From Bacteroidales bacterium (GTDB lineage: Bacteria; Bacteroidota; Bacteroidia; Bacteroidales; UBA932): a DNA stretch of 51,536 bases. The stretch is from assembly GCA_017626555.1 (NCBI GenBank), contig JAGAIM010000120.1:1-51536 (forward strand), given 5' to 3'. The position numbers were made by a program, and so were the translations under genes. This document shows, one piece after another, positions 1-51,536 of the stretch; position 1 is the stretch's first letter; each line of letters starts with the position of its first letter. Under the pieces are notes generated by a model. It made no database searches. It saw only the letters and a list, made by a program, of their open reading frames with translations, and was not told where the DNA came from.

Positions 1-1
1 A

Positions 2-88
2 TCCGGCTACACGACCGTATTCCCGATCCCGTCAAGGGCGATCGACTTCAATCCTGCGCTGAAGCAGAATCCGGGATATCGGGATTGA
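2..88 (+). CDS. SusD/RagB family protein, C-terminal end only
   Basis: The reading frame is open from the window edge to a TGA at 86-88. The last residues read FNPALKQNPGYRD, the usual ending of RagB/SusD outer-membrane nutrient-binding lipoproteins; the two complete SusD proteins in this window end in NVAQNPGYDN and NPNLTQNPGWDDGLDF. Only about 28 residues are present, so nothing can be said about substrate. It belongs to a SusCD locus mostly outside the window and ends just before the ECF sigma gene. Confidence 0.75.
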   Translation, partial: SGYTTVFPIPSRAIDFNPALKQNPGYRD

Positions 89-99
89 ATGATTATTGC

Positions 100-107
100 T
101 ATCTTTG
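100..107 (+). promoter_or_regulatory. -7 promoter element of the ECF sigma gene
   Basis: TATCTTTG matches the Bacteroidota primary-sigma -7 element TAnnTTTG exactly. No good TTTG -33 element sits 19 bases upstream. The first ATG after it is at 114, so transcription would begin at or within a few bases of the start codon, giving a leaderless or nearly leaderless message. It also argues against the TTG at 96, which lies upstream of the element. Confidence 0.6.
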
Positions 108-113
108 CAGGCG

Positions 114-656
114 ATGACGAAAGCGATGACATACGACCAGTTCCATAATATCTTCAACAGGTATTATGCCTCCCTGTGCGTTTTCGCAGACCGTTATGTC
201 GATGACAAGGCTCTCTCGGCCGACATCACTCAGGATGTATTCTTCAAACTTTGGGAGAGGAGGACGGACTTCACAGACCAGCTCAATATACGCTCCTTCC
301 TCTACACGGCTGTCCATAACAGGGCGCTCAATGAACTCGCTCACCGCAAGACCGTCCGTGACCACGAGGATATGCTCAACAGGTTCACGGTCGATGAGAT
401 CTTTCACGAAAGGGTGATCGAGGAGGAGACCTACAGGATGATGCTGGAGGAGATCGACCGTCTGCCGAGGCAGATGCGTGAGATCATACTCCGCGCTCTG
501 GAAGGGATGCAGAACAAGGAGATCGCCGCCGATCTCGGCATCTCCGTCGAGACGGTCCACTCCCTCAAGAAGATCGCATACAGGAAACTCCGTGAGAGCC
601 TGAAGGACGAGTACTACTTCCTCCTGCTGCTCCTCATACTGAAAAACACTCTGTAA
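114..656 (+). CDS. ECF-type RNA polymerase sigma factor (FecI-like)
   Basis: A 180-residue sigma-70 family protein of the extracytoplasmic-function class. Region 2 covers about residues 8-80, with the promoter-melting and core-binding segment around DITQDVFFKLWERR. Region 4 covers about 118-172 and holds the helix-turn-helix NKEIAADLGISVETVHSLKK. The C-terminus is a hydrophobic leucine run, common in Bacteroidales members. I chose ATG 114 because a -7 box lies at 100-107; ATG 126 is equally possible. The FecR-type gene follows after 76 nt, and a SusC with an STN domain comes next. By analogy with FecIRA, substrate import through that SusC would release this sigma factor to raise transcription of the locus. 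The regulatory link is inferred from gene order and domains. Confidence 0.9.
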   Translation: MTKAMTYDQFHNIFNRYYASLCVFADRYVDDKALSADITQDVFFKLWERRTDFTDQLNIRSFLYTAVHNRALNELAHRKTVRDHEDMLNRFTVDEIFHERVIEEETYRMMLEEIDRLPRQMREIILRALEGMQNKEIAADLGISVETVHSLKKIAYRKLRESLKDEYYFLLLLLILKNTL

Positions 657-732
657 TCCTCAAAAAATCACTTTTTGATACACCCATCTTGTTGTTTCGG
701 CTGTTTTATTGTTAAACGCAAAGACCAATCTG

Positions 733-1698
733 ATGATGAGACGGGATTTCAGAATTTCATTTCTGATCGTCAAGGAACTCCTTGGCGGACTCTCTGACGA
801 AGAGCAGAGGGAACTCTCTATGTGGAAGGAATCCCACAATCCACTTTATGAAAGACTTCACAAGCCTGAGAGTGCAGGCGAACATACGGCACGTCTCAGC
901 CGGTTCCCGGCAGATGAGGCGTGGACCGCTATGGAACGGCGTATCCGCAGGGCGGAGAGACGCAGGCACGTTGCGAAGGCCGCAGCGGTGATCCTGCCTG
1001 TCCTTCTTCTGGCAGGACTGTGCATAGCCCTCTTCGACGGGACAAAGCCGGTTCCGGACACGCTCTATGCCGAAGTCGTGACGATGCGCGGCGAGGAGAA
1101 GTCCGTCGTTCTTCCTGACGGCAGCCGTGTCCGCCTTAACTCTATGAGCCGCCTGACTTATCCGGAGTCATTCTCCGATTCAGAGCGCCGCGTCAGCCTT
1201 GAAGGCGAGGCCCTCTTCGATGTCATTTCTTCAGACGTACCGTTCCTCGTAAGCACTCCGGAGATGGAGATTGAAGTGCTTGGAACCCTCTTCGACGTTT
1301 CCGCCTATGCCGGTGATGCGACCAGGGCCGTCCTTGTGGAAGGCTCGGTCAGGGTGTCCTGTCCTGAAGGAACGGACTGCATCCTTTCTCCCGGACAGAT
1401 GGCATCCCTCTCTGAGGCTGAAGGCCTGAAGGTGGAACGGGTGGAGACGGATTTCCACACTTCGTGGACGCGAGGCAGGATATACTTCAGGGACGAGCGT
1501 CTCGAGGACATAATGACCGTGCTGTCACGCTGGTACGACTTCGAGGTCGAATATTCCGATGACAGCGTGAAGGATCTGCGTTTCGGATGCTCTGTGAACC
1601 GCTACGACAGGATCGATCCGTTCATCGATCTCCTTGTCAAGACCGGACGAATCTCGGTCAACAGAAAGGACAACCACTACTTATTCACTAATAACTAA
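733..1698 (+). CDS. FecR family anti-sigma factor (membrane)
   Basis: A 321-residue single-pass inner-membrane protein. A cytoplasmic N-terminal part (about 1-80) should bind the sigma factor. One membrane helix lies at about 82-101 (AAAVILPVLLLAGLCIALF). A periplasmic FecR domain follows (about 112-210, with VVLPDGSRVRLNSMSRLTYP and FDVSAYAGDATRAVLVEGSV). The C-terminal 80 residues resemble DUF4974, which receives the signal from the SusC STN domain. Start ATG 733 is preferred to a TTG at 709. It lies between the ECF sigma gene and susC, 17 nt before the latter, the standard order of the sigma/anti-sigma/transducer cassette in Bacteroidales. Confidence 0.9.
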   Translation: MMRRDFRISFLIVKELLGGLSDEEQRELSMWKESHNPLYERLHKPESAGEHTARLSRFPADEAWTAMERRIRRAERRRHVAKAAAVILPVLLLAGLCIALFDGTKPVPDTLYAEVVTMRGEEKSVVLPDGSRVRLNSMSRLTYPESFSDSERRVSLEGEALFDVISSDVPFLVSTPEMEIEVLGTLFDVSAYAGDATRAVLVEGSVRVSCPEGTDCILSPGQMASLSEAEGLKVERVETDFHTSWTRGRIYFRDERLEDIMTVLSRWYDFEVEYSDDSVKDLRFGCSVNRYDRIDPFIDLLVKTGRISVNRKDNHYLFTNN

Positions 1699-1715
1699 CA
1701 AAACACCAAAGACTT

Positions 1716-4700
1716 ATGAATCACAGAAAGATGGCGCATTTCAGTTCCGGGAGACTGTTCGGTCTTCTGAAGGTCGCTGTCCTGCTTCTCTTCTTGGTAT
1801 CTTCGACAGGGATGCAGGCTGCGGACAAGTCGTTTGAGCAGAGTAGGGTGACGGTCAAGGTGAAGGACGCCACATTGGCAGATGTCCTGTGGGAGATCCA
1901 CAAGCAGACCGACTTTACTTTTATGTACAGCACTGATGACATCAAGGCGGTCAAGATCGGCTCGCTCAATCTCCAGAACGCTTCTCTGGAAGAGGCACTG
2001 GAGGCTTGCCTCAATCCTAACGGACTGACATACAGCGTAAGCGGCGATGTGATCACGATCAGCGTGGCTCCGAAGGTTACATCCGGCAGGAAGGCTGCGC
2101 CTCAGGAACGCAAGCCCTACGTCGGATCGGTAGTTGATGACGCAGGACTGCCGGTGGCAGGAGCGAACATCCTCATCAAGGGAACACGTCAGGGCGGCGC
2201 TTCCGACGCTGACGGATACTTCTCCATCGACTACGATTCTGACGAAGCGGTGATGGTGGTTTCCTTCCTCGGCTTCTCTACGAGGGAAGTGAAGATGGTT
2301 CCGGGTACACCGGTCGAGATAACACTGATACCTGACCTGAATATGATGGAGGAGGTCATCGTGACCGGATACGGATCGTTCAAGAAGTCCGCATATGCAG
2401 GATCCGCTGCGAATGTCAAGGCGGAGAAGATCAAGGATGTCCCTGCCACCTCCTTCACCAAGATGCTCCAGGGCAACGCCACAGGTGTTCAGTTCAGCGC
2501 TCCGTCCGGACAGCCGGGAGCCGCATCTGACATCAATATCCGTGGAATGGGCTCGTTCAACGCCAGCAACCAGCCTCTGTACGTGATCGACGGCGTGCCT
2601 GTACGTTCCGGCTCGGTCAACTCGCTCAGTTCCGATGCTGAACTCGACATTATGTCAACCATCAACAGTTCGGATATCGAGAGTATGACCATCATCAAGG
2701 ATGCAGCAGCAGCTTCGCTCTACGGTTCGCGTGCGGCAAACGGCGTCATCCTCATCACCACCAAGAGAGGAAAGTCCGGAAAGCCTCAGGTCTCGCTCAA
2801 GGCTGACTGGGGATGGTCCGACTTCGCGATGGAATACCGTCCTGTAATGTCAGGCGAGCAGCGCCGCGAGTATATCTACAATGCACTCAAGAACGGCCAG
2901 CTCCGTGACGGTGAGTCTGAGGCCGATGCCATCGCTTACGCTGACGAGGAGATTGAAAACTATGCCCCTATCCCGTGGTGCGGATACGTTGACTGGGACG
3001 ACATCCTCTTCAAGAAGGGAAGTCACCAGAACTATGAGGCCTCTATATCTGGCGGAACCGACAAGTTCAACTATTACTCTTCGGTAGCTTACCTGCGTCA
3101 GGACGGTATTGCCATCAATTCAGGACTCGACCGCGTCAGCGGACGACTGAATGTCGACTATCAGGCCACGAAGCGTTTCAGGCTCGGTGCCAACATGCTC
3201 TTTGCTGTCGTGAACCAGGACGTGTACAGCGAAGGAACATCCTACACGGCTCCATTCTATGCATCAAGGAACTGCGTGGTGCCTTCGGATGCAGTCTACA
3301 ACGAGGACGGAAGCTGGGACAGGGACTTCATCCGCAACAGCGACCGTAACCCGCTCCTTTCCGCAACCTACGACTATCAGCGTGAGAATGTGACCAGAAG
3401 TTTCAACACCGTGTACGGTCAGTATGAGTTCATCAGGAACCTCATCTTCAAGAGCACGTTCAGCTATGACTACACCAACACCAAGGGCAGCGAATGGTCT
3501 GACCCTCGCACATCCAATGGTGACGACATCAACGGCGGCCTCACAAGAGTGGCTCAGGAGTACAAGAAGATGGTGTGGGCCAACCAGCTCAGCTACAGGT
3601 TCGACATCGCCGACGACCATCACTTCGATGCCCTGATCGGCTACGAGATCGACGACCAGTACAGCGACTACCTCTCGGCTGCTGCCAGCAACTTCGCCAC
3701 ACCTGACAAGCACGCGATGAGCAACGGTATGACCGTCGAATCGGTCGGAGGCTCCGACACACGCACGAGGATGGTCTCATACATCTCGCGTCTCAACTAT
3801 GACTACAAGAACAGGTACTACCTCGGCGGCTCGTTCCGTACCGACGGAAGTTCGCGTCTGCACAAGGACAACAGATGGGGTAACTTCTGGTCTGTCTCAG
3901 CGGCATACCGCATCATCGAGGAACCATTTATGGCCGAGGCCAAGAACTGGCTCAGCGACCTCAAGTTCAGGGTGTCATACGGTGTGAACGGTACGCTTCC
4001 TTCCGACTACTACGGATATATGGGTCTGAGCAGCCTCAATGTAGGCTTCATCGGCGAGCCGGGCATCAGCCTCTCGCAGATCGCCAACAAGGACCTCAAG
4101 TGGGAGTCCAACCATAACCTCAATGTGGGCCTCGACTTCGGCTTTGCGAACAGGGTGAACTTCACTCTCGAATACTACACCAGGAATACCAGGAACCTCC
4201 TGATGGACCGTCCTATATCGATGACCACCGGATTCGGAAGCTATCTCATGAATGTCGGAGAGGTGATGAATATCGGTGTAGAGTTCGAAGTCAACTCCGT
4301 GAACATCCAGAGGCAGAACTTCACCTGGACGACCTCCTTCAACATCTCCCACAACAGGAACAGGATCGTGAACCTTGACGGCCAGCAGACGGAGATCATC
4401 AGCGGTACTCAGATCCGCAAGGTCGGCTATCCTTACCGTACGTTCTATGTGATGGAGTTCGCAGGCATCAATCCTGAGACAGGAGTTCCTCAGTTCTATA
4501 CGAACGACCTTGACGAAGACGGCAACTACATAAAGGAGATTACCGAGGATCCATCGGATGCCAACCGTATCCCTTGGGAGAAGAACGCCGAGCCTGACGT
4601 TGTGGGTGGTCTCAACAACACATTCCGCTACAGGTGGTTCGACCTGAGCTTCCTTATCGGCTATCAGTTCGGCGGCTACGCATACGACATCTGGTGGCAG

Positions 4701-5081
4701 AAGACCGAGCACGGCGGTGAGGACCTCGAGGCCAACATCCCTATCTACTACCTCGACAGCTGGAAGAAGCCGGGTGACGTGACACAGTACGAGCAGTTCA
4801 TCGAAGATGCCGACGTGGCGATGAGCTCATACATCACATCACGTTCGATCCACAGCACAGACTACATACGTCTGAAGAACATCACCTTCGGAGTGACACT
4901 TCCAAAGACGTGGACAAGAAAGGCGAAGATCGAGACATTCAGGCTCTTCGCTTCTGCAAACAACCTCTTGACCTGGGCGAAATACGACTATTATGATCCT
5001 GAGGCAGTGAGAAACGGTGGTGCCATCTGGGGTACTCCTCCTTTGAAGACCATCACCTTCGGTGTGAACCTTACCTTCTAA
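1716..5081 (+). CDS. SusC/RagA TonB-dependent outer-membrane transporter with STN signalling domain
   Basis: A 1,121-residue outer-membrane transporter. After a signal peptide (about 1-36) comes an STN domain (about 40-115, SRVTVKVKDATLADVLWEI onward), a carboxypeptidase-like regulatory beta-sandwich (about 130-215, YVGSVVDDAGLPVAGANI), the TonB-box/plug junction EEVIVTGYG, the plug with NIRGMGSFNASNQPLYVIDG, and a long beta-barrel ending in TFGVNLTF. The STN domain is the part that contacts a FecR anti-sigma, so this is a signal-transducing SusC. The partner SusD starts 6 nt later. Substrate cannot be read from the sequence; the neighbouring GH2 beta-galactosidase suggests a beta-galactoside or related glycan. 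Confidence 0.93.
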   Translation: MNHRKMAHFSSGRLFGLLKVAVLLLFLVSSTGMQAADKSFEQSRVTVKVKDATLADVLWEIHKQTDFTFMYSTDDIKAVKIGSLNLQNASLEEALEACLNPNGLTYSVSGDVITISVAPKVTSGRKAAPQERKPYVGSVVDDAGLPVAGANILIKGTRQGGASDADGYFSIDYDSDEAVMVVSFLGFSTREVKMVPGTPVEITLIPDLNMMEEVIVTGYGSFKKSAYAGSAANVKAEKIKDVPATSFTKMLQGNATGVQFSAPSGQPGAASDINIRGMGSFNASNQPLYVIDGVPVRSGSVNSLSSDAELDIMSTINSSDIESMTIIKDAAAASLYGSRAANGVILITTKRGKSGKPQVSLKADWGWSDFAMEYRPVMSGEQRREYIYNALKNGQLRDGESEADAIAYADEEIENYAPIPWCGYVDWDDILFKKGSHQNYEASISGGTDKFNYYSSVAYLRQDGIAINSGLDRVSGRLNVDYQATKRFRLGANMLFAVVNQDVYSEGTSYTAPFYASRNCVVPSDAVYNEDGSWDRDFIRNSDRNPLLSATYDYQRENVTRSFNTVYGQYEFIRNLIFKSTFSYDYTNTKGSEWSDPRTSNGDDINGGLTRVAQEYKKMVWANQLSYRFDIADDHHFDALIGYEIDDQYSDYLSAAASNFATPDKHAMSNGMTVESVGGSDTRTRMVSYISRLNYDYKNRYYLGGSFRTDGSSRLHKDNRWGNFWSVSAAYRIIEEPFMAEAKNWLSDLKFRVSYGVNGTLPSDYYGYMGLSSLNVGFIGEPGISLSQIANKDLKWESNHNLNVGLDFGFANRVNFTLEYYTRNTRNLLMDRPISMTTGFGSYLMNVGEVMNIGVEFEVNSVNIQRQNFTWTTSFNISHNRNRIVNLDGQQTEIISGTQIRKVGYPYRTFYVMEFAGINPETGVPQFYTNDLDEDGNYIKEITEDPSDANRIPWEKNAEPDVVGGLNNTFRYRWFDLSFLIGYQFGGYAYDIWWQKTEHGGEDLEANIPIYYLDSWKKPGDVTQYEQFIEDADVAMSSYITSRSIHSTDYIRLKNITFGVTLPKTWTRKAKIETFRLFASANNLLTWAKYDYYDPEAVRNGGAIWGTPPLKTITFGVNLTF

Positions 5082-5087
5082 CAATCA

Positions 5088-6548
5088 ATGAGAACCGATA
5101 TGAAAGCAATAAGAAATATATTCCTTGCACTCGCACTTCTCGGAACTGTTTCCTGTGGAAATGACTGGCTTGAACTCGATCCGTCCACAGCGGTCAACAC
5201 AGATGAGGCGGTAAAGACCTTGCAGGAAGTCGAGTTCACAATGAACGGCATCTACAATATGATGCGCACCTCCGACCTGTATTCGGGAAGGATGATGTAC
5301 TACGGTGACGTGACAGGAGATGATATGCAGGCCGTCAGCTCAAGCAAGAGAACAGGTAGTTACTATCGTTTCAGCTTTACCAGGGACAACGGTCCGAGCT
5401 CACACTGGTCAGGCCTTTACCAGATAATCCAGAATGCCAACCTCGTGCTCAGCAGGGTGGACGGCATCAAGGTGTCGGAGGATGATGAGCAGTGGCGTGA
5501 CAACCTCAAGGGCGAGGCTCTTGCCGTGAGGTCTCTCGCGCTCTTCGACCTTACCAGATTCTTCGGTGTGCCGTACTTGAAGGACAACGGCGCCTCTCTC
5601 GGAGTTCCGATCGTGACTACGCTCTCGGAGATTGACGCGAAGCCTGCCAGAAGCACTGTGGCGCAGTGCTACGCTCAGTTCGTTGGCGACCTTGAGTATG
5701 CTGAGGAGCTGATGTCTCCTGAATTCGCTAAGGGAAGGATGAACAAGTGGGCTGCCTTGAGCCTTCTCGCAAGGGCTTATCTCTATATGGGCGAGGATGC
5801 CAAGGCTCTCAAGGCTGCGGAAGATGCGATCGCCGGAGCGGAGGAGAACAGGTGGGCCCTGTGGAGCAACAAGGATTACCCTACAGCCTGGTCTGATGAC
5901 GCATCTGCGGCAGCGCCTGGCGAGATCCTCTTCGAGATGGTGATCAATACCGTAGAGAGCCAGGGAAAGGAGACTATGGGACGACTCAACTCTAAGGACG
6001 GCTACGACGACATGTGCATCACGGTGTCATTCTACCATCTTCTCAAGGAAGATCCGGATGACGTGCGTCTGAAGCTTCTGAGTTTCGACAAGAAGAAGTA
6101 TGCTTACGTATTCAAGTATCAGCCGCAGGCCGGAGAGGACATAATGGATGCCAATGTGCCGGTGATAAGACTCTCCGAGACCTATCTCATCGCAGCCGAG
6201 GCGGCGGTGAAGACCGGTGACAACGACAAGGCCGTCAAGTACCTCGATGCCATCGTGAGCCGTGCGAATCCGGCGAAGACAGTCGTCGGCACCACAGTGA
6301 CTCTCGATGACGTGATGCAGGAGAGAAGGAAGGAGCTTGTCGCAGAAGGACACAGGATGTTCGATGTCATCAGGAACGGCGGTACTGTGAAGAGGATAGA
6401 TGAGGAGGATGCCAGCCTTACCAGCACAAGGCATTTCGCATCTGACAAGGAGTACAACTGGGATTTCTACAAGATAATCCTTCCAATTCCTAAGGCCGAG
6501 AGGGATGCCAATCCGAATGTGGCTCAGAATCCGGGCTACGATAACTGA
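5088..6548 (+). CDS. SusD/RagB family nutrient-binding outer-membrane lipoprotein
   Basis: A 486-residue lipoprotein that caps the SusC barrel and binds substrate at the cell surface. The N-terminus has a hydrophobic stretch and lipobox ending GTVSC, followed by GNDWLELDPS, a typical SusD opening. TPR-like helices are seen around KWAALSLLARAYLYMGEDAKAL, the C-terminal RagB region contains RRKELVAEGHRMFDVIRNG, and the protein ends NPNVAQNPGYDN. ATG 5100 gives a shorter signal peptide and is an equally good start. It is cotranscribed with susC upstream and with the phosphatase gene only 3 nt downstream. Confidence 0.92.
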   Translation: MRTDMKAIRNIFLALALLGTVSCGNDWLELDPSTAVNTDEAVKTLQEVEFTMNGIYNMMRTSDLYSGRMMYYGDVTGDDMQAVSSSKRTGSYYRFSFTRDNGPSSHWSGLYQIIQNANLVLSRVDGIKVSEDDEQWRDNLKGEALAVRSLALFDLTRFFGVPYLKDNGASLGVPIVTTLSEIDAKPARSTVAQCYAQFVGDLEYAEELMSPEFAKGRMNKWAALSLLARAYLYMGEDAKALKAAEDAIAGAEENRWALWSNKDYPTAWSDDASAAAPGEILFEMVINTVESQGKETMGRLNSKDGYDDMCITVSFYHLLKEDPDDVRLKLLSFDKKKYAYVFKYQPQAGEDIMDANVPVIRLSETYLIAAEAAVKTGDNDKAVKYLDAIVSRANPAKTVVGTTVTLDDVMQERRKELVAEGHRMFDVIRNGGTVKRIDEEDASLTSTRHFASDKEYNWDFYKIILPIPKAERDANPNVAQNPGYDN

Positions 6549-6551
6549 CAG

Positions 6552-10963
<4,412 letters not shown>

Positions 10964-10983
10964 ATGTTAAACTATGAAAATAG

Positions 10984-11022
10984 TGGTCAGTATTTCAGTT
11001 TGTTGAGATGCTGACCATTTTT
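10984..11022 (+). terminator. Rho-independent terminator after the GH2 gene
   Basis: A 14-bp stem (10,984-10,997 with 11,004-11,017) closes a 6-nt loop and is followed by five T residues. The two non-Watson-Crick positions are U-G pairs in the + strand RNA, so the hairpin fits + strand transcription. A short TTTTGGG/CCCAAAA inverted repeat follows at 11,019-11,039. Confidence 0.8.
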
Positions 11023-11040
11023 GGGAACATTACCCAAAAT

Positions 11041-11071
11041 AACAAGCCTCTCAATTTCTGAGAGGCTTGTT
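11041..11071 (-). terminator. Terminator of the rplS-tRNA-Arg transcript
   Basis: A perfect 13-bp inverted repeat (AACAAGCCTCTCA, 5-nt loop, TGAGAGGCTTGTT) begins 2 nt beyond the tRNA 3' end. On the minus strand it is followed by a T-rich stretch (ATTTTGGG). It is the only hairpin of this kind found after rplS and the tRNA, so it probably ends both. Confidence 0.75.
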
Positions 11072-11072
11072 G

Positions 11073-11149
11073 TGGTGACTCCGACAGGATTCAAACCTGT
11101 AACCTTCTGATCCGTAGTCAGATGCTCTATTCAGTTGAGCTACGGAGCC
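11073..11149 (-). tRNA. tRNA-Arg (anticodon ACG)
   Basis: Read on the minus strand, the sequence folds as a full cloverleaf. The acceptor stem GGCTCCG pairs with CGGAGTC (one G-T pair), the D arm holds AGCTCAACTGAATAGAGC, the anticodon stem TCTGA/TCAGA encloses loop CTACGGA with anticodon ACG, and the T arm contains GGTTTGAATCC. The discriminator is A, and CCA is encoded at 11,073-11,075. ACG reads CGU and, as inosine, CGC/CGA arginine codons. It starts 12 nt after the rplS stop with no promoter between, so it is likely cut out of the rplS transcript. Confidence 0.95.
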
Positions 11150-11161
11150 GTTGTGTATGTC

Positions 11162-11533
11162 TTAGTCGTTCTTGATAGCGACCTTCTTCTCCTTGATGCG
11201 AGCCTTCTTACCTGAGAGTTCGCGGAGGTAGAAGATACGTGCTCTACGAACTTTACCTACCTTGTTGAGTTCGATTGACTCGATGAATGGTGACTCCATT
11301 GGGAAGATTCTCTCAACACCTACACTGCTTGCAACCTTGCGAACTGTGAATGTTCTGGTGTTTGCTGATGCTCCACGAAGTTGGATAACTGTTCCTCTGA
11401 ACTTCTGAAGTCTTTCCTTGTCACCCTCCTTGATTCTGTATGTCACGGTGATTGTGTCACCGGCTTTGAATTTTGGGTAGCTGGCTCTCTTCTCGTTAGC
11501 GAATGCCTGCTCTACTACTTTAATAAGATCCAT
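11162..11533 (-). CDS. rplS: 50S ribosomal protein L19 (bL19)
   Basis: A 123-residue protein with full-length L19 features: N-terminal FKAGDTITVTYRIKEGDKERLQKFRGTV, the RTFTVRKVASSVGVERIFP core and the basic VGKVRRARIFYLRELSGKKARIKE tail. L19 sits at the 30S-50S interface of the ribosome. It has its own promoter (11,613-11,643) and a structured leader, so it can be expressed apart from dnaJ, which lies 136 nt upstream on the same strand. A tRNA-Arg follows after 12 nt. Confidence 0.97.
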   Translation of the reverse strand: MDLIKVVEQAFANEKRASYPKFKAGDTITVTYRIKEGDKERLQKFRGTVIQLRGASANTRTFTVRKVASSVGVERIFPMESPFIESIELNKVGKVRRARIFYLRELSGKKARIKEKKVAIKND

Positions 11534-11557
11534 TTCTGTATTAAATTAAATTTTGTG

Positions 11558-11596
11558 GCAACATTGCGCTCTTTTTCACCCTTCGCAAGAGGTTGC
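11558..11596 (-). promoter_or_regulatory. Candidate structured leader of rplS mRNA
   Basis: In the minus-strand transcript between the promoter and the rplS start, GCAAC (11,596-11,592) pairs with GTTGC (11,562-11,558) and TTGCG (11,588-11,584) pairs with CGCAA (11,568-11,564). The two 5-bp helices are separated by a small 3/1 internal loop and capped by a 15-nt purine-rich loop. A hairpin here in an r-protein leader could bind L19 for feedback control, but I do not recognise it as a named RNA family. Confidence 0.45.
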
Positions 11597-11612
11597 TTTG
11601 ATTTTGGGATTG

Positions 11613-11643
11613 CAAAGGTAGGAATAAAATTTAAACCTGCAAA
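11613..11643 (-). promoter_or_regulatory. Promoter of rplS
   Basis: On the minus strand TTTG (11,643-11,640), exactly 19 bases, then TACCTTTG (11,620-11,613). This fits the Bacteroidota consensus TTTG-N19-TAnnTTTG at every defined position. Transcription should start near 11,608, giving a leader of about 75 nt. Confidence 0.8.
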
Positions 11644-11669
11644 CTTTTTTTTTTACTTTTTTTGAGAAA

Positions 11670-12839
11670 TCAGTCAAAAAGATCTTTGATCTTGTCAAAG
11701 AAACTCTTGTCTTCCTTGCTTGGGTTAGGCTTGAATGCATCTTTATTACGTAGAGATTCAATAATAGCCTTCTCGTCTCTGTCGAGTTTCTTCGGTACCC
11801 ACACTGCAAATTTCACATAGAGATCTCCGACTCCACCGTAGCCGTTGACTGTAGGAAGTCCCTTGTTGCGAAGTCTTACTACTGTTCCCGACTGTGTGCC
11901 TGCATCGACTTTGATCTTGTATGGACCGTCGAGGCAAGGGATTTCCACTTCTGCACCCAGGATTGCATCCGGGATGGATATGATTTTGGTGTAGTATAGG
12001 TTGTTGCCCTCGCGCTTGAGATTCTGATGCTCCTGTTCTTCAATAACAACAAGAAGATCTCCGTTGATTCCGTTGTTTTTGGCCGCGTGTCCTTCTCCTT
12101 GGATTGTCAACTGCATTCCTGCTTCAACTCCTGCCGGAATCTTGACCTTGATTGTCTCACGTTTACGTACCAGGCCTGTTCCTCCGCAATTGCGGCAAGG
12201 ATTTGTGATGGTCTTACCTTCTCCACCGCATTGCTGACAGGTCGAGTAGGTCACCGTTTGTCCGAAAAGTGAATTCACGACTCTCTGCACCTGTCCTGTG
12301 CCTTTGCAGGCAGAGCAGGTCTTTATGTCTGAACTGTTCTTCGCTCCTTTGCCTCCGCATTCGCTGCAAGGTACACTTTTTTCGATGCTGATTTCCTTTT
12401 CGACACCTTTGGCGATCTCTTCGAGGGTGAGTTTTACTCGTACGCGTATGTCCCGTCCTCTATAGACTCGCTGCTGCTGGCCTCCACGCCCACCTCCGAA
12501 ACCTCCTCCGAAGCCGCTGAAGCCACCGAAACCACCACCGAATGCGCCTCCGAACAGGTCGTTGAGGATATCATTCAGGTTGCCGAATCCACCGCTGAAG
12601 TCAGGGGCAGCCCCGTCAACTCCGGCGTGACCGAACTGGTCATATTTTGCCTTCTTGTCAGGATCGCTCAATATGGAGTATGCTTCCGCAGCCTCCTTGA
12701 ACTTTTCCTCCGCTTCCTTATCGCCCGGGTTCTTGTCAGGATGGTATTTTACAGCCAGTTTCCTGTATGCTTTCTTTATTTCGTCAGCAGAGGCGCTTTT
12801 GGCAACGCCCAGCACCTCATAATAATCTCTTTTAGCCAT
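11670..12839 (-). CDS. dnaJ: Chaperone DnaJ (type I Hsp40)
   Basis: A 389-residue co-chaperone. The J domain (about 1-70) has the HPD motif in [12 protein letters not shown] glycine/phenylalanine-rich linker follows (about 75-125, repeated GGFGG). The zinc-binding domain has all four CxxCxGxG repeats ([32 protein letters not shown]), and two C-terminal substrate-binding domains complete it. It stimulates the DnaK ATPase and delivers unfolded proteins. grpE lies 28 nt upstream on the same strand, so the two are cotranscribed; dnaK is not in the window. Confidence 0.97.
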
Positions 12840-12867
12840 ACTGTATATTATTTAGGATAGCGGACTA

Positions 12868-13494
12868 CTATATTCCTACTACTACTTTAGCAAAGCGAAT
12901 GACCTTGCCGTTGAGGGTATATCCGGTCTGTACGACATCGAACACCTTTCCCTTCTTGTCTTCTTCCTGGACAGGGAATTGCGCTACAGCCTCGTGAAGA
13001 TCTGTGTCGAAAGGCTGGTTCATAGCCTCTATTACAGCAAGTCCCTTGGTCTTGAGATAACCCATCAGTTTGCTGAAAATCAACTCTGTACCTTCTTTGG
13101 CAGCATCACTGTCATCAGACTCGAGCAGCACTTTGAGCGCTCTTTCGCAGTCGTCGAGAATCGGAAGAAGACCTTTTATGGTTTCTGTGGATGCCATACT
13201 TACGAGTTCGAGTTTCTCCTGGGCTGTACGCCTGCGGAAATTGTCGAACTCAGCCATAAGTCTTATGTAGTCATCCTTTTCCTTTGCGGTCTTTTCCTCA
13301 AGTCCGGCTATCTTCTTTTCAAGTTCTTCTATTCTGGCCTTGTCTTTATTTCCTTTTTTCAGAAAGCCCTTCTTCTCCTGTGCCTGAGTCTCCTTTTCCT
13401 GAGTCTCCTTTTCCTGTGGCTCCTGTGCCGGTGTCTCCTGTACTGTTTCGTCCTGAATCTGTGCTTCCTGATCCATCTTTGTGTTTTCTGACAT
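12868..13494 (-). CDS. grpE: Nucleotide exchange factor GrpE
   Basis: A 208-residue cytoplasmic homodimer that releases ADP from DnaK. The first 55 residues are a low-complexity Gln/Glu/Lys/Thr segment (QEPQEKETQEKETQAQEKK), then a long coiled coil (about 55-100) containing RLMAEFDNFRRRTAQEK, and the C-terminal beta domain with VQTGYTLNGKVIRFAKVVV. It is first in a grpE-dnaJ unit. The message has a weak GGAG ten bases before ATG. An overlapping frame, 13,346-13,570, begins upstream of this start; see findings. Confidence 0.96.
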   Translation of the reverse strand: MSENTKMDQEAQIQDETVQETPAQEPQEKETQEKETQAQEKKGFLKKGNKDKARIEELEKKIAGLEEKTAKEKDDYIRLMAEFDNFRRRTAQEKLELVSMASTETIKGLLPILDDCERALKVLLESDDSDAAKEGTELIFSKLMGYLKTKGLAVIEAMNQPFDTDLHEAVAQFPVQEEDKKGKVFDVVQTGYTLNGKVIRFAKVVVGI

Positions 13495-13611
13495 ATTCTC
13501 TTATCTCCTTTATCGTTATCTTGCCAAACAATAGTGCGACAATTGTCACTATCAATATACTTATCAGCATTTGTCTGTGTCCGGAGAGGTTTGCTCTCCA
13601 TTACAGCGCGG

Positions 13612-13619
13612 CAAAGATA
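13612..13619 (-). promoter_or_regulatory. -7 promoter element of grpE-dnaJ
   Basis: Minus-strand TATCTTTG matches TAnnTTTG. The -33 region is T-rich (TTTTT near 13,638-13,642) but not a clean TTTG. The predicted leader is about 110 nt and contains a small GGAGAG/CTCTCC hairpin at 13,583-13,599. No CIRCE element was seen. Confidence 0.6.
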
Positions 13620-13663
13620 CAAATAATCTGCCACTCGAAAAATACTGACATTATGGCAGAATA

Positions 13664-13690
13664 AAGGCCGGAATCATCTTTCCCGGCCTT
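13664..13690 (-). terminator. Terminator after the ACS-family transporter gene
   Basis: AAGGCCGG and CCGGCCTT (13,664-13,671 and 13,683-13,690) form an 8-bp GC-rich stem with an 11-nt loop, 23 nt past the transporter stop on the minus strand. Only a short T-rich tail follows (TATTCT). It separates the transporter from the grpE promoter. Confidence 0.6.
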
Positions 13691-13713
13691 CAAAGTGTCA
13701 TATTATGTCTCTG

Positions 13714-15183
13714 TTATTCTTCTATTTTCTTGTACTTAGGCACGAGAGCCTTCATTACAGCCCACGCTATGAGATATGCAACAGCGCAGATACAGAATAC
13801 GATCATATAGCCTGCCTCCTTGCCTTCGAATCCCAGGAAGGTGAAGGCTGCTCCGGCGTTTTCTGAATATGTGAAGAGCCATCCTGCTCCTTTGTTGATC
13901 AGGAATGAACCGATACCTCCGGCCATACCGCCTATACCTGTTATGGTTGCTATTGCTGTCTTAGGGAACATATCGCCTACAGTGGAGAACAGGTTGGCTG
14001 ACCAGGCCTGATGTCCGGCTCCTGCGAGGCCTATTATGATTGCAGGCCACCACGCCGAGAACTGTCCCATAGGCTGGGCGAAAAGGGCGAAGAGAGGGAA
14101 GAATGCAAAGATGAGCATCGCGAGCATACGTCCTGTGTAAGGATGCATTCCCTTCTTTTCGACAAACAGTTTAGGCAGGTATCCTCCGAATATGGAGATG
14201 ACGGTTACGATGGCGTAAAGAGTAATGATCAGTGCCATACCCATTCCCGATGATGATTTGTAGCCGAATTGGTCGGAGAAGTATGCCGGTGCCCAGAACA
14301 GGTAGAACCACCATACTCCGTCGGTGAAGAATTTTCCGGCGATGAACGACCAGGTCTGACGGTATGTGAAGCATTTCAAGAACGGAATGCTGCTCTTTTC
14401 CTCAGCCTCTCCAGCCGGTGTCGCATCATCTTCATCCTGCTGGATATATGCGAGTTCTGCGGCGTTTACGTACTTTGACTTGTGCGGTTTGTCATACATA
14501 AACATCCAGAATCCCATCCAGATGAATCCGAGGGCTCCGATAATGATGAAGGCCATTTCCCAGCCTCCGCCGATGCCTCTGTCCTTGAAGAACTGGGCGA
14601 GAAGAGGAATGGTTGCAGGGGCTACGAGTGCTCCTACAGATGCTCCTGCATTGAAGATTGATGTCGCGAATGCACGGTCCTTCTTAGGGAAATATTCTGC
14701 AGTGGTCTTGATGGCTGCAGGGAAGTTGCCCGCTTCACCAAGAGCCAGAATCGCACGGGCGGCAAGGAAGAGCCATACGCTCACTGAGGCGATTGCGAGG
14801 GCTGCTGCAGAGCCTGTCTCGACTGCTGCCATTGCTGCAACGGACTCATATCCTTCGATGTGCATTGTCGCCCATCCGCAGGCTGCGTGTATGACGGCTC
14901 CGAATGACCATACTCCGATAGCCCAAAGATAGCCTTTCTTTGTGCCCATCCAGTCCACGAATTTGCCAGCAAAGAGCATACAGATCGCGTAGATGATGGA
15001 GAAGAATGCGGTGATTGTTCCATAGTCGTTGTCGGTCCAGTGGAATTCCGGTGCGATGAAGTCTTTCCACGTCAGTGAAAGCACCTGGCGGTCCATATAG
15101 TTTACGGTTGTCGCTACGAAAAGCAGAACGACCATCCACCATCGCCAGTTGGTCATCAGTTCTTTGGTTGTGTCCTTTTTCAT
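13714..15183 (-). CDS. MFS transporter, ACS family (hexuronate transporter-like)
   Basis: A 489-residue inner-membrane carrier with 12 predicted helices. The first helix region reads ATTVNYMDRQVLSLTWKDF and the loop 2-3 motif reads GKFVDWMGTKKGY, both typical of the anion:cation symporter branch that includes ExuT-type hexuronate carriers. LALGEAGNFPAAIKTTAEYFPKKDRAFATSIFNAG in the fourth and fifth helices is also characteristic. It probably imports a sugar acid such as galacturonate or glucuronate with protons; the exact substrate is not provable from sequence. It is divergently transcribed from a LacI-type gene, with a LacI-like operator between them, so that regulator probably controls it. 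Confidence 0.85.
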   Translation of the reverse strand: MKKDTTKELMTNWRWWMVVLLFVATTVNYMDRQVLSLTWKDFIAPEFHWTDNDYGTITAFFSIIYAICMLFAGKFVDWMGTKKGYLWAIGVWSFGAVIHAACGWATMHIEGYESVAAMAAVETGSAAALAIASVSVWLFLAARAILALGEAGNFPAAIKTTAEYFPKKDRAFATSIFNAGASVGALVAPATIPLLAQFFKDRGIGGGWEMAFIIIGALGFIWMGFWMFMYDKPHKSKYVNAAELAYIQQDEDDATPAGEAEEKSSIPFLKCFTYRQTWSFIAGKFFTDGVWWFYLFWAPAYFSDQFGYKSSSGMGMALIITLYAIVTVISIFGGYLPKLFVEKKGMHPYTGRMLAMLIFAFFPLFALFAQPMGQFSAWWPAIIIGLAGAGHQAWSANLFSTVGDMFPKTAIATITGIGGMAGGIGSFLINKGAGWLFTYSENAGAAFTFLGFEGKEAGYMIVFCICAVAYLIAWAVMKALVPKYKKIEE

Positions 15184-15220
15184 TTATGTATCTTTATTGG
15201 TTGTCATATCTGATTCTTTG

Positions 15221-15228
15221 CAAAAATA
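15221..15228 (-). promoter_or_regulatory. Possible -7 element of the ACS transporter gene
   Basis: Minus-strand TATTTTTG matches TAnnTTTG, 37 nt before the start codon. No convincing -33 element lies at the right distance, so this rests on one 8-base match in AT-rich DNA. Confidence 0.4.
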
Positions 15229-15244
15229 TAAATATTTTCCGAAA

Positions 15245-15264
15245 TTCCGTGAACGAGCACGGAA
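15245..15264. promoter_or_regulatory. Candidate LacI-family operator
   Basis: TTCCGTG and CACGGAA are perfect 7-base inverted arms separated by AACGAG, so the dyad axis falls exactly on a CG step. A 20-bp even palindrome with central CG is the hallmark of LacI-family operators. It lies between the divergent promoters, 6 nt upstream of the lacI-type -33 box, and could serve both genes. Confidence 0.5.
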
Positions 15265-15270
15265 AAATGG

Positions 15271-15301
15271 TTTGAATAAAGGATTATTTTTCTGATATTT
15301 G
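15271..15301 (+). promoter_or_regulatory. Promoter of the LacI-type regulator gene
   Basis: TTTG at 15,271-15,274, exactly 19 bases, then GATATTTG at 15,294-15,301, which differs from TAnnTTTG only in the first base. Transcription should begin near 15,308, about 25 nt before the ATG. Confidence 0.6.
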
Positions 15302-15331
15302 TAAGACCGTATTTGAATATTCATTATCATT

Positions 15332-16384
15332 ATGGAAGGTAATAAAGTGACTATCAATGATGTGGCCCGGGCTGCGGGTGTTTCCAAAGGAACAGTGGAT
15401 CGTGTGCTGCATAATAGGGGAGAAGTGTCTCAGAAAAGCAAGGAGAAGGTTCTTAAGGTGATAGAGGAACTTGGGTTCAAGCCTAATCTGTATGCTTCGC
15501 TTCTTGCTTCGCAGAAGGAGAGGACTATTGTATGCCTGATACCGGAGCATCTTCCCGGAGAGTTCTGGTCGCTGACTGACAAAGGAATACGGGATGCAGC
15601 GGTGCTTGTGGCAAGGTACGGCGTGAAAGTTCAGATTGTCAATTATGATCAGTATAGCCTGGAGTCTTTCCGTGAGGCTTGTAGTTCGGTTATTGAGTCC
15701 AAACCTTCCGGTGTCCTCCTGGCACCTATGTTCCGTGATGAATCATTAACTTTTGTCAATGCTTTGGTTGACAATGGCATACCATATATATTTCTGGATT
15801 CGAAGATAGAAGAGTCAGGTAGTCTTGCGTATTTCGGAATGCCTATGTATCAGAGCGGATTCTTGTGTGCAGATATTTTGTGCGGTGGAAGAGAGATTCC
15901 AGAGAAAGTGTATGTGGTGAGAATTGCCAGAGATAAGCAGGGCTTGTCCGATCCGACTGCTGACAGACGAAACGGATTTATGGACTATATGTCTCGACAT
16001 TACCCCGATACTCAGATAGTCAATGTATTTATAAATCCAAAGGACAAGGGGGAGATCTATGAAGTCCTTGATCGGAGTATCGGAAGTGATGCTGGAAATA
16101 AATTCATAGTGATGTTCAATTCGAGGATTCACCTGGTTGCTGAGTTTATCGCTGAAAGAGGAATTAAAGACAGTCGCGTGATAGGTTTTGATGCTTTGCA
16201 GAAGAATCTTGAGCATCTGCGCTCCGGTTATGTGCAGGCATTGATCGCGCAACATACAGATAGACAGGCTGTTGATGCTGTCAATGCTATGGCTGATTAT
16301 ATTGTGTTCGGAAATCCGCTTGCAAAAAAGGATAATTTCACCCAGATGGATATTTTGACAAAATATAACTGCGAGTATTATTAA
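15332..16384 (+). CDS. LacI family transcriptional regulator
   Basis: A 350-residue DNA-binding regulator. The N-terminal helix-turn-helix is VTINDVARAAGVSKGTVDRVLHNRG (about 6-30), followed by the hinge helix region FKPNLYASLLASQ. The rest is a periplasmic-binding-protein-like effector domain of the type 4 fold (GVLLAPMFRDES, IPYIFLDSKIEES, SRVIGFDALQKNLEHLRSG). It lies between a divergent ACS-family transporter and the glpT-led operon, which starts 88 nt downstream on the same strand. A palindrome in its upstream region suggests control of the divergent gene and itself; control of the glpT operon is possible but no matching site was seen there. The effector is unknown. Confidence 0.92.
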   Translation: MEGNKVTINDVARAAGVSKGTVDRVLHNRGEVSQKSKEKVLKVIEELGFKPNLYASLLASQKERTIVCLIPEHLPGEFWSLTDKGIRDAAVLVARYGVKVQIVNYDQYSLESFREACSSVIESKPSGVLLAPMFRDESLTFVNALVDNGIPYIFLDSKIEESGSLAYFGMPMYQSGFLCADILCGGREIPEKVYVVRIARDKQGLSDPTADRRNGFMDYMSRHYPDTQIVNVFINPKDKGEIYEVLDRSIGSDAGNKFIVMFNSRIHLVAEFIAERGIKDSRVIGFDALQKNLEHLRSGYVQALIAQHTDRQAVDAVNAMADYIVFGNPLAKKDNFTQMDILTKYNCEYY

Positions 16385-16410
16385 TTGGGTGAAAATGTTA
16401 ATCAGGTTAC

Positions 16411-16439
16411 TTGTATTAAGTTTTTTTTGATTAAATTTG
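16411..16439 (+). promoter_or_regulatory. Promoter of the glpT-phosphoesterase-SusCD operon
   Basis: TTG at 16,411-16,413, an 18-base spacer, and TAAATTTG at 16,432-16,439 match the Bacteroidota promoter. The next gene starts at 16,472, giving a leader of about 27 nt. No comparable promoter was found in the short gaps further down the operon, and the next terminator is at 28,486. Confidence 0.65.
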
Positions 16440-16471
16440 CAGGTTATAAACTACTAACCGTAACTCCAGAT

Positions 16472-17854
16472 ATGGCAAAATTCTTTGATCCGCCTCAGGC
16501 GAAACCGCTTCTTCCGAAGGAGAAAATTGACAGCGTCTATAAGTCAATGAGATTTAAAGTGTTTATGGGATCTTTTCTTGGCTATGCCGCTTATTATCTT
16601 GTAAGAAAGAACCTTTCACTTGCCGCTCCTGATATGATTGCGGAGGGACTTGTGGATAAGCAGGGAGTGGGAATCGCAGCGTCGGCTGTATCCATCGCAT
16701 ACGCATTCAGTAAATTCATAATGGGAACCCTTTCGGACCGTTCCGATGCCAGAAAGTTCCTGACAGTAGGTCTTGTGATCGCATCTCTTGTGATGATGTC
16801 GGTCGGTTTTCTTCCTTTTTCTGCTGCCAATGCGGCTCTGAATGTGGCTATGCTTTTCGTACTGATGCTTTTTGTGGGTATTCTTTCCGGTATGGGATGG
16901 CCTCCTTGCGGACGTATGATGGCATATTGGTTCTCCAATAATGAGAGAAGTTTCAAGATGTCCCTCTGGAATACTTCCCACACTATAGGTGCAGGTACGC
17001 TCGGAATCCTTGCCATCTTCGGTGTAGGGATTTTTGCTGATATGGGCATAGAACAATCGTGGAGAGCCAACTTTGTTGTACCTTCGGCATTCGCTCTGCT
17101 TCTTGCACTGTTCTGCTGGTGGTCACTGCGTGATACTCCTGAATCCTGCGGGCTTCCTTCTGTAGCCGATTGGAGAAATGACCATTCGGGCGTGAAGACC
17201 AAGGAAAAAGTGGGCGAGAAAGTACCTTTCAAGACACAACTCTTTGATTATGTTCTCAAGAACAAATGGATATGGATGATAGCCTTGGCAAATGCTTTCG
17301 TATATATGGTAAGGTATGGTGTGGGTGACTGGTCGCCTACATATCTGCAGGAGACCGGCATTATGACAGGCGAAGAGAGCAAACTGGCCTTTTCTATCCA
17401 TAACTATGTCGGTGCTGTCGGCACAATTGTCTGCGGATGGATTTCCGCTAAATTCTTCAAGGGCAAATGTGCACCTCCTAATATCATCTTTATGGGTCTC
17501 GTACTTGTTGGCTGTCTTATTTATTGGCAGGTTCCTGCTCTTGCAGCCGCAACAGGCATCGCTGCCAAAGTTTGGGTATATGTCGCTCTCATCCTCATCG
17601 GATTCTGCATCTACGGCCCTGTGGCTCTTGTCAGCATCCAGGCTCTCAATCTCGTGCCTAAGAATGCGGCAGGTACTGCAGCGGGTTTCGTAGGGCTCTC
17701 AGGTTACCTTATCGGTGACTCTCTCCTCTCGAAGATCATCGTCGGAGGAATTGCAGACAAGAGTTGGGATATGGCCAACTTCACAATGGTTATCGGTGCA
17801 GCACTTGGAATACTCTTGTGCGCCCTGACTCTTAAATCGGAAAAGCAGGCGTAA
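16472..17854 (+). CDS. glpT: Glycerol-3-phosphate transporter-like MFS protein (OPA family)
   Basis: A 460-residue, 12-helix inner-membrane antiporter of the organophosphate:phosphate family. It shares the GlpT signatures GYAAYYLVRKNLSLA, SIAYAFSKFIMGTLSDRSDARKF, GMGWPPCGRMMAYWFSNNE, LWNTSHTIGAG and VYMVRYGVGDWSPTYL. These hold the arginine of helix 1, the arginine of helix 7 and the central histidine that bind the phosphate of glycerol-3-phosphate in E. coli GlpT. It exchanges external glycerol-3-phosphate for internal phosphate. A start at 16,385 is in frame but lies before the promoter, so ATG 16,472 is preferred. A phosphoesterase gene follows after 19 nt. UhpT-like specificity for hexose phosphate is the main alternative. 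Confidence 0.87.
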   Translation: MAKFFDPPQAKPLLPKEKIDSVYKSMRFKVFMGSFLGYAAYYLVRKNLSLAAPDMIAEGLVDKQGVGIAASAVSIAYAFSKFIMGTLSDRSDARKFLTVGLVIASLVMMSVGFLPFSAANAALNVAMLFVLMLFVGILSGMGWPPCGRMMAYWFSNNERSFKMSLWNTSHTIGAGTLGILAIFGVGIFADMGIEQSWRANFVVPSAFALLLALFCWWSLRDTPESCGLPSVADWRNDHSGVKTKEKVGEKVPFKTQLFDYVLKNKWIWMIALANAFVYMVRYGVGDWSPTYLQETGIMTGEESKLAFSIHNYVGAVGTIVCGWISAKFFKGKCAPPNIIFMGLVLVGCLIYWQVPALAAATGIAAKVWVYVALILIGFCIYGPVALVSIQALNLVPKNAAGTAAGFVGLSGYLIGDSLLSKIIVGGIADKSWDMANFTMVIGAALGILLCALTLKSEKQA

Positions 17855-17873
17855 TTGCTTATAAATAAGTAAA

Positions 17874-19817
17874 ATGTCAATGAAAAGAATTGCTTTTATT
17901 TTAATGTGTCTAGCGTCGGCTTTCGTTTTGCCGATGCTTGTTTCGTGTGAAAAGGAACCTGATTCAGGCGGCGTTACAGAGGAGCCTCTTGAGTTCCTTA
18001 TCAGTCTTCCAGAATCGGTTTCAGGAGCGGCAGGTGATATTGTTGCAGTGAAATTCTATTCAGGAAAAGGGCCGAAAATGGGTGATGTCATCGTTCTGAA
18101 GAAGTCAGCAGAAGAGATTCTGTGCAGTATCGTAGGTGTTTCTTCGGATAGTTTCAGTTTCAAGATATCCGCTCAGGTCGAAACCGGGAAATATGTTTTC
18201 AGCATCAGACGCGGTTCCCAGACCAAAGCAATAGGGGAAATTTCATTCGAGATTGAAAAAAGAGTCGAGATATCCGAGAAGGAAGGCTTTAATGTATATG
18301 GTCTGATTTCGTGCGATGGTGTCGGAGTCCCTGGGGTTGTCGTTTCAGATGGAGTGGAAGTTTGTACGACAGATGAAAACGGCTTATACTATCTGGCATC
18401 CAAGGAATACAACAGACTTGTGTTTATGTCAGTACCTGCCGGATACGAGGCTGCATCTGAAGGAATCCTTCCAAACTTCCATAAGACACTGGACGGTAAC
18501 TCAAAGACCACAGAAAGAGCAGATTGGACTCTGACCAAGGTCAATAATGCTGACCACGTGATGTATGTGCTTGGCGATATGCACCTTGCTGACAGAACCA
18601 GAGACCTGGTGCAGTTCGCAGATTTTACGACCGATCTCAATCAGCAGATCGCAGCCAATAAGTCAAAGAAACAGTATGCACTGACCTTGGGAGATATGAC
18701 TTGGGATCTGTACTGGTATAGTAATGCATACGACCTTTATTCATATATTAATACTATGAATTCGAAGGTGAGCGGCTTGCAGATTTTCCACACCATCGGT
18801 AATCACGACCACGATATGATGGCTGACGGTGACTTCAATACTGTCACAGCATTCAAATCAAAGGTCGCTCCTACTTATTATTCCTTTAATATAGGTAATG
18901 TGCATTATGTGGTTCTTGATAATATCCTCTGCACAAATGTGCCGAAGGATGACGGAAGCGGCAGAGATTATAATTCGAGTCTGACTACAGACCAGATCAA
19001 TTGGCTTAAAAAGGATCTTTCATACGTTGATAAGTCCAAGACGCTGGTCATCACTATGCACGCACAGATGTACAATGAGAACGGCAGTTCCGCTATGGGC
19101 TATGCTTCAGAATTGGAACAGATATGCTCTGGCTACAAGACTCACGTAATCAGCGCCCATACCCACGTTGTGTGGAACAATGACAATTCAGCATCCGGAG
19201 GAATCTTCCATCATAACAGCGGAGCGATATGCGGAACCTGGTGGTGGACAGGATATTATACTGCCGGTCTGGGACTTTGCAAGGACGGTTCTCCTTCAGG
19301 ATACTATGTGTATGAAATGAACGGTAACGACGTAAAGTGGAGATTCAAGCCTACAGGAAAGGGATTCGATTATATGTTCCGTACATACGATAGGAACCAG
19401 ATCGCTCTCACGAGTGCCAACTTTACGCCTGATGCAAAATCAGACAAGGCGGCTGCATTCGAGAAGTCTGCTTCGCACTGGGTGTCAAAAAGTACTGATA
19501 ACTATGTGTATATCAATGTGTTCGATTATGATCCATCCTGGAATATAGAGGTTACTGAAAATGGTAAGGCTCTTACTACTGAACTTGTAAAGGCCAAGGA
19601 CCCTCTTCATCTTGTATCATACGAGGCTAAGAGATATAATGCAAATGCGAATCCTACGTCAAGTTTCAATGCATATTCCGTATCTTCTCACTTCTTCAGA
19701 GTCAAGGCTTCTTCTTCTGCCTCTACTCTTGAAATCAAAGTTACGGACAGATTCGGCAACACTGCTACGGAGAGTATGAAACGTCCGAAGGCGTTCTCTA
19801 TAAATGCATATAAATAA
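17874..19817 (+). CDS. Calcineurin-like metallophosphoesterase lipoprotein
   Basis: A 647-residue lipoprotein (lipobox ending LVSC, Cys25). Order: an immunoglobulin-like N-terminal domain (about 35-130), a small beta domain of the MetallophosN kind (about 137-215), the catalytic domain (about 225-480) and a C-terminal beta domain of the MetallophosC kind (about 490-647). Metal-ligand motifs are intact: GDMHLAD (234-240), GDMTWD (273-278), GNHDHD, HAQ and SAHTHVVWN. It should cleave phosphate mono- or diesters at the cell surface or in the periplasm. It lies between glpT and susC in one apparent transcript and is a paralogue of the N-terminal half of the fusion gene at 31,093, sharing GTWW and DGSPxGY. 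The substrate is not proven. Confidence 0.88.
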   Translation: MSMKRIAFILMCLASAFVLPMLVSCEKEPDSGGVTEEPLEFLISLPESVSGAAGDIVAVKFYSGKGPKMGDVIVLKKSAEEILCSIVGVSSDSFSFKISAQVETGKYVFSIRRGSQTKAIGEISFEIEKRVEISEKEGFNVYGLISCDGVGVPGVVVSDGVEVCTTDENGLYYLASKEYNRLVFMSVPAGYEAASEGILPNFHKTLDGNSKTTERADWTLTKVNNADHVMYVLGDMHLADRTRDLVQFADFTTDLNQQIAANKSKKQYALTLGDMTWDLYWYSNAYDLYSYINTMNSKVSGLQIFHTIGNHDHDMMADGDFNTVTAFKSKVAPTYYSFNIGNVHYVVLDNILCTNVPKDDGSGRDYNSSLTTDQINWLKKDLSYVDKSKTLVITMHAQMYNENGSSAMGYASELEQICSGYKTHVISAHTHVVWNNDNSASGGIFHHNSGAICGTWWWTGYYTAGLGLCKDGSPSGYYVYEMNGNDVKWRFKPTGKGFDYMFRTYDRNQIALTSANFTPDAKSDKAAAFEKSASHWVSKSTDNYVYINVFDYDPSWNIEVTENGKALTTELVKAKDPLHLVSYEAKRYNANANPTSSFNAYSVSSHFFRVKASSSASTLEIKVTDRFGNTATESMKRPKAFSINAYK

Positions 19818-19851
19818 AACACAACCAAATATTAACTAAACTAATGATTTT

Positions 19852-22800
19852 ATGAGATTATTCAAATCTTTCGCTGCTTCTCTGGCTCTGCTTCTGGCAG
19901 GATTCAGTGCATTTGCACAGACCAGAGAATTGTCCGGTGTCGTGCTGGACGCGACTGACTTCCCTCTGATCGGAGTGGCAGTCATCGTTGACGGAACGAC
20001 AAACGGAGTTATGACGGCTGAGGATGGAAGTTTCGCACTCACAGTGCCGGCTTCCGAGGTAGTCCTCAATGTGTCATCTCTCGGTTATGAAACAAAACTT
20101 GTGACAGTACCTTCAACTCAGGATAAAGTCACAATTTATCTGGCCGAAGACAATATGATGATCGAAGAGACTGTCGTTGTCGGTTATGGTACACAGAAGA
20201 AGGTCAATCTGACCGGTGCTGTGGGAGTTGTTGATGAAAAAGCACTTCAGGACCGTGTTGCTCCAAACTTGAGTTCTATGCTTCAGGGTTCTGTACCGGG
20301 ACTCTCCATCTCTACTTCAAGCGGAAACCCTGGCAGTACAGGAACATTGCAGATCCGTGGTACCGGTTCCATCAATGGTGGTAATCCTCTTGTCCTGATC
20401 GATGGTGTCGAGGGTGAGATGGACCGCGTGAATCCTAACGACGTAGAGTCTATCTCAGTCATCAAGGATGCTTCTGCAGCGGCTGTCTATGGTGCCCGTG
20501 CTGCATTCGGAGTCATTCTCATCACAACCAAGAAGGGTAATGATGATGATGGTAATGCGGTAGTACGTTATAGCGGACGTTTCGGTTGGGAACAGCCTAC
20601 AACATCTACCGATTATGAGACTACCGGTTATTGGTCTGCATATATTCACAATATGTTCTGGAAAGCAGATGATGGCGTATCACAATACATCAAGTACAAT
20701 GATTATGATATGCAGCAACTCCTTCTCCGTATCAATGACAAGACAGAGCATCCTGACCGTCCTTGGGTGACTATCCAGAACAGAGGCGGTAAGGACAAGT
20801 GGGTTTATTATGCTAATACCGACTGGTGGCACGAGATGTTCAACGACCAGCACCCTGTTCAGCAGCACAATGTTTCTATCAGTGGTGGAAACAAGAAGGT
20901 GAAGTATTACCTTTCCGGTGCTTACAATAGGCAGACTGGTATCATCAAGGCTCGTCCTGACTTGTTCGAGAAATACAATCTCCGCTCGAAGATTGATTTC
21001 AAGATCAATAAGTATATGAGAATGAGTAACAATACTTCATTCTATAATTCAGTATATGACTATCCGGGAGTTTCTAATGTCCAGAATGCTATTGCATACG
21101 CTGCAAACCACGGTCTGGCTTGCTTTACTCCGAAGAACCCTGATGGTACTTGGGTATATGGTACAGACTTCCTCGGATATAAGGTGGCAAACGGACGTCA
21201 CGCCATCTATGGCAATGACAAGAACATCAACCTTGACAGGAAGATGGACTTTGCCAATACAACTGAACTCAAGATCACTCCGATCAAGCAGTTGACCATC
21301 ACTGCAAACTACACTTACAGATTCCACCAGAACCGCAATACCAACAGAAGTACAGCATTGGTATATTCTCAGTACCCTGGAAGTACAGCGGTTTATACTG
21401 GTAAAGGTACAGCAGGTGAGGATTCTCTTACTGAGGAGGTTGACAGTTGGTCATATAACGCAGCCAACCTTTTCGCGACTTACGAAGATACTTTCAAAGA
21501 TGCTCATCACCTGACTGTGATGGCCGGTGGCAATCTCGAGTATTCTTATAGAAAGGATCTTTCTACAACCGGTTATTATCTTCTTACCGAAGAACTCAAT
21601 GACTTCGATCTCGTAGGTCTTAACGATCAGGGAGTCAAGGAGTTCCTGGCTAGCGGAGGACAGACTGAATATGCACTCCTCGGTTTCTTTGCACGTGTCA
21701 ACTACGACTATAAAGGAAAATACCTCTTTGAGGTGTCCGGACGTTATGATGGTACATCGAAATTCGCGAAGGGAAGTCGTTGGGGACTCTTCCCATCAGC
21801 ATCTGCCGGTTGGCGTATCTCCGAAGAGAACTGGTTCGCTCCTGCTAAGGATGTCGTAAGCAACCTCAAACTCCGTCTTTCATACGGTAGCCTCGGAAAC
21901 CAGAATGTTACGGCATACAAGTTCATCCGTAAGATCCAGACATACGATTTCGCAGGATTCAGTTTCGGAGAAGGCAGTTCGACTGCAAGTTACACATCAC
22001 TTTCTGCTCCTAATGCCGGCGACCTTACCTGGGAGACATCACAGCAGTACAATCTCGGTGTTGATGCCGGCCTCTTCAATGATAGGTTGACATTTACTGC
22101 GGAGGCATATATCCGTGATACCAAGGATATGCTCACTGACGGTGTGGCTCTTCCAGGCGTATATGGCGCTTCAGAGCCTGATATGAACGCCGCCGATCTT
22201 CGTACTACAGGTTATGAACTTGCTATCGGCTGGAGAGATCAGATCAGCCTTTTCGGAAAGCCTTTCGGATATAATTTAGGTGCGACATTGTCTGACTTCA
22301 GAACTGTCATTACCAAGTATGACAATGAGAAGAAGACCTTTGCAAAGGACTATTATGTCGGAATGGAACTCGGTGAGATATGGGGATTTGAGATTGACGG
22401 ACTTTTCCAGTCAGATGCAGAGGCTAAGGCTTATGCAGAACAAGTCAACCTCAACTACATTAATAAGAGATTGTATGGTGGCTGGCTTGCCGGTGACCCA
22501 AGATATGTAGATATCAATGGTGACGGTAAGATTTCTGTGGGTGCCAACAGCGTTGACGATCCAGGTGACCGCAAGATTCTCGGTAATTCTATCGCATCTC
22601 TTCAGTATGGTTTGACTGCTGGATTCGACTTTATGGGCTTTGACTTCTCAATCTTCTTCCAGGGAACAGGTAACCACTATTGGTATCCGAATGCTGAGTC
22701 TATGGCGTTCTGGGGTCCTTATTCCCGCCCATATTGCTCATTCCTTCCTCAGAATTTCCTCAGCAATGTGTGGAGCGAGGAGAATCCTGATGCATATTTC

Positions 22801-23133
22801 CCACGCCCTCGTGCGTATGCAGCCTTCACTGATGGAGCACCTCTTGCAAATGTCAATAGCCGCTATCTTCAGAATCTGCGCTATCTGAGACTTAAGAATC
22901 TCTCAATCGGATACACAGTTCCTAATACCAAGAAGATCGGTATAGAGAAGATCCGCATTTATTTCTCAGGTGAGAACCTTGCTTATTGGTCTCCTTTCAA
23001 GAAATATAGCAAGCATATCGATCCGGAAGCAGCGTTCGACAGAACTGATTCTTCCGGTGAGCCAACACGTTACAACAATGCTTTCTACCCTTGGCAGAAG
23101 ACATTTATGTTTGGAGTTGACCTCACATTCTAA
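19852..23133 (+). CDS. SusC/RagA TonB-dependent outer-membrane transporter
   Basis: A 1,093-residue outer-membrane importer: signal peptide (ending SAFAQ), carboxypeptidase-like regulatory domain (about 25-105, LSGVVLDATDFPLIGVAVIV), TonB-box region ETVVVGYGTQKK, plug with QIRGTGSINGGNPLVLIDG, and a beta-barrel ending FGVDLTF. Unlike the SusC at 1,716 it has no STN domain, so it is not expected to signal to an anti-sigma factor, and no sigma/anti-sigma pair is nearby. It lies 34 nt after the metallophosphoesterase gene and its SusD partner follows. The context of glpT and phosphoesterases suggests a phosphate-bearing substrate; that is inference. Confidence 0.93.
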   Translation: MRLFKSFAASLALLLAGFSAFAQTRELSGVVLDATDFPLIGVAVIVDGTTNGVMTAEDGSFALTVPASEVVLNVSSLGYETKLVTVPSTQDKVTIYLAEDNMMIEETVVVGYGTQKKVNLTGAVGVVDEKALQDRVAPNLSSMLQGSVPGLSISTSSGNPGSTGTLQIRGTGSINGGNPLVLIDGVEGEMDRVNPNDVESISVIKDASAAAVYGARAAFGVILITTKKGNDDDGNAVVRYSGRFGWEQPTTSTDYETTGYWSAYIHNMFWKADDGVSQYIKYNDYDMQQLLLRINDKTEHPDRPWVTIQNRGGKDKWVYYANTDWWHEMFNDQHPVQQHNVSISGGNKKVKYYLSGAYNRQTGIIKARPDLFEKYNLRSKIDFKINKYMRMSNNTSFYNSVYDYPGVSNVQNAIAYAANHGLACFTPKNPDGTWVYGTDFLGYKVANGRHAIYGNDKNINLDRKMDFANTTELKITPIKQLTITANYTYRFHQNRNTNRSTALVYSQYPGSTAVYTGKGTAGEDSLTEEVDSWSYNAANLFATYEDTFKDAHHLTVMAGGNLEYSYRKDLSTTGYYLLTEELNDFDLVGLNDQGVKEFLASGGQTEYALLGFFARVNYDYKGKYLFEVSGRYDGTSKFAKGSRWGLFPSASAGWRISEENWFAPAKDVVSNLKLRLSYGSLGNQNVTAYKFIRKIQTYDFAGFSFGEGSSTASYTSLSAPNAGDLTWETSQQYNLGVDAGLFNDRLTFTAEAYIRDTKDMLTDGVALPGVYGASEPDMNAADLRTTGYELAIGWRDQISLFGKPFGYNLGATLSDFRTVITKYDNEKKTFAKDYYVGMELGEIWGFEIDGLFQSDAEAKAYAEQVNLNYINKRLYGGWLAGDPRYVDINGDGKISVGANSVDDPGDRKILGNSIASLQYGLTAGFDFMGFDFSIFFQGTGNHYWYPNAESMAFWGPYSRPYCSFLPQNFLSNVWSEENPDAYFPRPRAYAAFTDGAPLANVNSRYLQNLRYLRLKNLSIGYTVPNTKKIGIEKIRIYFSGENLAYWSPFKKYSKHIDPEAAFDRTDSSGEPTRYNNAFYPWQKTFMFGVDLTF

Positions 23134-23165
23134 TGTCTGTTTGAAATATGTTAATGATGAAAAAT

Positions 23166-24998
23166 ATGAAAAAATATTTGATAATTGCTTTTGCTGCAAT
23201 CGCTTCATTCACTGCTTGCGACTTTTTCGAGAGGCAGCCGCTGTCAGATATGACTGAGGATATCTATTTCAGGACGGCAGAAGACTTCGAACTTTTTACA
23301 AATCCGCTGTACAATAATCTGTTGGATAAGCATCCTTATAATCATCAGAGTGATCATTATATCAGATTGTCGCTTTCCAACCTTCTTCACGGAGGATCTT
23401 ACAGAACCGTTCCTGCTTCAGGTGGTGGCTGGTCTTGGACAGATCTCAGGCGTATCAATACTCTTCTTGCCAGAATGGATTCTTGTGAGGATGAGCAGGT
23501 GAGGGCTGAGTATGAGGCTCTTGCACGCTTCTTCAGGGCGTTCTTCTACTATGAGAAGGTTAAACTTTTCGGAGATGTTCCTTGGCTTGATGAGGAACTC
23601 AGTTCTGAATCCGAGAAACTTTATGCTCCTAGAGATTCCAGAGAGTTCATTCTTCAGAAGATGCTTGAGGATGTAAATTTCGCTATTGATAATCTTCCTG
23701 CAGGTGTTTCCACTTTCCGTGTAAACAGATGGGCTGCACTTGCACTCAAGTCCCAGTTCTGCTTGTTTGAAGGAACATTCAGAAAATATCATTCTCTCAC
23801 TATCGATCCGGCAACTGCAGGCGTAGAGACTGTGAACGATTACAGATTCTATCTCACAGAGGCTGCTTCGGCTGCAGAAGAGATTATGAATGATGGTCCT
23901 TACAAACTTTATTCTACCGGTAATCCGGATAAGGACTATCGTATGCTTTTCGCTCAGGAAGATGCCAGCAAGGATGAGTTCATTCTTGCAGTATATTACA
24001 ATCACCCTGCAGGTATATACAACAACTCGACTGCGATGTCTATCCTTCCTGCACAGGGACGTCTTTCCGCAACAAGGAAGTTTGTCAACACATATCTTAT
24101 GGCTGATGGTTCGAGGTTCACAGATATCCCGAATTATGAGACTATGGAGTATTATGACGAATTCCAGAACAGAGACCCGCGTCTTGCGCAGACTTTGAGG
24201 GCTCCAGGATATATGCGTATCAATGGTGATGCTGTCATTGCACCAGATCTCTCCTGCACTTGTACCGGTTACCACATTGCAAAATGGACTATGGCTGCTG
24301 ATGCGAATGATGGAGACTCCGACCGTGCAGACCGTTCTTCAAACGACACTCCGGTATATCGTTTTGCAGAGGTTCTGCTGAATTATGCAGAGGCTAAGGC
24401 CGAACTCGGTCAGTTCGATCAGACTGTGGCTGACAAGACCATCAATCTACTCCGCGACCGTGTCGGTATGACTCGTATGAATGTGGCTTCACTTACCAAA
24501 GACCCATATCTTACAGATCCAAAGACTGGCTATACAAATCCGATACTCCTCCAGGATCCGAATGTTGTCCATATCCTTGAAGTAAGAAGAGAAAGATGTA
24601 TCGAACTTGCTCAGGAAGGCGATTTCAGATGGGAGGGTCTTCTCAGATGGAAAGAAGGCAAATGTGTCGAGCAGGATATGTACGGTATATATTTCCCTGG
24701 TGCCGGACAGTATGACCTCGATAAGAACGGAACTATCGATGTATGGCTTTATGGCGCATCTGAGGCTCAGCCGACAGTGGATAAGACAAACCCTATGCTT
24801 GCCGCTTGCGCTGTACTTAGAATCGGTTCTGATATATTCCTCAGCGAGGGTACTTCAGGATATGTAGATCCTCAGCAGAAGAGCGAACATACATTCAATG
24901 AAGGCAGGGATTATTTCTATCCTATTCCTATCGATGAGCGTTCATTGAATCCTAATTTGACTCAGAATCCAGGATGGGATGACGGTCTTGACTTTTAA
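23166..24998 (+). CDS. SusD/RagB family outer-membrane lipoprotein
   Basis: A 610-residue surface lipoprotein, partner of the preceding SusC. The lipobox ends FTAC (Cys18) and the mature part opens DFFERQPLSDMTEDIYF. SusD helices appear in LARFFRAFFYYEKVKLFGDVP and PVYRFAEVLLNYAEAKAELG, and the C-terminal SusD region has ERCIELAQEGDFRWEGLLRW and ends NPNLTQNPGWDDGLDF. Two earlier in-frame ATGs (23,148 and 23,157) are possible, but the compact signal peptide MKKYLIIAFAAIASFTAC favours 23,166. It is 11 nt upstream of the BACON lipoprotein gene. Confidence 0.92.
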   Translation: MKKYLIIAFAAIASFTACDFFERQPLSDMTEDIYFRTAEDFELFTNPLYNNLLDKHPYNHQSDHYIRLSLSNLLHGGSYRTVPASGGGWSWTDLRRINTLLARMDSCEDEQVRAEYEALARFFRAFFYYEKVKLFGDVPWLDEELSSESEKLYAPRDSREFILQKMLEDVNFAIDNLPAGVSTFRVNRWAALALKSQFCLFEGTFRKYHSLTIDPATAGVETVNDYRFYLTEAASAAEEIMNDGPYKLYSTGNPDKDYRMLFAQEDASKDEFILAVYYNHPAGIYNNSTAMSILPAQGRLSATRKFVNTYLMADGSRFTDIPNYETMEYYDEFQNRDPRLAQTLRAPGYMRINGDAVIAPDLSCTCTGYHIAKWTMAADANDGDSDRADRSSNDTPVYRFAEVLLNYAEAKAELGQFDQTVADKTINLLRDRVGMTRMNVASLTKDPYLTDPKTGYTNPILLQDPNVVHILEVRRERCIELAQEGDFRWEGLLRWKEGKCVEQDMYGIYFPGAGQYDLDKNGTIDVWLYGASEAQPTVDKTNPMLAACAVLRIGSDIFLSEGTSGYVDPQQKSEHTFNEGRDYFYPIPIDERSLNPNLTQNPGWDDGLDF

Positions 24999-25009
24999 TC
25001 TATTGAGTT

Positions 25010-28000
25010 ATGAAAATAATCAGACAATTAATACTAGTATTGGCCTCGCTTGCAGTCTTCTCATCTTGTATGGAAGAGGAGAAACTTGTGGCAACGGCTA
25101 TTATGACGGATAAACCGTCATTGGAATTCGGTATCGAGGATACATTGGCTGTCGCACTGACTGTGTATGCCGATGCTCCTTGGACCGTAGAGTGCGCTGA
25201 CTGGATTACCGTAGAGCCGTCAACCGGATCTGCAGGTGAGAATGTTGTTACTGTAATCGTTCAACCTAATATCAGAGAAGGTCTTGCAGACAGACCGCGT
25301 AAAGAGGTCCTGACTTTCGAGGGACGCGATATGTATGCCCGCGCCTATGTTGATGTGCTCCAGGCCGGTGATAAATACCGTGACCTTGTTGAGGGTACAC
25401 TTGCTGATGCTTTTGCTCAGCCTCTCGAGACTTTCGTCGGCGTAAAGGATGTTCAGGTTGTGGCTCTGGCATCGGAAGGATTCATCGTAAAGGATGAGAC
25501 TGCATATTCTTATGTGGAAGCAGAGCAGGAGGTGACTATAGGTGACAAGGGAAATGTATATTCGTACGTTTCTACATTCAACGGCCTTCCATCTTTGAAG
25601 GATACCGATAGGTTTAAAGTGAGTTCTAATTCTGCAGTCGATTATTCTTCTGCAAAAGACATTACAAGTGAACTTCAGGCATACGAGGCATCCCAGATAG
25701 AACTTATTTCCGTTACAGGAAAACTTGTATCCAAGAAACTTGAACTTTATTATGCGGAGGGTGAGGCACGTCCTGTCGAGCCGGATTCCATCAAAGTTGA
25801 GTTCCTCAATACCCACGAGTCATTGAAACTGAAAGACTATGACGGTTGGCTCGTTGAGGCCAAAGGATATACAGTCGGCAGTGCTACAGGTGTGGTTTAT
25901 GTCGTGCCGGTATCTTTCAAGGGTATCAAGTCACTTGAGACTATCTATTTCTCTGATGATTTCTCTTGGATTGCTCCGATGTCTGCCGCAGATGCTGCCG
26001 GTGATGCAGTCGGAGACAATAACCCATCAACCACTGCACCTAACGTCTGGAAGATGACTTCAAGCCAGGAGTTCTTTGATAAATTCAATGAAATCGGCTA
26101 TCAGTATCTTTGGGGTACAGTCGGTGACAAGGAATTCAAACTTGGCCCAGAGCAGGCTCCTAACGGTGGTGTCAGCAAGGAAGGATCAATGTACATTCAG
26201 AAGGATTATCTCAAGTTCGGTCAGACAAGTTACAATGGTGCTCTCAGACTCCCAGCATTGTCTGCGATTCCGGATCAAGTGAATATTGTAATCGACTTTG
26301 ATTGGTGCTGGCAGATAACAGAATCAAAGAATCCTGACGTGATGACGCTTACAGTAGAATCTAATAATGGTAAGTTTGAAAGTACAGGTACTCCTGTCTC
26401 ACATAATCTTGAGTCTGCACAGCCTCAAGAGGCGGAAAATAGTGAGATTGAATGGCAGCACGTTTCTATAGTACTTACTGAAGCAACAGCAGAGACAGTC
26501 CTGACTATCCGTCCTACTTATGCCGATCCGGACAAGCAGAACAAGGCAAGACATCAGAACCGCTGGTATCTCGATAATATCAAGATCATTGAGCATACAG
26601 GTTCTGTATCAGTTGCTGAACCGACCGAGGCTGAAGTTTCAATCTCAATGGAGAACAATATCATCTTCGAGGCTGCACAGACTGAGCCTATTACATTTGA
26701 CTTTGAGTCAGATCAGGAGGCAACTCTCACATTAGGAGCAGATTGGGCATTCTTCATTGATGCTGATGATAAGGAGGTGTCTTCACTTACAATCGCTGCT
26801 TCCACTCCAACCACTGTCAAGGTCGGTGCTAAGGAGCATACAGAAAGCGAACCACGTACTACAGAGATCACAATAGAGTCAGGTCTTACTGTAGAGACCA
26901 TCCCTGTCAAGCAGATGTCTCCAGGCCAGAAGGTCGAGCCGTTTGTAAGTATTGTCGGTGGAAATGGCACAAAGGTTTCATCTGATGAGGGTACTTTGAA
27001 CATTACTGTCCAATCTAATGTCGAGTTCGAGGTTGAATCAGATGTTGCCTGGGCAACAGTCGAGGCTGTCCCTGCAACCAAGGCTACAGTTGACTTCACT
27101 CCGTACGTTATCAAGTATGAGGCTAATACAGTGCCTGAGACAAGAACAGCACATATCCGTGTATTCAATGCCCAGAAGAACCTTGAGTCTGTATATACTA
27201 TAGAGCAGGCTGCTTTTGAGGTAGGCGTATTCTTCCAGGATGACTTTGCTTGGGTTGCTCCGTTTGTCGATGCAGATATCGCTCAGGGACGTACTCAGGG
27301 TGACAGTATGCTTGATAACGCTCAATATACTGTAAGTTCTTCATACGGTCTTGAAGGATTTGAGCAGAAGTTGACAGAACTCGGTTACGAGGCTCTCTTC
27401 CCAGAATCGAAGGCTATCTATGTGATGAAGGGTAACTATCTGAAGTTCAGTAAGGGTAAGAATACTAATGGTATCCGCTTGCCTAAGACCAACTTCTATG
27501 GTGAGTCAACTGTTGCTCTCTCTTTCGACTGGGGAATCAATATTGGTGCTGATGGCCCGGATCCGGTTGAACTTGAGGTCGTTATCGAAGGAAACGGTAC
27601 GATCGGTGGACAGCAGAAGTCCGCTCCGATCAAGCATACTGCTGGAGATTGGGAATGGCAGACAGAGACAATCGTTATCTCTGGCGTTGACAATGATACG
27701 AGAATATCCATCAGACCTACGGCTTTCACCGGTGTTGTTGATGCATCAGGATACTACCGTTGGTTCCTTGATAATGTGAAACTGGCCAAGAGCGATGCCC
27801 CTGTTGGCGGAACTCTTCATACAGTTTTCCCATTCCCATACGATCCTACGTTTGATGCAAGTAAGGTGGAAAACCCTACCAACTGGAATCTTGCTGAGGG
27901 ATGGATCCTGTCAGAGGATGGTAAATCCAAACTTTCTGCACATAATCCGGATGGCTCTGCTTTGAAGGTTACTTATAAGTATGAGGCAAGTTCAGATGAA

Positions 28001-28462
28001 GGAGTTACCAAAGATCACGTACGAGTTCTTGCAACCGGTTTGGCCAAGGATGCATATTGGTTGTTTGAAGTACCTGTGGTGGATATGCCTGCAGGTAAAT
28101 ACAACATCAAATACACCCAATCGTCTTCAAATACAGGAGCGAATTATTTCCTTGTCGAGGTCTCTGTGGATGGCCAGAACTGGACAGCAGTAGATAGCAA
28201 GACCTCTACTGAAACTTACAAGGATGGTTCAGAGCCAAGAGAAGTGACTTACACTTACGCATTGAATAAGTTAGGTGCTAATATTGCCAATATGGCTTAT
28301 AAGGTCGATCTTACATATAGTGCACCGGCACTTCCTGGTAGCAATACCCTTTACATAAGGGCTAAGGTGGCAGATGATATGGAATACCGTGCGACCAAAC
28401 CTCTCGCTTCAGGCGGAACCAATCGTATCTGGGGACCTTGTGAAATTACTTTCGCAGAGTAA
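25010..28462 (+). CDS. Large BACON-domain lipoprotein with duplicated beta-sandwich modules (surface binding protein-like)
   Basis: A 1,150-residue lipoprotein (lipobox ending FSSC) with no recognisable catalytic motif. Visible parts: a BACON-like domain (about 30-125, DAPWTVECADWITVEPSTGSAG); an OB-like DUF5689 type domain (about 130-300); a beta-sandwich module (about 305-525, from FSDDFSWIAPM to RWYLDNIKI); two more BACON-like domains (about 540-735); a second copy of the sandwich module (about 740-925, FQDDFAWVAPF to RWFLDNVKL); and a distinct C-terminal beta domain. It holds the position of the surface glycan-binding protein in Sus-like loci, directly after susD and before the operon terminator. 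Binding function is inferred from position and domain type. Confidence 0.82.
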   Translation: MKIIRQLILVLASLAVFSSCMEEEKLVATAIMTDKPSLEFGIEDTLAVALTVYADAPWTVECADWITVEPSTGSAGENVVTVIVQPNIREGLADRPRKEVLTFEGRDMYARAYVDVLQAGDKYRDLVEGTLADAFAQPLETFVGVKDVQVVALASEGFIVKDETAYSYVEAEQEVTIGDKGNVYSYVSTFNGLPSLKDTDRFKVSSNSAVDYSSAKDITSELQAYEASQIELISVTGKLVSKKLELYYAEGEARPVEPDSIKVEFLNTHESLKLKDYDGWLVEAKGYTVGSATGVVYVVPVSFKGIKSLETIYFSDDFSWIAPMSAADAAGDAVGDNNPSTTAPNVWKMTSSQEFFDKFNEIGYQYLWGTVGDKEFKLGPEQAPNGGVSKEGSMYIQKDYLKFGQTSYNGALRLPALSAIPDQVNIVIDFDWCWQITESKNPDVMTLTVESNNGKFESTGTPVSHNLESAQPQEAENSEIEWQHVSIVLTEATAETVLTIRPTYADPDKQNKARHQNRWYLDNIKIIEHTGSVSVAEPTEAEVSISMENNIIFEAAQTEPITFDFESDQEATLTLGADWAFFIDADDKEVSSLTIAASTPTTVKVGAKEHTESEPRTTEITIESGLTVETIPVKQMSPGQKVEPFVSIVGGNGTKVSSDEGTLNITVQSNVEFEVESDVAWATVEAVPATKATVDFTPYVIKYEANTVPETRTAHIRVFNAQKNLESVYTIEQAAFEVGVFFQDDFAWVAPFVDADIAQGRTQGDSMLDNAQYTVSSSYGLEGFEQKLTELGYEALFPESKAIYVMKGNYLKFSKGKNTNGIRLPKTNFYGESTVALSFDWGINIGADGPDPVELEVVIEGNGTIGGQQKSAPIKHTAGDWEWQTETIVISGVDNDTRISIRPTAFTGVVDASGYYRWFLDNVKLAKSDAPVGGTLHTVFPFPYDPTFDASKVENPTNWNLAEGWILSEDGKSKLSAHNPDGSALKVTYKYEASSDEGVTKDHVRVLATGLAKDAYWLFEVPVVDMPAGKYNIKYTQSSSNTGANYFLVEVSVDGQNWTAVDSKTSTETYKDGSEPREVTYTYALNKLGANIANMAYKVDLTYSAPALPGSNTLYIRAKVADDMEYRATKPLASGGTNRIWGPCEITFAE

Positions 28463-28485
28463 TCAGGTTCATACAATACATTACA

Positions 28486-28523
28486 GAAGGAGGATGACCA
28501 TTGGTCACCCTCCTTCTTTTCTT
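28486..28523 (+). terminator. Terminator of the glpT-SusCD operon, probably bidirectional
   Basis: A 14-bp stem (28,486-28,499 with 28,503-28,516) closes a 3-nt loop and is followed by CTTTTCTT-like T-rich sequence. One pair is A-C on the + strand but U-G in the minus-strand RNA, so it may also end the converging Rpn gene, which stops at 28,541. Confidence 0.75.
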
Positions 28524-28540
28524 GTTCAATGCGCTAGCCA

Positions 28541-28849
28541 TTAAAGAGCATTAATCTCCAGTCCGGTCAGTTCAGAGACCTTTTCTTTCGAGAACCCTTC
28601 GGCCAGAAGTTTAGACGCAATGTTCCTAGCCATCTCTCTTTCTCCTTCCGCTCTACCTTCCGCTCTACCTTCTGCTCTTCCTTCTGCTCTCCCTTCCGCT
28701 ATACCTATAGCCCTTCCTTTGGCTCTTCCTTCTCTGAGCCCTTTCTCCATCATCTCGGCAGAAATCTGGGCTGTCCTTTCTGCAAGCCCTTTTGCGATGC
28801 CTTCTTCAACGTGCTCGTCAATAATGTTAAGGATGTCATTTTCTGTCAT
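28541..28849 (-). CDS. Candidate internal in-frame product of the Rpn gene (RpnS-like antitoxin)
   Basis: An internal ATG (28,849-28,847) in the Rpn frame begins MTENDILNIIDEHVEEGIAK and would yield a 102-residue protein made of the Rpn C-terminal domain with the AEGR repeats. It is preceded by AGGAGG (28,860-28,855) with a 5-nt spacer, a consensus Shine-Dalgarno sequence. In characterised Rpn systems the separately translated C-terminal part dimerises through a helix with variable four-residue repeats and blocks the full-length nuclease. The caution is that Bacteroidota ribosomes usually ignore such sequences, and the hexamer also encodes Glu-Glu-Gly. Confidence 0.5.
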   Translation of the reverse strand: MTENDILNIIDEHVEEGIAKGLAERTAQISAEMMEKGLREGRAKGRAIGIAEGRAEGRAEGRAEGRAEGEREMARNIASKLLAEGFSKEKVSELTGLEINAL

Positions 28850-29644
28850 AATACCCTCCTCATATTTAATACGCTGTTCAATTGTCATCTTGGCGAGTTC
28901 GGACTGGATGAACAGATCCTCGATTTCCGTTCCTTTTACAGCATCAGGACAATTCTCTAAAGAGAACATATTCTTGATGCTGTACATCCAGATATCCTCC
29001 AATGAACTGCATTCTTCAAGTTCCTTAGTGAAACTGTGCAGGTCAATGAATACAATATTTGTTCCGTCTCCAAGTTCTTCCTTAGTTTCAATGTTTACAT
29101 ATCTGTAAGTGGATATGTATGGATTCTGCTGCATCTTTGCATTAATAGAATTCCAGTTTTTGAAATTCAGAAAACTTACAACATACAAAGGTTGGAAATC
29201 ATAATCCCATTTCTTTGCTGCTGCAGAATTCTCACCTCGTTTTAACTTTCTGTGTGCCTTTGCTACCTGGTCGTGTAGGACTAGTGAAGAATAATACACA
29301 GCCCTTTTGTTAAAAAACTTCTGACTCCAATTCTGCATTTCAACCTGAAAGCAGTTGCCCTCTTCGTCTTCGCAATAAACGTCAAATCTTGATGATCTTT
29401 CCTCTTCTGTTAAGCCTGGGTGCTCCGTGTTGCGATATTCCAATCTTCTGATCCGCATACCTAGCAACCTGTTCAACAAATGCATCAATACATTTTCGCT
29501 TCCTATGCGTCCTAGCACAATCTTGAAGCCCTTGTCCATTGTCAGATCCGCATACCTGTAAAGTTTGCTTCTGATGACCTGATACTGGACTCCGTCAATC
29601 TCCACTACCCGTCCTTTCGGGGTTCTCTCTGAATCTGTAATCAT
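28541..29644 (-). CDS. Rpn-family PD-(D/E)XK nuclease (RpnL-like; often annotated as putative transposase)
   Basis: A 367-residue protein. The N-terminal half is a PD-(D/E)XK nuclease fold with RFDVYCEDEEGNCFQVEMQ (about 90-108), giving the D-Xn-E-x-Q catalytic set of Rpn proteins. The rest of the core includes AVYYSSLVLHDQVAKAH and PLYVVSFLNF. The C-terminus carries tandem four-residue AEGR repeats (about 319-337) and a helical end, KLLAEGFSKEKVSELTGLEI. Rpn proteins are DNA endonucleases; some act as phage-defence toxins restrained by a small protein made from an internal start in the same gene. It lies opposite to and between two phosphoesterase operons. No inverted terminal repeats flank it, so there is no sign that it is itself a transposon. 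Confidence 0.88.
   Translation of the reverse strand: MITDSERTPKGRVVEIDGVQYQVIRSKLYRYADLTMDKGFKIVLGRIGSENVLMHLLNRLLGMRIRRLEYRNTEHPGLTEEERSSRFDVYCEDEEGNCFQVEMQNWSQKFFNKRAVYYSSLVLHDQVAKAHRKLKRGENSAAAKKWDYDFQPLYVVSFLNFKNWNSINAKMQQNPYISTYRYVNIETKEELGDGTNIVFIDLHSFTKELEECSSLEDIWMYSIKNMFSLENCPDAVKGTEIEDLFIQSELAKMTIEQRIKYEEGIMTENDILNIIDEHVEEGIAKGLAERTAQISAEMMEKGLREGRAKGRAIGIAEGRAEGRAEGRAEGRAEGEREMARNIASKLLAEGFSKEKVSELTGLEINAL
28645..28704 (-). repeat. Tandem 12-bp repeat inside the Rpn gene
   Basis: Five consecutive 12-base units related to CTTCCGCTCTAC (plus-strand reading) at 28,645, 28,657, 28,669, 28,681 and 28,693. They encode the repeated tetrapeptide AEGR on the minus strand. Degenerate flanking units encode GRAKGRAIGI. 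In-frame copy-number change would lengthen or shorten the helix without breaking the gene. Confidence 0.85.
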
Positions 29645-29748
29645 AATTCTTGATAATGAACATTAATAATCAGGCATAATGCCCCTGAAAAAATGATGTT
29701 CATCCCCCTGTTATACCCCACCAAGGTACGAATTATCCTTAAAATAGT

Positions 29749-29804
29749 ACATAAAAAAGAGAAAAATGTTATCAACGTTCAAAAGAAATTTCTCTTTTTT
29801 ATGT
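29749..29804. repeat. Perfect 16-bp inverted repeat between the Rpn gene and the MBL operon
   Basis: ACATAAAAAAGAGAAA (29,749-29,764) is the exact reverse complement of 29,789-29,804, with a 24-nt loop containing AACGTT. It lies in the 229-nt gap between the Rpn start (29,644) and the MBL gene (29,874), followed on the + strand by T-rich DNA. It could be an insulating terminator or a binding site; the purpose is unknown. A shorter palindrome, GGCATAATGCC, occurs closer to the Rpn start. Confidence 0.6.
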
Positions 29805-29841
29805 TTTTTGACTTTTTTTTATCTTTTTCCGTGCGATTCGT

Positions 29842-29849
29842 TATATTTG
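29842..29849 (+). promoter_or_regulatory. -7 promoter element of the MBL/fusion phosphoesterase operon
   Basis: TATATTTG matches TAnnTTTG and lies 24 nt before the MBL start codon. Upstream DNA is a long T-rich run (ACTTTTTTTTATCTTTTTCC), so the -33 element cannot be placed with confidence. Confidence 0.55.
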
Positions 29850-29873
29850 TATGATAACATTAATAATTGTCAG

Positions 29874-31091
29874 ATGAAAAGATTACTCTTGATTTTGGCG
29901 GCCACCGCCGCGTTCATTCAGATTTCCTCTGCCCAGGAATACCTCCCTAAATGGCAGGAAGGATATATGGATATCCATACCATCGCTACAGGAAGAGGTG
30001 ATGCAACCTTCATTGTTATGCCGGATGGTACTACCCTTATGATCGATGCCGGTGACAACGGCAAACTCAAGGATCCGCAGCATCCTGACACGACAAAGAG
30101 GGCAGGAGAGTGGCAGGCAGTGTATATGAAGAAGGTGATGGAGGATCTTCCGAGCAAGACGAAGGTGGATTATGCCCTTATCACTCACTTCCACGACGAT
30201 CATATGGGATGTGTCCGTCAGATGCTTCCGGGCAAGAACGGCTACGGCCTTTCGGGAATCACACTTGTCGGTGAGTTTGTTGAGTTCGGTACTTTGATTG
30301 ACAGAGCATATCCGGATTATGATTTCCCTTCCAAGAAGAATGTGAACAATGCCAACAAGGGATTTATGCCAGAGTATCATAAGTTCGTGGAATACAAGCA
30401 GGCTCAGGGAATGAAGGTGGAGAAGTTCGATGTCGGTGCTCTGAACCAGATAAAGATGCTGAACAATCCTAAGAAATACAAGAAGAATTTTGAGATCCGC
30501 AATCTTGCAGCCAACGGTGAGGTCTGGACCGGTATCGGCACAGAGAAGGCAAAACAGTACAAGGGCGATCCTAAACTATTCGACGAGAATGTGAACTCGA
30601 CTGCACTCGTGATCACATACGGTGACTTCAGGTATTACAATGGCGGAGACCTCAGCGGCGGAAACTGGAGCATATACAAGTCGGATGAAAGGGATATGGA
30701 GACTCCTGTGGCCAAAGTCTGTGGCAATGTGGATGTGATAAAGGCCAATCATCACGGATATTATGACACCTGCAACGGCTTCTTTATGAACACTCTCTCA
30801 CCTGAAGTCGTGATTATCGATGCACGAAGCAACAATCATCCGGTGCCTTCGACTATGACAAGAATGACAGATCTTCTTGTATGGCCTGACCAGGGTGAGT
30901 TCTATATCACCGTTGACAAGGCTCGCGAGAAACTTAGCGAGGAACTTTGGGCACACTTCAAGCCTTGGGGACATATTGTAGTGAGAGTCTATGAGGACGG
31001 AAAGCAGTATCAGGTCTTCGTTCTTGATCCTGACAGACTTGACCATCCGATAAAGTATGTTTCTGAAATGAAGACAGCAGGAGAATATTGA
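29874..31091 (+). CDS. Secreted metallo-beta-lactamase-fold hydrolase (ComEC/Rec2-like)
   Basis: A 405-residue protein with a signal peptide (MKRLLLILAATAAFIQISSAQ). The MBL fold follows: DGTTLMIDAGDNG strand, the metal motif ITHFHDDHMG (HxHxDH at residues 105-110), further candidate ligands in YNGGDLSGGNW, and KANHHGYYD near the end. The HHG ending resembles ComEC-type MBL domains, which in some cases act as nucleases or phosphodiesterases. A longer frame from 29,766 is open but begins before the promoter. Its stop codon is one base from the start of the phosphoesterase-GDPD fusion, so the two are probably translated together. The substrate is unknown; a phosphodiester is plausible from context. 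Confidence 0.83.
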   Translation: MKRLLLILAATAAFIQISSAQEYLPKWQEGYMDIHTIATGRGDATFIVMPDGTTLMIDAGDNGKLKDPQHPDTTKRAGEWQAVYMKKVMEDLPSKTKVDYALITHFHDDHMGCVRQMLPGKNGYGLSGITLVGEFVEFGTLIDRAYPDYDFPSKKNVNNANKGFMPEYHKFVEYKQAQGMKVEKFDVGALNQIKMLNNPKKYKKNFEIRNLAANGEVWTGIGTEKAKQYKGDPKLFDENVNSTALVITYGDFRYYNGGDLSGGNWSIYKSDERDMETPVAKVCGNVDVIKANHHGYYDTCNGFFMNTLSPEVVIIDARSNNHPVPSTMTRMTDLLVWPDQGEFYITVDKAREKLSEELWAHFKPWGHIVVRVYEDGKQYQVFVLDPDRLDHPIKYVSEMKTAGEY

Positions 31092-31092
31092 T

Positions 31093-33336
31093 ATGAAGAA
31101 GTTATTTTTGGCAATTTGCACGTTTGCAGTATTCTGCTGCGTTGCTCAAGCAAGAAAAGTGTCCGGGCAGGTTATTTCCGGTGAAGAGAAACTTTCGGGA
31201 GTGATAGTTACTGACGGTACAAGTTTCACCCAGACTAATAAGAACGGTAAATTCTCCTTTGATATCAAGGATGATGCAGAGTTCGTCTATATCGTGACTC
31301 CAGCCGGTTATGCTGGTGAGTGGTCTGGTGGCGTTCCGGCTTTTTTCAAGAGAGCAGAAGGTGTGAAGAAATTTACCTTTGATCTAGTAAAGACAGATAC
31401 CAAGGGGGACTACAATATTGTCGCAGTCGGTGATCCTCAGCCATATACCGAGGAACACTTCAGCATATTTGCAGGTGAACCTCTTGATGATCTTTCGAAG
31501 ACTACAAGGTCTCTCGGGCTGTCAGCAGTGGGAATTGCGCTTGGCGACATCAGTTGGGATGTTCCTGAGCGTCTTGACGACTGGAAACGTGAGATAGTCC
31601 GTACGGATATTCCTTTCTATCCTGTGATCGGAAACCACGACCACGTCCGTGGACAGGGAGGAGATCTTCAGAGTTCAGCGGAATATCGTAAGAGGATGTG
31701 CCCTGAAAACTATGCTTTCTTCATTGGTGATGATGTGTTCTTCTCCGTTGATAATATCATTTACTCTGCTGAGAAAGGTTATGATGAGGGATATGCTGAT
31801 CACGTCCTTGCATTCGTCAGGGGAGTGATGAAATATGTGCCGGCAGATGCTGATGTATATGTAGCCCAGCATTCTCCTCTTGCAGGACGTGATGTCGGAA
31901 AGAAAATCCTTGGCACTTCTGATATGCTCAATCTTATTGAGGGACACGAGACTCTTTTCCTTTCGGGACATAATCACCTCAGCAAGCCATATTCGTATGG
32001 AAGCAATGTGATTGAACACAATATCCCTGCAATCTGCGGTACCTGGTGGGATGCGTACCATTGCGCGGATGGTAGCCCAAGAGGATACAAGGTATATACT
32101 AAGGAGTCAGATAAGTTGACCTGGTATTATAAGGCTATCGGACAGGATCGGAATTTCCAGGTAGAGATTTTCAAACCGGGACAGACCCTCAGACATCCGA
32201 ACAGTGTCATTGCCAATGTATGGGATTGGGATCCGGCTTGGAAGGTTGAGTGGTATGAAGACGGCAGATATATGGGAAAGATGGACAAAGTAGAGGAGTT
32301 CTCTCCATTGCATATAGCGGAAATGAAGGCTAAGTACGAGCCTCTCGGCAAGGAACCTTCTTCCTGGAAGACCACCAGGGTAGGCGAGCATTACTTCGCT
32401 GCTACTCCAAGCCAGTATGCAAAGACTGTGACGGTGGCTGTGACAGGACGTTTCGGCCAGAGTTGGGTTTATGATGTGGATATGACGGATTATGTTGATG
32501 TACAGGCTCATAGAGGAGGTGCAGGCCTTATGCCGGAGAATACCATAGAGGCTATGAAGCACGCTCTTGATATGGGTGTCAATACTCTAGAACTTGATCT
32601 TCAGATAAGCCAGGACGGACAGATAGTCGTGTCCCACGACCCATATTTCCATCATCGTTATGCAATCCGCCCAGATGGAACTCATATCCTGCAGGATGAT
32701 CCTAAAGAATATATCTATACGATGCCTTACAGCGAGGTCGCAAGATATGATGTGGGAAGCCGTCCGAGCGAGGTGTGGCCGGATAAGGCTTGTATAAAGA
32801 CAGTCAAGCCTCTTGCAAGCGATCTGATAGATTTCGTGGAAAATTATACTGAGGAGAATGGAATGTCTCCTGTGCGATATAACATTGAGATCAAGTCCAA
32901 GGATGCCGCCGGCGAAGGACAGAACTGGCCTACATACGACAGATTTGTGAGCGAGTGCTGTAAACTTCTTCATTCGAAACATCTTGGCGACAGGCTTGTG
33001 GTGCAGAGTTTCGATGTAAGGGCTCTTAATTATATGCACGAGAAATACCCAGAATTCATCCTGTCATATCTTGTGGATGCAAAGGCAGGCGAATTCGATA
33101 CCTTTATGGCAAAACTGAAGTTCACTCCGCAGTGGCTGAGCCCGCATCACAGCATTACAGATGAGGCTCTTGTGGCAAAATGTCGTGAGAAAGGCATCAG
33201 GATTGTTCCTTGGACAGTTGACAAGCCAGATGATATCAAAAGGATACTTGATCTGAAGGTTGAAGCCATCATCTCGAATTATCCTGACAGAGTGCTTCAG
33301 CAGACCAGAGGATACGCAATCCCTCTACACAGATAA
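31093..33336 (+). CDS. Secreted metallophosphoesterase-glycerophosphodiester phosphodiesterase fusion
   Basis: A 747-residue protein with a signal peptide (cleavage near AQA-RK). Residues about 22-100 are a beta domain; 105-345 are a calcineurin-like catalytic domain with GDPQPY (113-118), GDISWD (151-156), GNHDH (180-184), QHS (259-261) and SGHNH (291-295). A MetallophosC-like domain (about 350-465) follows. Residues about 468-747 are a complete GDPD TIM barrel: QAHRGG with His473-Arg474, Glu482 in MPENT, Glu500/Asp502 in LELDLQ and His515 in VVSHDP. GDPD enzymes cut glycerophosphodiesters to glycerol-3-phosphate and an alcohol, matching the nearby GlpT carrier. The usual His of the first motif (DxH) is Gln, a known variant. 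The two stop codons of this gene and the converging ABC-F gene abut. Confidence 0.9.
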   Translation: MKKLFLAICTFAVFCCVAQARKVSGQVISGEEKLSGVIVTDGTSFTQTNKNGKFSFDIKDDAEFVYIVTPAGYAGEWSGGVPAFFKRAEGVKKFTFDLVKTDTKGDYNIVAVGDPQPYTEEHFSIFAGEPLDDLSKTTRSLGLSAVGIALGDISWDVPERLDDWKREIVRTDIPFYPVIGNHDHVRGQGGDLQSSAEYRKRMCPENYAFFIGDDVFFSVDNIIYSAEKGYDEGYADHVLAFVRGVMKYVPADADVYVAQHSPLAGRDVGKKILGTSDMLNLIEGHETLFLSGHNHLSKPYSYGSNVIEHNIPAICGTWWDAYHCADGSPRGYKVYTKESDKLTWYYKAIGQDRNFQVEIFKPGQTLRHPNSVIANVWDWDPAWKVEWYEDGRYMGKMDKVEEFSPLHIAEMKAKYEPLGKEPSSWKTTRVGEHYFAATPSQYAKTVTVAVTGRFGQSWVYDVDMTDYVDVQAHRGGAGLMPENTIEAMKHALDMGVNTLELDLQISQDGQIVVSHDPYFHHRYAIRPDGTHILQDDPKEYIYTMPYSEVARYDVGSRPSEVWPDKACIKTVKPLASDLIDFVENYTEENGMSPVRYNIEIKSKDAAGEGQNWPTYDRFVSECCKLLHSKHLGDRLVVQSFDVRALNYMHEKYPEFILSYLVDAKAGEFDTFMAKLKFTPQWLSPHHSITDEALVAKCREKGIRIVPWTVDKPDDIKRILDLKVEAIISNYPDRVLQQTRGYAIPLHR

Positions 33337-35172
33337 TTACAGATTTTCAGAGAGTTCCAGCCAACGGAACTCTTTTTCGTCTGTAAGTGCCATTATCTGA
33401 CCTATGCGCTCGGATGCGGCCTGAAGTTGGTCGAAAGGTAATGTCCCGCTGCTAAGTTGTGTCTCGAGATCATTCTTTTCAGCGCTCAATGCTTCCAGAT
33501 CCTTCTCCAACTGTTCCAATTCCTTCTGTTCCTTATAACTTAGTTTCTTCTTTTTGAGCGGAATATCAGCGGCTGCAGATCTGGCTGCCTTCTCTTTGGC
33601 AGCCTTTTCCTCGGCACGTGCAATGGAACGCTGCTCCGCTTCGTATTCCTTGATGAATTCGCGATATTCGCTATAACTTCCGACAAAGTCCTTTACCAGG
33701 CCGTCTCCGCAGAAGATGAACAGATGATCCACCAGTTTGTCCAGGAAATGACGGTCGTGTGAGACGATGATCAGAGATCCGCTGAATTCCTTGAGGTAGT
33801 CTTCCAAAATGTTGAGTGTGACTATATCCAGGTCGTTTGTGGGCTCGTCCAGGATAAGCAGGTTGGGCTGCTGCATCAGGATCGTCAGGAGATACAGCCT
33901 GCGCTTTTCTCCTCCGCTGAGTTTCTCTATCTTGTTGTTGAGCATCTCGTGAGGGAAAAGGAAGCGGTTGAGGAGCCAGGTGTCGTTCACGATGTCAAGG
34001 ACTGTGTCGTTCGGGTTGAAAGACATTCCGCTTTGGTGATAGTAGCCGATCTTCAGAGACTCTCCTCGCTCTATGACGCCCGTCATAATGCCTGAAGATG
34101 ACTGTGGAGGAACTACAGTCATCTCCTGTACCATCTCCGGAGTATAATTACCGGTGATAAGGTTCAGGAAAGTAGATTTGCCGGCTCCGTTGCGGCCGAC
34201 AATTCCTACCTTTTCGTATCTCTGGAAATTGTATGTAAACCCGTCCAGATAGCATTTGTCGCCATAATAGAAACTCAGATCCCTGCAGTTGATGATCTTG
34301 GTACCTAGTCTGGTGGCTCCCTTCATAGCCTCCATACTTACCTGCTTCTGCGTATAGACCTGTGATGCCCTGTCCTTGAGGTCATAGAAGGCATTTATCC
34401 TGTATCTGGCTTTACCGGTACGTGCGCAAGGGGTACTGCGGATCCATTCCAACTCACGGCGGAGTATATTCCGTACCTTGTCAGTCTCGGCATTATAGTT
34501 GGCTATTCTCTCTTCGCGTTTCTCCAGATAATTCTGATAATTCCCCTTGTATGTATAGACTGCACCGTGATCCATCTCCATCACTATATTGCAGACTCTG
34601 TCGAGGAAATAACGGTCGTGGGTAACCATCAGGAGAGTGCATCGTGATCTGCCCAGATAGCCTTCGAGAAATTCTATGGCATCGATGTCAAGATGGTTGG
34701 TAGGCTCGTCCATTATGAAAAACTCTGCCTCTGTGGCAAGCATCTGTGTAATGGCAACACGCTTGACTTCACCTCCGGAAAGTTCCTTCATCTTCTGGTC
34801 CGGATCGGGGAGGTTGAAGTTGGTCAGGAATTTCACCACCCTGCGTTCATATTCCCACAGATGCTCCTGATCAAGGCCTTTGGTGAATTCTGTGCTGGAT
34901 GACATTATCTGGTCAAAGATGGTCTTGTCAGGATCGAAATCATATTCCTGTTCGAGAAAAGCGATCTTGATGTCCTTCAGGAACAGAATCTTTCCTCCTG
35001 AATCGGATTTGTCTTTTCCGGCCAATATCCTCATCAGTGAAGTCTTACCTGTACCATTAGGAGCGATGAGAGCGATCTTGTCGCCCTCATTAATGTTGAA
35101 CCCGATATTCTCGAACAGCACCTTAGGCCCGTAACTCTTCGAAATATTCTCTATCTGTAAATAACTGGCCAT
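33337..35172 (-). CDS. ABC-F family ATPase (Uup-like)
   Basis: A 611-residue soluble protein with two ABC domains and no membrane segments. First domain: Walker A APNGTGKTS, signature LSGGEVKR, Walker B FIMDEPTNHLD. Second: GRNGAGKST, LSGGEKRR, LILDEPTNDLD. A linker between the domains contains RREEWIR-like basic helix sequence (RRELEWIRSTPCARTGKAR), and the C-terminal 90 residues form a coiled coil (KELEQLEKDLEALSAEKNDLETQL), as in Uup. ABC-F proteins act on the ribosome in translation or in resistance; Uup is also tied to DNA damage tolerance. It is the last gene of the slyD-GT2-trkA-ABC-F run, 14 nt after trkA. Confidence 0.92.
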   Translation of the reverse strand: MASYLQIENISKSYGPKVLFENIGFNINEGDKIALIAPNGTGKTSLMRILAGKDKSDSGGKILFLKDIKIAFLEQEYDFDPDKTIFDQIMSSSTEFTKGLDQEHLWEYERRVVKFLTNFNLPDPDQKMKELSGGEVKRVAITQMLATEAEFFIMDEPTNHLDIDAIEFLEGYLGRSRCTLLMVTHDRYFLDRVCNIVMEMDHGAVYTYKGNYQNYLEKREERIANYNAETDKVRNILRRELEWIRSTPCARTGKARYRINAFYDLKDRASQVYTQKQVSMEAMKGATRLGTKIINCRDLSFYYGDKCYLDGFTYNFQRYEKVGIVGRNGAGKSTFLNLITGNYTPEMVQEMTVVPPQSSSGIMTGVIERGESLKIGYYHQSGMSFNPNDTVLDIVNDTWLLNRFLFPHEMLNNKIEKLSGGEKRRLYLLTILMQQPNLLILDEPTNDLDIVTLNILEDYLKEFSGSLIIVSHDRHFLDKLVDHLFIFCGDGLVKDFVGSYSEYREFIKEYEAEQRSIARAEEKAAKEKAARSAAADIPLKKKKLSYKEQKELEQLEKDLEALSAEKNDLETQLSSGTLPFDQLQAASERIGQIMALTDEKEFRWLELSENL

Positions 35173-35186
35173 TTGACGTTTCCTGA

Positions 35187-36545
35187 TTATTTGAAGAATT
35201 TGTCCACCTCTTTTACCGCCTCTGGCAGAGCGAACACTGCAACACGGTCGTATGCCTGTATCTGGGTGTCTCCTACGGCGATATAAGATTCATTTCCTCT
35301 GATAACGCCGCCTACTATTGCATTGAGAGGAAAATTCATTTCTTTCAGAGGCTTCTTCGTGATATCTGTGTCAGGTGCTACGATATACTCAAGCACTTCA
35401 GCGTTAGTACCGCTCATATATTTGATGAATCTCACCTTGTTACTGAGCGTGAACTTGAATATGCGTCCGGCTGTAATCAGTTTCTTATTGATGACGGCAT
35501 CCACTCCCATACTTTCAGCGAGGCGTATATATTCCAGATTCTCAACTTCCGCAATCACTCTTGCAATTCCGAGGCTCTTGGCGGCAACGCAGGCCAGAAT
35601 GTTGGTCTCAGAGTTGTTTGTCACAGCCACAAATGCATCGTATTCCTTTATGGATTCTTCCAGAAGCATATCTGAGTTGCGCCCGTCTCCGTTCACAACT
35701 ATCACATTGCCGGGAAGTTTCTCCGAAAGTTCAAGGCATTTCGCCTTGTTCATCTCTATGAGTTTCACGGAATCCAGTTCGCGGGCCATCTGTTTTGCCA
35801 CCATTTCACCGATAGGGCTTCCACCGAGTATCATCACGCTGTTCACCTCGATATTCCTCTTGCCGATATACTTCATAAGCATATCCATACCTTCGCGTTT
35901 GGATATGATGAAGACCAGGTCGTGATACTTGAACTTGGTGTCGAATTTCGGAATGATCGTATCATTGCCTCTGGCAATGGCGACGACTCTGAACTTAAGC
36001 CCGTCTGCAGCGGCAACGTTGCTGAATTCAGCCATATTCATACCGATGAGAGGGGAGTCTTCCTCTAGTTTGAATACTCCCACCTGAAGTTTACCTCGCG
36101 CAAAATCCATCGAATCTGTCGAGGCTGTCCTTTTCAACAGTTCGGTGATTTCACCCGCAGCAATCTTCTCCGGATAGAATAGAAGGTCGATGCCCATTTC
36201 CGTGAACAGATATTTGTTTTCGTACGAAAGATACTCCTCATTGTTGATACGTGCCGTAGATTTTTTGCTGCCAAGTTTCTTGGCGAGCATAGCACTTACG
36301 ATGTTTACATCCTGGGAGTCGGAAGGATTGACCGCTATGAAAAGATCCGCGTTTGCTACTCCTGCCTCCTGTAACGTGTGTATGGCAGACGGATTTCCCT
36401 CTACCGTCACAATATCTGTGGTGGCAGCAAGCGCATCAAGACGTTCCTGTCTTTCGTCGATTACGGTGATGTCGTTGGCTTCATTGCTTAACATCTTTGC
36501 AAGGTGAGAACCTACTTCACCTGCCCCGGCAATTACGATCTTCAT
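35187..36545 (-). CDS. trkA: Trk potassium uptake system NAD-binding protein TrkA
   Basis: A 452-residue peripheral membrane protein with two tandem RCK units. The first Rossmann fold is IVIAGAGEVGSHLAKML with VIDERQERLD; the second is VMILGGSPIGEMVAKQMA with LIEMNKAKC. Each is followed by a TrkA_C domain (about 140-215 and 370-450). It gates the TrkH/TrkG potassium channel by binding NAD(H) or ATP. No trkH gene is in the window. It lies 3 nt after the glycosyltransferase gene and 14 nt before the ABC-F gene. Confidence 0.94.
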   Translation of the reverse strand: MKIVIAGAGEVGSHLAKMLSNEANDITVIDERQERLDALAATTDIVTVEGNPSAIHTLQEAGVANADLFIAVNPSDSQDVNIVSAMLAKKLGSKKSTARINNEEYLSYENKYLFTEMGIDLLFYPEKIAAGEITELLKRTASTDSMDFARGKLQVGVFKLEEDSPLIGMNMAEFSNVAAADGLKFRVVAIARGNDTIIPKFDTKFKYHDLVFIISKREGMDMLMKYIGKRNIEVNSVMILGGSPIGEMVAKQMARELDSVKLIEMNKAKCLELSEKLPGNVIVVNGDGRNSDMLLEESIKEYDAFVAVTNNSETNILACVAAKSLGIARVIAEVENLEYIRLAESMGVDAVINKKLITAGRIFKFTLSNKVRFIKYMSGTNAEVLEYIVAPDTDITKKPLKEMNFPLNAIVGGVIRGNESYIAVGDTQIQAYDRVAVFALPEAVKEVDKFFK

Positions 36546-36548
36546 ATT

Positions 36549-37646
36549 CTAAAATTTGTAAAAATCCTTTTCATCAATACTTTTGAATATATTGCTGCCT
36601 TTAATAATGGCACGAGGAATGATCCATCTTCTGTAAACACCCTTGACTTCTCTTTTCCCTTCCTTCAGATATGTCGCAACAGCATCTTCGTCAACTGTCC
36701 TGCGCATACTGGCAGCATCTCTGTGTGCCTTTAACACAGACTTGAAGCAATCAATACGAAATGTCAGAAGATATACTGCAGCCGACATTGCGTCCAGACA
36801 CTTTCTTGTGAATATCCTTCCCGAAGCCTTCCGGCAGGCCTTTGATGCAGCCTTACCTACCGGAATATCTTTATATCCGAGAGCAAAAGTCTTCGCGAGA
36901 TTGTTCTCAAGCATAAGGAGATTGTTCCTGTAGTTAAGGTATAACTTGAAAGGAGATGTCGCCGGCAATGTGCCTCCGCCTACGTGATATACGATCGAGT
37001 CTGGCACTACAGTCACCTTATATCCTTCCAATTGCATCCTCCAGCACAAATCTATTTCCTCCATATGCGCAAAGAATCTCTCGTCCAGGCCGCCGAGTCT
37101 GCGATATAGACTGCTACGTACCATCAGACAGGCTCCCGTGGCCCATAATACGTCTGACGGTGAATCATATTGCCCGTTATCCGTCTCGGTTTTCCCCATT
37201 ATACGACCTCTGCAGAAAGGGTATCCGAATCTGTCGATGTATCCTCCGGCAGCCCCTGCATATTCAAACCTGTCTCTTTCCTGCCAACTGTGCAGTTTAG
37301 GGGCACAGGCACCGCATTCCGGATGATCTTCCATCCATCTGACCAATGGCTCCAGCCAGTCCGGGGTCACTTCTATATCAGAGTTTATAAGGACGAAAAG
37401 ATCGGAATCGATAAGTTCGAAAGCCTTGTTGTAGCCTCCGGTGAATCCGTAATTGCGGTCTAGTTCTATAGTCCTGACATCCGGAAACATTTGCTTCATA
37501 ACCTGAAGGGAACCGTCTGTGGAGGCATTGTCTGCCACTATTACCTCGGCATCCTTTACCTTGGATACGGAATGAAGTAAACCCGGAAGGAAATCCTTGA
37601 GGAAACCTTCCGTGTTCCAGTTCAGTATGACTATAGCGGTTTTCAT
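36549..37646 (-). CDS. Family 2 glycosyltransferase (GT-A fold)
   Basis: A 365-residue enzyme beginning MKTAIVILNWNTEGFL. The GT-A nucleotide-sugar fold shows VIVADNASTDGSL, the acceptor/metal region LINSDIEV, and GGLDERFFAHMEEIDLCWRMQLEGYKV, the ED motif region of rhamnosyltransferase-like GT2 proteins. The C-terminal part (about 250-365) has amphipathic and basic helices and may touch the membrane. It transfers a sugar in surface polysaccharide or glycolipid synthesis; donor and acceptor cannot be told. A longer frame starting at 37,748 overlaps the slyD coding region and is less likely. slyD ends 4 nt upstream. Confidence 0.88.
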   Translation of the reverse strand: MKTAIVILNWNTEGFLKDFLPGLLHSVSKVKDAEVIVADNASTDGSLQVMKQMFPDVRTIELDRNYGFTGGYNKAFELIDSDLFVLINSDIEVTPDWLEPLVRWMEDHPECGACAPKLHSWQERDRFEYAGAAGGYIDRFGYPFCRGRIMGKTETDNGQYDSPSDVLWATGACLMVRSSLYRRLGGLDERFFAHMEEIDLCWRMQLEGYKVTVVPDSIVYHVGGGTLPATSPFKLYLNYRNNLLMLENNLAKTFALGYKDIPVGKAASKACRKASGRIFTRKCLDAMSAAVYLLTFRIDCFKSVLKAHRDAASMRRTVDEDAVATYLKEGKREVKGVYRRWIIPRAIIKGSNIFKSIDEKDFYKF

Positions 37647-37650
37647 TTTA

Positions 37651-38244
37651 TTAATGGCAACCGCATCCGCAGTCGCTTCCGTGTTCTTCACCGCAGTGAC
37701 CGCCTTCGCATCCGCCGCATTCTCCGTCACCTCCGTGACATCCTCCACAGCCGCAACTATGTACGAACTCGCCGTGAAGTCCTTCAGTCAGTTCCTTTTC
37801 AGTGGCCTCGCGCACTGTCAGCACCTCTCCGGTGAAGTGGAGTGTCTTTCCGGCCATCTGGTGGTTGAGATCCATTTTTACGCTGTCTTCGCTTACTTCC
37901 AGCACTACTCCCGGAATAACTCCACCCATACTGTTCATCATAGGAATGGTGTTGCCTGGCACAAGAAGATCTTCGCGGACTTCTCCGTTCACCTCGAATG
38001 CAGCCTTTGGAAGGTCGATTATCCTGCTTGGATCGATCTCTCCATATCCGTCTGCCGGTGAGAGAGTTATATCAAACTGTGCACCGGGCTCCATACCTTC
38101 GATGTGAGCCTCAAGTTTAGGGAGAAGGCTTCCCGTTCCGTGTATATAGTCAAGTGGCCTTTCCTTAGTCGTACGGTCAACGATCTGGCCGTCAACCTCA
38201 AGTTCGTAGCAGAATTCCACTACCGCGTTCTGTCCGATTTTCAT
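37651..38244 (-). CDS. slyD: FKBP-type peptidyl-prolyl cis-trans isomerase SlyD
   Basis: A 197-residue cytoplasmic prolyl isomerase and metallochaperone. The FKBP core has the SlyD opening VVEFCYELEVDGQIVDRT, PLDYIHGTGSLLPKLEAHIEGMEPG and the inserted-in-flap domain (about 75-135), followed by LNHQMAGKTLHFTGEVLTVREAT. The C-terminal 40 residues are rich in Cys, His and Gly (CGCGGCHGG, CGGCEGGHC, CGCGCH), the metal-binding tail that supplies nickel in E. coli SlyD. No nickel enzyme gene is in the window. The gene heads a run of GT2, trkA and ABC-F genes on the same strand. Confidence 0.94.
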   Translation of the reverse strand: MKIGQNAVVEFCYELEVDGQIVDRTTKERPLDYIHGTGSLLPKLEAHIEGMEPGAQFDITLSPADGYGEIDPSRIIDLPKAAFEVNGEVREDLLVPGNTIPMMNSMGGVIPGVVLEVSEDSVKMDLNHQMAGKTLHFTGEVLTVREATEKELTEGLHGEFVHSCGCGGCHGGDGECGGCEGGHCGEEHGSDCGCGCH

Positions 38245-38281
38245 ATTTTCTACTTTATAACTATGTTAAACTTATACTAAC

Positions 38282-39646
38282 TTATGCTGAGAAGGTTACC
38301 TCTTCAAAAGCAAGACTTGGAATCTGCCATCTGGAACTGGCTCTGGCATCGCTTCCTGCTGCTGTCAGATGATTCCACAACTCCATAATGTTTCCGGTAA
38401 TGAGCATTTCTCTCACAGGATGTCCGATCTTACCTTCATTTATGGCAAAACCCTCTATGCCGAATGAGAAATCTCCAGTCACAGGATTGCAGTTTCCTCC
38501 ATTGAAGCCTGTCACAAATATCCCGTTTCTGGACGCCTTCAAAATATCTTCCAAAGATACTTCTTTTTCTTTGTCCTGCAAGGCTATTTCCTTCAGATAA
38601 GGTCTTATGCAAGGCCTTGAGATATCTTCGACAGTAGGTGGTATTCCCATCTTTTCCGATAGATAGGTGTTGACAAAATATTGCTTTACAACTCCGTTTT
38701 CAATAATCGCCGTGTCCTTGGTAGCCACACCTTCTGTATCAAAGAGTCTGGATCCGTTTTTGCCCGGCGTTCTGGCCAGATCCATAAGGGTCAATCCTTC
38801 AGGAAAGACTTGCATTCCGAGACTGTTGTCGAGAAATGACATCTTCTGCTGGATCGATGATGCGTTCAAAGCAGTCAGCAACGGTGTGACAAGACGTGAA
38901 GCGACTGTGGTGTCCACTACCATACGGTATCGGCCGCTTCTTCTTTTCTTTGGACCTATCTGGGATACAGCCCTTTCCAATGCCTTTCTCCCGCATTCTT
39001 CAAAGTCAATCTCATTTGCTACGGGTGATGTCTGCCACCAGTAACCGCTGTATTTGTTACCTTCGTTGTCTTTGATTGTCATCTCTGAAAATGTGCCGAA
39101 AGCAGTCTCGGAGTGTCTGCACTCAAGACCATTGGAATCAGCGAGAAACATATCATCAGCAGTGCAGGAATATTCGCATTCTTCAGAGATCAGACTAAAC
39201 TCCTTGTTCTGTACTATTTTTTCATAGATGCTGAGTCTCAATGCATTTCTATATCTCTCTTCGGCCTCAATGCTGTAATATGCATCATCGAACAGCCCGA
39301 GTTCGCGTCCGGATGATGCATTCTTTTCCGTTCTGTCCTGATCCGGCAGTCTTCTGCATCGGTCTTCTCCCAACATTCTGACCATCTCTACTGCTTTGGA
39401 GATGAATTCTTCAAGTTCCTTTTCTTCGAGCCTGTTTGTGGAGAATGTTCCATAACGCCCGTCAACGAAAAGATATATGTATATCGATCTGTCTGCCGAG
39501 TGACTGACCTTGTCCAGTTCTCCGTTCATAATTGTGCAGGCATCTGTGACGCTTTTGTTGAGGGATACTCTTGCTGCAGTCGCTCCTGATGCCGTTGCGT
39601 GGCTGATGCAGTGTTTTGCAAGTTGTATTTCTTCTGTTGTAATCAT
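38282..39646 (-). CDS. pmbA: TldE/PmbA family metalloprotease partner subunit
   Basis: A 454-residue protein of the U62 peptidase family, without the zinc HExxxH motif seen in TldD. Family features are TASGATAARVSLNKS near the N-terminus, LADSNGLECRHSETAFGTFSEMTIKDNEG, and the C-terminal glycine-rich GFNGGNCNPVTGDFSFGIEGFAINEGKIGHPVREMLITGN. TldD and TldE form a heterodimeric protease that matures peptides such as microcins and degrades antitoxins. It starts one base after the tldD stop; AGGAGG in the tldD end could help coupling, though it also encodes Gly-Gly-Glu. Confidence 0.93.
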   Translation of the reverse strand: MITTEEIQLAKHCISHATASGATAARVSLNKSVTDACTIMNGELDKVSHSADRSIYIYLFVDGRYGTFSTNRLEEKELEEFISKAVEMVRMLGEDRCRRLPDQDRTEKNASSGRELGLFDDAYYSIEAEERYRNALRLSIYEKIVQNKEFSLISEECEYSCTADDMFLADSNGLECRHSETAFGTFSEMTIKDNEGNKYSGYWWQTSPVANEIDFEECGRKALERAVSQIGPKKRRSGRYRMVVDTTVASRLVTPLLTALNASSIQQKMSFLDNSLGMQVFPEGLTLMDLARTPGKNGSRLFDTEGVATKDTAIIENGVVKQYFVNTYLSEKMGIPPTVEDISRPCIRPYLKEIALQDKEKEVSLEDILKASRNGIFVTGFNGGNCNPVTGDFSFGIEGFAINEGKIGHPVREMLITGNIMELWNHLTAAGSDARASSRWQIPSLAFEEVTFSA

Positions 39647-39647
39647 A

Positions 39648-41066
39648 TCATTCTCCTCCTACCGTAAGACTGCTGATCAATACTGTCGGCATACCGCAGG
39701 ATACGGGTACGCTTTGCTCTTTTCCACAAGTCCAGGTTCCGTTGTCTATCCTAAGATCATTGCCTACGGCCAATATGTCGGCCAGGGCCTGAGGACCGTT
39801 ACCAATGATGTTGATGTCCTTTACAGGAGCAGTGAGCCGTCCCTTTTCGATCAGGAAACCGCTTTTGACGAAAAATGTAAAGTCTCCTTCTCCGATCTTT
39901 ACCTGACCGTTTGAGAATTCATTTACATATATACCGTTTTTGACAGATGCAATTATGCTCCCGGGGTCTGCATCCCCGCTTTCCATATATGTGGCTCTCA
40001 TTCTCGGGATGGGATTGTACCGGAAATTCTCACGCCTGCCGTTGCCTGTCGGCTCTACTCCGTACCAGGCAGCACTGATCCTGTCGTGAAGGTATGAACA
40101 TAACACTCCGTCCTTTACCATATATGTCTTTTCACCTGGTACACCCTCATCATCATAGTTACCTGAGCCTCTGTTGTATGCGACTGTACCGTCATCTACC
40201 ACATCCACCCCTTTCGGACAGATCTGCTGTCCTAATCTGTCTGAGAATATGGACTGTCCTTTGCGGTTGAAGTCTGCCTCGAATGCGTGTCCCATAGCCT
40301 CGTGCAGAAGGATTCCTGATGCACCTGCTCCCATCACTACATTCATCTGTCCTCCTTTCGGTCTGATCGCTTCGAATCTTTCATCGATACCTTTCACGGC
40401 CTCTCCTGCAATCTCATCAAGAAGAGCCGGCCCGATCATCTCTGCTCCGGTTCTGAAACTCCTTGATACGCTTTTATTTTCGGTCTTGTCTCCCTGCTGG
40501 AAAACGACTGTGGCGGTAACACTGCCCATTGGCCTGGTCTCGTATGTGAGTTCTGATAAAGAGTTGTACATAAGTACATCAGTCACGGAATCAGAAAGCC
40601 TTATTATTACCTTTACTATTCTGCTGTCCTTGGCGAAGATGGCTTTTTCCAGATCTTTCAGGAATGGAAGGAATGCATCTGCGTGCTTGTCTCTCCAATT
40701 TTCCTGCATAGGATACAGATCCTGTACCTTGTCCTTTACAGATTTGTATGTTCTGCCGGATGATGCCTGTCCCGCTGCTATAGCCGAGGCTGCTTTTGCT
40801 GCGCTAAGCATATCGCGCATCTCTGTGTTTTCAGAGTAAGCATAGCCGGTCTTCTCTCCTTTAAGTACTCTGATACCAACTCCGTAATCGGTGTGGAACC
40901 CTCCGGATGACACGACTCCGTCCTTCAGAAGCAGATTGAAAAATGAAGTATGCTCGAAGTATAGGTCGCAGTAATCGCCTCCTTGCGCAAGTGCAGTCGC
41001 AGTAAGTTCCTCCAACTGCGTGCGGGTCACTTTGAACAGATCTGTATAATATTGTAGTGTGTTCAT
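39648..41066 (-). CDS. tldD: Metalloprotease TldD
   Basis: A 472-residue U62 family zinc protease. The metal motif HEAMGHAFEAD (HExxxH) lies about residue 255-265, after GAGASGILL. Other conserved stretches are DVVDDGTVAYNRGSGNYDDEGVPGEKTYMVKDGVL and PIPRMRATYMESGD. It forms the active heterodimer with the pmbA product encoded one base downstream. It lies 5 nt after a zeta-like kinase gene, apparently in one transcript. Since TldD/E was first linked to degradation of the CcdA antitoxin, this adjacency is worth noting. Confidence 0.94.
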   Translation of the reverse strand: MNTLQYYTDLFKVTRTQLEELTATALAQGGDYCDLYFEHTSFFNLLLKDGVVSSGGFHTDYGVGIRVLKGEKTGYAYSENTEMRDMLSAAKAASAIAAGQASSGRTYKSVKDKVQDLYPMQENWRDKHADAFLPFLKDLEKAIFAKDSRIVKVIIRLSDSVTDVLMYNSLSELTYETRPMGSVTATVVFQQGDKTENKSVSRSFRTGAEMIGPALLDEIAGEAVKGIDERFEAIRPKGGQMNVVMGAGASGILLHEAMGHAFEADFNRKGQSIFSDRLGQQICPKGVDVVDDGTVAYNRGSGNYDDEGVPGEKTYMVKDGVLCSYLHDRISAAWYGVEPTGNGRRENFRYNPIPRMRATYMESGDADPGSIIASVKNGIYVNEFSNGQVKIGEGDFTFFVKSGFLIEKGRLTAPVKDINIIGNGPQALADILAVGNDLRIDNGTWTCGKEQSVPVSCGMPTVLISSLTVGGE

Positions 41067-41071
41067 TTTCG

Positions 41072-41689
41072 TTATAATGATAAAATGTCTCCTGTCTCTT
41101 CCACGATCCTATGCCTTTCTTCTGCAATGGCTCTGATCTTTGTGTAGGTCGCTTCATCCTTGATGTTGATCAGATCCTTTTTCGAGCCTTCTGCAATTAC
41201 TCGGAACGGAATCTGCGAATTGTCTGCCAGAATCCACCGTTCACATATAGGAGCGTAATAATGGAAGAAATAATATATACCGACACTGTATCTTCTTCTT
41301 ATCGTCTCTTCGGGAATGTCGTGTCCGCCTGCCTCAACTCTGGCCTTGACTCTTTCTATGGCAAGTTCAGGGGAATTGAGCCAGAAGTATAGAAGGGTTA
41401 CAGTATATCCGGCATCCTGAGCCATCTTTGCTGTCTTAAGCAATGTCCTGGTTGCCAGAGTCGTTTCAACAGCAAAATCCTTCTGTTTCTTAAGAAGGTA
41501 TCTTATCTTGCTGAGCATATATCTGCTCGCCTGGATTGAGGCCTTAGATGGATCGAAAGGGGAGAGCCCTTTAGCGAACTCATCAGAGTTTACGAATTCT
41601 CTGCAGTCAAGCATTTCCGGCAGAAGAGAGTATGAAGCGGTTGTCTTTCCCGCTCCGTTGCAGCCTGATATTATATATAAGCGAGGCAT
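41072..41689 (-). CDS. Zeta-toxin-like P-loop kinase (predicted COG4185 ATPase)
   Basis: A 205-residue P-loop protein. Walker A is SGCNGAGKTT (about 8-17); NSDEFAKGLSPFDP (about 34-47) matches the zeta-toxin substrate loop with its catalytic Asp; ETTLATRTLL (about 75-84) matches the UDP-sugar-binding segment; and IRRRYSVGIYYF supplies lid arginines. Zeta kinases phosphorylate UDP-N-acetylglucosamine and poison wall synthesis, but many chromosomal stand-alone relatives have no known toxin role. No epsilon-like antitoxin is adjacent: the neighbours are TIGR02757 and tldD. The product could be a harmless small-molecule kinase. Confidence 0.8.
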   Translation of the reverse strand: MPRLYIISGCNGAGKTTASYSLLPEMLDCREFVNSDEFAKGLSPFDPSKASIQASRYMLSKIRYLLKKQKDFAVETTLATRTLLKTAKMAQDAGYTVTLLYFWLNSPELAIERVKARVEAGGHDIPEETIRRRYSVGIYYFFHYYAPICERWILADNSQIPFRVIAEGSKKDLINIKDEATYTKIRAIAEERHRIVEETGDILSL

Positions 41690-41693
41690 AATT

Positions 41694-41701
41694 CAAATTT
41701 A
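41694..41701 (-). promoter_or_regulatory. Possible -7 element of the zeta-like kinase gene
   Basis: Minus-strand TAAATTTG matches TAnnTTTG and ends only 4 nt before the ATG, implying a leaderless message. No TTTG is found 19 bases upstream, so support is limited to this match. Confidence 0.4.
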
Positions 41702-41735
41702 TAAATTTCACGATAACTGCGTTGCACCTCAATTC

Positions 41736-42437
41736 CTATTTATGGGTGACACCGTAGCCGAAAAGGGCGAAATCCCCTTTGCAAGGGTCTTCCGGCCATA
41801 TTTCCCTGAATGCATCCGTGATTTCGCGGGCGGTAATGATGTCCTTTTGTCTGCGTCCGGTCAGTCCCAACGCTGTGGCCTGGTCATATACGTGAACATC
41901 CAATGGGAGAATCAGTTCCTTTTTATCTGAGCACTTCCACACTCCGAGATCAACCTTCCCATCATCTCTGACAAGCCACCTGCGCATCATACTGATCTTC
42001 TTGTTCGGAGCCCTCCTGTCCTCCTTCTGTCCGAATATATTGGTTCTGATCTGTGCGTCTGTAAGGCCTTCGATACTGCCGGATTTTTCATATATTCCTT
42101 TAAGTCGTGTGCAGATAGTGGCGAATTCGCTCCATTTTATAGTTCTGTGCAGACTGACATTTTCGTTCCTGTACTGTCCGTTCATAACATAATCGTATGG
42201 CTTCCAGTCCATCTCGTCGAACATCCTCCCGCAGTCTCTTACGATCATTGCCCTTCTTCCCCAAGCCAGATGCGCCGAAAGCAATGCCGCTATCTCCACG
42301 TCAGCCACTGAAGCCTCTCCAGCCTCATATTTACGTGCGAACTGTGTCGGGAAGATTATCGGATCCTCCTGGAAATATTTCGGGTCATTATATTCTTCTG
42401 CCCACTCGATCAGAGTCTCTTTTGTCCTTATATCCAT
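41736..42437 (-). CDS. TIGR02757 family protein (DUF2400), function unknown
   Basis: A 233-residue soluble protein. Recognisable family stretches are DPIIFPTQF, ALLSAHLAWGRRAMIVRDCGRMFDEM, NKKISMMRRWLVRDDGKVDLGVWK and LPLDVHVYDQATALGLTGRRQKD, with a short DALREIWPEDP-like end (DAFREIWPEDPCKGDFALFGYG). The family is common and single-copy in Bacteroidota; it is distantly like helix-hairpin-helix DNA glycosylases, but no function is proven. ATG 42,437 is chosen because the ATG at 42,446 lies inside the -7 promoter box. Confidence 0.88.
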   Translation of the reverse strand: MDIRTKETLIEWAEEYNDPKYFQEDPIIFPTQFARKYEAGEASVADVEIAALLSAHLAWGRRAMIVRDCGRMFDEMDWKPYDYVMNGQYRNENVSLHRTIKWSEFATICTRLKGIYEKSGSIEGLTDAQIRTNIFGQKEDRRAPNKKISMMRRWLVRDDGKVDLGVWKCSDKKELILPLDVHVYDQATALGLTGRRQKDIITAREITDAFREIWPEDPCKGDFALFGYGVTHK

Positions 42438-42443
42438 AACCTG

Positions 42444-42451
42444 CAAATATA
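42444..42451 (-). promoter_or_regulatory. -7 promoter element of the TIGR02757 gene
   Basis: Minus-strand TATATTTG matches TAnnTTTG and ends 6 nt before ATG 42,437. The -33 region shows no clear TTTG. The message would be leaderless or nearly so. Confidence 0.55.
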
Positions 42452-42512
42452 ATGAAAAATACCGTTTGATATAATTGATGAACCATTATATTTGTGTTGT
42501 ACAGATGTCAAA

Positions 42513-42551
42513 CATAATGGCCGGCCACGATTTTCGTGACCGGCCATTATG
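42513..42551 (-). terminator. Hairpin terminator after the tandem POT transporter genes
   Basis: An 18-bp stem (42,513-42,530 with 42,534-42,551) around a 3-nt loop, 16 nt past the stop of the second transporter gene. The only imperfect pair is C-A on the + strand but G-U in the minus-strand RNA, which indicates that it works in the minus direction. The T tail (TTTGAC) is short. Confidence 0.65.
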
Positions 42552-42567
42552 CGTATATATTCAAGTC

Positions 42568-44235
42568 TTATTCAGTCGCTGACTCGATGCGTTTCATATT
42601 TGCGAAGATGAAGACGCCGGCGAGGATACAGATGGCGATGAGGACTACCCAGATCGACCAGAGAGGAATCCTCATCCAGAGGAGACCAGGAACTGATACG
42701 AGATAGTTGCCTATTGCTGTCGCTGCGAACCATCCTCCCATCATCATACCCTTGTATTTAGGAGGAGCCACCTTTGATACGAATGAAATACCCATAGGCG
42801 AAAGGAGAAGTTCAGCGAATGTGAGCACAAGGTATGTGCTTATCAGCCAGGTTGGTGATACGAGATCAGGGCTTACTGTTCCGCCGAGTTCCTTTGGTGA
42901 TGCAAGGCCGAATGATGCGATAGTGAGGATCAGGAAGCCTGCTCCTGCAACGAACATTCCGAGACCGATCTTGCGTGGTGCAGACGGCTCCTTGCCTTTC
43001 TTTGCGAGTGCTCCGAAGATTGCAAGAGAAACAGGGGTGAGGGCCACTACATAGAACGGATTGAATTGCTGGAAGTCAGAAGGCTGGATGTTGACTGTGC
43101 CAGGCATCCTCATATAGAGGACTGCTGCAAGTGCCCAGAGACCTGCTGTGATCGCTCCGGAGGTGATCTTTGCCTTTTTGGTTTCAGCCTGGAATACATT
43201 GAATAGAGTATAGACTGAAAGTGCTATGAGTGCAAGACACCAGATGTTGAAACCTATTCTGAGGATACCGGTAGTGCTGCTTGCCGTATAGTCGCGTGCG
43301 AAGAATGTCATTGTAGCACCGTTCTGGTGGAATGCCATCCAGAAGAAAATAACGACAGCAAATACGAAGATAAGTGCTCCGATCCTGCTCTTGGTCTGTG
43401 CCGGTGTGAGTTCAACCTCTGCTGCAGGGTTTGCTTCCTTAGCCTGTTTGGCGTTTACGTCTGCGTGCTTGAACCACGAGCGGCATCCGTAGTAGATGAG
43501 TACGGAAATGATGAGAGCGACACAAGCGACTGCAAAACCACCGTTGTAGGCTGTAGAAAGTTTCTCGATGTAGAATGGGGCGAATTCGGCCATATTCATT
43601 CCTGAAGCGCCAGGCATTGTTGCAGCGATGCCTTCCAGGTGAGAAAGGTTTTCAGGAGAGATTGTTCCGTTGATGACCTGATGAGCCAGAGCGGGAACGT
43701 TTGCATTGTAAACAAGATCGAACTTGTTGAGAGTGAGGTTGGTCATAGCCTTTGCCATTGAAGGTGCGAACATCGAACCAACGTTGATGGCCATATAGAA
43801 AAGACTGAATGCAGCATCTCTCTTTGCCGAATATTTCGGGTCATCATAGAGATTGCCGACCATAACCTGAAGATTTCCTTTGAAGAGACCTGTTCCGATG
43901 GCGATCAGTGCCAATGCTCCGAACATAAGAATCTTACCGGAAAGATCCGGTGCTGTCGGGATTGCGAGGCAGAGATATCCGAGGAACATCACGCCGATAC
44001 CGATGGTTACACATTTTCCGTAGCCGATCTTGTCTGCAAGAATACCACCGAAGAATGGCATAAAATAGACTCCGGCAAGGAAAATCGAATAAATCTGTGT
44101 TGTAACCGCTGCGCTGAAGCCGAACTTTGCCTGAAGGAACAGGAGGAAGATGGCCAGCATCGTGTAATAGCCGAAGCGCTCACCAGTATTGGCGAGCGCT
44201 TCGGCAAAGAGTCCTTTTGGTTGACCTTTGAACAT
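42568..44235 (-). CDS. POT/PTR family peptide-type MFS transporter (second copy)
   Basis: A 555-residue inner-membrane protein with about 14 hydrophobic segments. It begins MFKGQPKGLFAEALANTGERFGYY, a variant of the POT ExxERFxYY motif in which the first Glu is Asn. GLFKGNLQVMVGNLYDD and FWMAFHQNGATMTFFARD are further family motifs. POT proteins import di- and tripeptides with protons. Compared with its neighbour it is slightly longer, with an extended periplasmic or central loop. It starts 18 nt after the first copy and shares its transcript. Peptides are the expected cargo, but this Bacteroidota branch is poorly characterised. Confidence 0.88.
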   Translation of the reverse strand: MFKGQPKGLFAEALANTGERFGYYTMLAIFLLFLQAKFGFSAAVTTQIYSIFLAGVYFMPFFGGILADKIGYGKCVTIGIGVMFLGYLCLAIPTAPDLSGKILMFGALALIAIGTGLFKGNLQVMVGNLYDDPKYSAKRDAAFSLFYMAINVGSMFAPSMAKAMTNLTLNKFDLVYNANVPALAHQVINGTISPENLSHLEGIAATMPGASGMNMAEFAPFYIEKLSTAYNGGFAVACVALIISVLIYYGCRSWFKHADVNAKQAKEANPAAEVELTPAQTKSRIGALIFVFAVVIFFWMAFHQNGATMTFFARDYTASSTTGILRIGFNIWCLALIALSVYTLFNVFQAETKKAKITSGAITAGLWALAAVLYMRMPGTVNIQPSDFQQFNPFYVVALTPVSLAIFGALAKKGKEPSAPRKIGLGMFVAGAGFLILTIASFGLASPKELGGTVSPDLVSPTWLISTYLVLTFAELLLSPMGISFVSKVAPPKYKGMMMGGWFAATAIGNYLVSVPGLLWMRIPLWSIWVVLIAICILAGVFIFANMKRIESATE

Positions 44236-44253
44236 ATCTGTCTGTTTTTAGGA

Positions 44254-45813
44254 TTATGCTGTTACTCTTTCAAGCCACTTCACCATTCCGAACATAACGC
44301 CCATCGAGATGAAGCATACTGCTGCAAATACTGTCCAGCACTGCCAGATCGGCCAAGCGTTGTACATAAGCGGACCGAGGAAGAGGAAGAGGTTGCCGAT
44401 GGCGGTTGCGCCTAGCCAGAGACCCTGGCAGAGACCGAGCATACTCTTAGGAGCCACTTTCGATACGAATGAAAGTCCAAGAGGTGAGATGAAGAGTTCT
44501 GCCACTGTAAGGAAGAAATATGTCGCGATAAGTACCCACCAGTGCGCCTTGTCTGCCATCTGTTCTGCGATTGGAAGTGCCTTGTACGCCTCTGCAGAAG
44601 GATATCCCTTAAGGATTGAGAATACTGCGAGGAATACGAATGCGAGACCGGCGATGAGCATACCGATACCGATCTTCTTAGGTGTGGAGATTTCCTTGCC
44701 GCGGCGTGCAAGTGCTGCGAAGATTGCCATAATCACTGGAGTAAGGACAATCACAAAGAATGGATTGATTGCCTGCCATACTTCAGGAGCGACTGATGAC
44801 GAGTCAACGAAGTCACGTGCGAAGAATGAAAGAGACATACCGTTCTGATGGAATGAGAACCAGAAGAAGATCACGATGCCGAGTACTGCGAAGAGAGCAT
44901 ACATTCGCTGCTTGATCTCCTTTGCCATTGCCGCCTTCTCTTCTGCTGTATATTCTACTCCCTTGACAGCCTCCTTCTTGGCTGGGGTAGGGAACTTCTT
45001 CTGTGAAACGAAGAATATCACGAGAGAGATGCACATTGCCGCTACTGAAGCAATGAATGAGTAGTGGATACCTTCATTGAAGATCTGGAGGTAGTTCTGG
45101 CACGATGCCGCCATATCGGCAATATTGCCACCTGCAGCCGCAATCATTGTATTGAGATTCTCAAGTGCCTGAGCGCTCATTCCTGCTGCGTTGTTTATGA
45201 ATTCGTGGCAGAGGGCAGGGAGTTGTGCGTTATATACCATTCCGTTGGTCTCGAGCCACCAGGAGCGGAGGAGAGGTGCGACGAAAGGAGCAATGAGACC
45301 TCCTACATTGATGAATACGTAGAAGATCTGGAATCCTGAGTCACGCTTTTCCTTAGCCTCAGCAAGAGCCTGAGGCCCTTTCTTTGCTGCTTCTGCCTCG
45401 AAGTTATCGTACATCTGTCCTACGATTGCCTGAAGGTTTCCTTTGAAGAGACCGTTACCGAATGCGATCATAAAGAGAGCGAAACAAGTCAGCGGAAGAA
45501 GCCAGCCGATGTTGTCCGATGTTGCGAGGATTGGAATCGAAAGGAGAACATAGCCGCTGGCCATAATGATCAGACCGGTCTTGATGGTTCCCTTGTAGTT
45601 CTGGGTGCGGTCAGCGATGAGTCCGCCGACGAGGCTGAGAAGGTAGATTCCTGCGTAGAAGCAAGAATAGATGGTTCCAGCCGGGCCTTCGCTGAGGCCG
45701 AACTTAGAGCAGAGGAAAAGCACGAGCACTGCATTCATAATGTAGTAGCCGAAGCGCTCTCCCATATTGCTGAGAGCAGCGGCCAAAAGGCCTTTCGGAT
45801 GTCCTTTAAACAT
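44254..45813 (-). CDS. POT/PTR family peptide-type MFS transporter (first copy)
   Basis: A 519-residue inner-membrane protein beginning MFKGHPKGLLAAALSNMGERFGYY, closely parallel to the next gene; again Asn stands in place of the first Glu of ExxER. Family motifs GLFKGNLQAIVGQMYDN and FFWFSFHQNGMSLSFFARDF are intact, and the C-terminus has LFISPLGLSFVSKVAPKSMLGLCQGLW. The pair clearly comes from duplication. A longer frame from 45,882 is open but ATG 45,813 matches its paralogue's start. A strong promoter lies at 45,888-45,917. Confidence 0.88.
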   Translation of the reverse strand: MFKGHPKGLLAAALSNMGERFGYYIMNAVLVLFLCSKFGLSEGPAGTIYSCFYAGIYLLSLVGGLIADRTQNYKGTIKTGLIIMASGYVLLSIPILATSDNIGWLLPLTCFALFMIAFGNGLFKGNLQAIVGQMYDNFEAEAAKKGPQALAEAKEKRDSGFQIFYVFINVGGLIAPFVAPLLRSWWLETNGMVYNAQLPALCHEFINNAAGMSAQALENLNTMIAAAGGNIADMAASCQNYLQIFNEGIHYSFIASVAAMCISLVIFFVSQKKFPTPAKKEAVKGVEYTAEEKAAMAKEIKQRMYALFAVLGIVIFFWFSFHQNGMSLSFFARDFVDSSSVAPEVWQAINPFFVIVLTPVIMAIFAALARRGKEISTPKKIGIGMLIAGLAFVFLAVFSILKGYPSAEAYKALPIAEQMADKAHWWVLIATYFFLTVAELFISPLGLSFVSKVAPKSMLGLCQGLWLGATAIGNLFLFLGPLMYNAWPIWQCWTVFAAVCFISMGVMFGMVKWLERVTA

Positions 45814-45864
45814 AGTTTCTTTGGTTTTATAGTTATTGTATTTGTTTGTATCGGTTGTGTGCGA

Positions 45865-45880
45865 GTGCATTTCAATGCAC
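45865..45880. promoter_or_regulatory. Palindrome at the start of the POT transcript
   Basis: GTGCATTTCAATGCAC: 6-base arms around TTCA, beginning about 8 nt downstream of the POT -7 box. A second dyad, TGCAC-AATC-GTGCA on this strand (45,876-45,889), overlaps it and the -7 box. A related palindrome lies in the divergent leader at 45,968-45,983. Confidence 0.45.
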
Positions 45881-45887
45881 AATCGTG

Positions 45888-45917
45888 CAAATATAGCAAA
45901 ATTAATTTACAGGCAAA
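45888..45917 (-). promoter_or_regulatory. Promoter of the tandem POT transporter genes
   Basis: Minus-strand TTTG (45,917-45,914), 18 bases, then TATATTTG (45,895-45,888), close to the Bacteroidota consensus. The predicted leader is about 70 nt. Confidence 0.7.
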
Positions 45918-45943
45918 ATATCGGATTTCATCCGGAAAATTGA

Positions 45944-45951
45944 TATATTTG
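45944..45951 (+). promoter_or_regulatory. -7 promoter element of the LpxL-like operon
   Basis: TATATTTG matches TAnnTTTG, with the ATG 73 nt downstream. The -33 region has no clean TTTG. It is divergent from the POT promoter, with the two -7 boxes 48 bp apart. Confidence 0.55.
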
Positions 45952-45967
45952 CTTTTCTGTATATCAT

Positions 45968-45983
45968 CTGCATTTCATTGCAG
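45968..45983. promoter_or_regulatory. Palindrome in the leader of the LpxL-like operon
   Basis: CTGCATTTCATTGCAG: inverted arms CTGCA/TGCAG. It matches the palindrome at 45,865-45,880 at 13 of 16 positions, including the core TGCATTTCA. Confidence 0.4.
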
Positions 45984-46023
45984 TGTGGAGTGAGGATGTG
46001 TGTGGTGTTTTATGTTGTTGATA

Positions 46024-46932
46024 ATGAAGAAGTTATTTGCGAATATAATAAGAGGGATAATCATAATTCTCTCGAAACTGCCTCTGAAGTTCCATTATTT
46101 TATGGGCAGTATCCTTGCCTGGATTGCTGAAAAGATATTCAGGTATCGATACAGTACCGTGCTGATAAATCTCTCCCGCTCTTTCCCTGATAAGAAATAT
46201 AAGGAAATCGACAGGATAGCCTCGGATTTCTACAGACATCTAGGTGAAATCGTGGCTGAGGCTATATGGTTCGGCGGCAGCAATTACAAAAGGCTGTATG
46301 AAAGCGGTCTGGTGACAGTGATGAATCAGGAGGAGATCGATGATTATTTCTTTAATGCTCCGAGTATGACGGTTCTGAGCACGCATTGCGGCAACTGGGA
46401 ACTTATGGGAGGATTTCTCGGATACAGGACGCTTTCCGGCAAGAAGGTTGCGATACAGGAAGAACAGATAAGCGTCGTTTACAAGAAACTCAGCAACGAT
46501 GTGTCAGATGAGGTTTTCAAGCGTAACAGAATTGCGCCTCTGGAGGTTGTCGGAACGGAATGTGAAGTGGAGTCTTCAAGTATTCTTAGATATACAGTGA
46601 AACACAAGGATGAACGTCGTGTCTATATTTACCCGACGGATCAGGCTCCGTACTGGAAAGCCGGCAAGCATCCGATAGGAGAGTTCCTGCATCAGCAGAC
46701 CAATGCTATGCTTGGAAGTGTAGGACTTGCCTGTAAGTTTTCACATTCGGTGATGTATATGAAGATGAAGAGAGTGGAGAGGGGACGATATGAGATGACG
46801 CTTATCCCGATATGCCGGAACGCGTCGGAATTCACCCCAGAAGAGATAATGAGGAAGTATTACGATCTGCTTGAAGAGGATATCAATGAGACACCGCACA
46901 ACTGGCTGTGGACTCACAAGAGGTGGAAATAA
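46024..46932 (+). CDS. LpxL/HtrB-like lipid A lysophospholipid acyltransferase
   Basis: A 302-residue inner-membrane enzyme with an N-terminal hydrophobic helix. The acyltransferase motif is STHCGNWELMG (HxxxxE, about 125-135), and YPTDQAPYWKAGKHPIGEF is the second conserved block. The end PHNWLWTHKRWK is a hallmark of LpxL/LpxM-type proteins. It adds a secondary acyl chain to the lipid A precursor from acyl-ACP. ATG 46,024 is preferred to a non-ATG start at 46,000. It heads a + strand run with DUF4831, pepD and a PagL-like gene. Confidence 0.88.
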   Translation: MKKLFANIIRGIIIILSKLPLKFHYFMGSILAWIAEKIFRYRYSTVLINLSRSFPDKKYKEIDRIASDFYRHLGEIVAEAIWFGGSNYKRLYESGLVTVMNQEEIDDYFFNAPSMTVLSTHCGNWELMGGFLGYRTLSGKKVAIQEEQISVVYKKLSNDVSDEVFKRNRIAPLEVVGTECEVESSSILRYTVKHKDERRVYIYPTDQAPYWKAGKHPIGEFLHQQTNAMLGSVGLACKFSHSVMYMKMKRVERGRYEMTLIPICRNASEFTPEEIMRKYYDLLEEDINETPHNWLWTHKRWK

Positions 46933-46949
46933 TTGTAAATCATCATATT

Positions 46950-47999
46950 ATGAAGAAGATATTCAGAACGATACTGATTATGGCCGTGGCAATATTGCCG
47001 TTTGCGGCTTCGGCTCAGACAAATGCCGATCCTGAGGGATATGTCACTTATTCTCTTCCGATGACGACCATAAGTCTTGAGGTTGAGGCTGTTCAGGAGA
47101 CATTCTATGCCGGCCCTTACGCCAGGTATGCCGAAAAGTATCTCGGTATAAAGCCTCGTATGAAGGATGAAACGACAGTCCAGTTGACCGGATTGAAGAT
47201 GACTCCTCTCGTAGAGGCTGATCAGAGCAGACGCTATTCTCTCTATGTCAAGAAGGGAACTCTCAATCCTTCCGTTTTCAGCCTTGGTTCTGCAGGACTT
47301 GTGACTTTTGCTGATGCAAATTTCGGTACAGAGGCTGTATGGCGTTTCCCTGTGCGGACAGAAGGGGATTTTGCAGGCAAGGGCGTTTCATCCAACCTTA
47401 CGTCCGAAGCCACTACGTTATATAGGAACGAAAAGAAAGAGTCGGCTTACAACCGCGTCTCCGTCCAGCAGAATATGGTTGTGGAAAAGACTCTGGAGCA
47501 GAAGGCTGCAGAGACAGCATCTACAATTCTGGATCTGCGCAGGCAGCGCCTTCAGATCGTGACCGGAGATACGGACGCGACCTACAGCGGAGAGGCTATG
47601 GGAGCCGCTATTGAAGAATTGGCGCGTCTTGAGCAGGAGTATATGACTCTTTTCGTGGGATACTCGGAGTTTCAGACCCAGCAGATGAAGTTTGAGGTCA
47701 TTCCGGAGGCCGGACGCGAGAACCAGATGTATATAGCATTCAGAATTTCTGACAAGAGCGGTCTTGTGCCTGCCGATGATATGAGCGGAAAGCCGGTTGT
47801 TATGGAAATAATACCTCAGAAATTCGAGCAGACAGCGGTGAAGCCTGTCAAGGCTGAGGTAGTCCATTACAGGATACCTGCAATCTGTACCGTGAGACTC
47901 AAGGATGGTGCGGATCTTCTTCTGCAGAGCAGGGTGCCGGTGTATCAACTCGGTCAGGACGGGTCGATTCCTGTCACGGTTGCTGTCATTTATAAGTAA
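46950..47999 (+). CDS. DUF4831 family secreted protein, function unknown
   Basis: A 349-residue protein with a signal peptide (ending FAASAQ). The opening YVTYSLPMTTISLEVEAVQETFYAGPYARYAEKYLG is the DUF4831 signature found across Bacteroidales. A helical region (about 180-235, EQKAAETASTILDLRRQRLQIVTGD) is flanked by beta-rich parts. It is probably periplasmic or attached to the envelope. It starts 17 nt after the LpxL-like gene and ends 22 nt before pepD. No function is known. Confidence 0.85.
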   Translation: MKKIFRTILIMAVAILPFAASAQTNADPEGYVTYSLPMTTISLEVEAVQETFYAGPYARYAEKYLGIKPRMKDETTVQLTGLKMTPLVEADQSRRYSLYVKKGTLNPSVFSLGSAGLVTFADANFGTEAVWRFPVRTEGDFAGKGVSSNLTSEATTLYRNEKKESAYNRVSVQQNMVVEKTLEQKAAETASTILDLRRQRLQIVTGDTDATYSGEAMGAAIEELARLEQEYMTLFVGYSEFQTQQMKFEVIPEAGRENQMYIAFRISDKSGLVPADDMSGKPVVMEIIPQKFEQTAVKPVKAEVVHYRIPAICTVRLKDGADLLLQSRVPVYQLGQDGSIPVTVAVIYK

Positions 48000-48021
48000 A
48001 CACATTAAAACATTGATATTT

Positions 48022-49506
48022 ATGAGTATTCAGAATCTTGATCCACAGATTGTGTGGAAGAATTTTTATGCGTTGACTCAGATTCCTCGTCCGTCAAAGC
48101 ACGAGGAGCAGGCTGTCGAGTATATGTATAACTGGGGTAAGGCTCACGGTCTTGAGACAATCAAAGATGAGATCGGAAACATCGTAATCCGCAAGCCGGC
48201 GACTCTGGGATGTGAGAATATGAAGGGAGTGATTCTTCAGGGACATATTGATATGGTGCCTCAGAAGAACAATGATACCGTTCACGATTTCGAAAAAGAC
48301 CCTATCCAGACTTGGATCGATGGTGAATGGGTGAAGGCGAAGGGTACTACTCTCGGAGCGGATAACGGTCTCGGAGTGGCGATGGGAATGGCTGTTCTCG
48401 AGTCCGATGACCTTAAGCACGGACCTGTGGAACTTCTCATCACCGTTGATGAGGAGACTGGAATGACCGGAGCCAATGCTCTCAAACCGGGCCTTCTTCA
48501 GGGTGACATCCTCATCAACCTTGATTCAGAGACCGAGGGTGAACTCTATGTAGGCTGCGCCGGTGGTCTTGATGCCTCTGCATCAGCAACATACGTACCT
48601 GCGGACTATGATAAGGACTGGCTCTGCTACTCCCTTGCCGTAAAGGGCTTCAAGGGCGGACATTCAGGTATGGACATAATCCTCTGCCGCGGTAATGCCA
48701 ACAAGATTGCAGCACGTATCCTCCTTGCTCTGATGACAAGGGCTGATGTGAAACTTCTCGATCTCGAAGGCGGTACACTCCGTAACGCGATCCCTCGTGA
48801 GGCGTTCGCTACAGTATATGTTCCTGCTGACAAGCTTGCAGAGGCTGAGAAGGTGTTTGCAGAGGTCTCTGCAGCAATCAAGGCCGAGTATGCCGGCACA
48901 GATCCTGATTCGGAGTTCATCTTCAAGCCTTACGAGTGCGCAGAAGGCGAGTGCTGCTGCGGCGGTGATGAGTGCAAGTATGTTCCAGAGGCTGATGCTC
49001 TCCGTTTCGTACGCGCCATCATAGCCTGTCCTGACGGAGTGGAGCGTATGAGCAGCGAGATGCCGGGCCTTGTCGAGACTTCCAACAATCTCGCTATGGT
49101 AAAGATCGAAGGCGGAGAGTTCTCGGTTAAGACGCTTATGAGAAGTTCTGTAGATACAGCAAAGGAGGCTCTTGCACAGAAGTTTGAGGCTGTATTCGCT
49201 CTTGCCGGCATCGGGACATCGTTCGCAGGCGGATATTCAGGATGGGCACCGAATCCGGATTCTGCTATTCTCGCTACAATGAAGAAGGTTTACAACGACC
49301 TTTATGGAAAGGAACCTGCCGTGATGGCTATCCACGCCGGTCTCGAGTGCGGTATCCTCAGCGGAGCATATCCTCACTGGGATATGGTATCCTGCGGCCC
49401 TACACTTATGAGCCCTCATTCTCCTGACGAGCGTGCGAACATCCCTTCAGTTGCAAAGTGCTGGGAGTTCCTCAAAGCCGTCCTCGAGAATATTCCTGTG
49501 AAATAG
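48022..49506 (+). CDS. pepD: Aminoacyl-histidine dipeptidase (beta-Ala-His dipeptidase, M20 family)
   Basis: A 494-residue dinuclear zinc peptidase. The metal and catalytic motifs are LQGHIDMVPQKN, TTLGADNGLGVAMGMAVLES, VDEETGMTGA and NLDSETEGELYVGCAGG; the dimerisation (lid) domain follows GFKGGHSGMD, and HAGLECGILS gives a further ligand. It cleaves unblocked dipeptides such as carnosine in the cytosol. A Cys-rich insert, CAEGECCCGGDEC (about 306-318), is unusual for PepD. The start is ATG 48,022; a frame from 47,905 overlaps the upstream gene and is rejected. A dipeptidase beside POT transporters could complete peptide use. Confidence 0.93.
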   Translation: MSIQNLDPQIVWKNFYALTQIPRPSKHEEQAVEYMYNWGKAHGLETIKDEIGNIVIRKPATLGCENMKGVILQGHIDMVPQKNNDTVHDFEKDPIQTWIDGEWVKAKGTTLGADNGLGVAMGMAVLESDDLKHGPVELLITVDEETGMTGANALKPGLLQGDILINLDSETEGELYVGCAGGLDASASATYVPADYDKDWLCYSLAVKGFKGGHSGMDIILCRGNANKIAARILLALMTRADVKLLDLEGGTLRNAIPREAFATVYVPADKLAEAEKVFAEVSAAIKAEYAGTDPDSEFIFKPYECAEGECCCGGDECKYVPEADALRFVRAIIACPDGVERMSSEMPGLVETSNNLAMVKIEGGEFSVKTLMRSSVDTAKEALAQKFEAVFALAGIGTSFAGGYSGWAPNPDSAILATMKKVYNDLYGKEPAVMAIHAGLECGILSGAYPHWDMVSCGPTLMSPHSPDERANIPSVAKCWEFLKAVLENIPVK

Positions 49507-49518
49507 TAACTGTCATCG

Positions 49519-50676
49519 ATGAATTTCAAAAGACTTCTGTTGTGCTTGGCTGTGCTTCTGTTGCATCAGGCTTCATATGCACAGCAGAAGTCTTCTGTCG
49601 TACATCGGGCCGGGGTCTCGGTACGTCCTGCCTGGAATCAGCAGCTCTGGGATTTCTACAGAGGCGACAATCCGAGCGGTCAGCCGGTCCGGACGAATTC
49701 CTCAGTCCATCTGCAATATTCCTTTATGTTTCCGGAGGGAACCATCCTCGGAGATATGTATCCTTCCGCTTATCAGGGAATAGGCCTCGCGCCATATTCC
49801 TTTTTCAATTATGAATCAATCGGATTCCCCGTTGCTTTATATGTATTTCAGGGTGGAAGTCTTCTGCGTTTCGGCAATCGCCTGTCTCTTGATTATGAAT
49901 GGAACTTCGGAGCATCATTCGGTTGGAAGACCAATTCTGTAACCGGAACCTCGGTAAATGCATTCATAGATGCGGGGCTTATGCTGACCTGGCGCCCTGT
50001 CCGTCAGTGGTCGTTTTCTGCCGGAGCCGACGTGTTCCATTTTTCCAATGGTTCTGTCAAGCAGCCTAATGCCGGCTTGAACTGTCTTGGAACAAGAATC
50101 AGTGCGACAAGGGTGTTCGGCGCAGACCGCATACCGGAAAACAGACGTCCTTTCCTCCGGAATTGGGAACAAAGGAGTTTCGTCGGGAATCTGGATCTGG
50201 ACGTGGTTCTTTTCGGAGCACCGAAGCAGGTGTGTATGGGTGATGGAAACAATACATATGTCTTTCAGGGAACCTATGCGGTAGCCGGCTTCAGCTTGAA
50301 TCCAATGTACCAGGCAAGCCGTTTAGTCAGATTGGGAGTGTCGTATGATTTTCAATATGACGGGGCCGCAAATCTGTGGGATTACATTTATCGTGTGGAG
50401 GATGGTGTCGCATATGCTTCGGATCCTCCGCGCGGCACGCAGGTTTCTGCCGGTCTTTCTCTCCGGACAGAATTCGTTATGCCGGTATTTTCTATCAATA
50501 TAGGAGCCGGATATAAGGTTATGACCGGGAGCGAAGATCAGAAAGGGGCATATATGCTTATTGCTCTGAAGACCTGGCTGACAGATAATCTTTTTCTGCA
50601 TACTGGCTATATGTTCCGCGGACTTTACAGCCCTGAGCATCTTATGCTTGGATTGGGATGGAGTTTCGGAAGATGA
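49519..50676 (+). CDS. PagL-like outer-membrane beta-barrel (acyloxyacyl/lipid A 3-O-deacylase family)
   Basis: A 385-residue protein with a signal peptide (ending ASYAQQ) and alternating hydrophobic beta strands. ADVFHFSNGSVKQPNAGLN (about 172-190) matches the PagL active-site segment with its His-x-Ser pair. The C-terminal strand ends HLMLGLGWSFGR as in outer-membrane barrels. PagL removes the 3-O acyl chain of lipid A. It is longer than classical PagL (about 170 residues), so it may have extra strands or a different lipid substrate. It lies 12 nt after pepD and closes the run headed by the LpxL-like gene. Confidence 0.78.
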   Translation: MNFKRLLLCLAVLLLHQASYAQQKSSVVHRAGVSVRPAWNQQLWDFYRGDNPSGQPVRTNSSVHLQYSFMFPEGTILGDMYPSAYQGIGLAPYSFFNYESIGFPVALYVFQGGSLLRFGNRLSLDYEWNFGASFGWKTNSVTGTSVNAFIDAGLMLTWRPVRQWSFSAGADVFHFSNGSVKQPNAGLNCLGTRISATRVFGADRIPENRRPFLRNWEQRSFVGNLDLDVVLFGAPKQVCMGDGNNTYVFQGTYAVAGFSLNPMYQASRLVRLGVSYDFQYDGAANLWDYIYRVEDGVAYASDPPRGTQVSAGLSLRTEFVMPVFSINIGAGYKVMTGSEDQKGAYMLIALKTWLTDNLFLHTGYMFRGLYSPEHLMLGLGWSFGR

Positions 50677-50688
50677 TTGGCCAAATAG

Positions 50689-50719
50689 TTTGATTATTAA
50701 ATAATTATTCCTATATTTG
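50689..50719 (+). promoter_or_regulatory. Promoter of the rpsF-rpsR-rplI operon
   Basis: TTTG (50,689-50,692), exactly 19 bases, then TATATTTG (50,712-50,719): a full match to the Bacteroidota consensus. Transcription should start near 50,725, giving a leader of about 65 nt. Confidence 0.82.
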
Positions 50720-50721
50720 CA

Positions 50722-50756
50722 GCCCATTTTGGTGGATTGAGTCCTCTGAAATGGGC
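50722..50756 (+). promoter_or_regulatory. Candidate structured leader of rpsF (possible S6:S18 binding element)
   Basis: GCCCATTT (50,722-50,729) pairs perfectly with AAATGGGC (50,749-50,756), enclosing 19 nt with a small GGA/TCC helix. It lies just upstream of rpsF, whose product with S18 is known in other bacteria to bind a motif in its own mRNA. The first bases may precede the transcription start, which would weaken the fold; I cannot confirm the S6:S18 consensus. Confidence 0.4.
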
Positions 50757-50790
50757 GCAAATTATTATTAAACAATTAATTACAAACAAA

Positions 50791-51132
50791 ATGATCAAAC
50801 AGTACGAAACCGTTTTCATTGCAACTCCCGTTTTGTCTGAGGCTCAGATGAAGGAAGCGGTAAAGAAGTACACTGACTACATCGTTTCAAAGGGCGGTGA
50901 GATCGTGTATGAAGAGGACTGGGGTCTGCGTCAACTCGCTTACCCAATCCAGAAGAAGACAACAGGATTCTATTATCTCATCGAGTTCAAGGCTGACACT
51001 CAGGTGATCGCAAGACTCGAGACTCAGTATCGTCGCGACGAGAGGATTATGCGTTTCCTCACTTTCGCAATGGACAAGCACGCAGTTGCTTACGCTGAGA
51101 AGAGAAGGGCTAACAAACAGGCTAACAAATAA
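50791..51132 (+). CDS. rpsF: 30S ribosomal protein S6 (bS6)
   Basis: A 113-residue protein starting [24 protein letters not shown], with the S6 core [30 protein letters not shown] and [16 protein letters not shown]. It pairs with S18 on the 30S platform. ATG 50,791 is chosen; an upstream in-frame start at 50,737 lies within the leader hairpin. No Shine-Dalgarno precedes it (AATTACAAACAAA), as usual for this phylum. Confidence 0.97.
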
Positions 51133-51134
51133 TC

Positions 51135-51140
51135 AGGAGG
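51135..51140 (+). promoter_or_regulatory. Strong Shine-Dalgarno of rpsR
   Basis: AGGAGG, 9 nt before the rpsR ATG. Most genes in the window, including rpsF, lack such a sequence. Confidence 0.8.
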
Positions 51141-51149
51141 ACTAGAATT

Positions 51150-51416
51150 ATGGCACAGAACAATGAAATCCGTTATCTCAACCCTCCTACAGTAGAGGTT
51201 AGAAAGAAGAAATACTGCCGTTTCAAGAAGGCAGGTATCAAGTATGTTGATTACAAGGACGCTGAGTTCCTCAAGAGATTCCTTAACGAGCAGGGTAAGA
51301 TCCTTCCTCGTCGTCTCACCGGTACTTCACTCAAGTTCCAGAGAAAGGTGGCTCAGGCTGTGAAGAGAGCAAGACATCTTGCACTTCTTCCATACGTAAC
51401 AGACCTTTTGAAATAA
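51150..51416 (+). CDS. rpsR: 30S ribosomal protein S18 (bS18)
   Basis: An 88-residue protein with the S18 core [37 protein letters not shown] and [24 protein letters not shown]. It binds S6 on the 30S platform next to the 3' end of 16S rRNA. In Bacteroidota, S6, S18 and S21 together hide the anti-Shine-Dalgarno. It lies 17 nt after rpsF. Confidence 0.97.
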
Positions 51417-51417
51417 T

Positions 51418-51424
51418 AAGGAGG
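51418..51424 (+). promoter_or_regulatory. Strong Shine-Dalgarno of rplI
   Basis: AAGGAGG, 8 nt before the rplI ATG and just after the rpsR stop. Confidence 0.8.
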
Positions 51425-51432
51425 ACAGCAAT

Positions 51433-51536
51433 ATGGAGATTATTCTTAAGAAAGATGTGGCTAACCTTGGCCACGCAGACGATATCGTCAATGTAAAGAC
51501 AGGATACGCTGTCAACTACCTTATCCCACAGGGCTA
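51433..51536 (+). CDS. rplI: 50S ribosomal protein L9 (bL9), N-terminal part
   Basis: About 34 residues before the window ends: [20 protein letters not shown], then [14 protein letters not shown], the rRNA-binding N-terminal domain of L9. The order rpsF-rpsR-rplI is conserved in many bacteria. The 3' part lies outside the window. Confidence 0.95.

Follow-up and report, generated by a model that had tools for sequence, protein, structure and literature searches.

SusCD systems are by default read as glycan importers, and the polysaccharide utilization loci (PULs) built around them combine a tandem SusC-SusD pair and a surface-type lipoprotein with carbohydrate-active enzymes (CAZymes). In the phosphate utilisation systems (PUS, PusCD) of Flavobacterium johnsoniae, periplasmic phosphodiesterases and phosphatases accompany SusCD in place of CAZymes; the PUS are defined by induction at low phosphate, one PUSII enzyme carries a pf13653 (GDPD_2) domain, and the proposed target of PUSI is phosphodiesters, most likely those of lipid head groups and nucleic acids (PMC8115612). 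The GDPD-family enzyme GlpQ of Bacillus subtilis frees sn-glycerol-3-phosphate (G3P) from head-group diesters and unsubstituted wall teichoic acid (WTA) (PMC7086022); it was studied in a Gram-positive and does not belong to an outer-membrane uptake locus. In Escherichia coli, GDPD, GlpT and GlpABC are encoded by the divergent glpTQ and glpABC operons.

Here we describe a locus in a window of 51,536 nucleotides (the whole stretch of DNA analysed) from a bacterium of the herbivore gut. It resembles PULs in its tandem SusC-SusD genes and surface-type lipoprotein but contains no CAZymes (GH31, GH89, GH2 and NAGPA occur in a few relatives), and like the PUS it unites SusCD with phosphodiesterase and phosphatase genes. 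The preliminary description of this DNA, which held that SusCD loci for such substrates are not well described, was too strong on this point, Flavobacterium SusCD/phosphodiesterase loci having already been proposed (PMC8115612). The new part is the GlpT/GlpABC-linked form: whereas the PUS are defined by phosphate limitation, the window locus is linked to G3P uptake and, in its kin, to G3P oxidation. GlpT, GlpA, GlpQ and glycerol-3-phosphate receive no mention in the PUS main text (PMC8115612), and no GlpT/GDPD-linked SusCD locus was found described among the open-licence PMC papers listed. With the E. coli operons the locus shares GDPD, GlpT and, in relatives L102-L104 and L106 with the order glpABC-GDPD-glpT, the GlpABC content; the E. 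coli stretch, however, lacks SusCD, BACON and calcineurin-like phosphoesterase (MPE) genes, and E. coli GlpQ aligns with the window's GDPD domain only locally, over 79 residues (29 identical).

We consider it probable that this is a SusCD-type nutrient locus for glycerophosphodiesters. If so, gut Bacteroidales would obtain glycerol phosphate through SusCD, drawing on phospholipid head groups or Gram-positive walls, and the PUS idea, developed for phosphorus in soil Flavobacterium, would extend to the acquisition of carbon or lipid precursors in the gut. The gene set named here would allow such loci to be recognised in genomes, with a short list of substrates.

Gene content and unit structure

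Protein families were assigned with Pfam and NCBIfam (Table 1). Together with the coordinates, these assignments reproduce the order given previously, glpT, MPE lipoprotein, SusC, SusD and BACON followed by a terminator, and the adjacent unit of a secreted MBL-fold hydrolase and a phosphoesterase-GDPD fusion. Genes of the first unit are separated by 19 (glpT/MPE), 34 (MPE/SusC), 14 (SusC/SusD) and 11 bp (SusD/BACON), those of the second by 1 bp. A SusC/RagA TonB-dependent transporter gene next to one for a SusD lipoprotein identifies a SusCD nutrient-uptake locus. Pfam scans of the seven locus proteins returned no glycoside hydrolase or polysaccharide lyase domain, as had been claimed, and for this reason the locus is not classed as a PUL, which in the strict sense includes a CAZyme.

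Table 1. Positions of the features of the locus within the window
Feature	Position	Strand	Basis
TAnnTTTG box, candidate -7 element upstream of glpT	16432..16439	+	motif scan; weak
GlpT-type organophosphate:phosphate antiporter	16472..17854	+	ATG start; NCBIfam, PDB 1pw4, alignment to E. coli GlpT
MPE, calcineurin-like phosphoesterase lipoprotein	17874..19817	+	MetallophosN + Metallophos + MetallophosC; lipobox by eye
SusC TonB-dependent outer-membrane transporter	19852..23133	+	TIGR04056, 888 bits (cut-off 368)
SusD lipoprotein	23148..24998	+	Pfam PF07980/PF14322
BACON-domain lipoprotein, probable surface binder	25010..28462	+	Pfam PF13004, E 4.1e-9
Intrinsic-terminator-like hairpin and T run	28485..28520	+	sequence inspection
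PDDEXK_2 (Rpn-like; 'transposase') gene between the units	28541..29644	-	Pfam
TAnnTTTG box, candidate -7 element upstream of second unit	29842..29849	+	motif scan; weak
Secreted MBL-fold metallohydrolase, ComEC/Pce-like	29874..31091	+	Pfam, fold comparison; signal peptide by eye
Secreted calcineurin-like phosphoesterase-GDPD fusion (MPE-GDPD)	31093..33336	+	PF03009, E 5.8e-36; PDB 3ch0, E 2.7e-54

As to the boundaries assigned earlier, the terminator is borne out by the hairpin and T run. The two strands of the window together hold 29 copies of TAnnTTTG, the Bacteroidetes -7 element, about as many as expected by chance, and the promoters before glpT and before the MBL gene are therefore plausible candidates. 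Generic scans for sigma-70 promoters and terminators gave 34 and 10 sites, respectively, against 33.3 and 15.4 in shuffled sequence; the hairpin at 28485 was not on the terminator list.

In eight relatives the MBL gene lies downstream of BACON, at 71-90 bp in five (L034, L035, L038, L039, L041) and at 655-2056 bp with other open reading frames between them in three (L037, L042, L044). The PDDEXK_2 gene is missing from this gap in all eight. Inspection by eye revealed a terminator-like hairpin within each of the eight gaps, with a weak T run in L038 and L039. We therefore regard glpT-BACON and MBL/MPE-GDPD as two neighbouring units, and the alternative of one operon interrupted by a gene insertion was dropped. 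A LacI gene at 15332-16384, upstream of glpT, was considered as a candidate regulator; lacI lies between an MFS gene and glpT in L035, L038, L039 and L040, and no lacI match was found upstream of glpT in L034, L037, L041, L042 and L044.

Recurrence of the cassette in relatives

An MPE pattern-seeded scan matched 67 stretches, 37 of which were confirmed (L034-L070); L071-L090 and most of L134-L152 were chosen from MPE, SusD or GDPD matches and L091-L130 from glpT matches. A separate linkage count covered 101 relatives with 120 SusD, 51 MPE, 43 glpT and 31 GDPD-reaching rows, with up to 12 SusD candidates scored per genome. At least three genomes belong to both this set and L034-L070 (G024/L037, G039/L042, G046/L066), and all genome counts derive from fragmented MAGs.

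Of the 37 MPE-centred loci, 14 have a co-oriented glpT upstream of MPE (gap at most 21 bp in 12), and in 16 SusC abuts MPE downstream, at 20-72 bp; MBL follows BACON in 8 of the 14. In the 101 relatives, 26 of the 51 MPE matches have a same-strand SusD within 8 kb, counted over up to 12 SusD candidates per genome. Twelve of these 26 MPE-SusD cassettes have glpT (9) and/or GDPD (8) within 20 kb, and 14 have neither nearby, contig ends not being allowed for. For glpT-bearing genomes, 9 of 23 cassettes have glpT within 20 kb where 0.4 would be expected (binomial 6.6e-11, kinship ignored). Viewed from the carrier, just 10 of the 43 glpT matches have an MPE match within 15 kb, most glpT genes lying away from the cassette.

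An ordinary SusCD locus with glpT and GDPD as accidental neighbours would fit the density of SusCD genes in these genomes, where a first look often gave 10-40 SusD candidates per 2-3 Mb; SusCD within 15 kb of 13 of the 43 glpT matches (up to 12 SusD candidates per genome) is partly expected by chance. Owing to this density, SusCD-glpT proximity per se was not used as evidence. The pairing of glpT with MPE, in contrast, is abutting, far above chance and recurrent with a different SusCD, the same gene set in L074 having a SusD of another family (PF12771); SusCD near any glpT need not be above chance. We rate accidental neighbourhood as highly improbable and largely refuted, chance assembly being rejected on the abutting glpT and SusC of the 37 MPE loci and by the cassette-glpT excess in the 101 relatives. 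The window's own genome also argues for more than chance assembly, since two of its three MetallophosC matches, one of its two GDPD matches and the single glpT match that reaches E 1e-100 are concentrated in 17 kb of 3.09 Mb.

The arrangement itself is variable. In relatives glpT is placed in four ways relative to the cassette, and its linkage changed at least 11 times on a GlpT tree of 62 rows, which mixes L-series samples and from which two duplicate rows were dropped. The preliminary description had named glpT and phosphoesterase genes only rarely beside SusCD as the outcome that would count against it; the neighbourhood comparison instead reveals a recurring MPE-SusCD-BACON cassette, variously arranged with glpT, GDPD or both.

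Phosphoesterases, carrier and glycerol-3-phosphate

The GDPD domain of the fusion (approximately residues 468-735) scores above the PF03009 gathering score and contains an HR...E.D...H segment, presumably the GDPD motif, which places it in this family. For MPE, the nearest fold to the model is the glycerophosphodiesterase GpdQ, with Lmo2642, Rv0805 and purple acid phosphatases nearly tied and not separable from it. The MBL model is nearest to ComEC and also close to Pce (Pce/CbpE phosphorylcholine esterase), and its HxHxDH motif is invariant in 10 aligned sequences. A reading of MBL as a specific phosphocholine esterase was set aside, the ComEC fold being nearer and MBL kin occurring in ribokinase loci. 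In these loci (L059, L060), which lack glpT, remoter kin of both MPE and MBL have a ribokinase gene and a nucleoside-hydrolase-like gene as neighbours; the two families are thus not glycerophosphate-specific. One could imagine nucleotide or nucleic-acid scavenging, with MPE as nucleotidase or phosphodiesterase, MBL as ComEC-like nuclease and GlpT as a carrier of another organophosphate. However, gene maps of the window clade contain glpT, GDPD and, in kin, glpABC but no ribokinase or nucleoside hydrolase, and the ribokinase-type clade differs in its carrier, which makes such a role quite improbable.

The carrier matches NCBIfam TIGR00712 best, at 456.7 bits against a curated cut-off of 632.55, and is classed by sequence as GlpT-type rather than as the TIGR00712 equivalog. 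It shares 43% identity with E. coli GlpT, matches PDB 1pw4 with E 1.2e-114 and conserves R45, K80, H165 and R269, which we take to be functional residues of the E. coli protein. GlpT exchanges G3P for Pi one for one, Pi being exported as G3P is imported. What the cell gains would therefore be the glycerol backbone, serving as a carbon source or as a precursor of lipids, and not net phosphate.

The sequences establish gene content, order and recurrent linkage; each biochemical step and all localisation in the following route we infer. SusD and the BACON lipoprotein would capture a glycerophosphate-bearing substrate on the cell surface, and the MPE lipoprotein (at the surface or in the periplasm) and SusC would trim it and take it up. 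Cleavage of phosphodiester bonds in the periplasm may then fall to the secreted MBL and MPE-GDPD proteins, GDPD freeing G3P, which GlpT would carry over the inner membrane with phosphate going out in exchange. Oxidation of this G3P by GlpABC or GlpD could follow in most of the cassette-bearing relatives.

Several relatives encode this last step close by: glpABC is directly 5' of glpT in L036, L043 and L045, and L111, of another genus, has glpR and glpD-glpT-MPE-SusC-SusD-MPE-BACON. Of 20 other distinct genomes with the cassette, 19 have a GlpA match above cut-off (19 of 21 once the window's genome is counted), and glpT and GlpA are associated across 60 genomes of the same genus (36/5/7/12; Fisher 1e-4, uncorrected for kinship or completeness). 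These genes and the glpT/GDPD-cassette linkage support the earlier proposal of a surface system that imports and dismantles a glycerophosphate substrate. The window's own genome (G000, 95.4% complete) yielded no GlpA/GlpD-type and no GpsA match, and thus no G3P dehydrogenase to complete a catabolic pathway, an observation that speaks against the glycerophosphodiester reading. A tblastn search with E. coli GpsA found no match in 2.08 Mb of sampled stretches, which carries little weight as these are chosen, overlapping neighbourhoods.

Organic-phosphorus scavenging of the PUS kind, in which SusCD would take up phosphodiesters mainly for phosphate under Pi limitation, seems unlikely, given that relatives link to glpABC, glpD and glpR, that is, to G3P catabolism, and that GlpT-type carriers export Pi while importing G3P. 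It would fit the two metallophosphoesterase domains, MBL and GDPD of the window and the combination of SusCD with PDE or PME and no CAZymes in PUSI/PUSII, the inner-membrane organophosphate transporters of some PUS clusters and the pf13653 annotation (GDPD_2 in Pfam) of PUSII PhoA1 (PMC8115612). The locus also has no neighbouring gene for an ECF sigma factor or for FecR, in contrast to PUSI (ECF) and PUSII (FecR) (PMC8115612), a difference that is not defining.

Candidate substrates

For a glycerophosphodiester locus, two substrates are candidates: glycerophosphodiesters from lipid head groups, and teichoic acid of the poly(glycerol phosphate) type. Net charge was rejected as a ligand clue: SusD (-30) and BACON (-75) are strongly acidic overall and do not favour a polyanionic ligand.

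A teichoic-acid utilisation locus, by which gut Bacteroidales would feed on the Gram-positive wall polymer, is a tentative possibility. Lacking GpsA and GlpA/GlpD matches, the window's own strain might use imported G3P as its main source of membrane-lipid backbone. GlpQ-type enzymes halt at glycosylated or alanylated glycerol phosphates (PMC7086022). BLAST against a few GH references and Pfam scans of hand-picked neighbours identified, in cassette kin, a GH89 alpha-N-acetylglucosaminidase and GH31 (L085), GH31 in L047 and L110, GH2, and an NAGPA phosphodiester glycosidase adjoining glpT-SusCD (L122). The GH89, GH31 and NAGPA enzymes could remove sugar substituents of teichoic acid.

Architecture of the locus

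We regard the locus as genuine and conserved, a variant SusCD nutrient locus whose substrates are most likely glycerophosphodiesters. Its genes follow the order given in the preliminary description: glpT, a calcineurin-like metallophosphoesterase lipoprotein (MPE), SusC, SusD and a BACON lipoprotein, then a secreted MBL-fold hydrolase (MBL) and a phosphoesterase-GDPD fusion (MPE-GDPD). Pfam and NCBIfam back the gene names, and Pfam detected no GH or PL domain among the seven proteins, as had been claimed. Within the first unit the intergenic gaps are 11-34 bp. The MFS carrier near glpT has TIGR00893 (D-galactonate type) as its top NCBIfam family, with a score under the cut-off.

Features of the window
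Feature	Position	Strand	Remark
SusC, SusD, calcineurin-like phosphoesterase, GH2 beta-galactosidase-type gene	96-10963		separate SusCD locus; the stretch with GH2 is 1716-10963
MFS carrier and LacI regulator	13714-16384		divergent pair; LacI directly upstream of glpT
glpT	16472-17854		first gene of unit glpT-MPE-SusC-SusD-BACON
Hairpin and T run	from 28485		3' of BACON gene
PDDEXK_2 (Rpn-like) gene	28541-29644	minus	separates BACON unit from MBL and MPE-GDPD unit

The gap occupied by the PDDEXK_2 gene measures 71-90 bp in five relatives. Since hairpins between BACON and MBL were also seen by eye in relatives, the BACON and MBL units represent two conserved neighbouring units. An Rpn-like gene 50% identical to the PDDEXK_2 gene lies 3' of BACON in L036 (L-numbers denote homologous loci from other genomes), and in E. 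coli rpnE adjoins glpABC. The phosphoesterase of the separate SusCD locus gives a weak ApaH-type match, and by eye this locus also has genes that probably encode an ECF sigma factor and an anti-sigma factor resembling FecR.

PMC8115612 describes related Flavobacterium phosphate utilisation systems, with a GDPD_2 domain on one enzyme and organophosphate transporters in certain clusters; a SusCD form linked to sn-glycerol-3-phosphate (G3P) was not found in the open-licence literature searched.

Conservation of the neighbourhood

Scanning the genome collection with MPE returned 37 loci. In 14 of them a same-strand glpT precedes MPE, and in 12 of these the two genes abut, with at most 21 bp between them; SusC abuts MPE downstream in 16 of the 37. 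BACON is followed by MBL in 8 of the 14 glpT-bearing loci. Among the other six, four stretches (L043, L045, L046 and L066) stop at or before BACON, L040 has a different gene after BACON, and L036 has its Rpn-like gene there, close to the end of the stretch. In L040 (7513-9876) glpT and MPE are separated by two unrelated ORFs, which by eye resemble an ATPase and an integrase; the cassette is otherwise conserved. The closest titled kin (L034-L041) are Bacteroidales/Bacteroidia MAGs obtained from samples of goat, roe deer, sheep, water buffalo, water deer and cow; the remoter L046 and L067 are labelled Candidatus Cryptobacteroides.

As a second route, five queries were run against 101 relatives. 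A same-strand SusD match lies within 8 kb of 26 of the 51 MPE matches, and within 20 kb of these 26 cassettes are glpT (9), GDPD (8), either (12) or neither (14). In glpT-bearing genomes, 9 of 23 cassettes are near glpT versus 0.4 expected from 40 kb out of 2.4 Mb (binomial 6.6e-11, uncorrected for kinship). Conversely, within 15 kb of the 43 glpT matches we found an MPE match in 10, a GDPD match in 11 and any SusD match in 13. Placement of glpT varies: in the window it is in line with the cassette and upstream of it, in L071 and L075 it diverges from the cassette, in L072 and L078 it converges on it, and in L081 it follows downstream in line. The SusCD and MPE neighbourhood shows at least 11 changes on the GlpT tree (62 rows).

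With a threshold of E 1e-80, glpT was matched in 17 of 295 genomes of the order. Of the 17 matches that are not from the window's genome, 3 (L111, L110, L122) have SusC/SusD one or two genes from glpT, and L121 has them at a distance of four genes; in the other 13 they were not found in the fetched stretch, several stretches being short.

Genes for G3P catabolism

Immediately upstream of glpT-MPE-SusC, glpABC is present in L036, L043 and L045; scoring placed GlpA, GlpB and GlpC from L036 and L045 above the NCBIfam cut-offs, and those of L043 were assigned by likeness. The order glpABC-GDPD-glpT in L102, L103, L104 and L106 has the same gene content as E. coli glpABC/glpTQ. L111, from another genus of the family, reads glpR, glpD-glpT-MPE-SusC-SusD-MPE-BACON, with a SusD closest to the PF12771 type, and L074 reads glpT-MPE-SusC-SusD(PF12771)-BACON-MPE-GDPD. 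Of 20 distinct genomes with the cassette, 19 have a GlpA above the cut-off, and the single exception is 58% complete; counted by handle the figure is 21 of 23, as three pairs each look like one genome. In L148 (genome G035), MPE neighbours an S1/P1 nuclease, glpR and glpABC, all within a single minus-strand gene run.

The genome holding the window (3.09 Mb, 222 contigs, completeness 95.4%) gave no match to GlpA/GlpD-type TIGR03377, nor to the GpsA C-domain (PF07479), for which the same search was positive in 10 of 14 control genomes. These absences reflect either an assembly gap or a strain dependent on imported G3P or glycerol, a possible G3P auxotroph.

Substrate and remoter kin

According to PMC7086022, GlpQ yields sn-G3P from head-group diesters and unsubstituted wall teichoic acid but none from intact lipoteichoic acid, and is halted by glycosylated or alanylated units. 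Head groups and teichoic acid are both candidate substrates; the overall charge of SusD and BACON speaks weakly against a polyanion. The window locus contains no glycosidase. An unsystematic survey of kin loci found GH89 and GH31 (L085), GH31 and two GH2 (L047), GH31 (L110) and NAGPA (L122), which would fit substituted glycerol phosphates.

The remoter MPE kin L059 and L060 carry a ribokinase and a nucleoside-hydrolase-like gene and lack glpT; the MPE family therefore seems common to different phosphodiester diets, with the carrier telling which. A second clade, MPE-(~452 aa)-SusC-SusD, comprises L054, L055, L058-L060, L064, L065 and L067-L069, and probably serves ribose/nucleoside acquisition. 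Within it, L065 resembles the ribokinase-type loci by eye, and MBL is present in L055, L058, L059 and L060.
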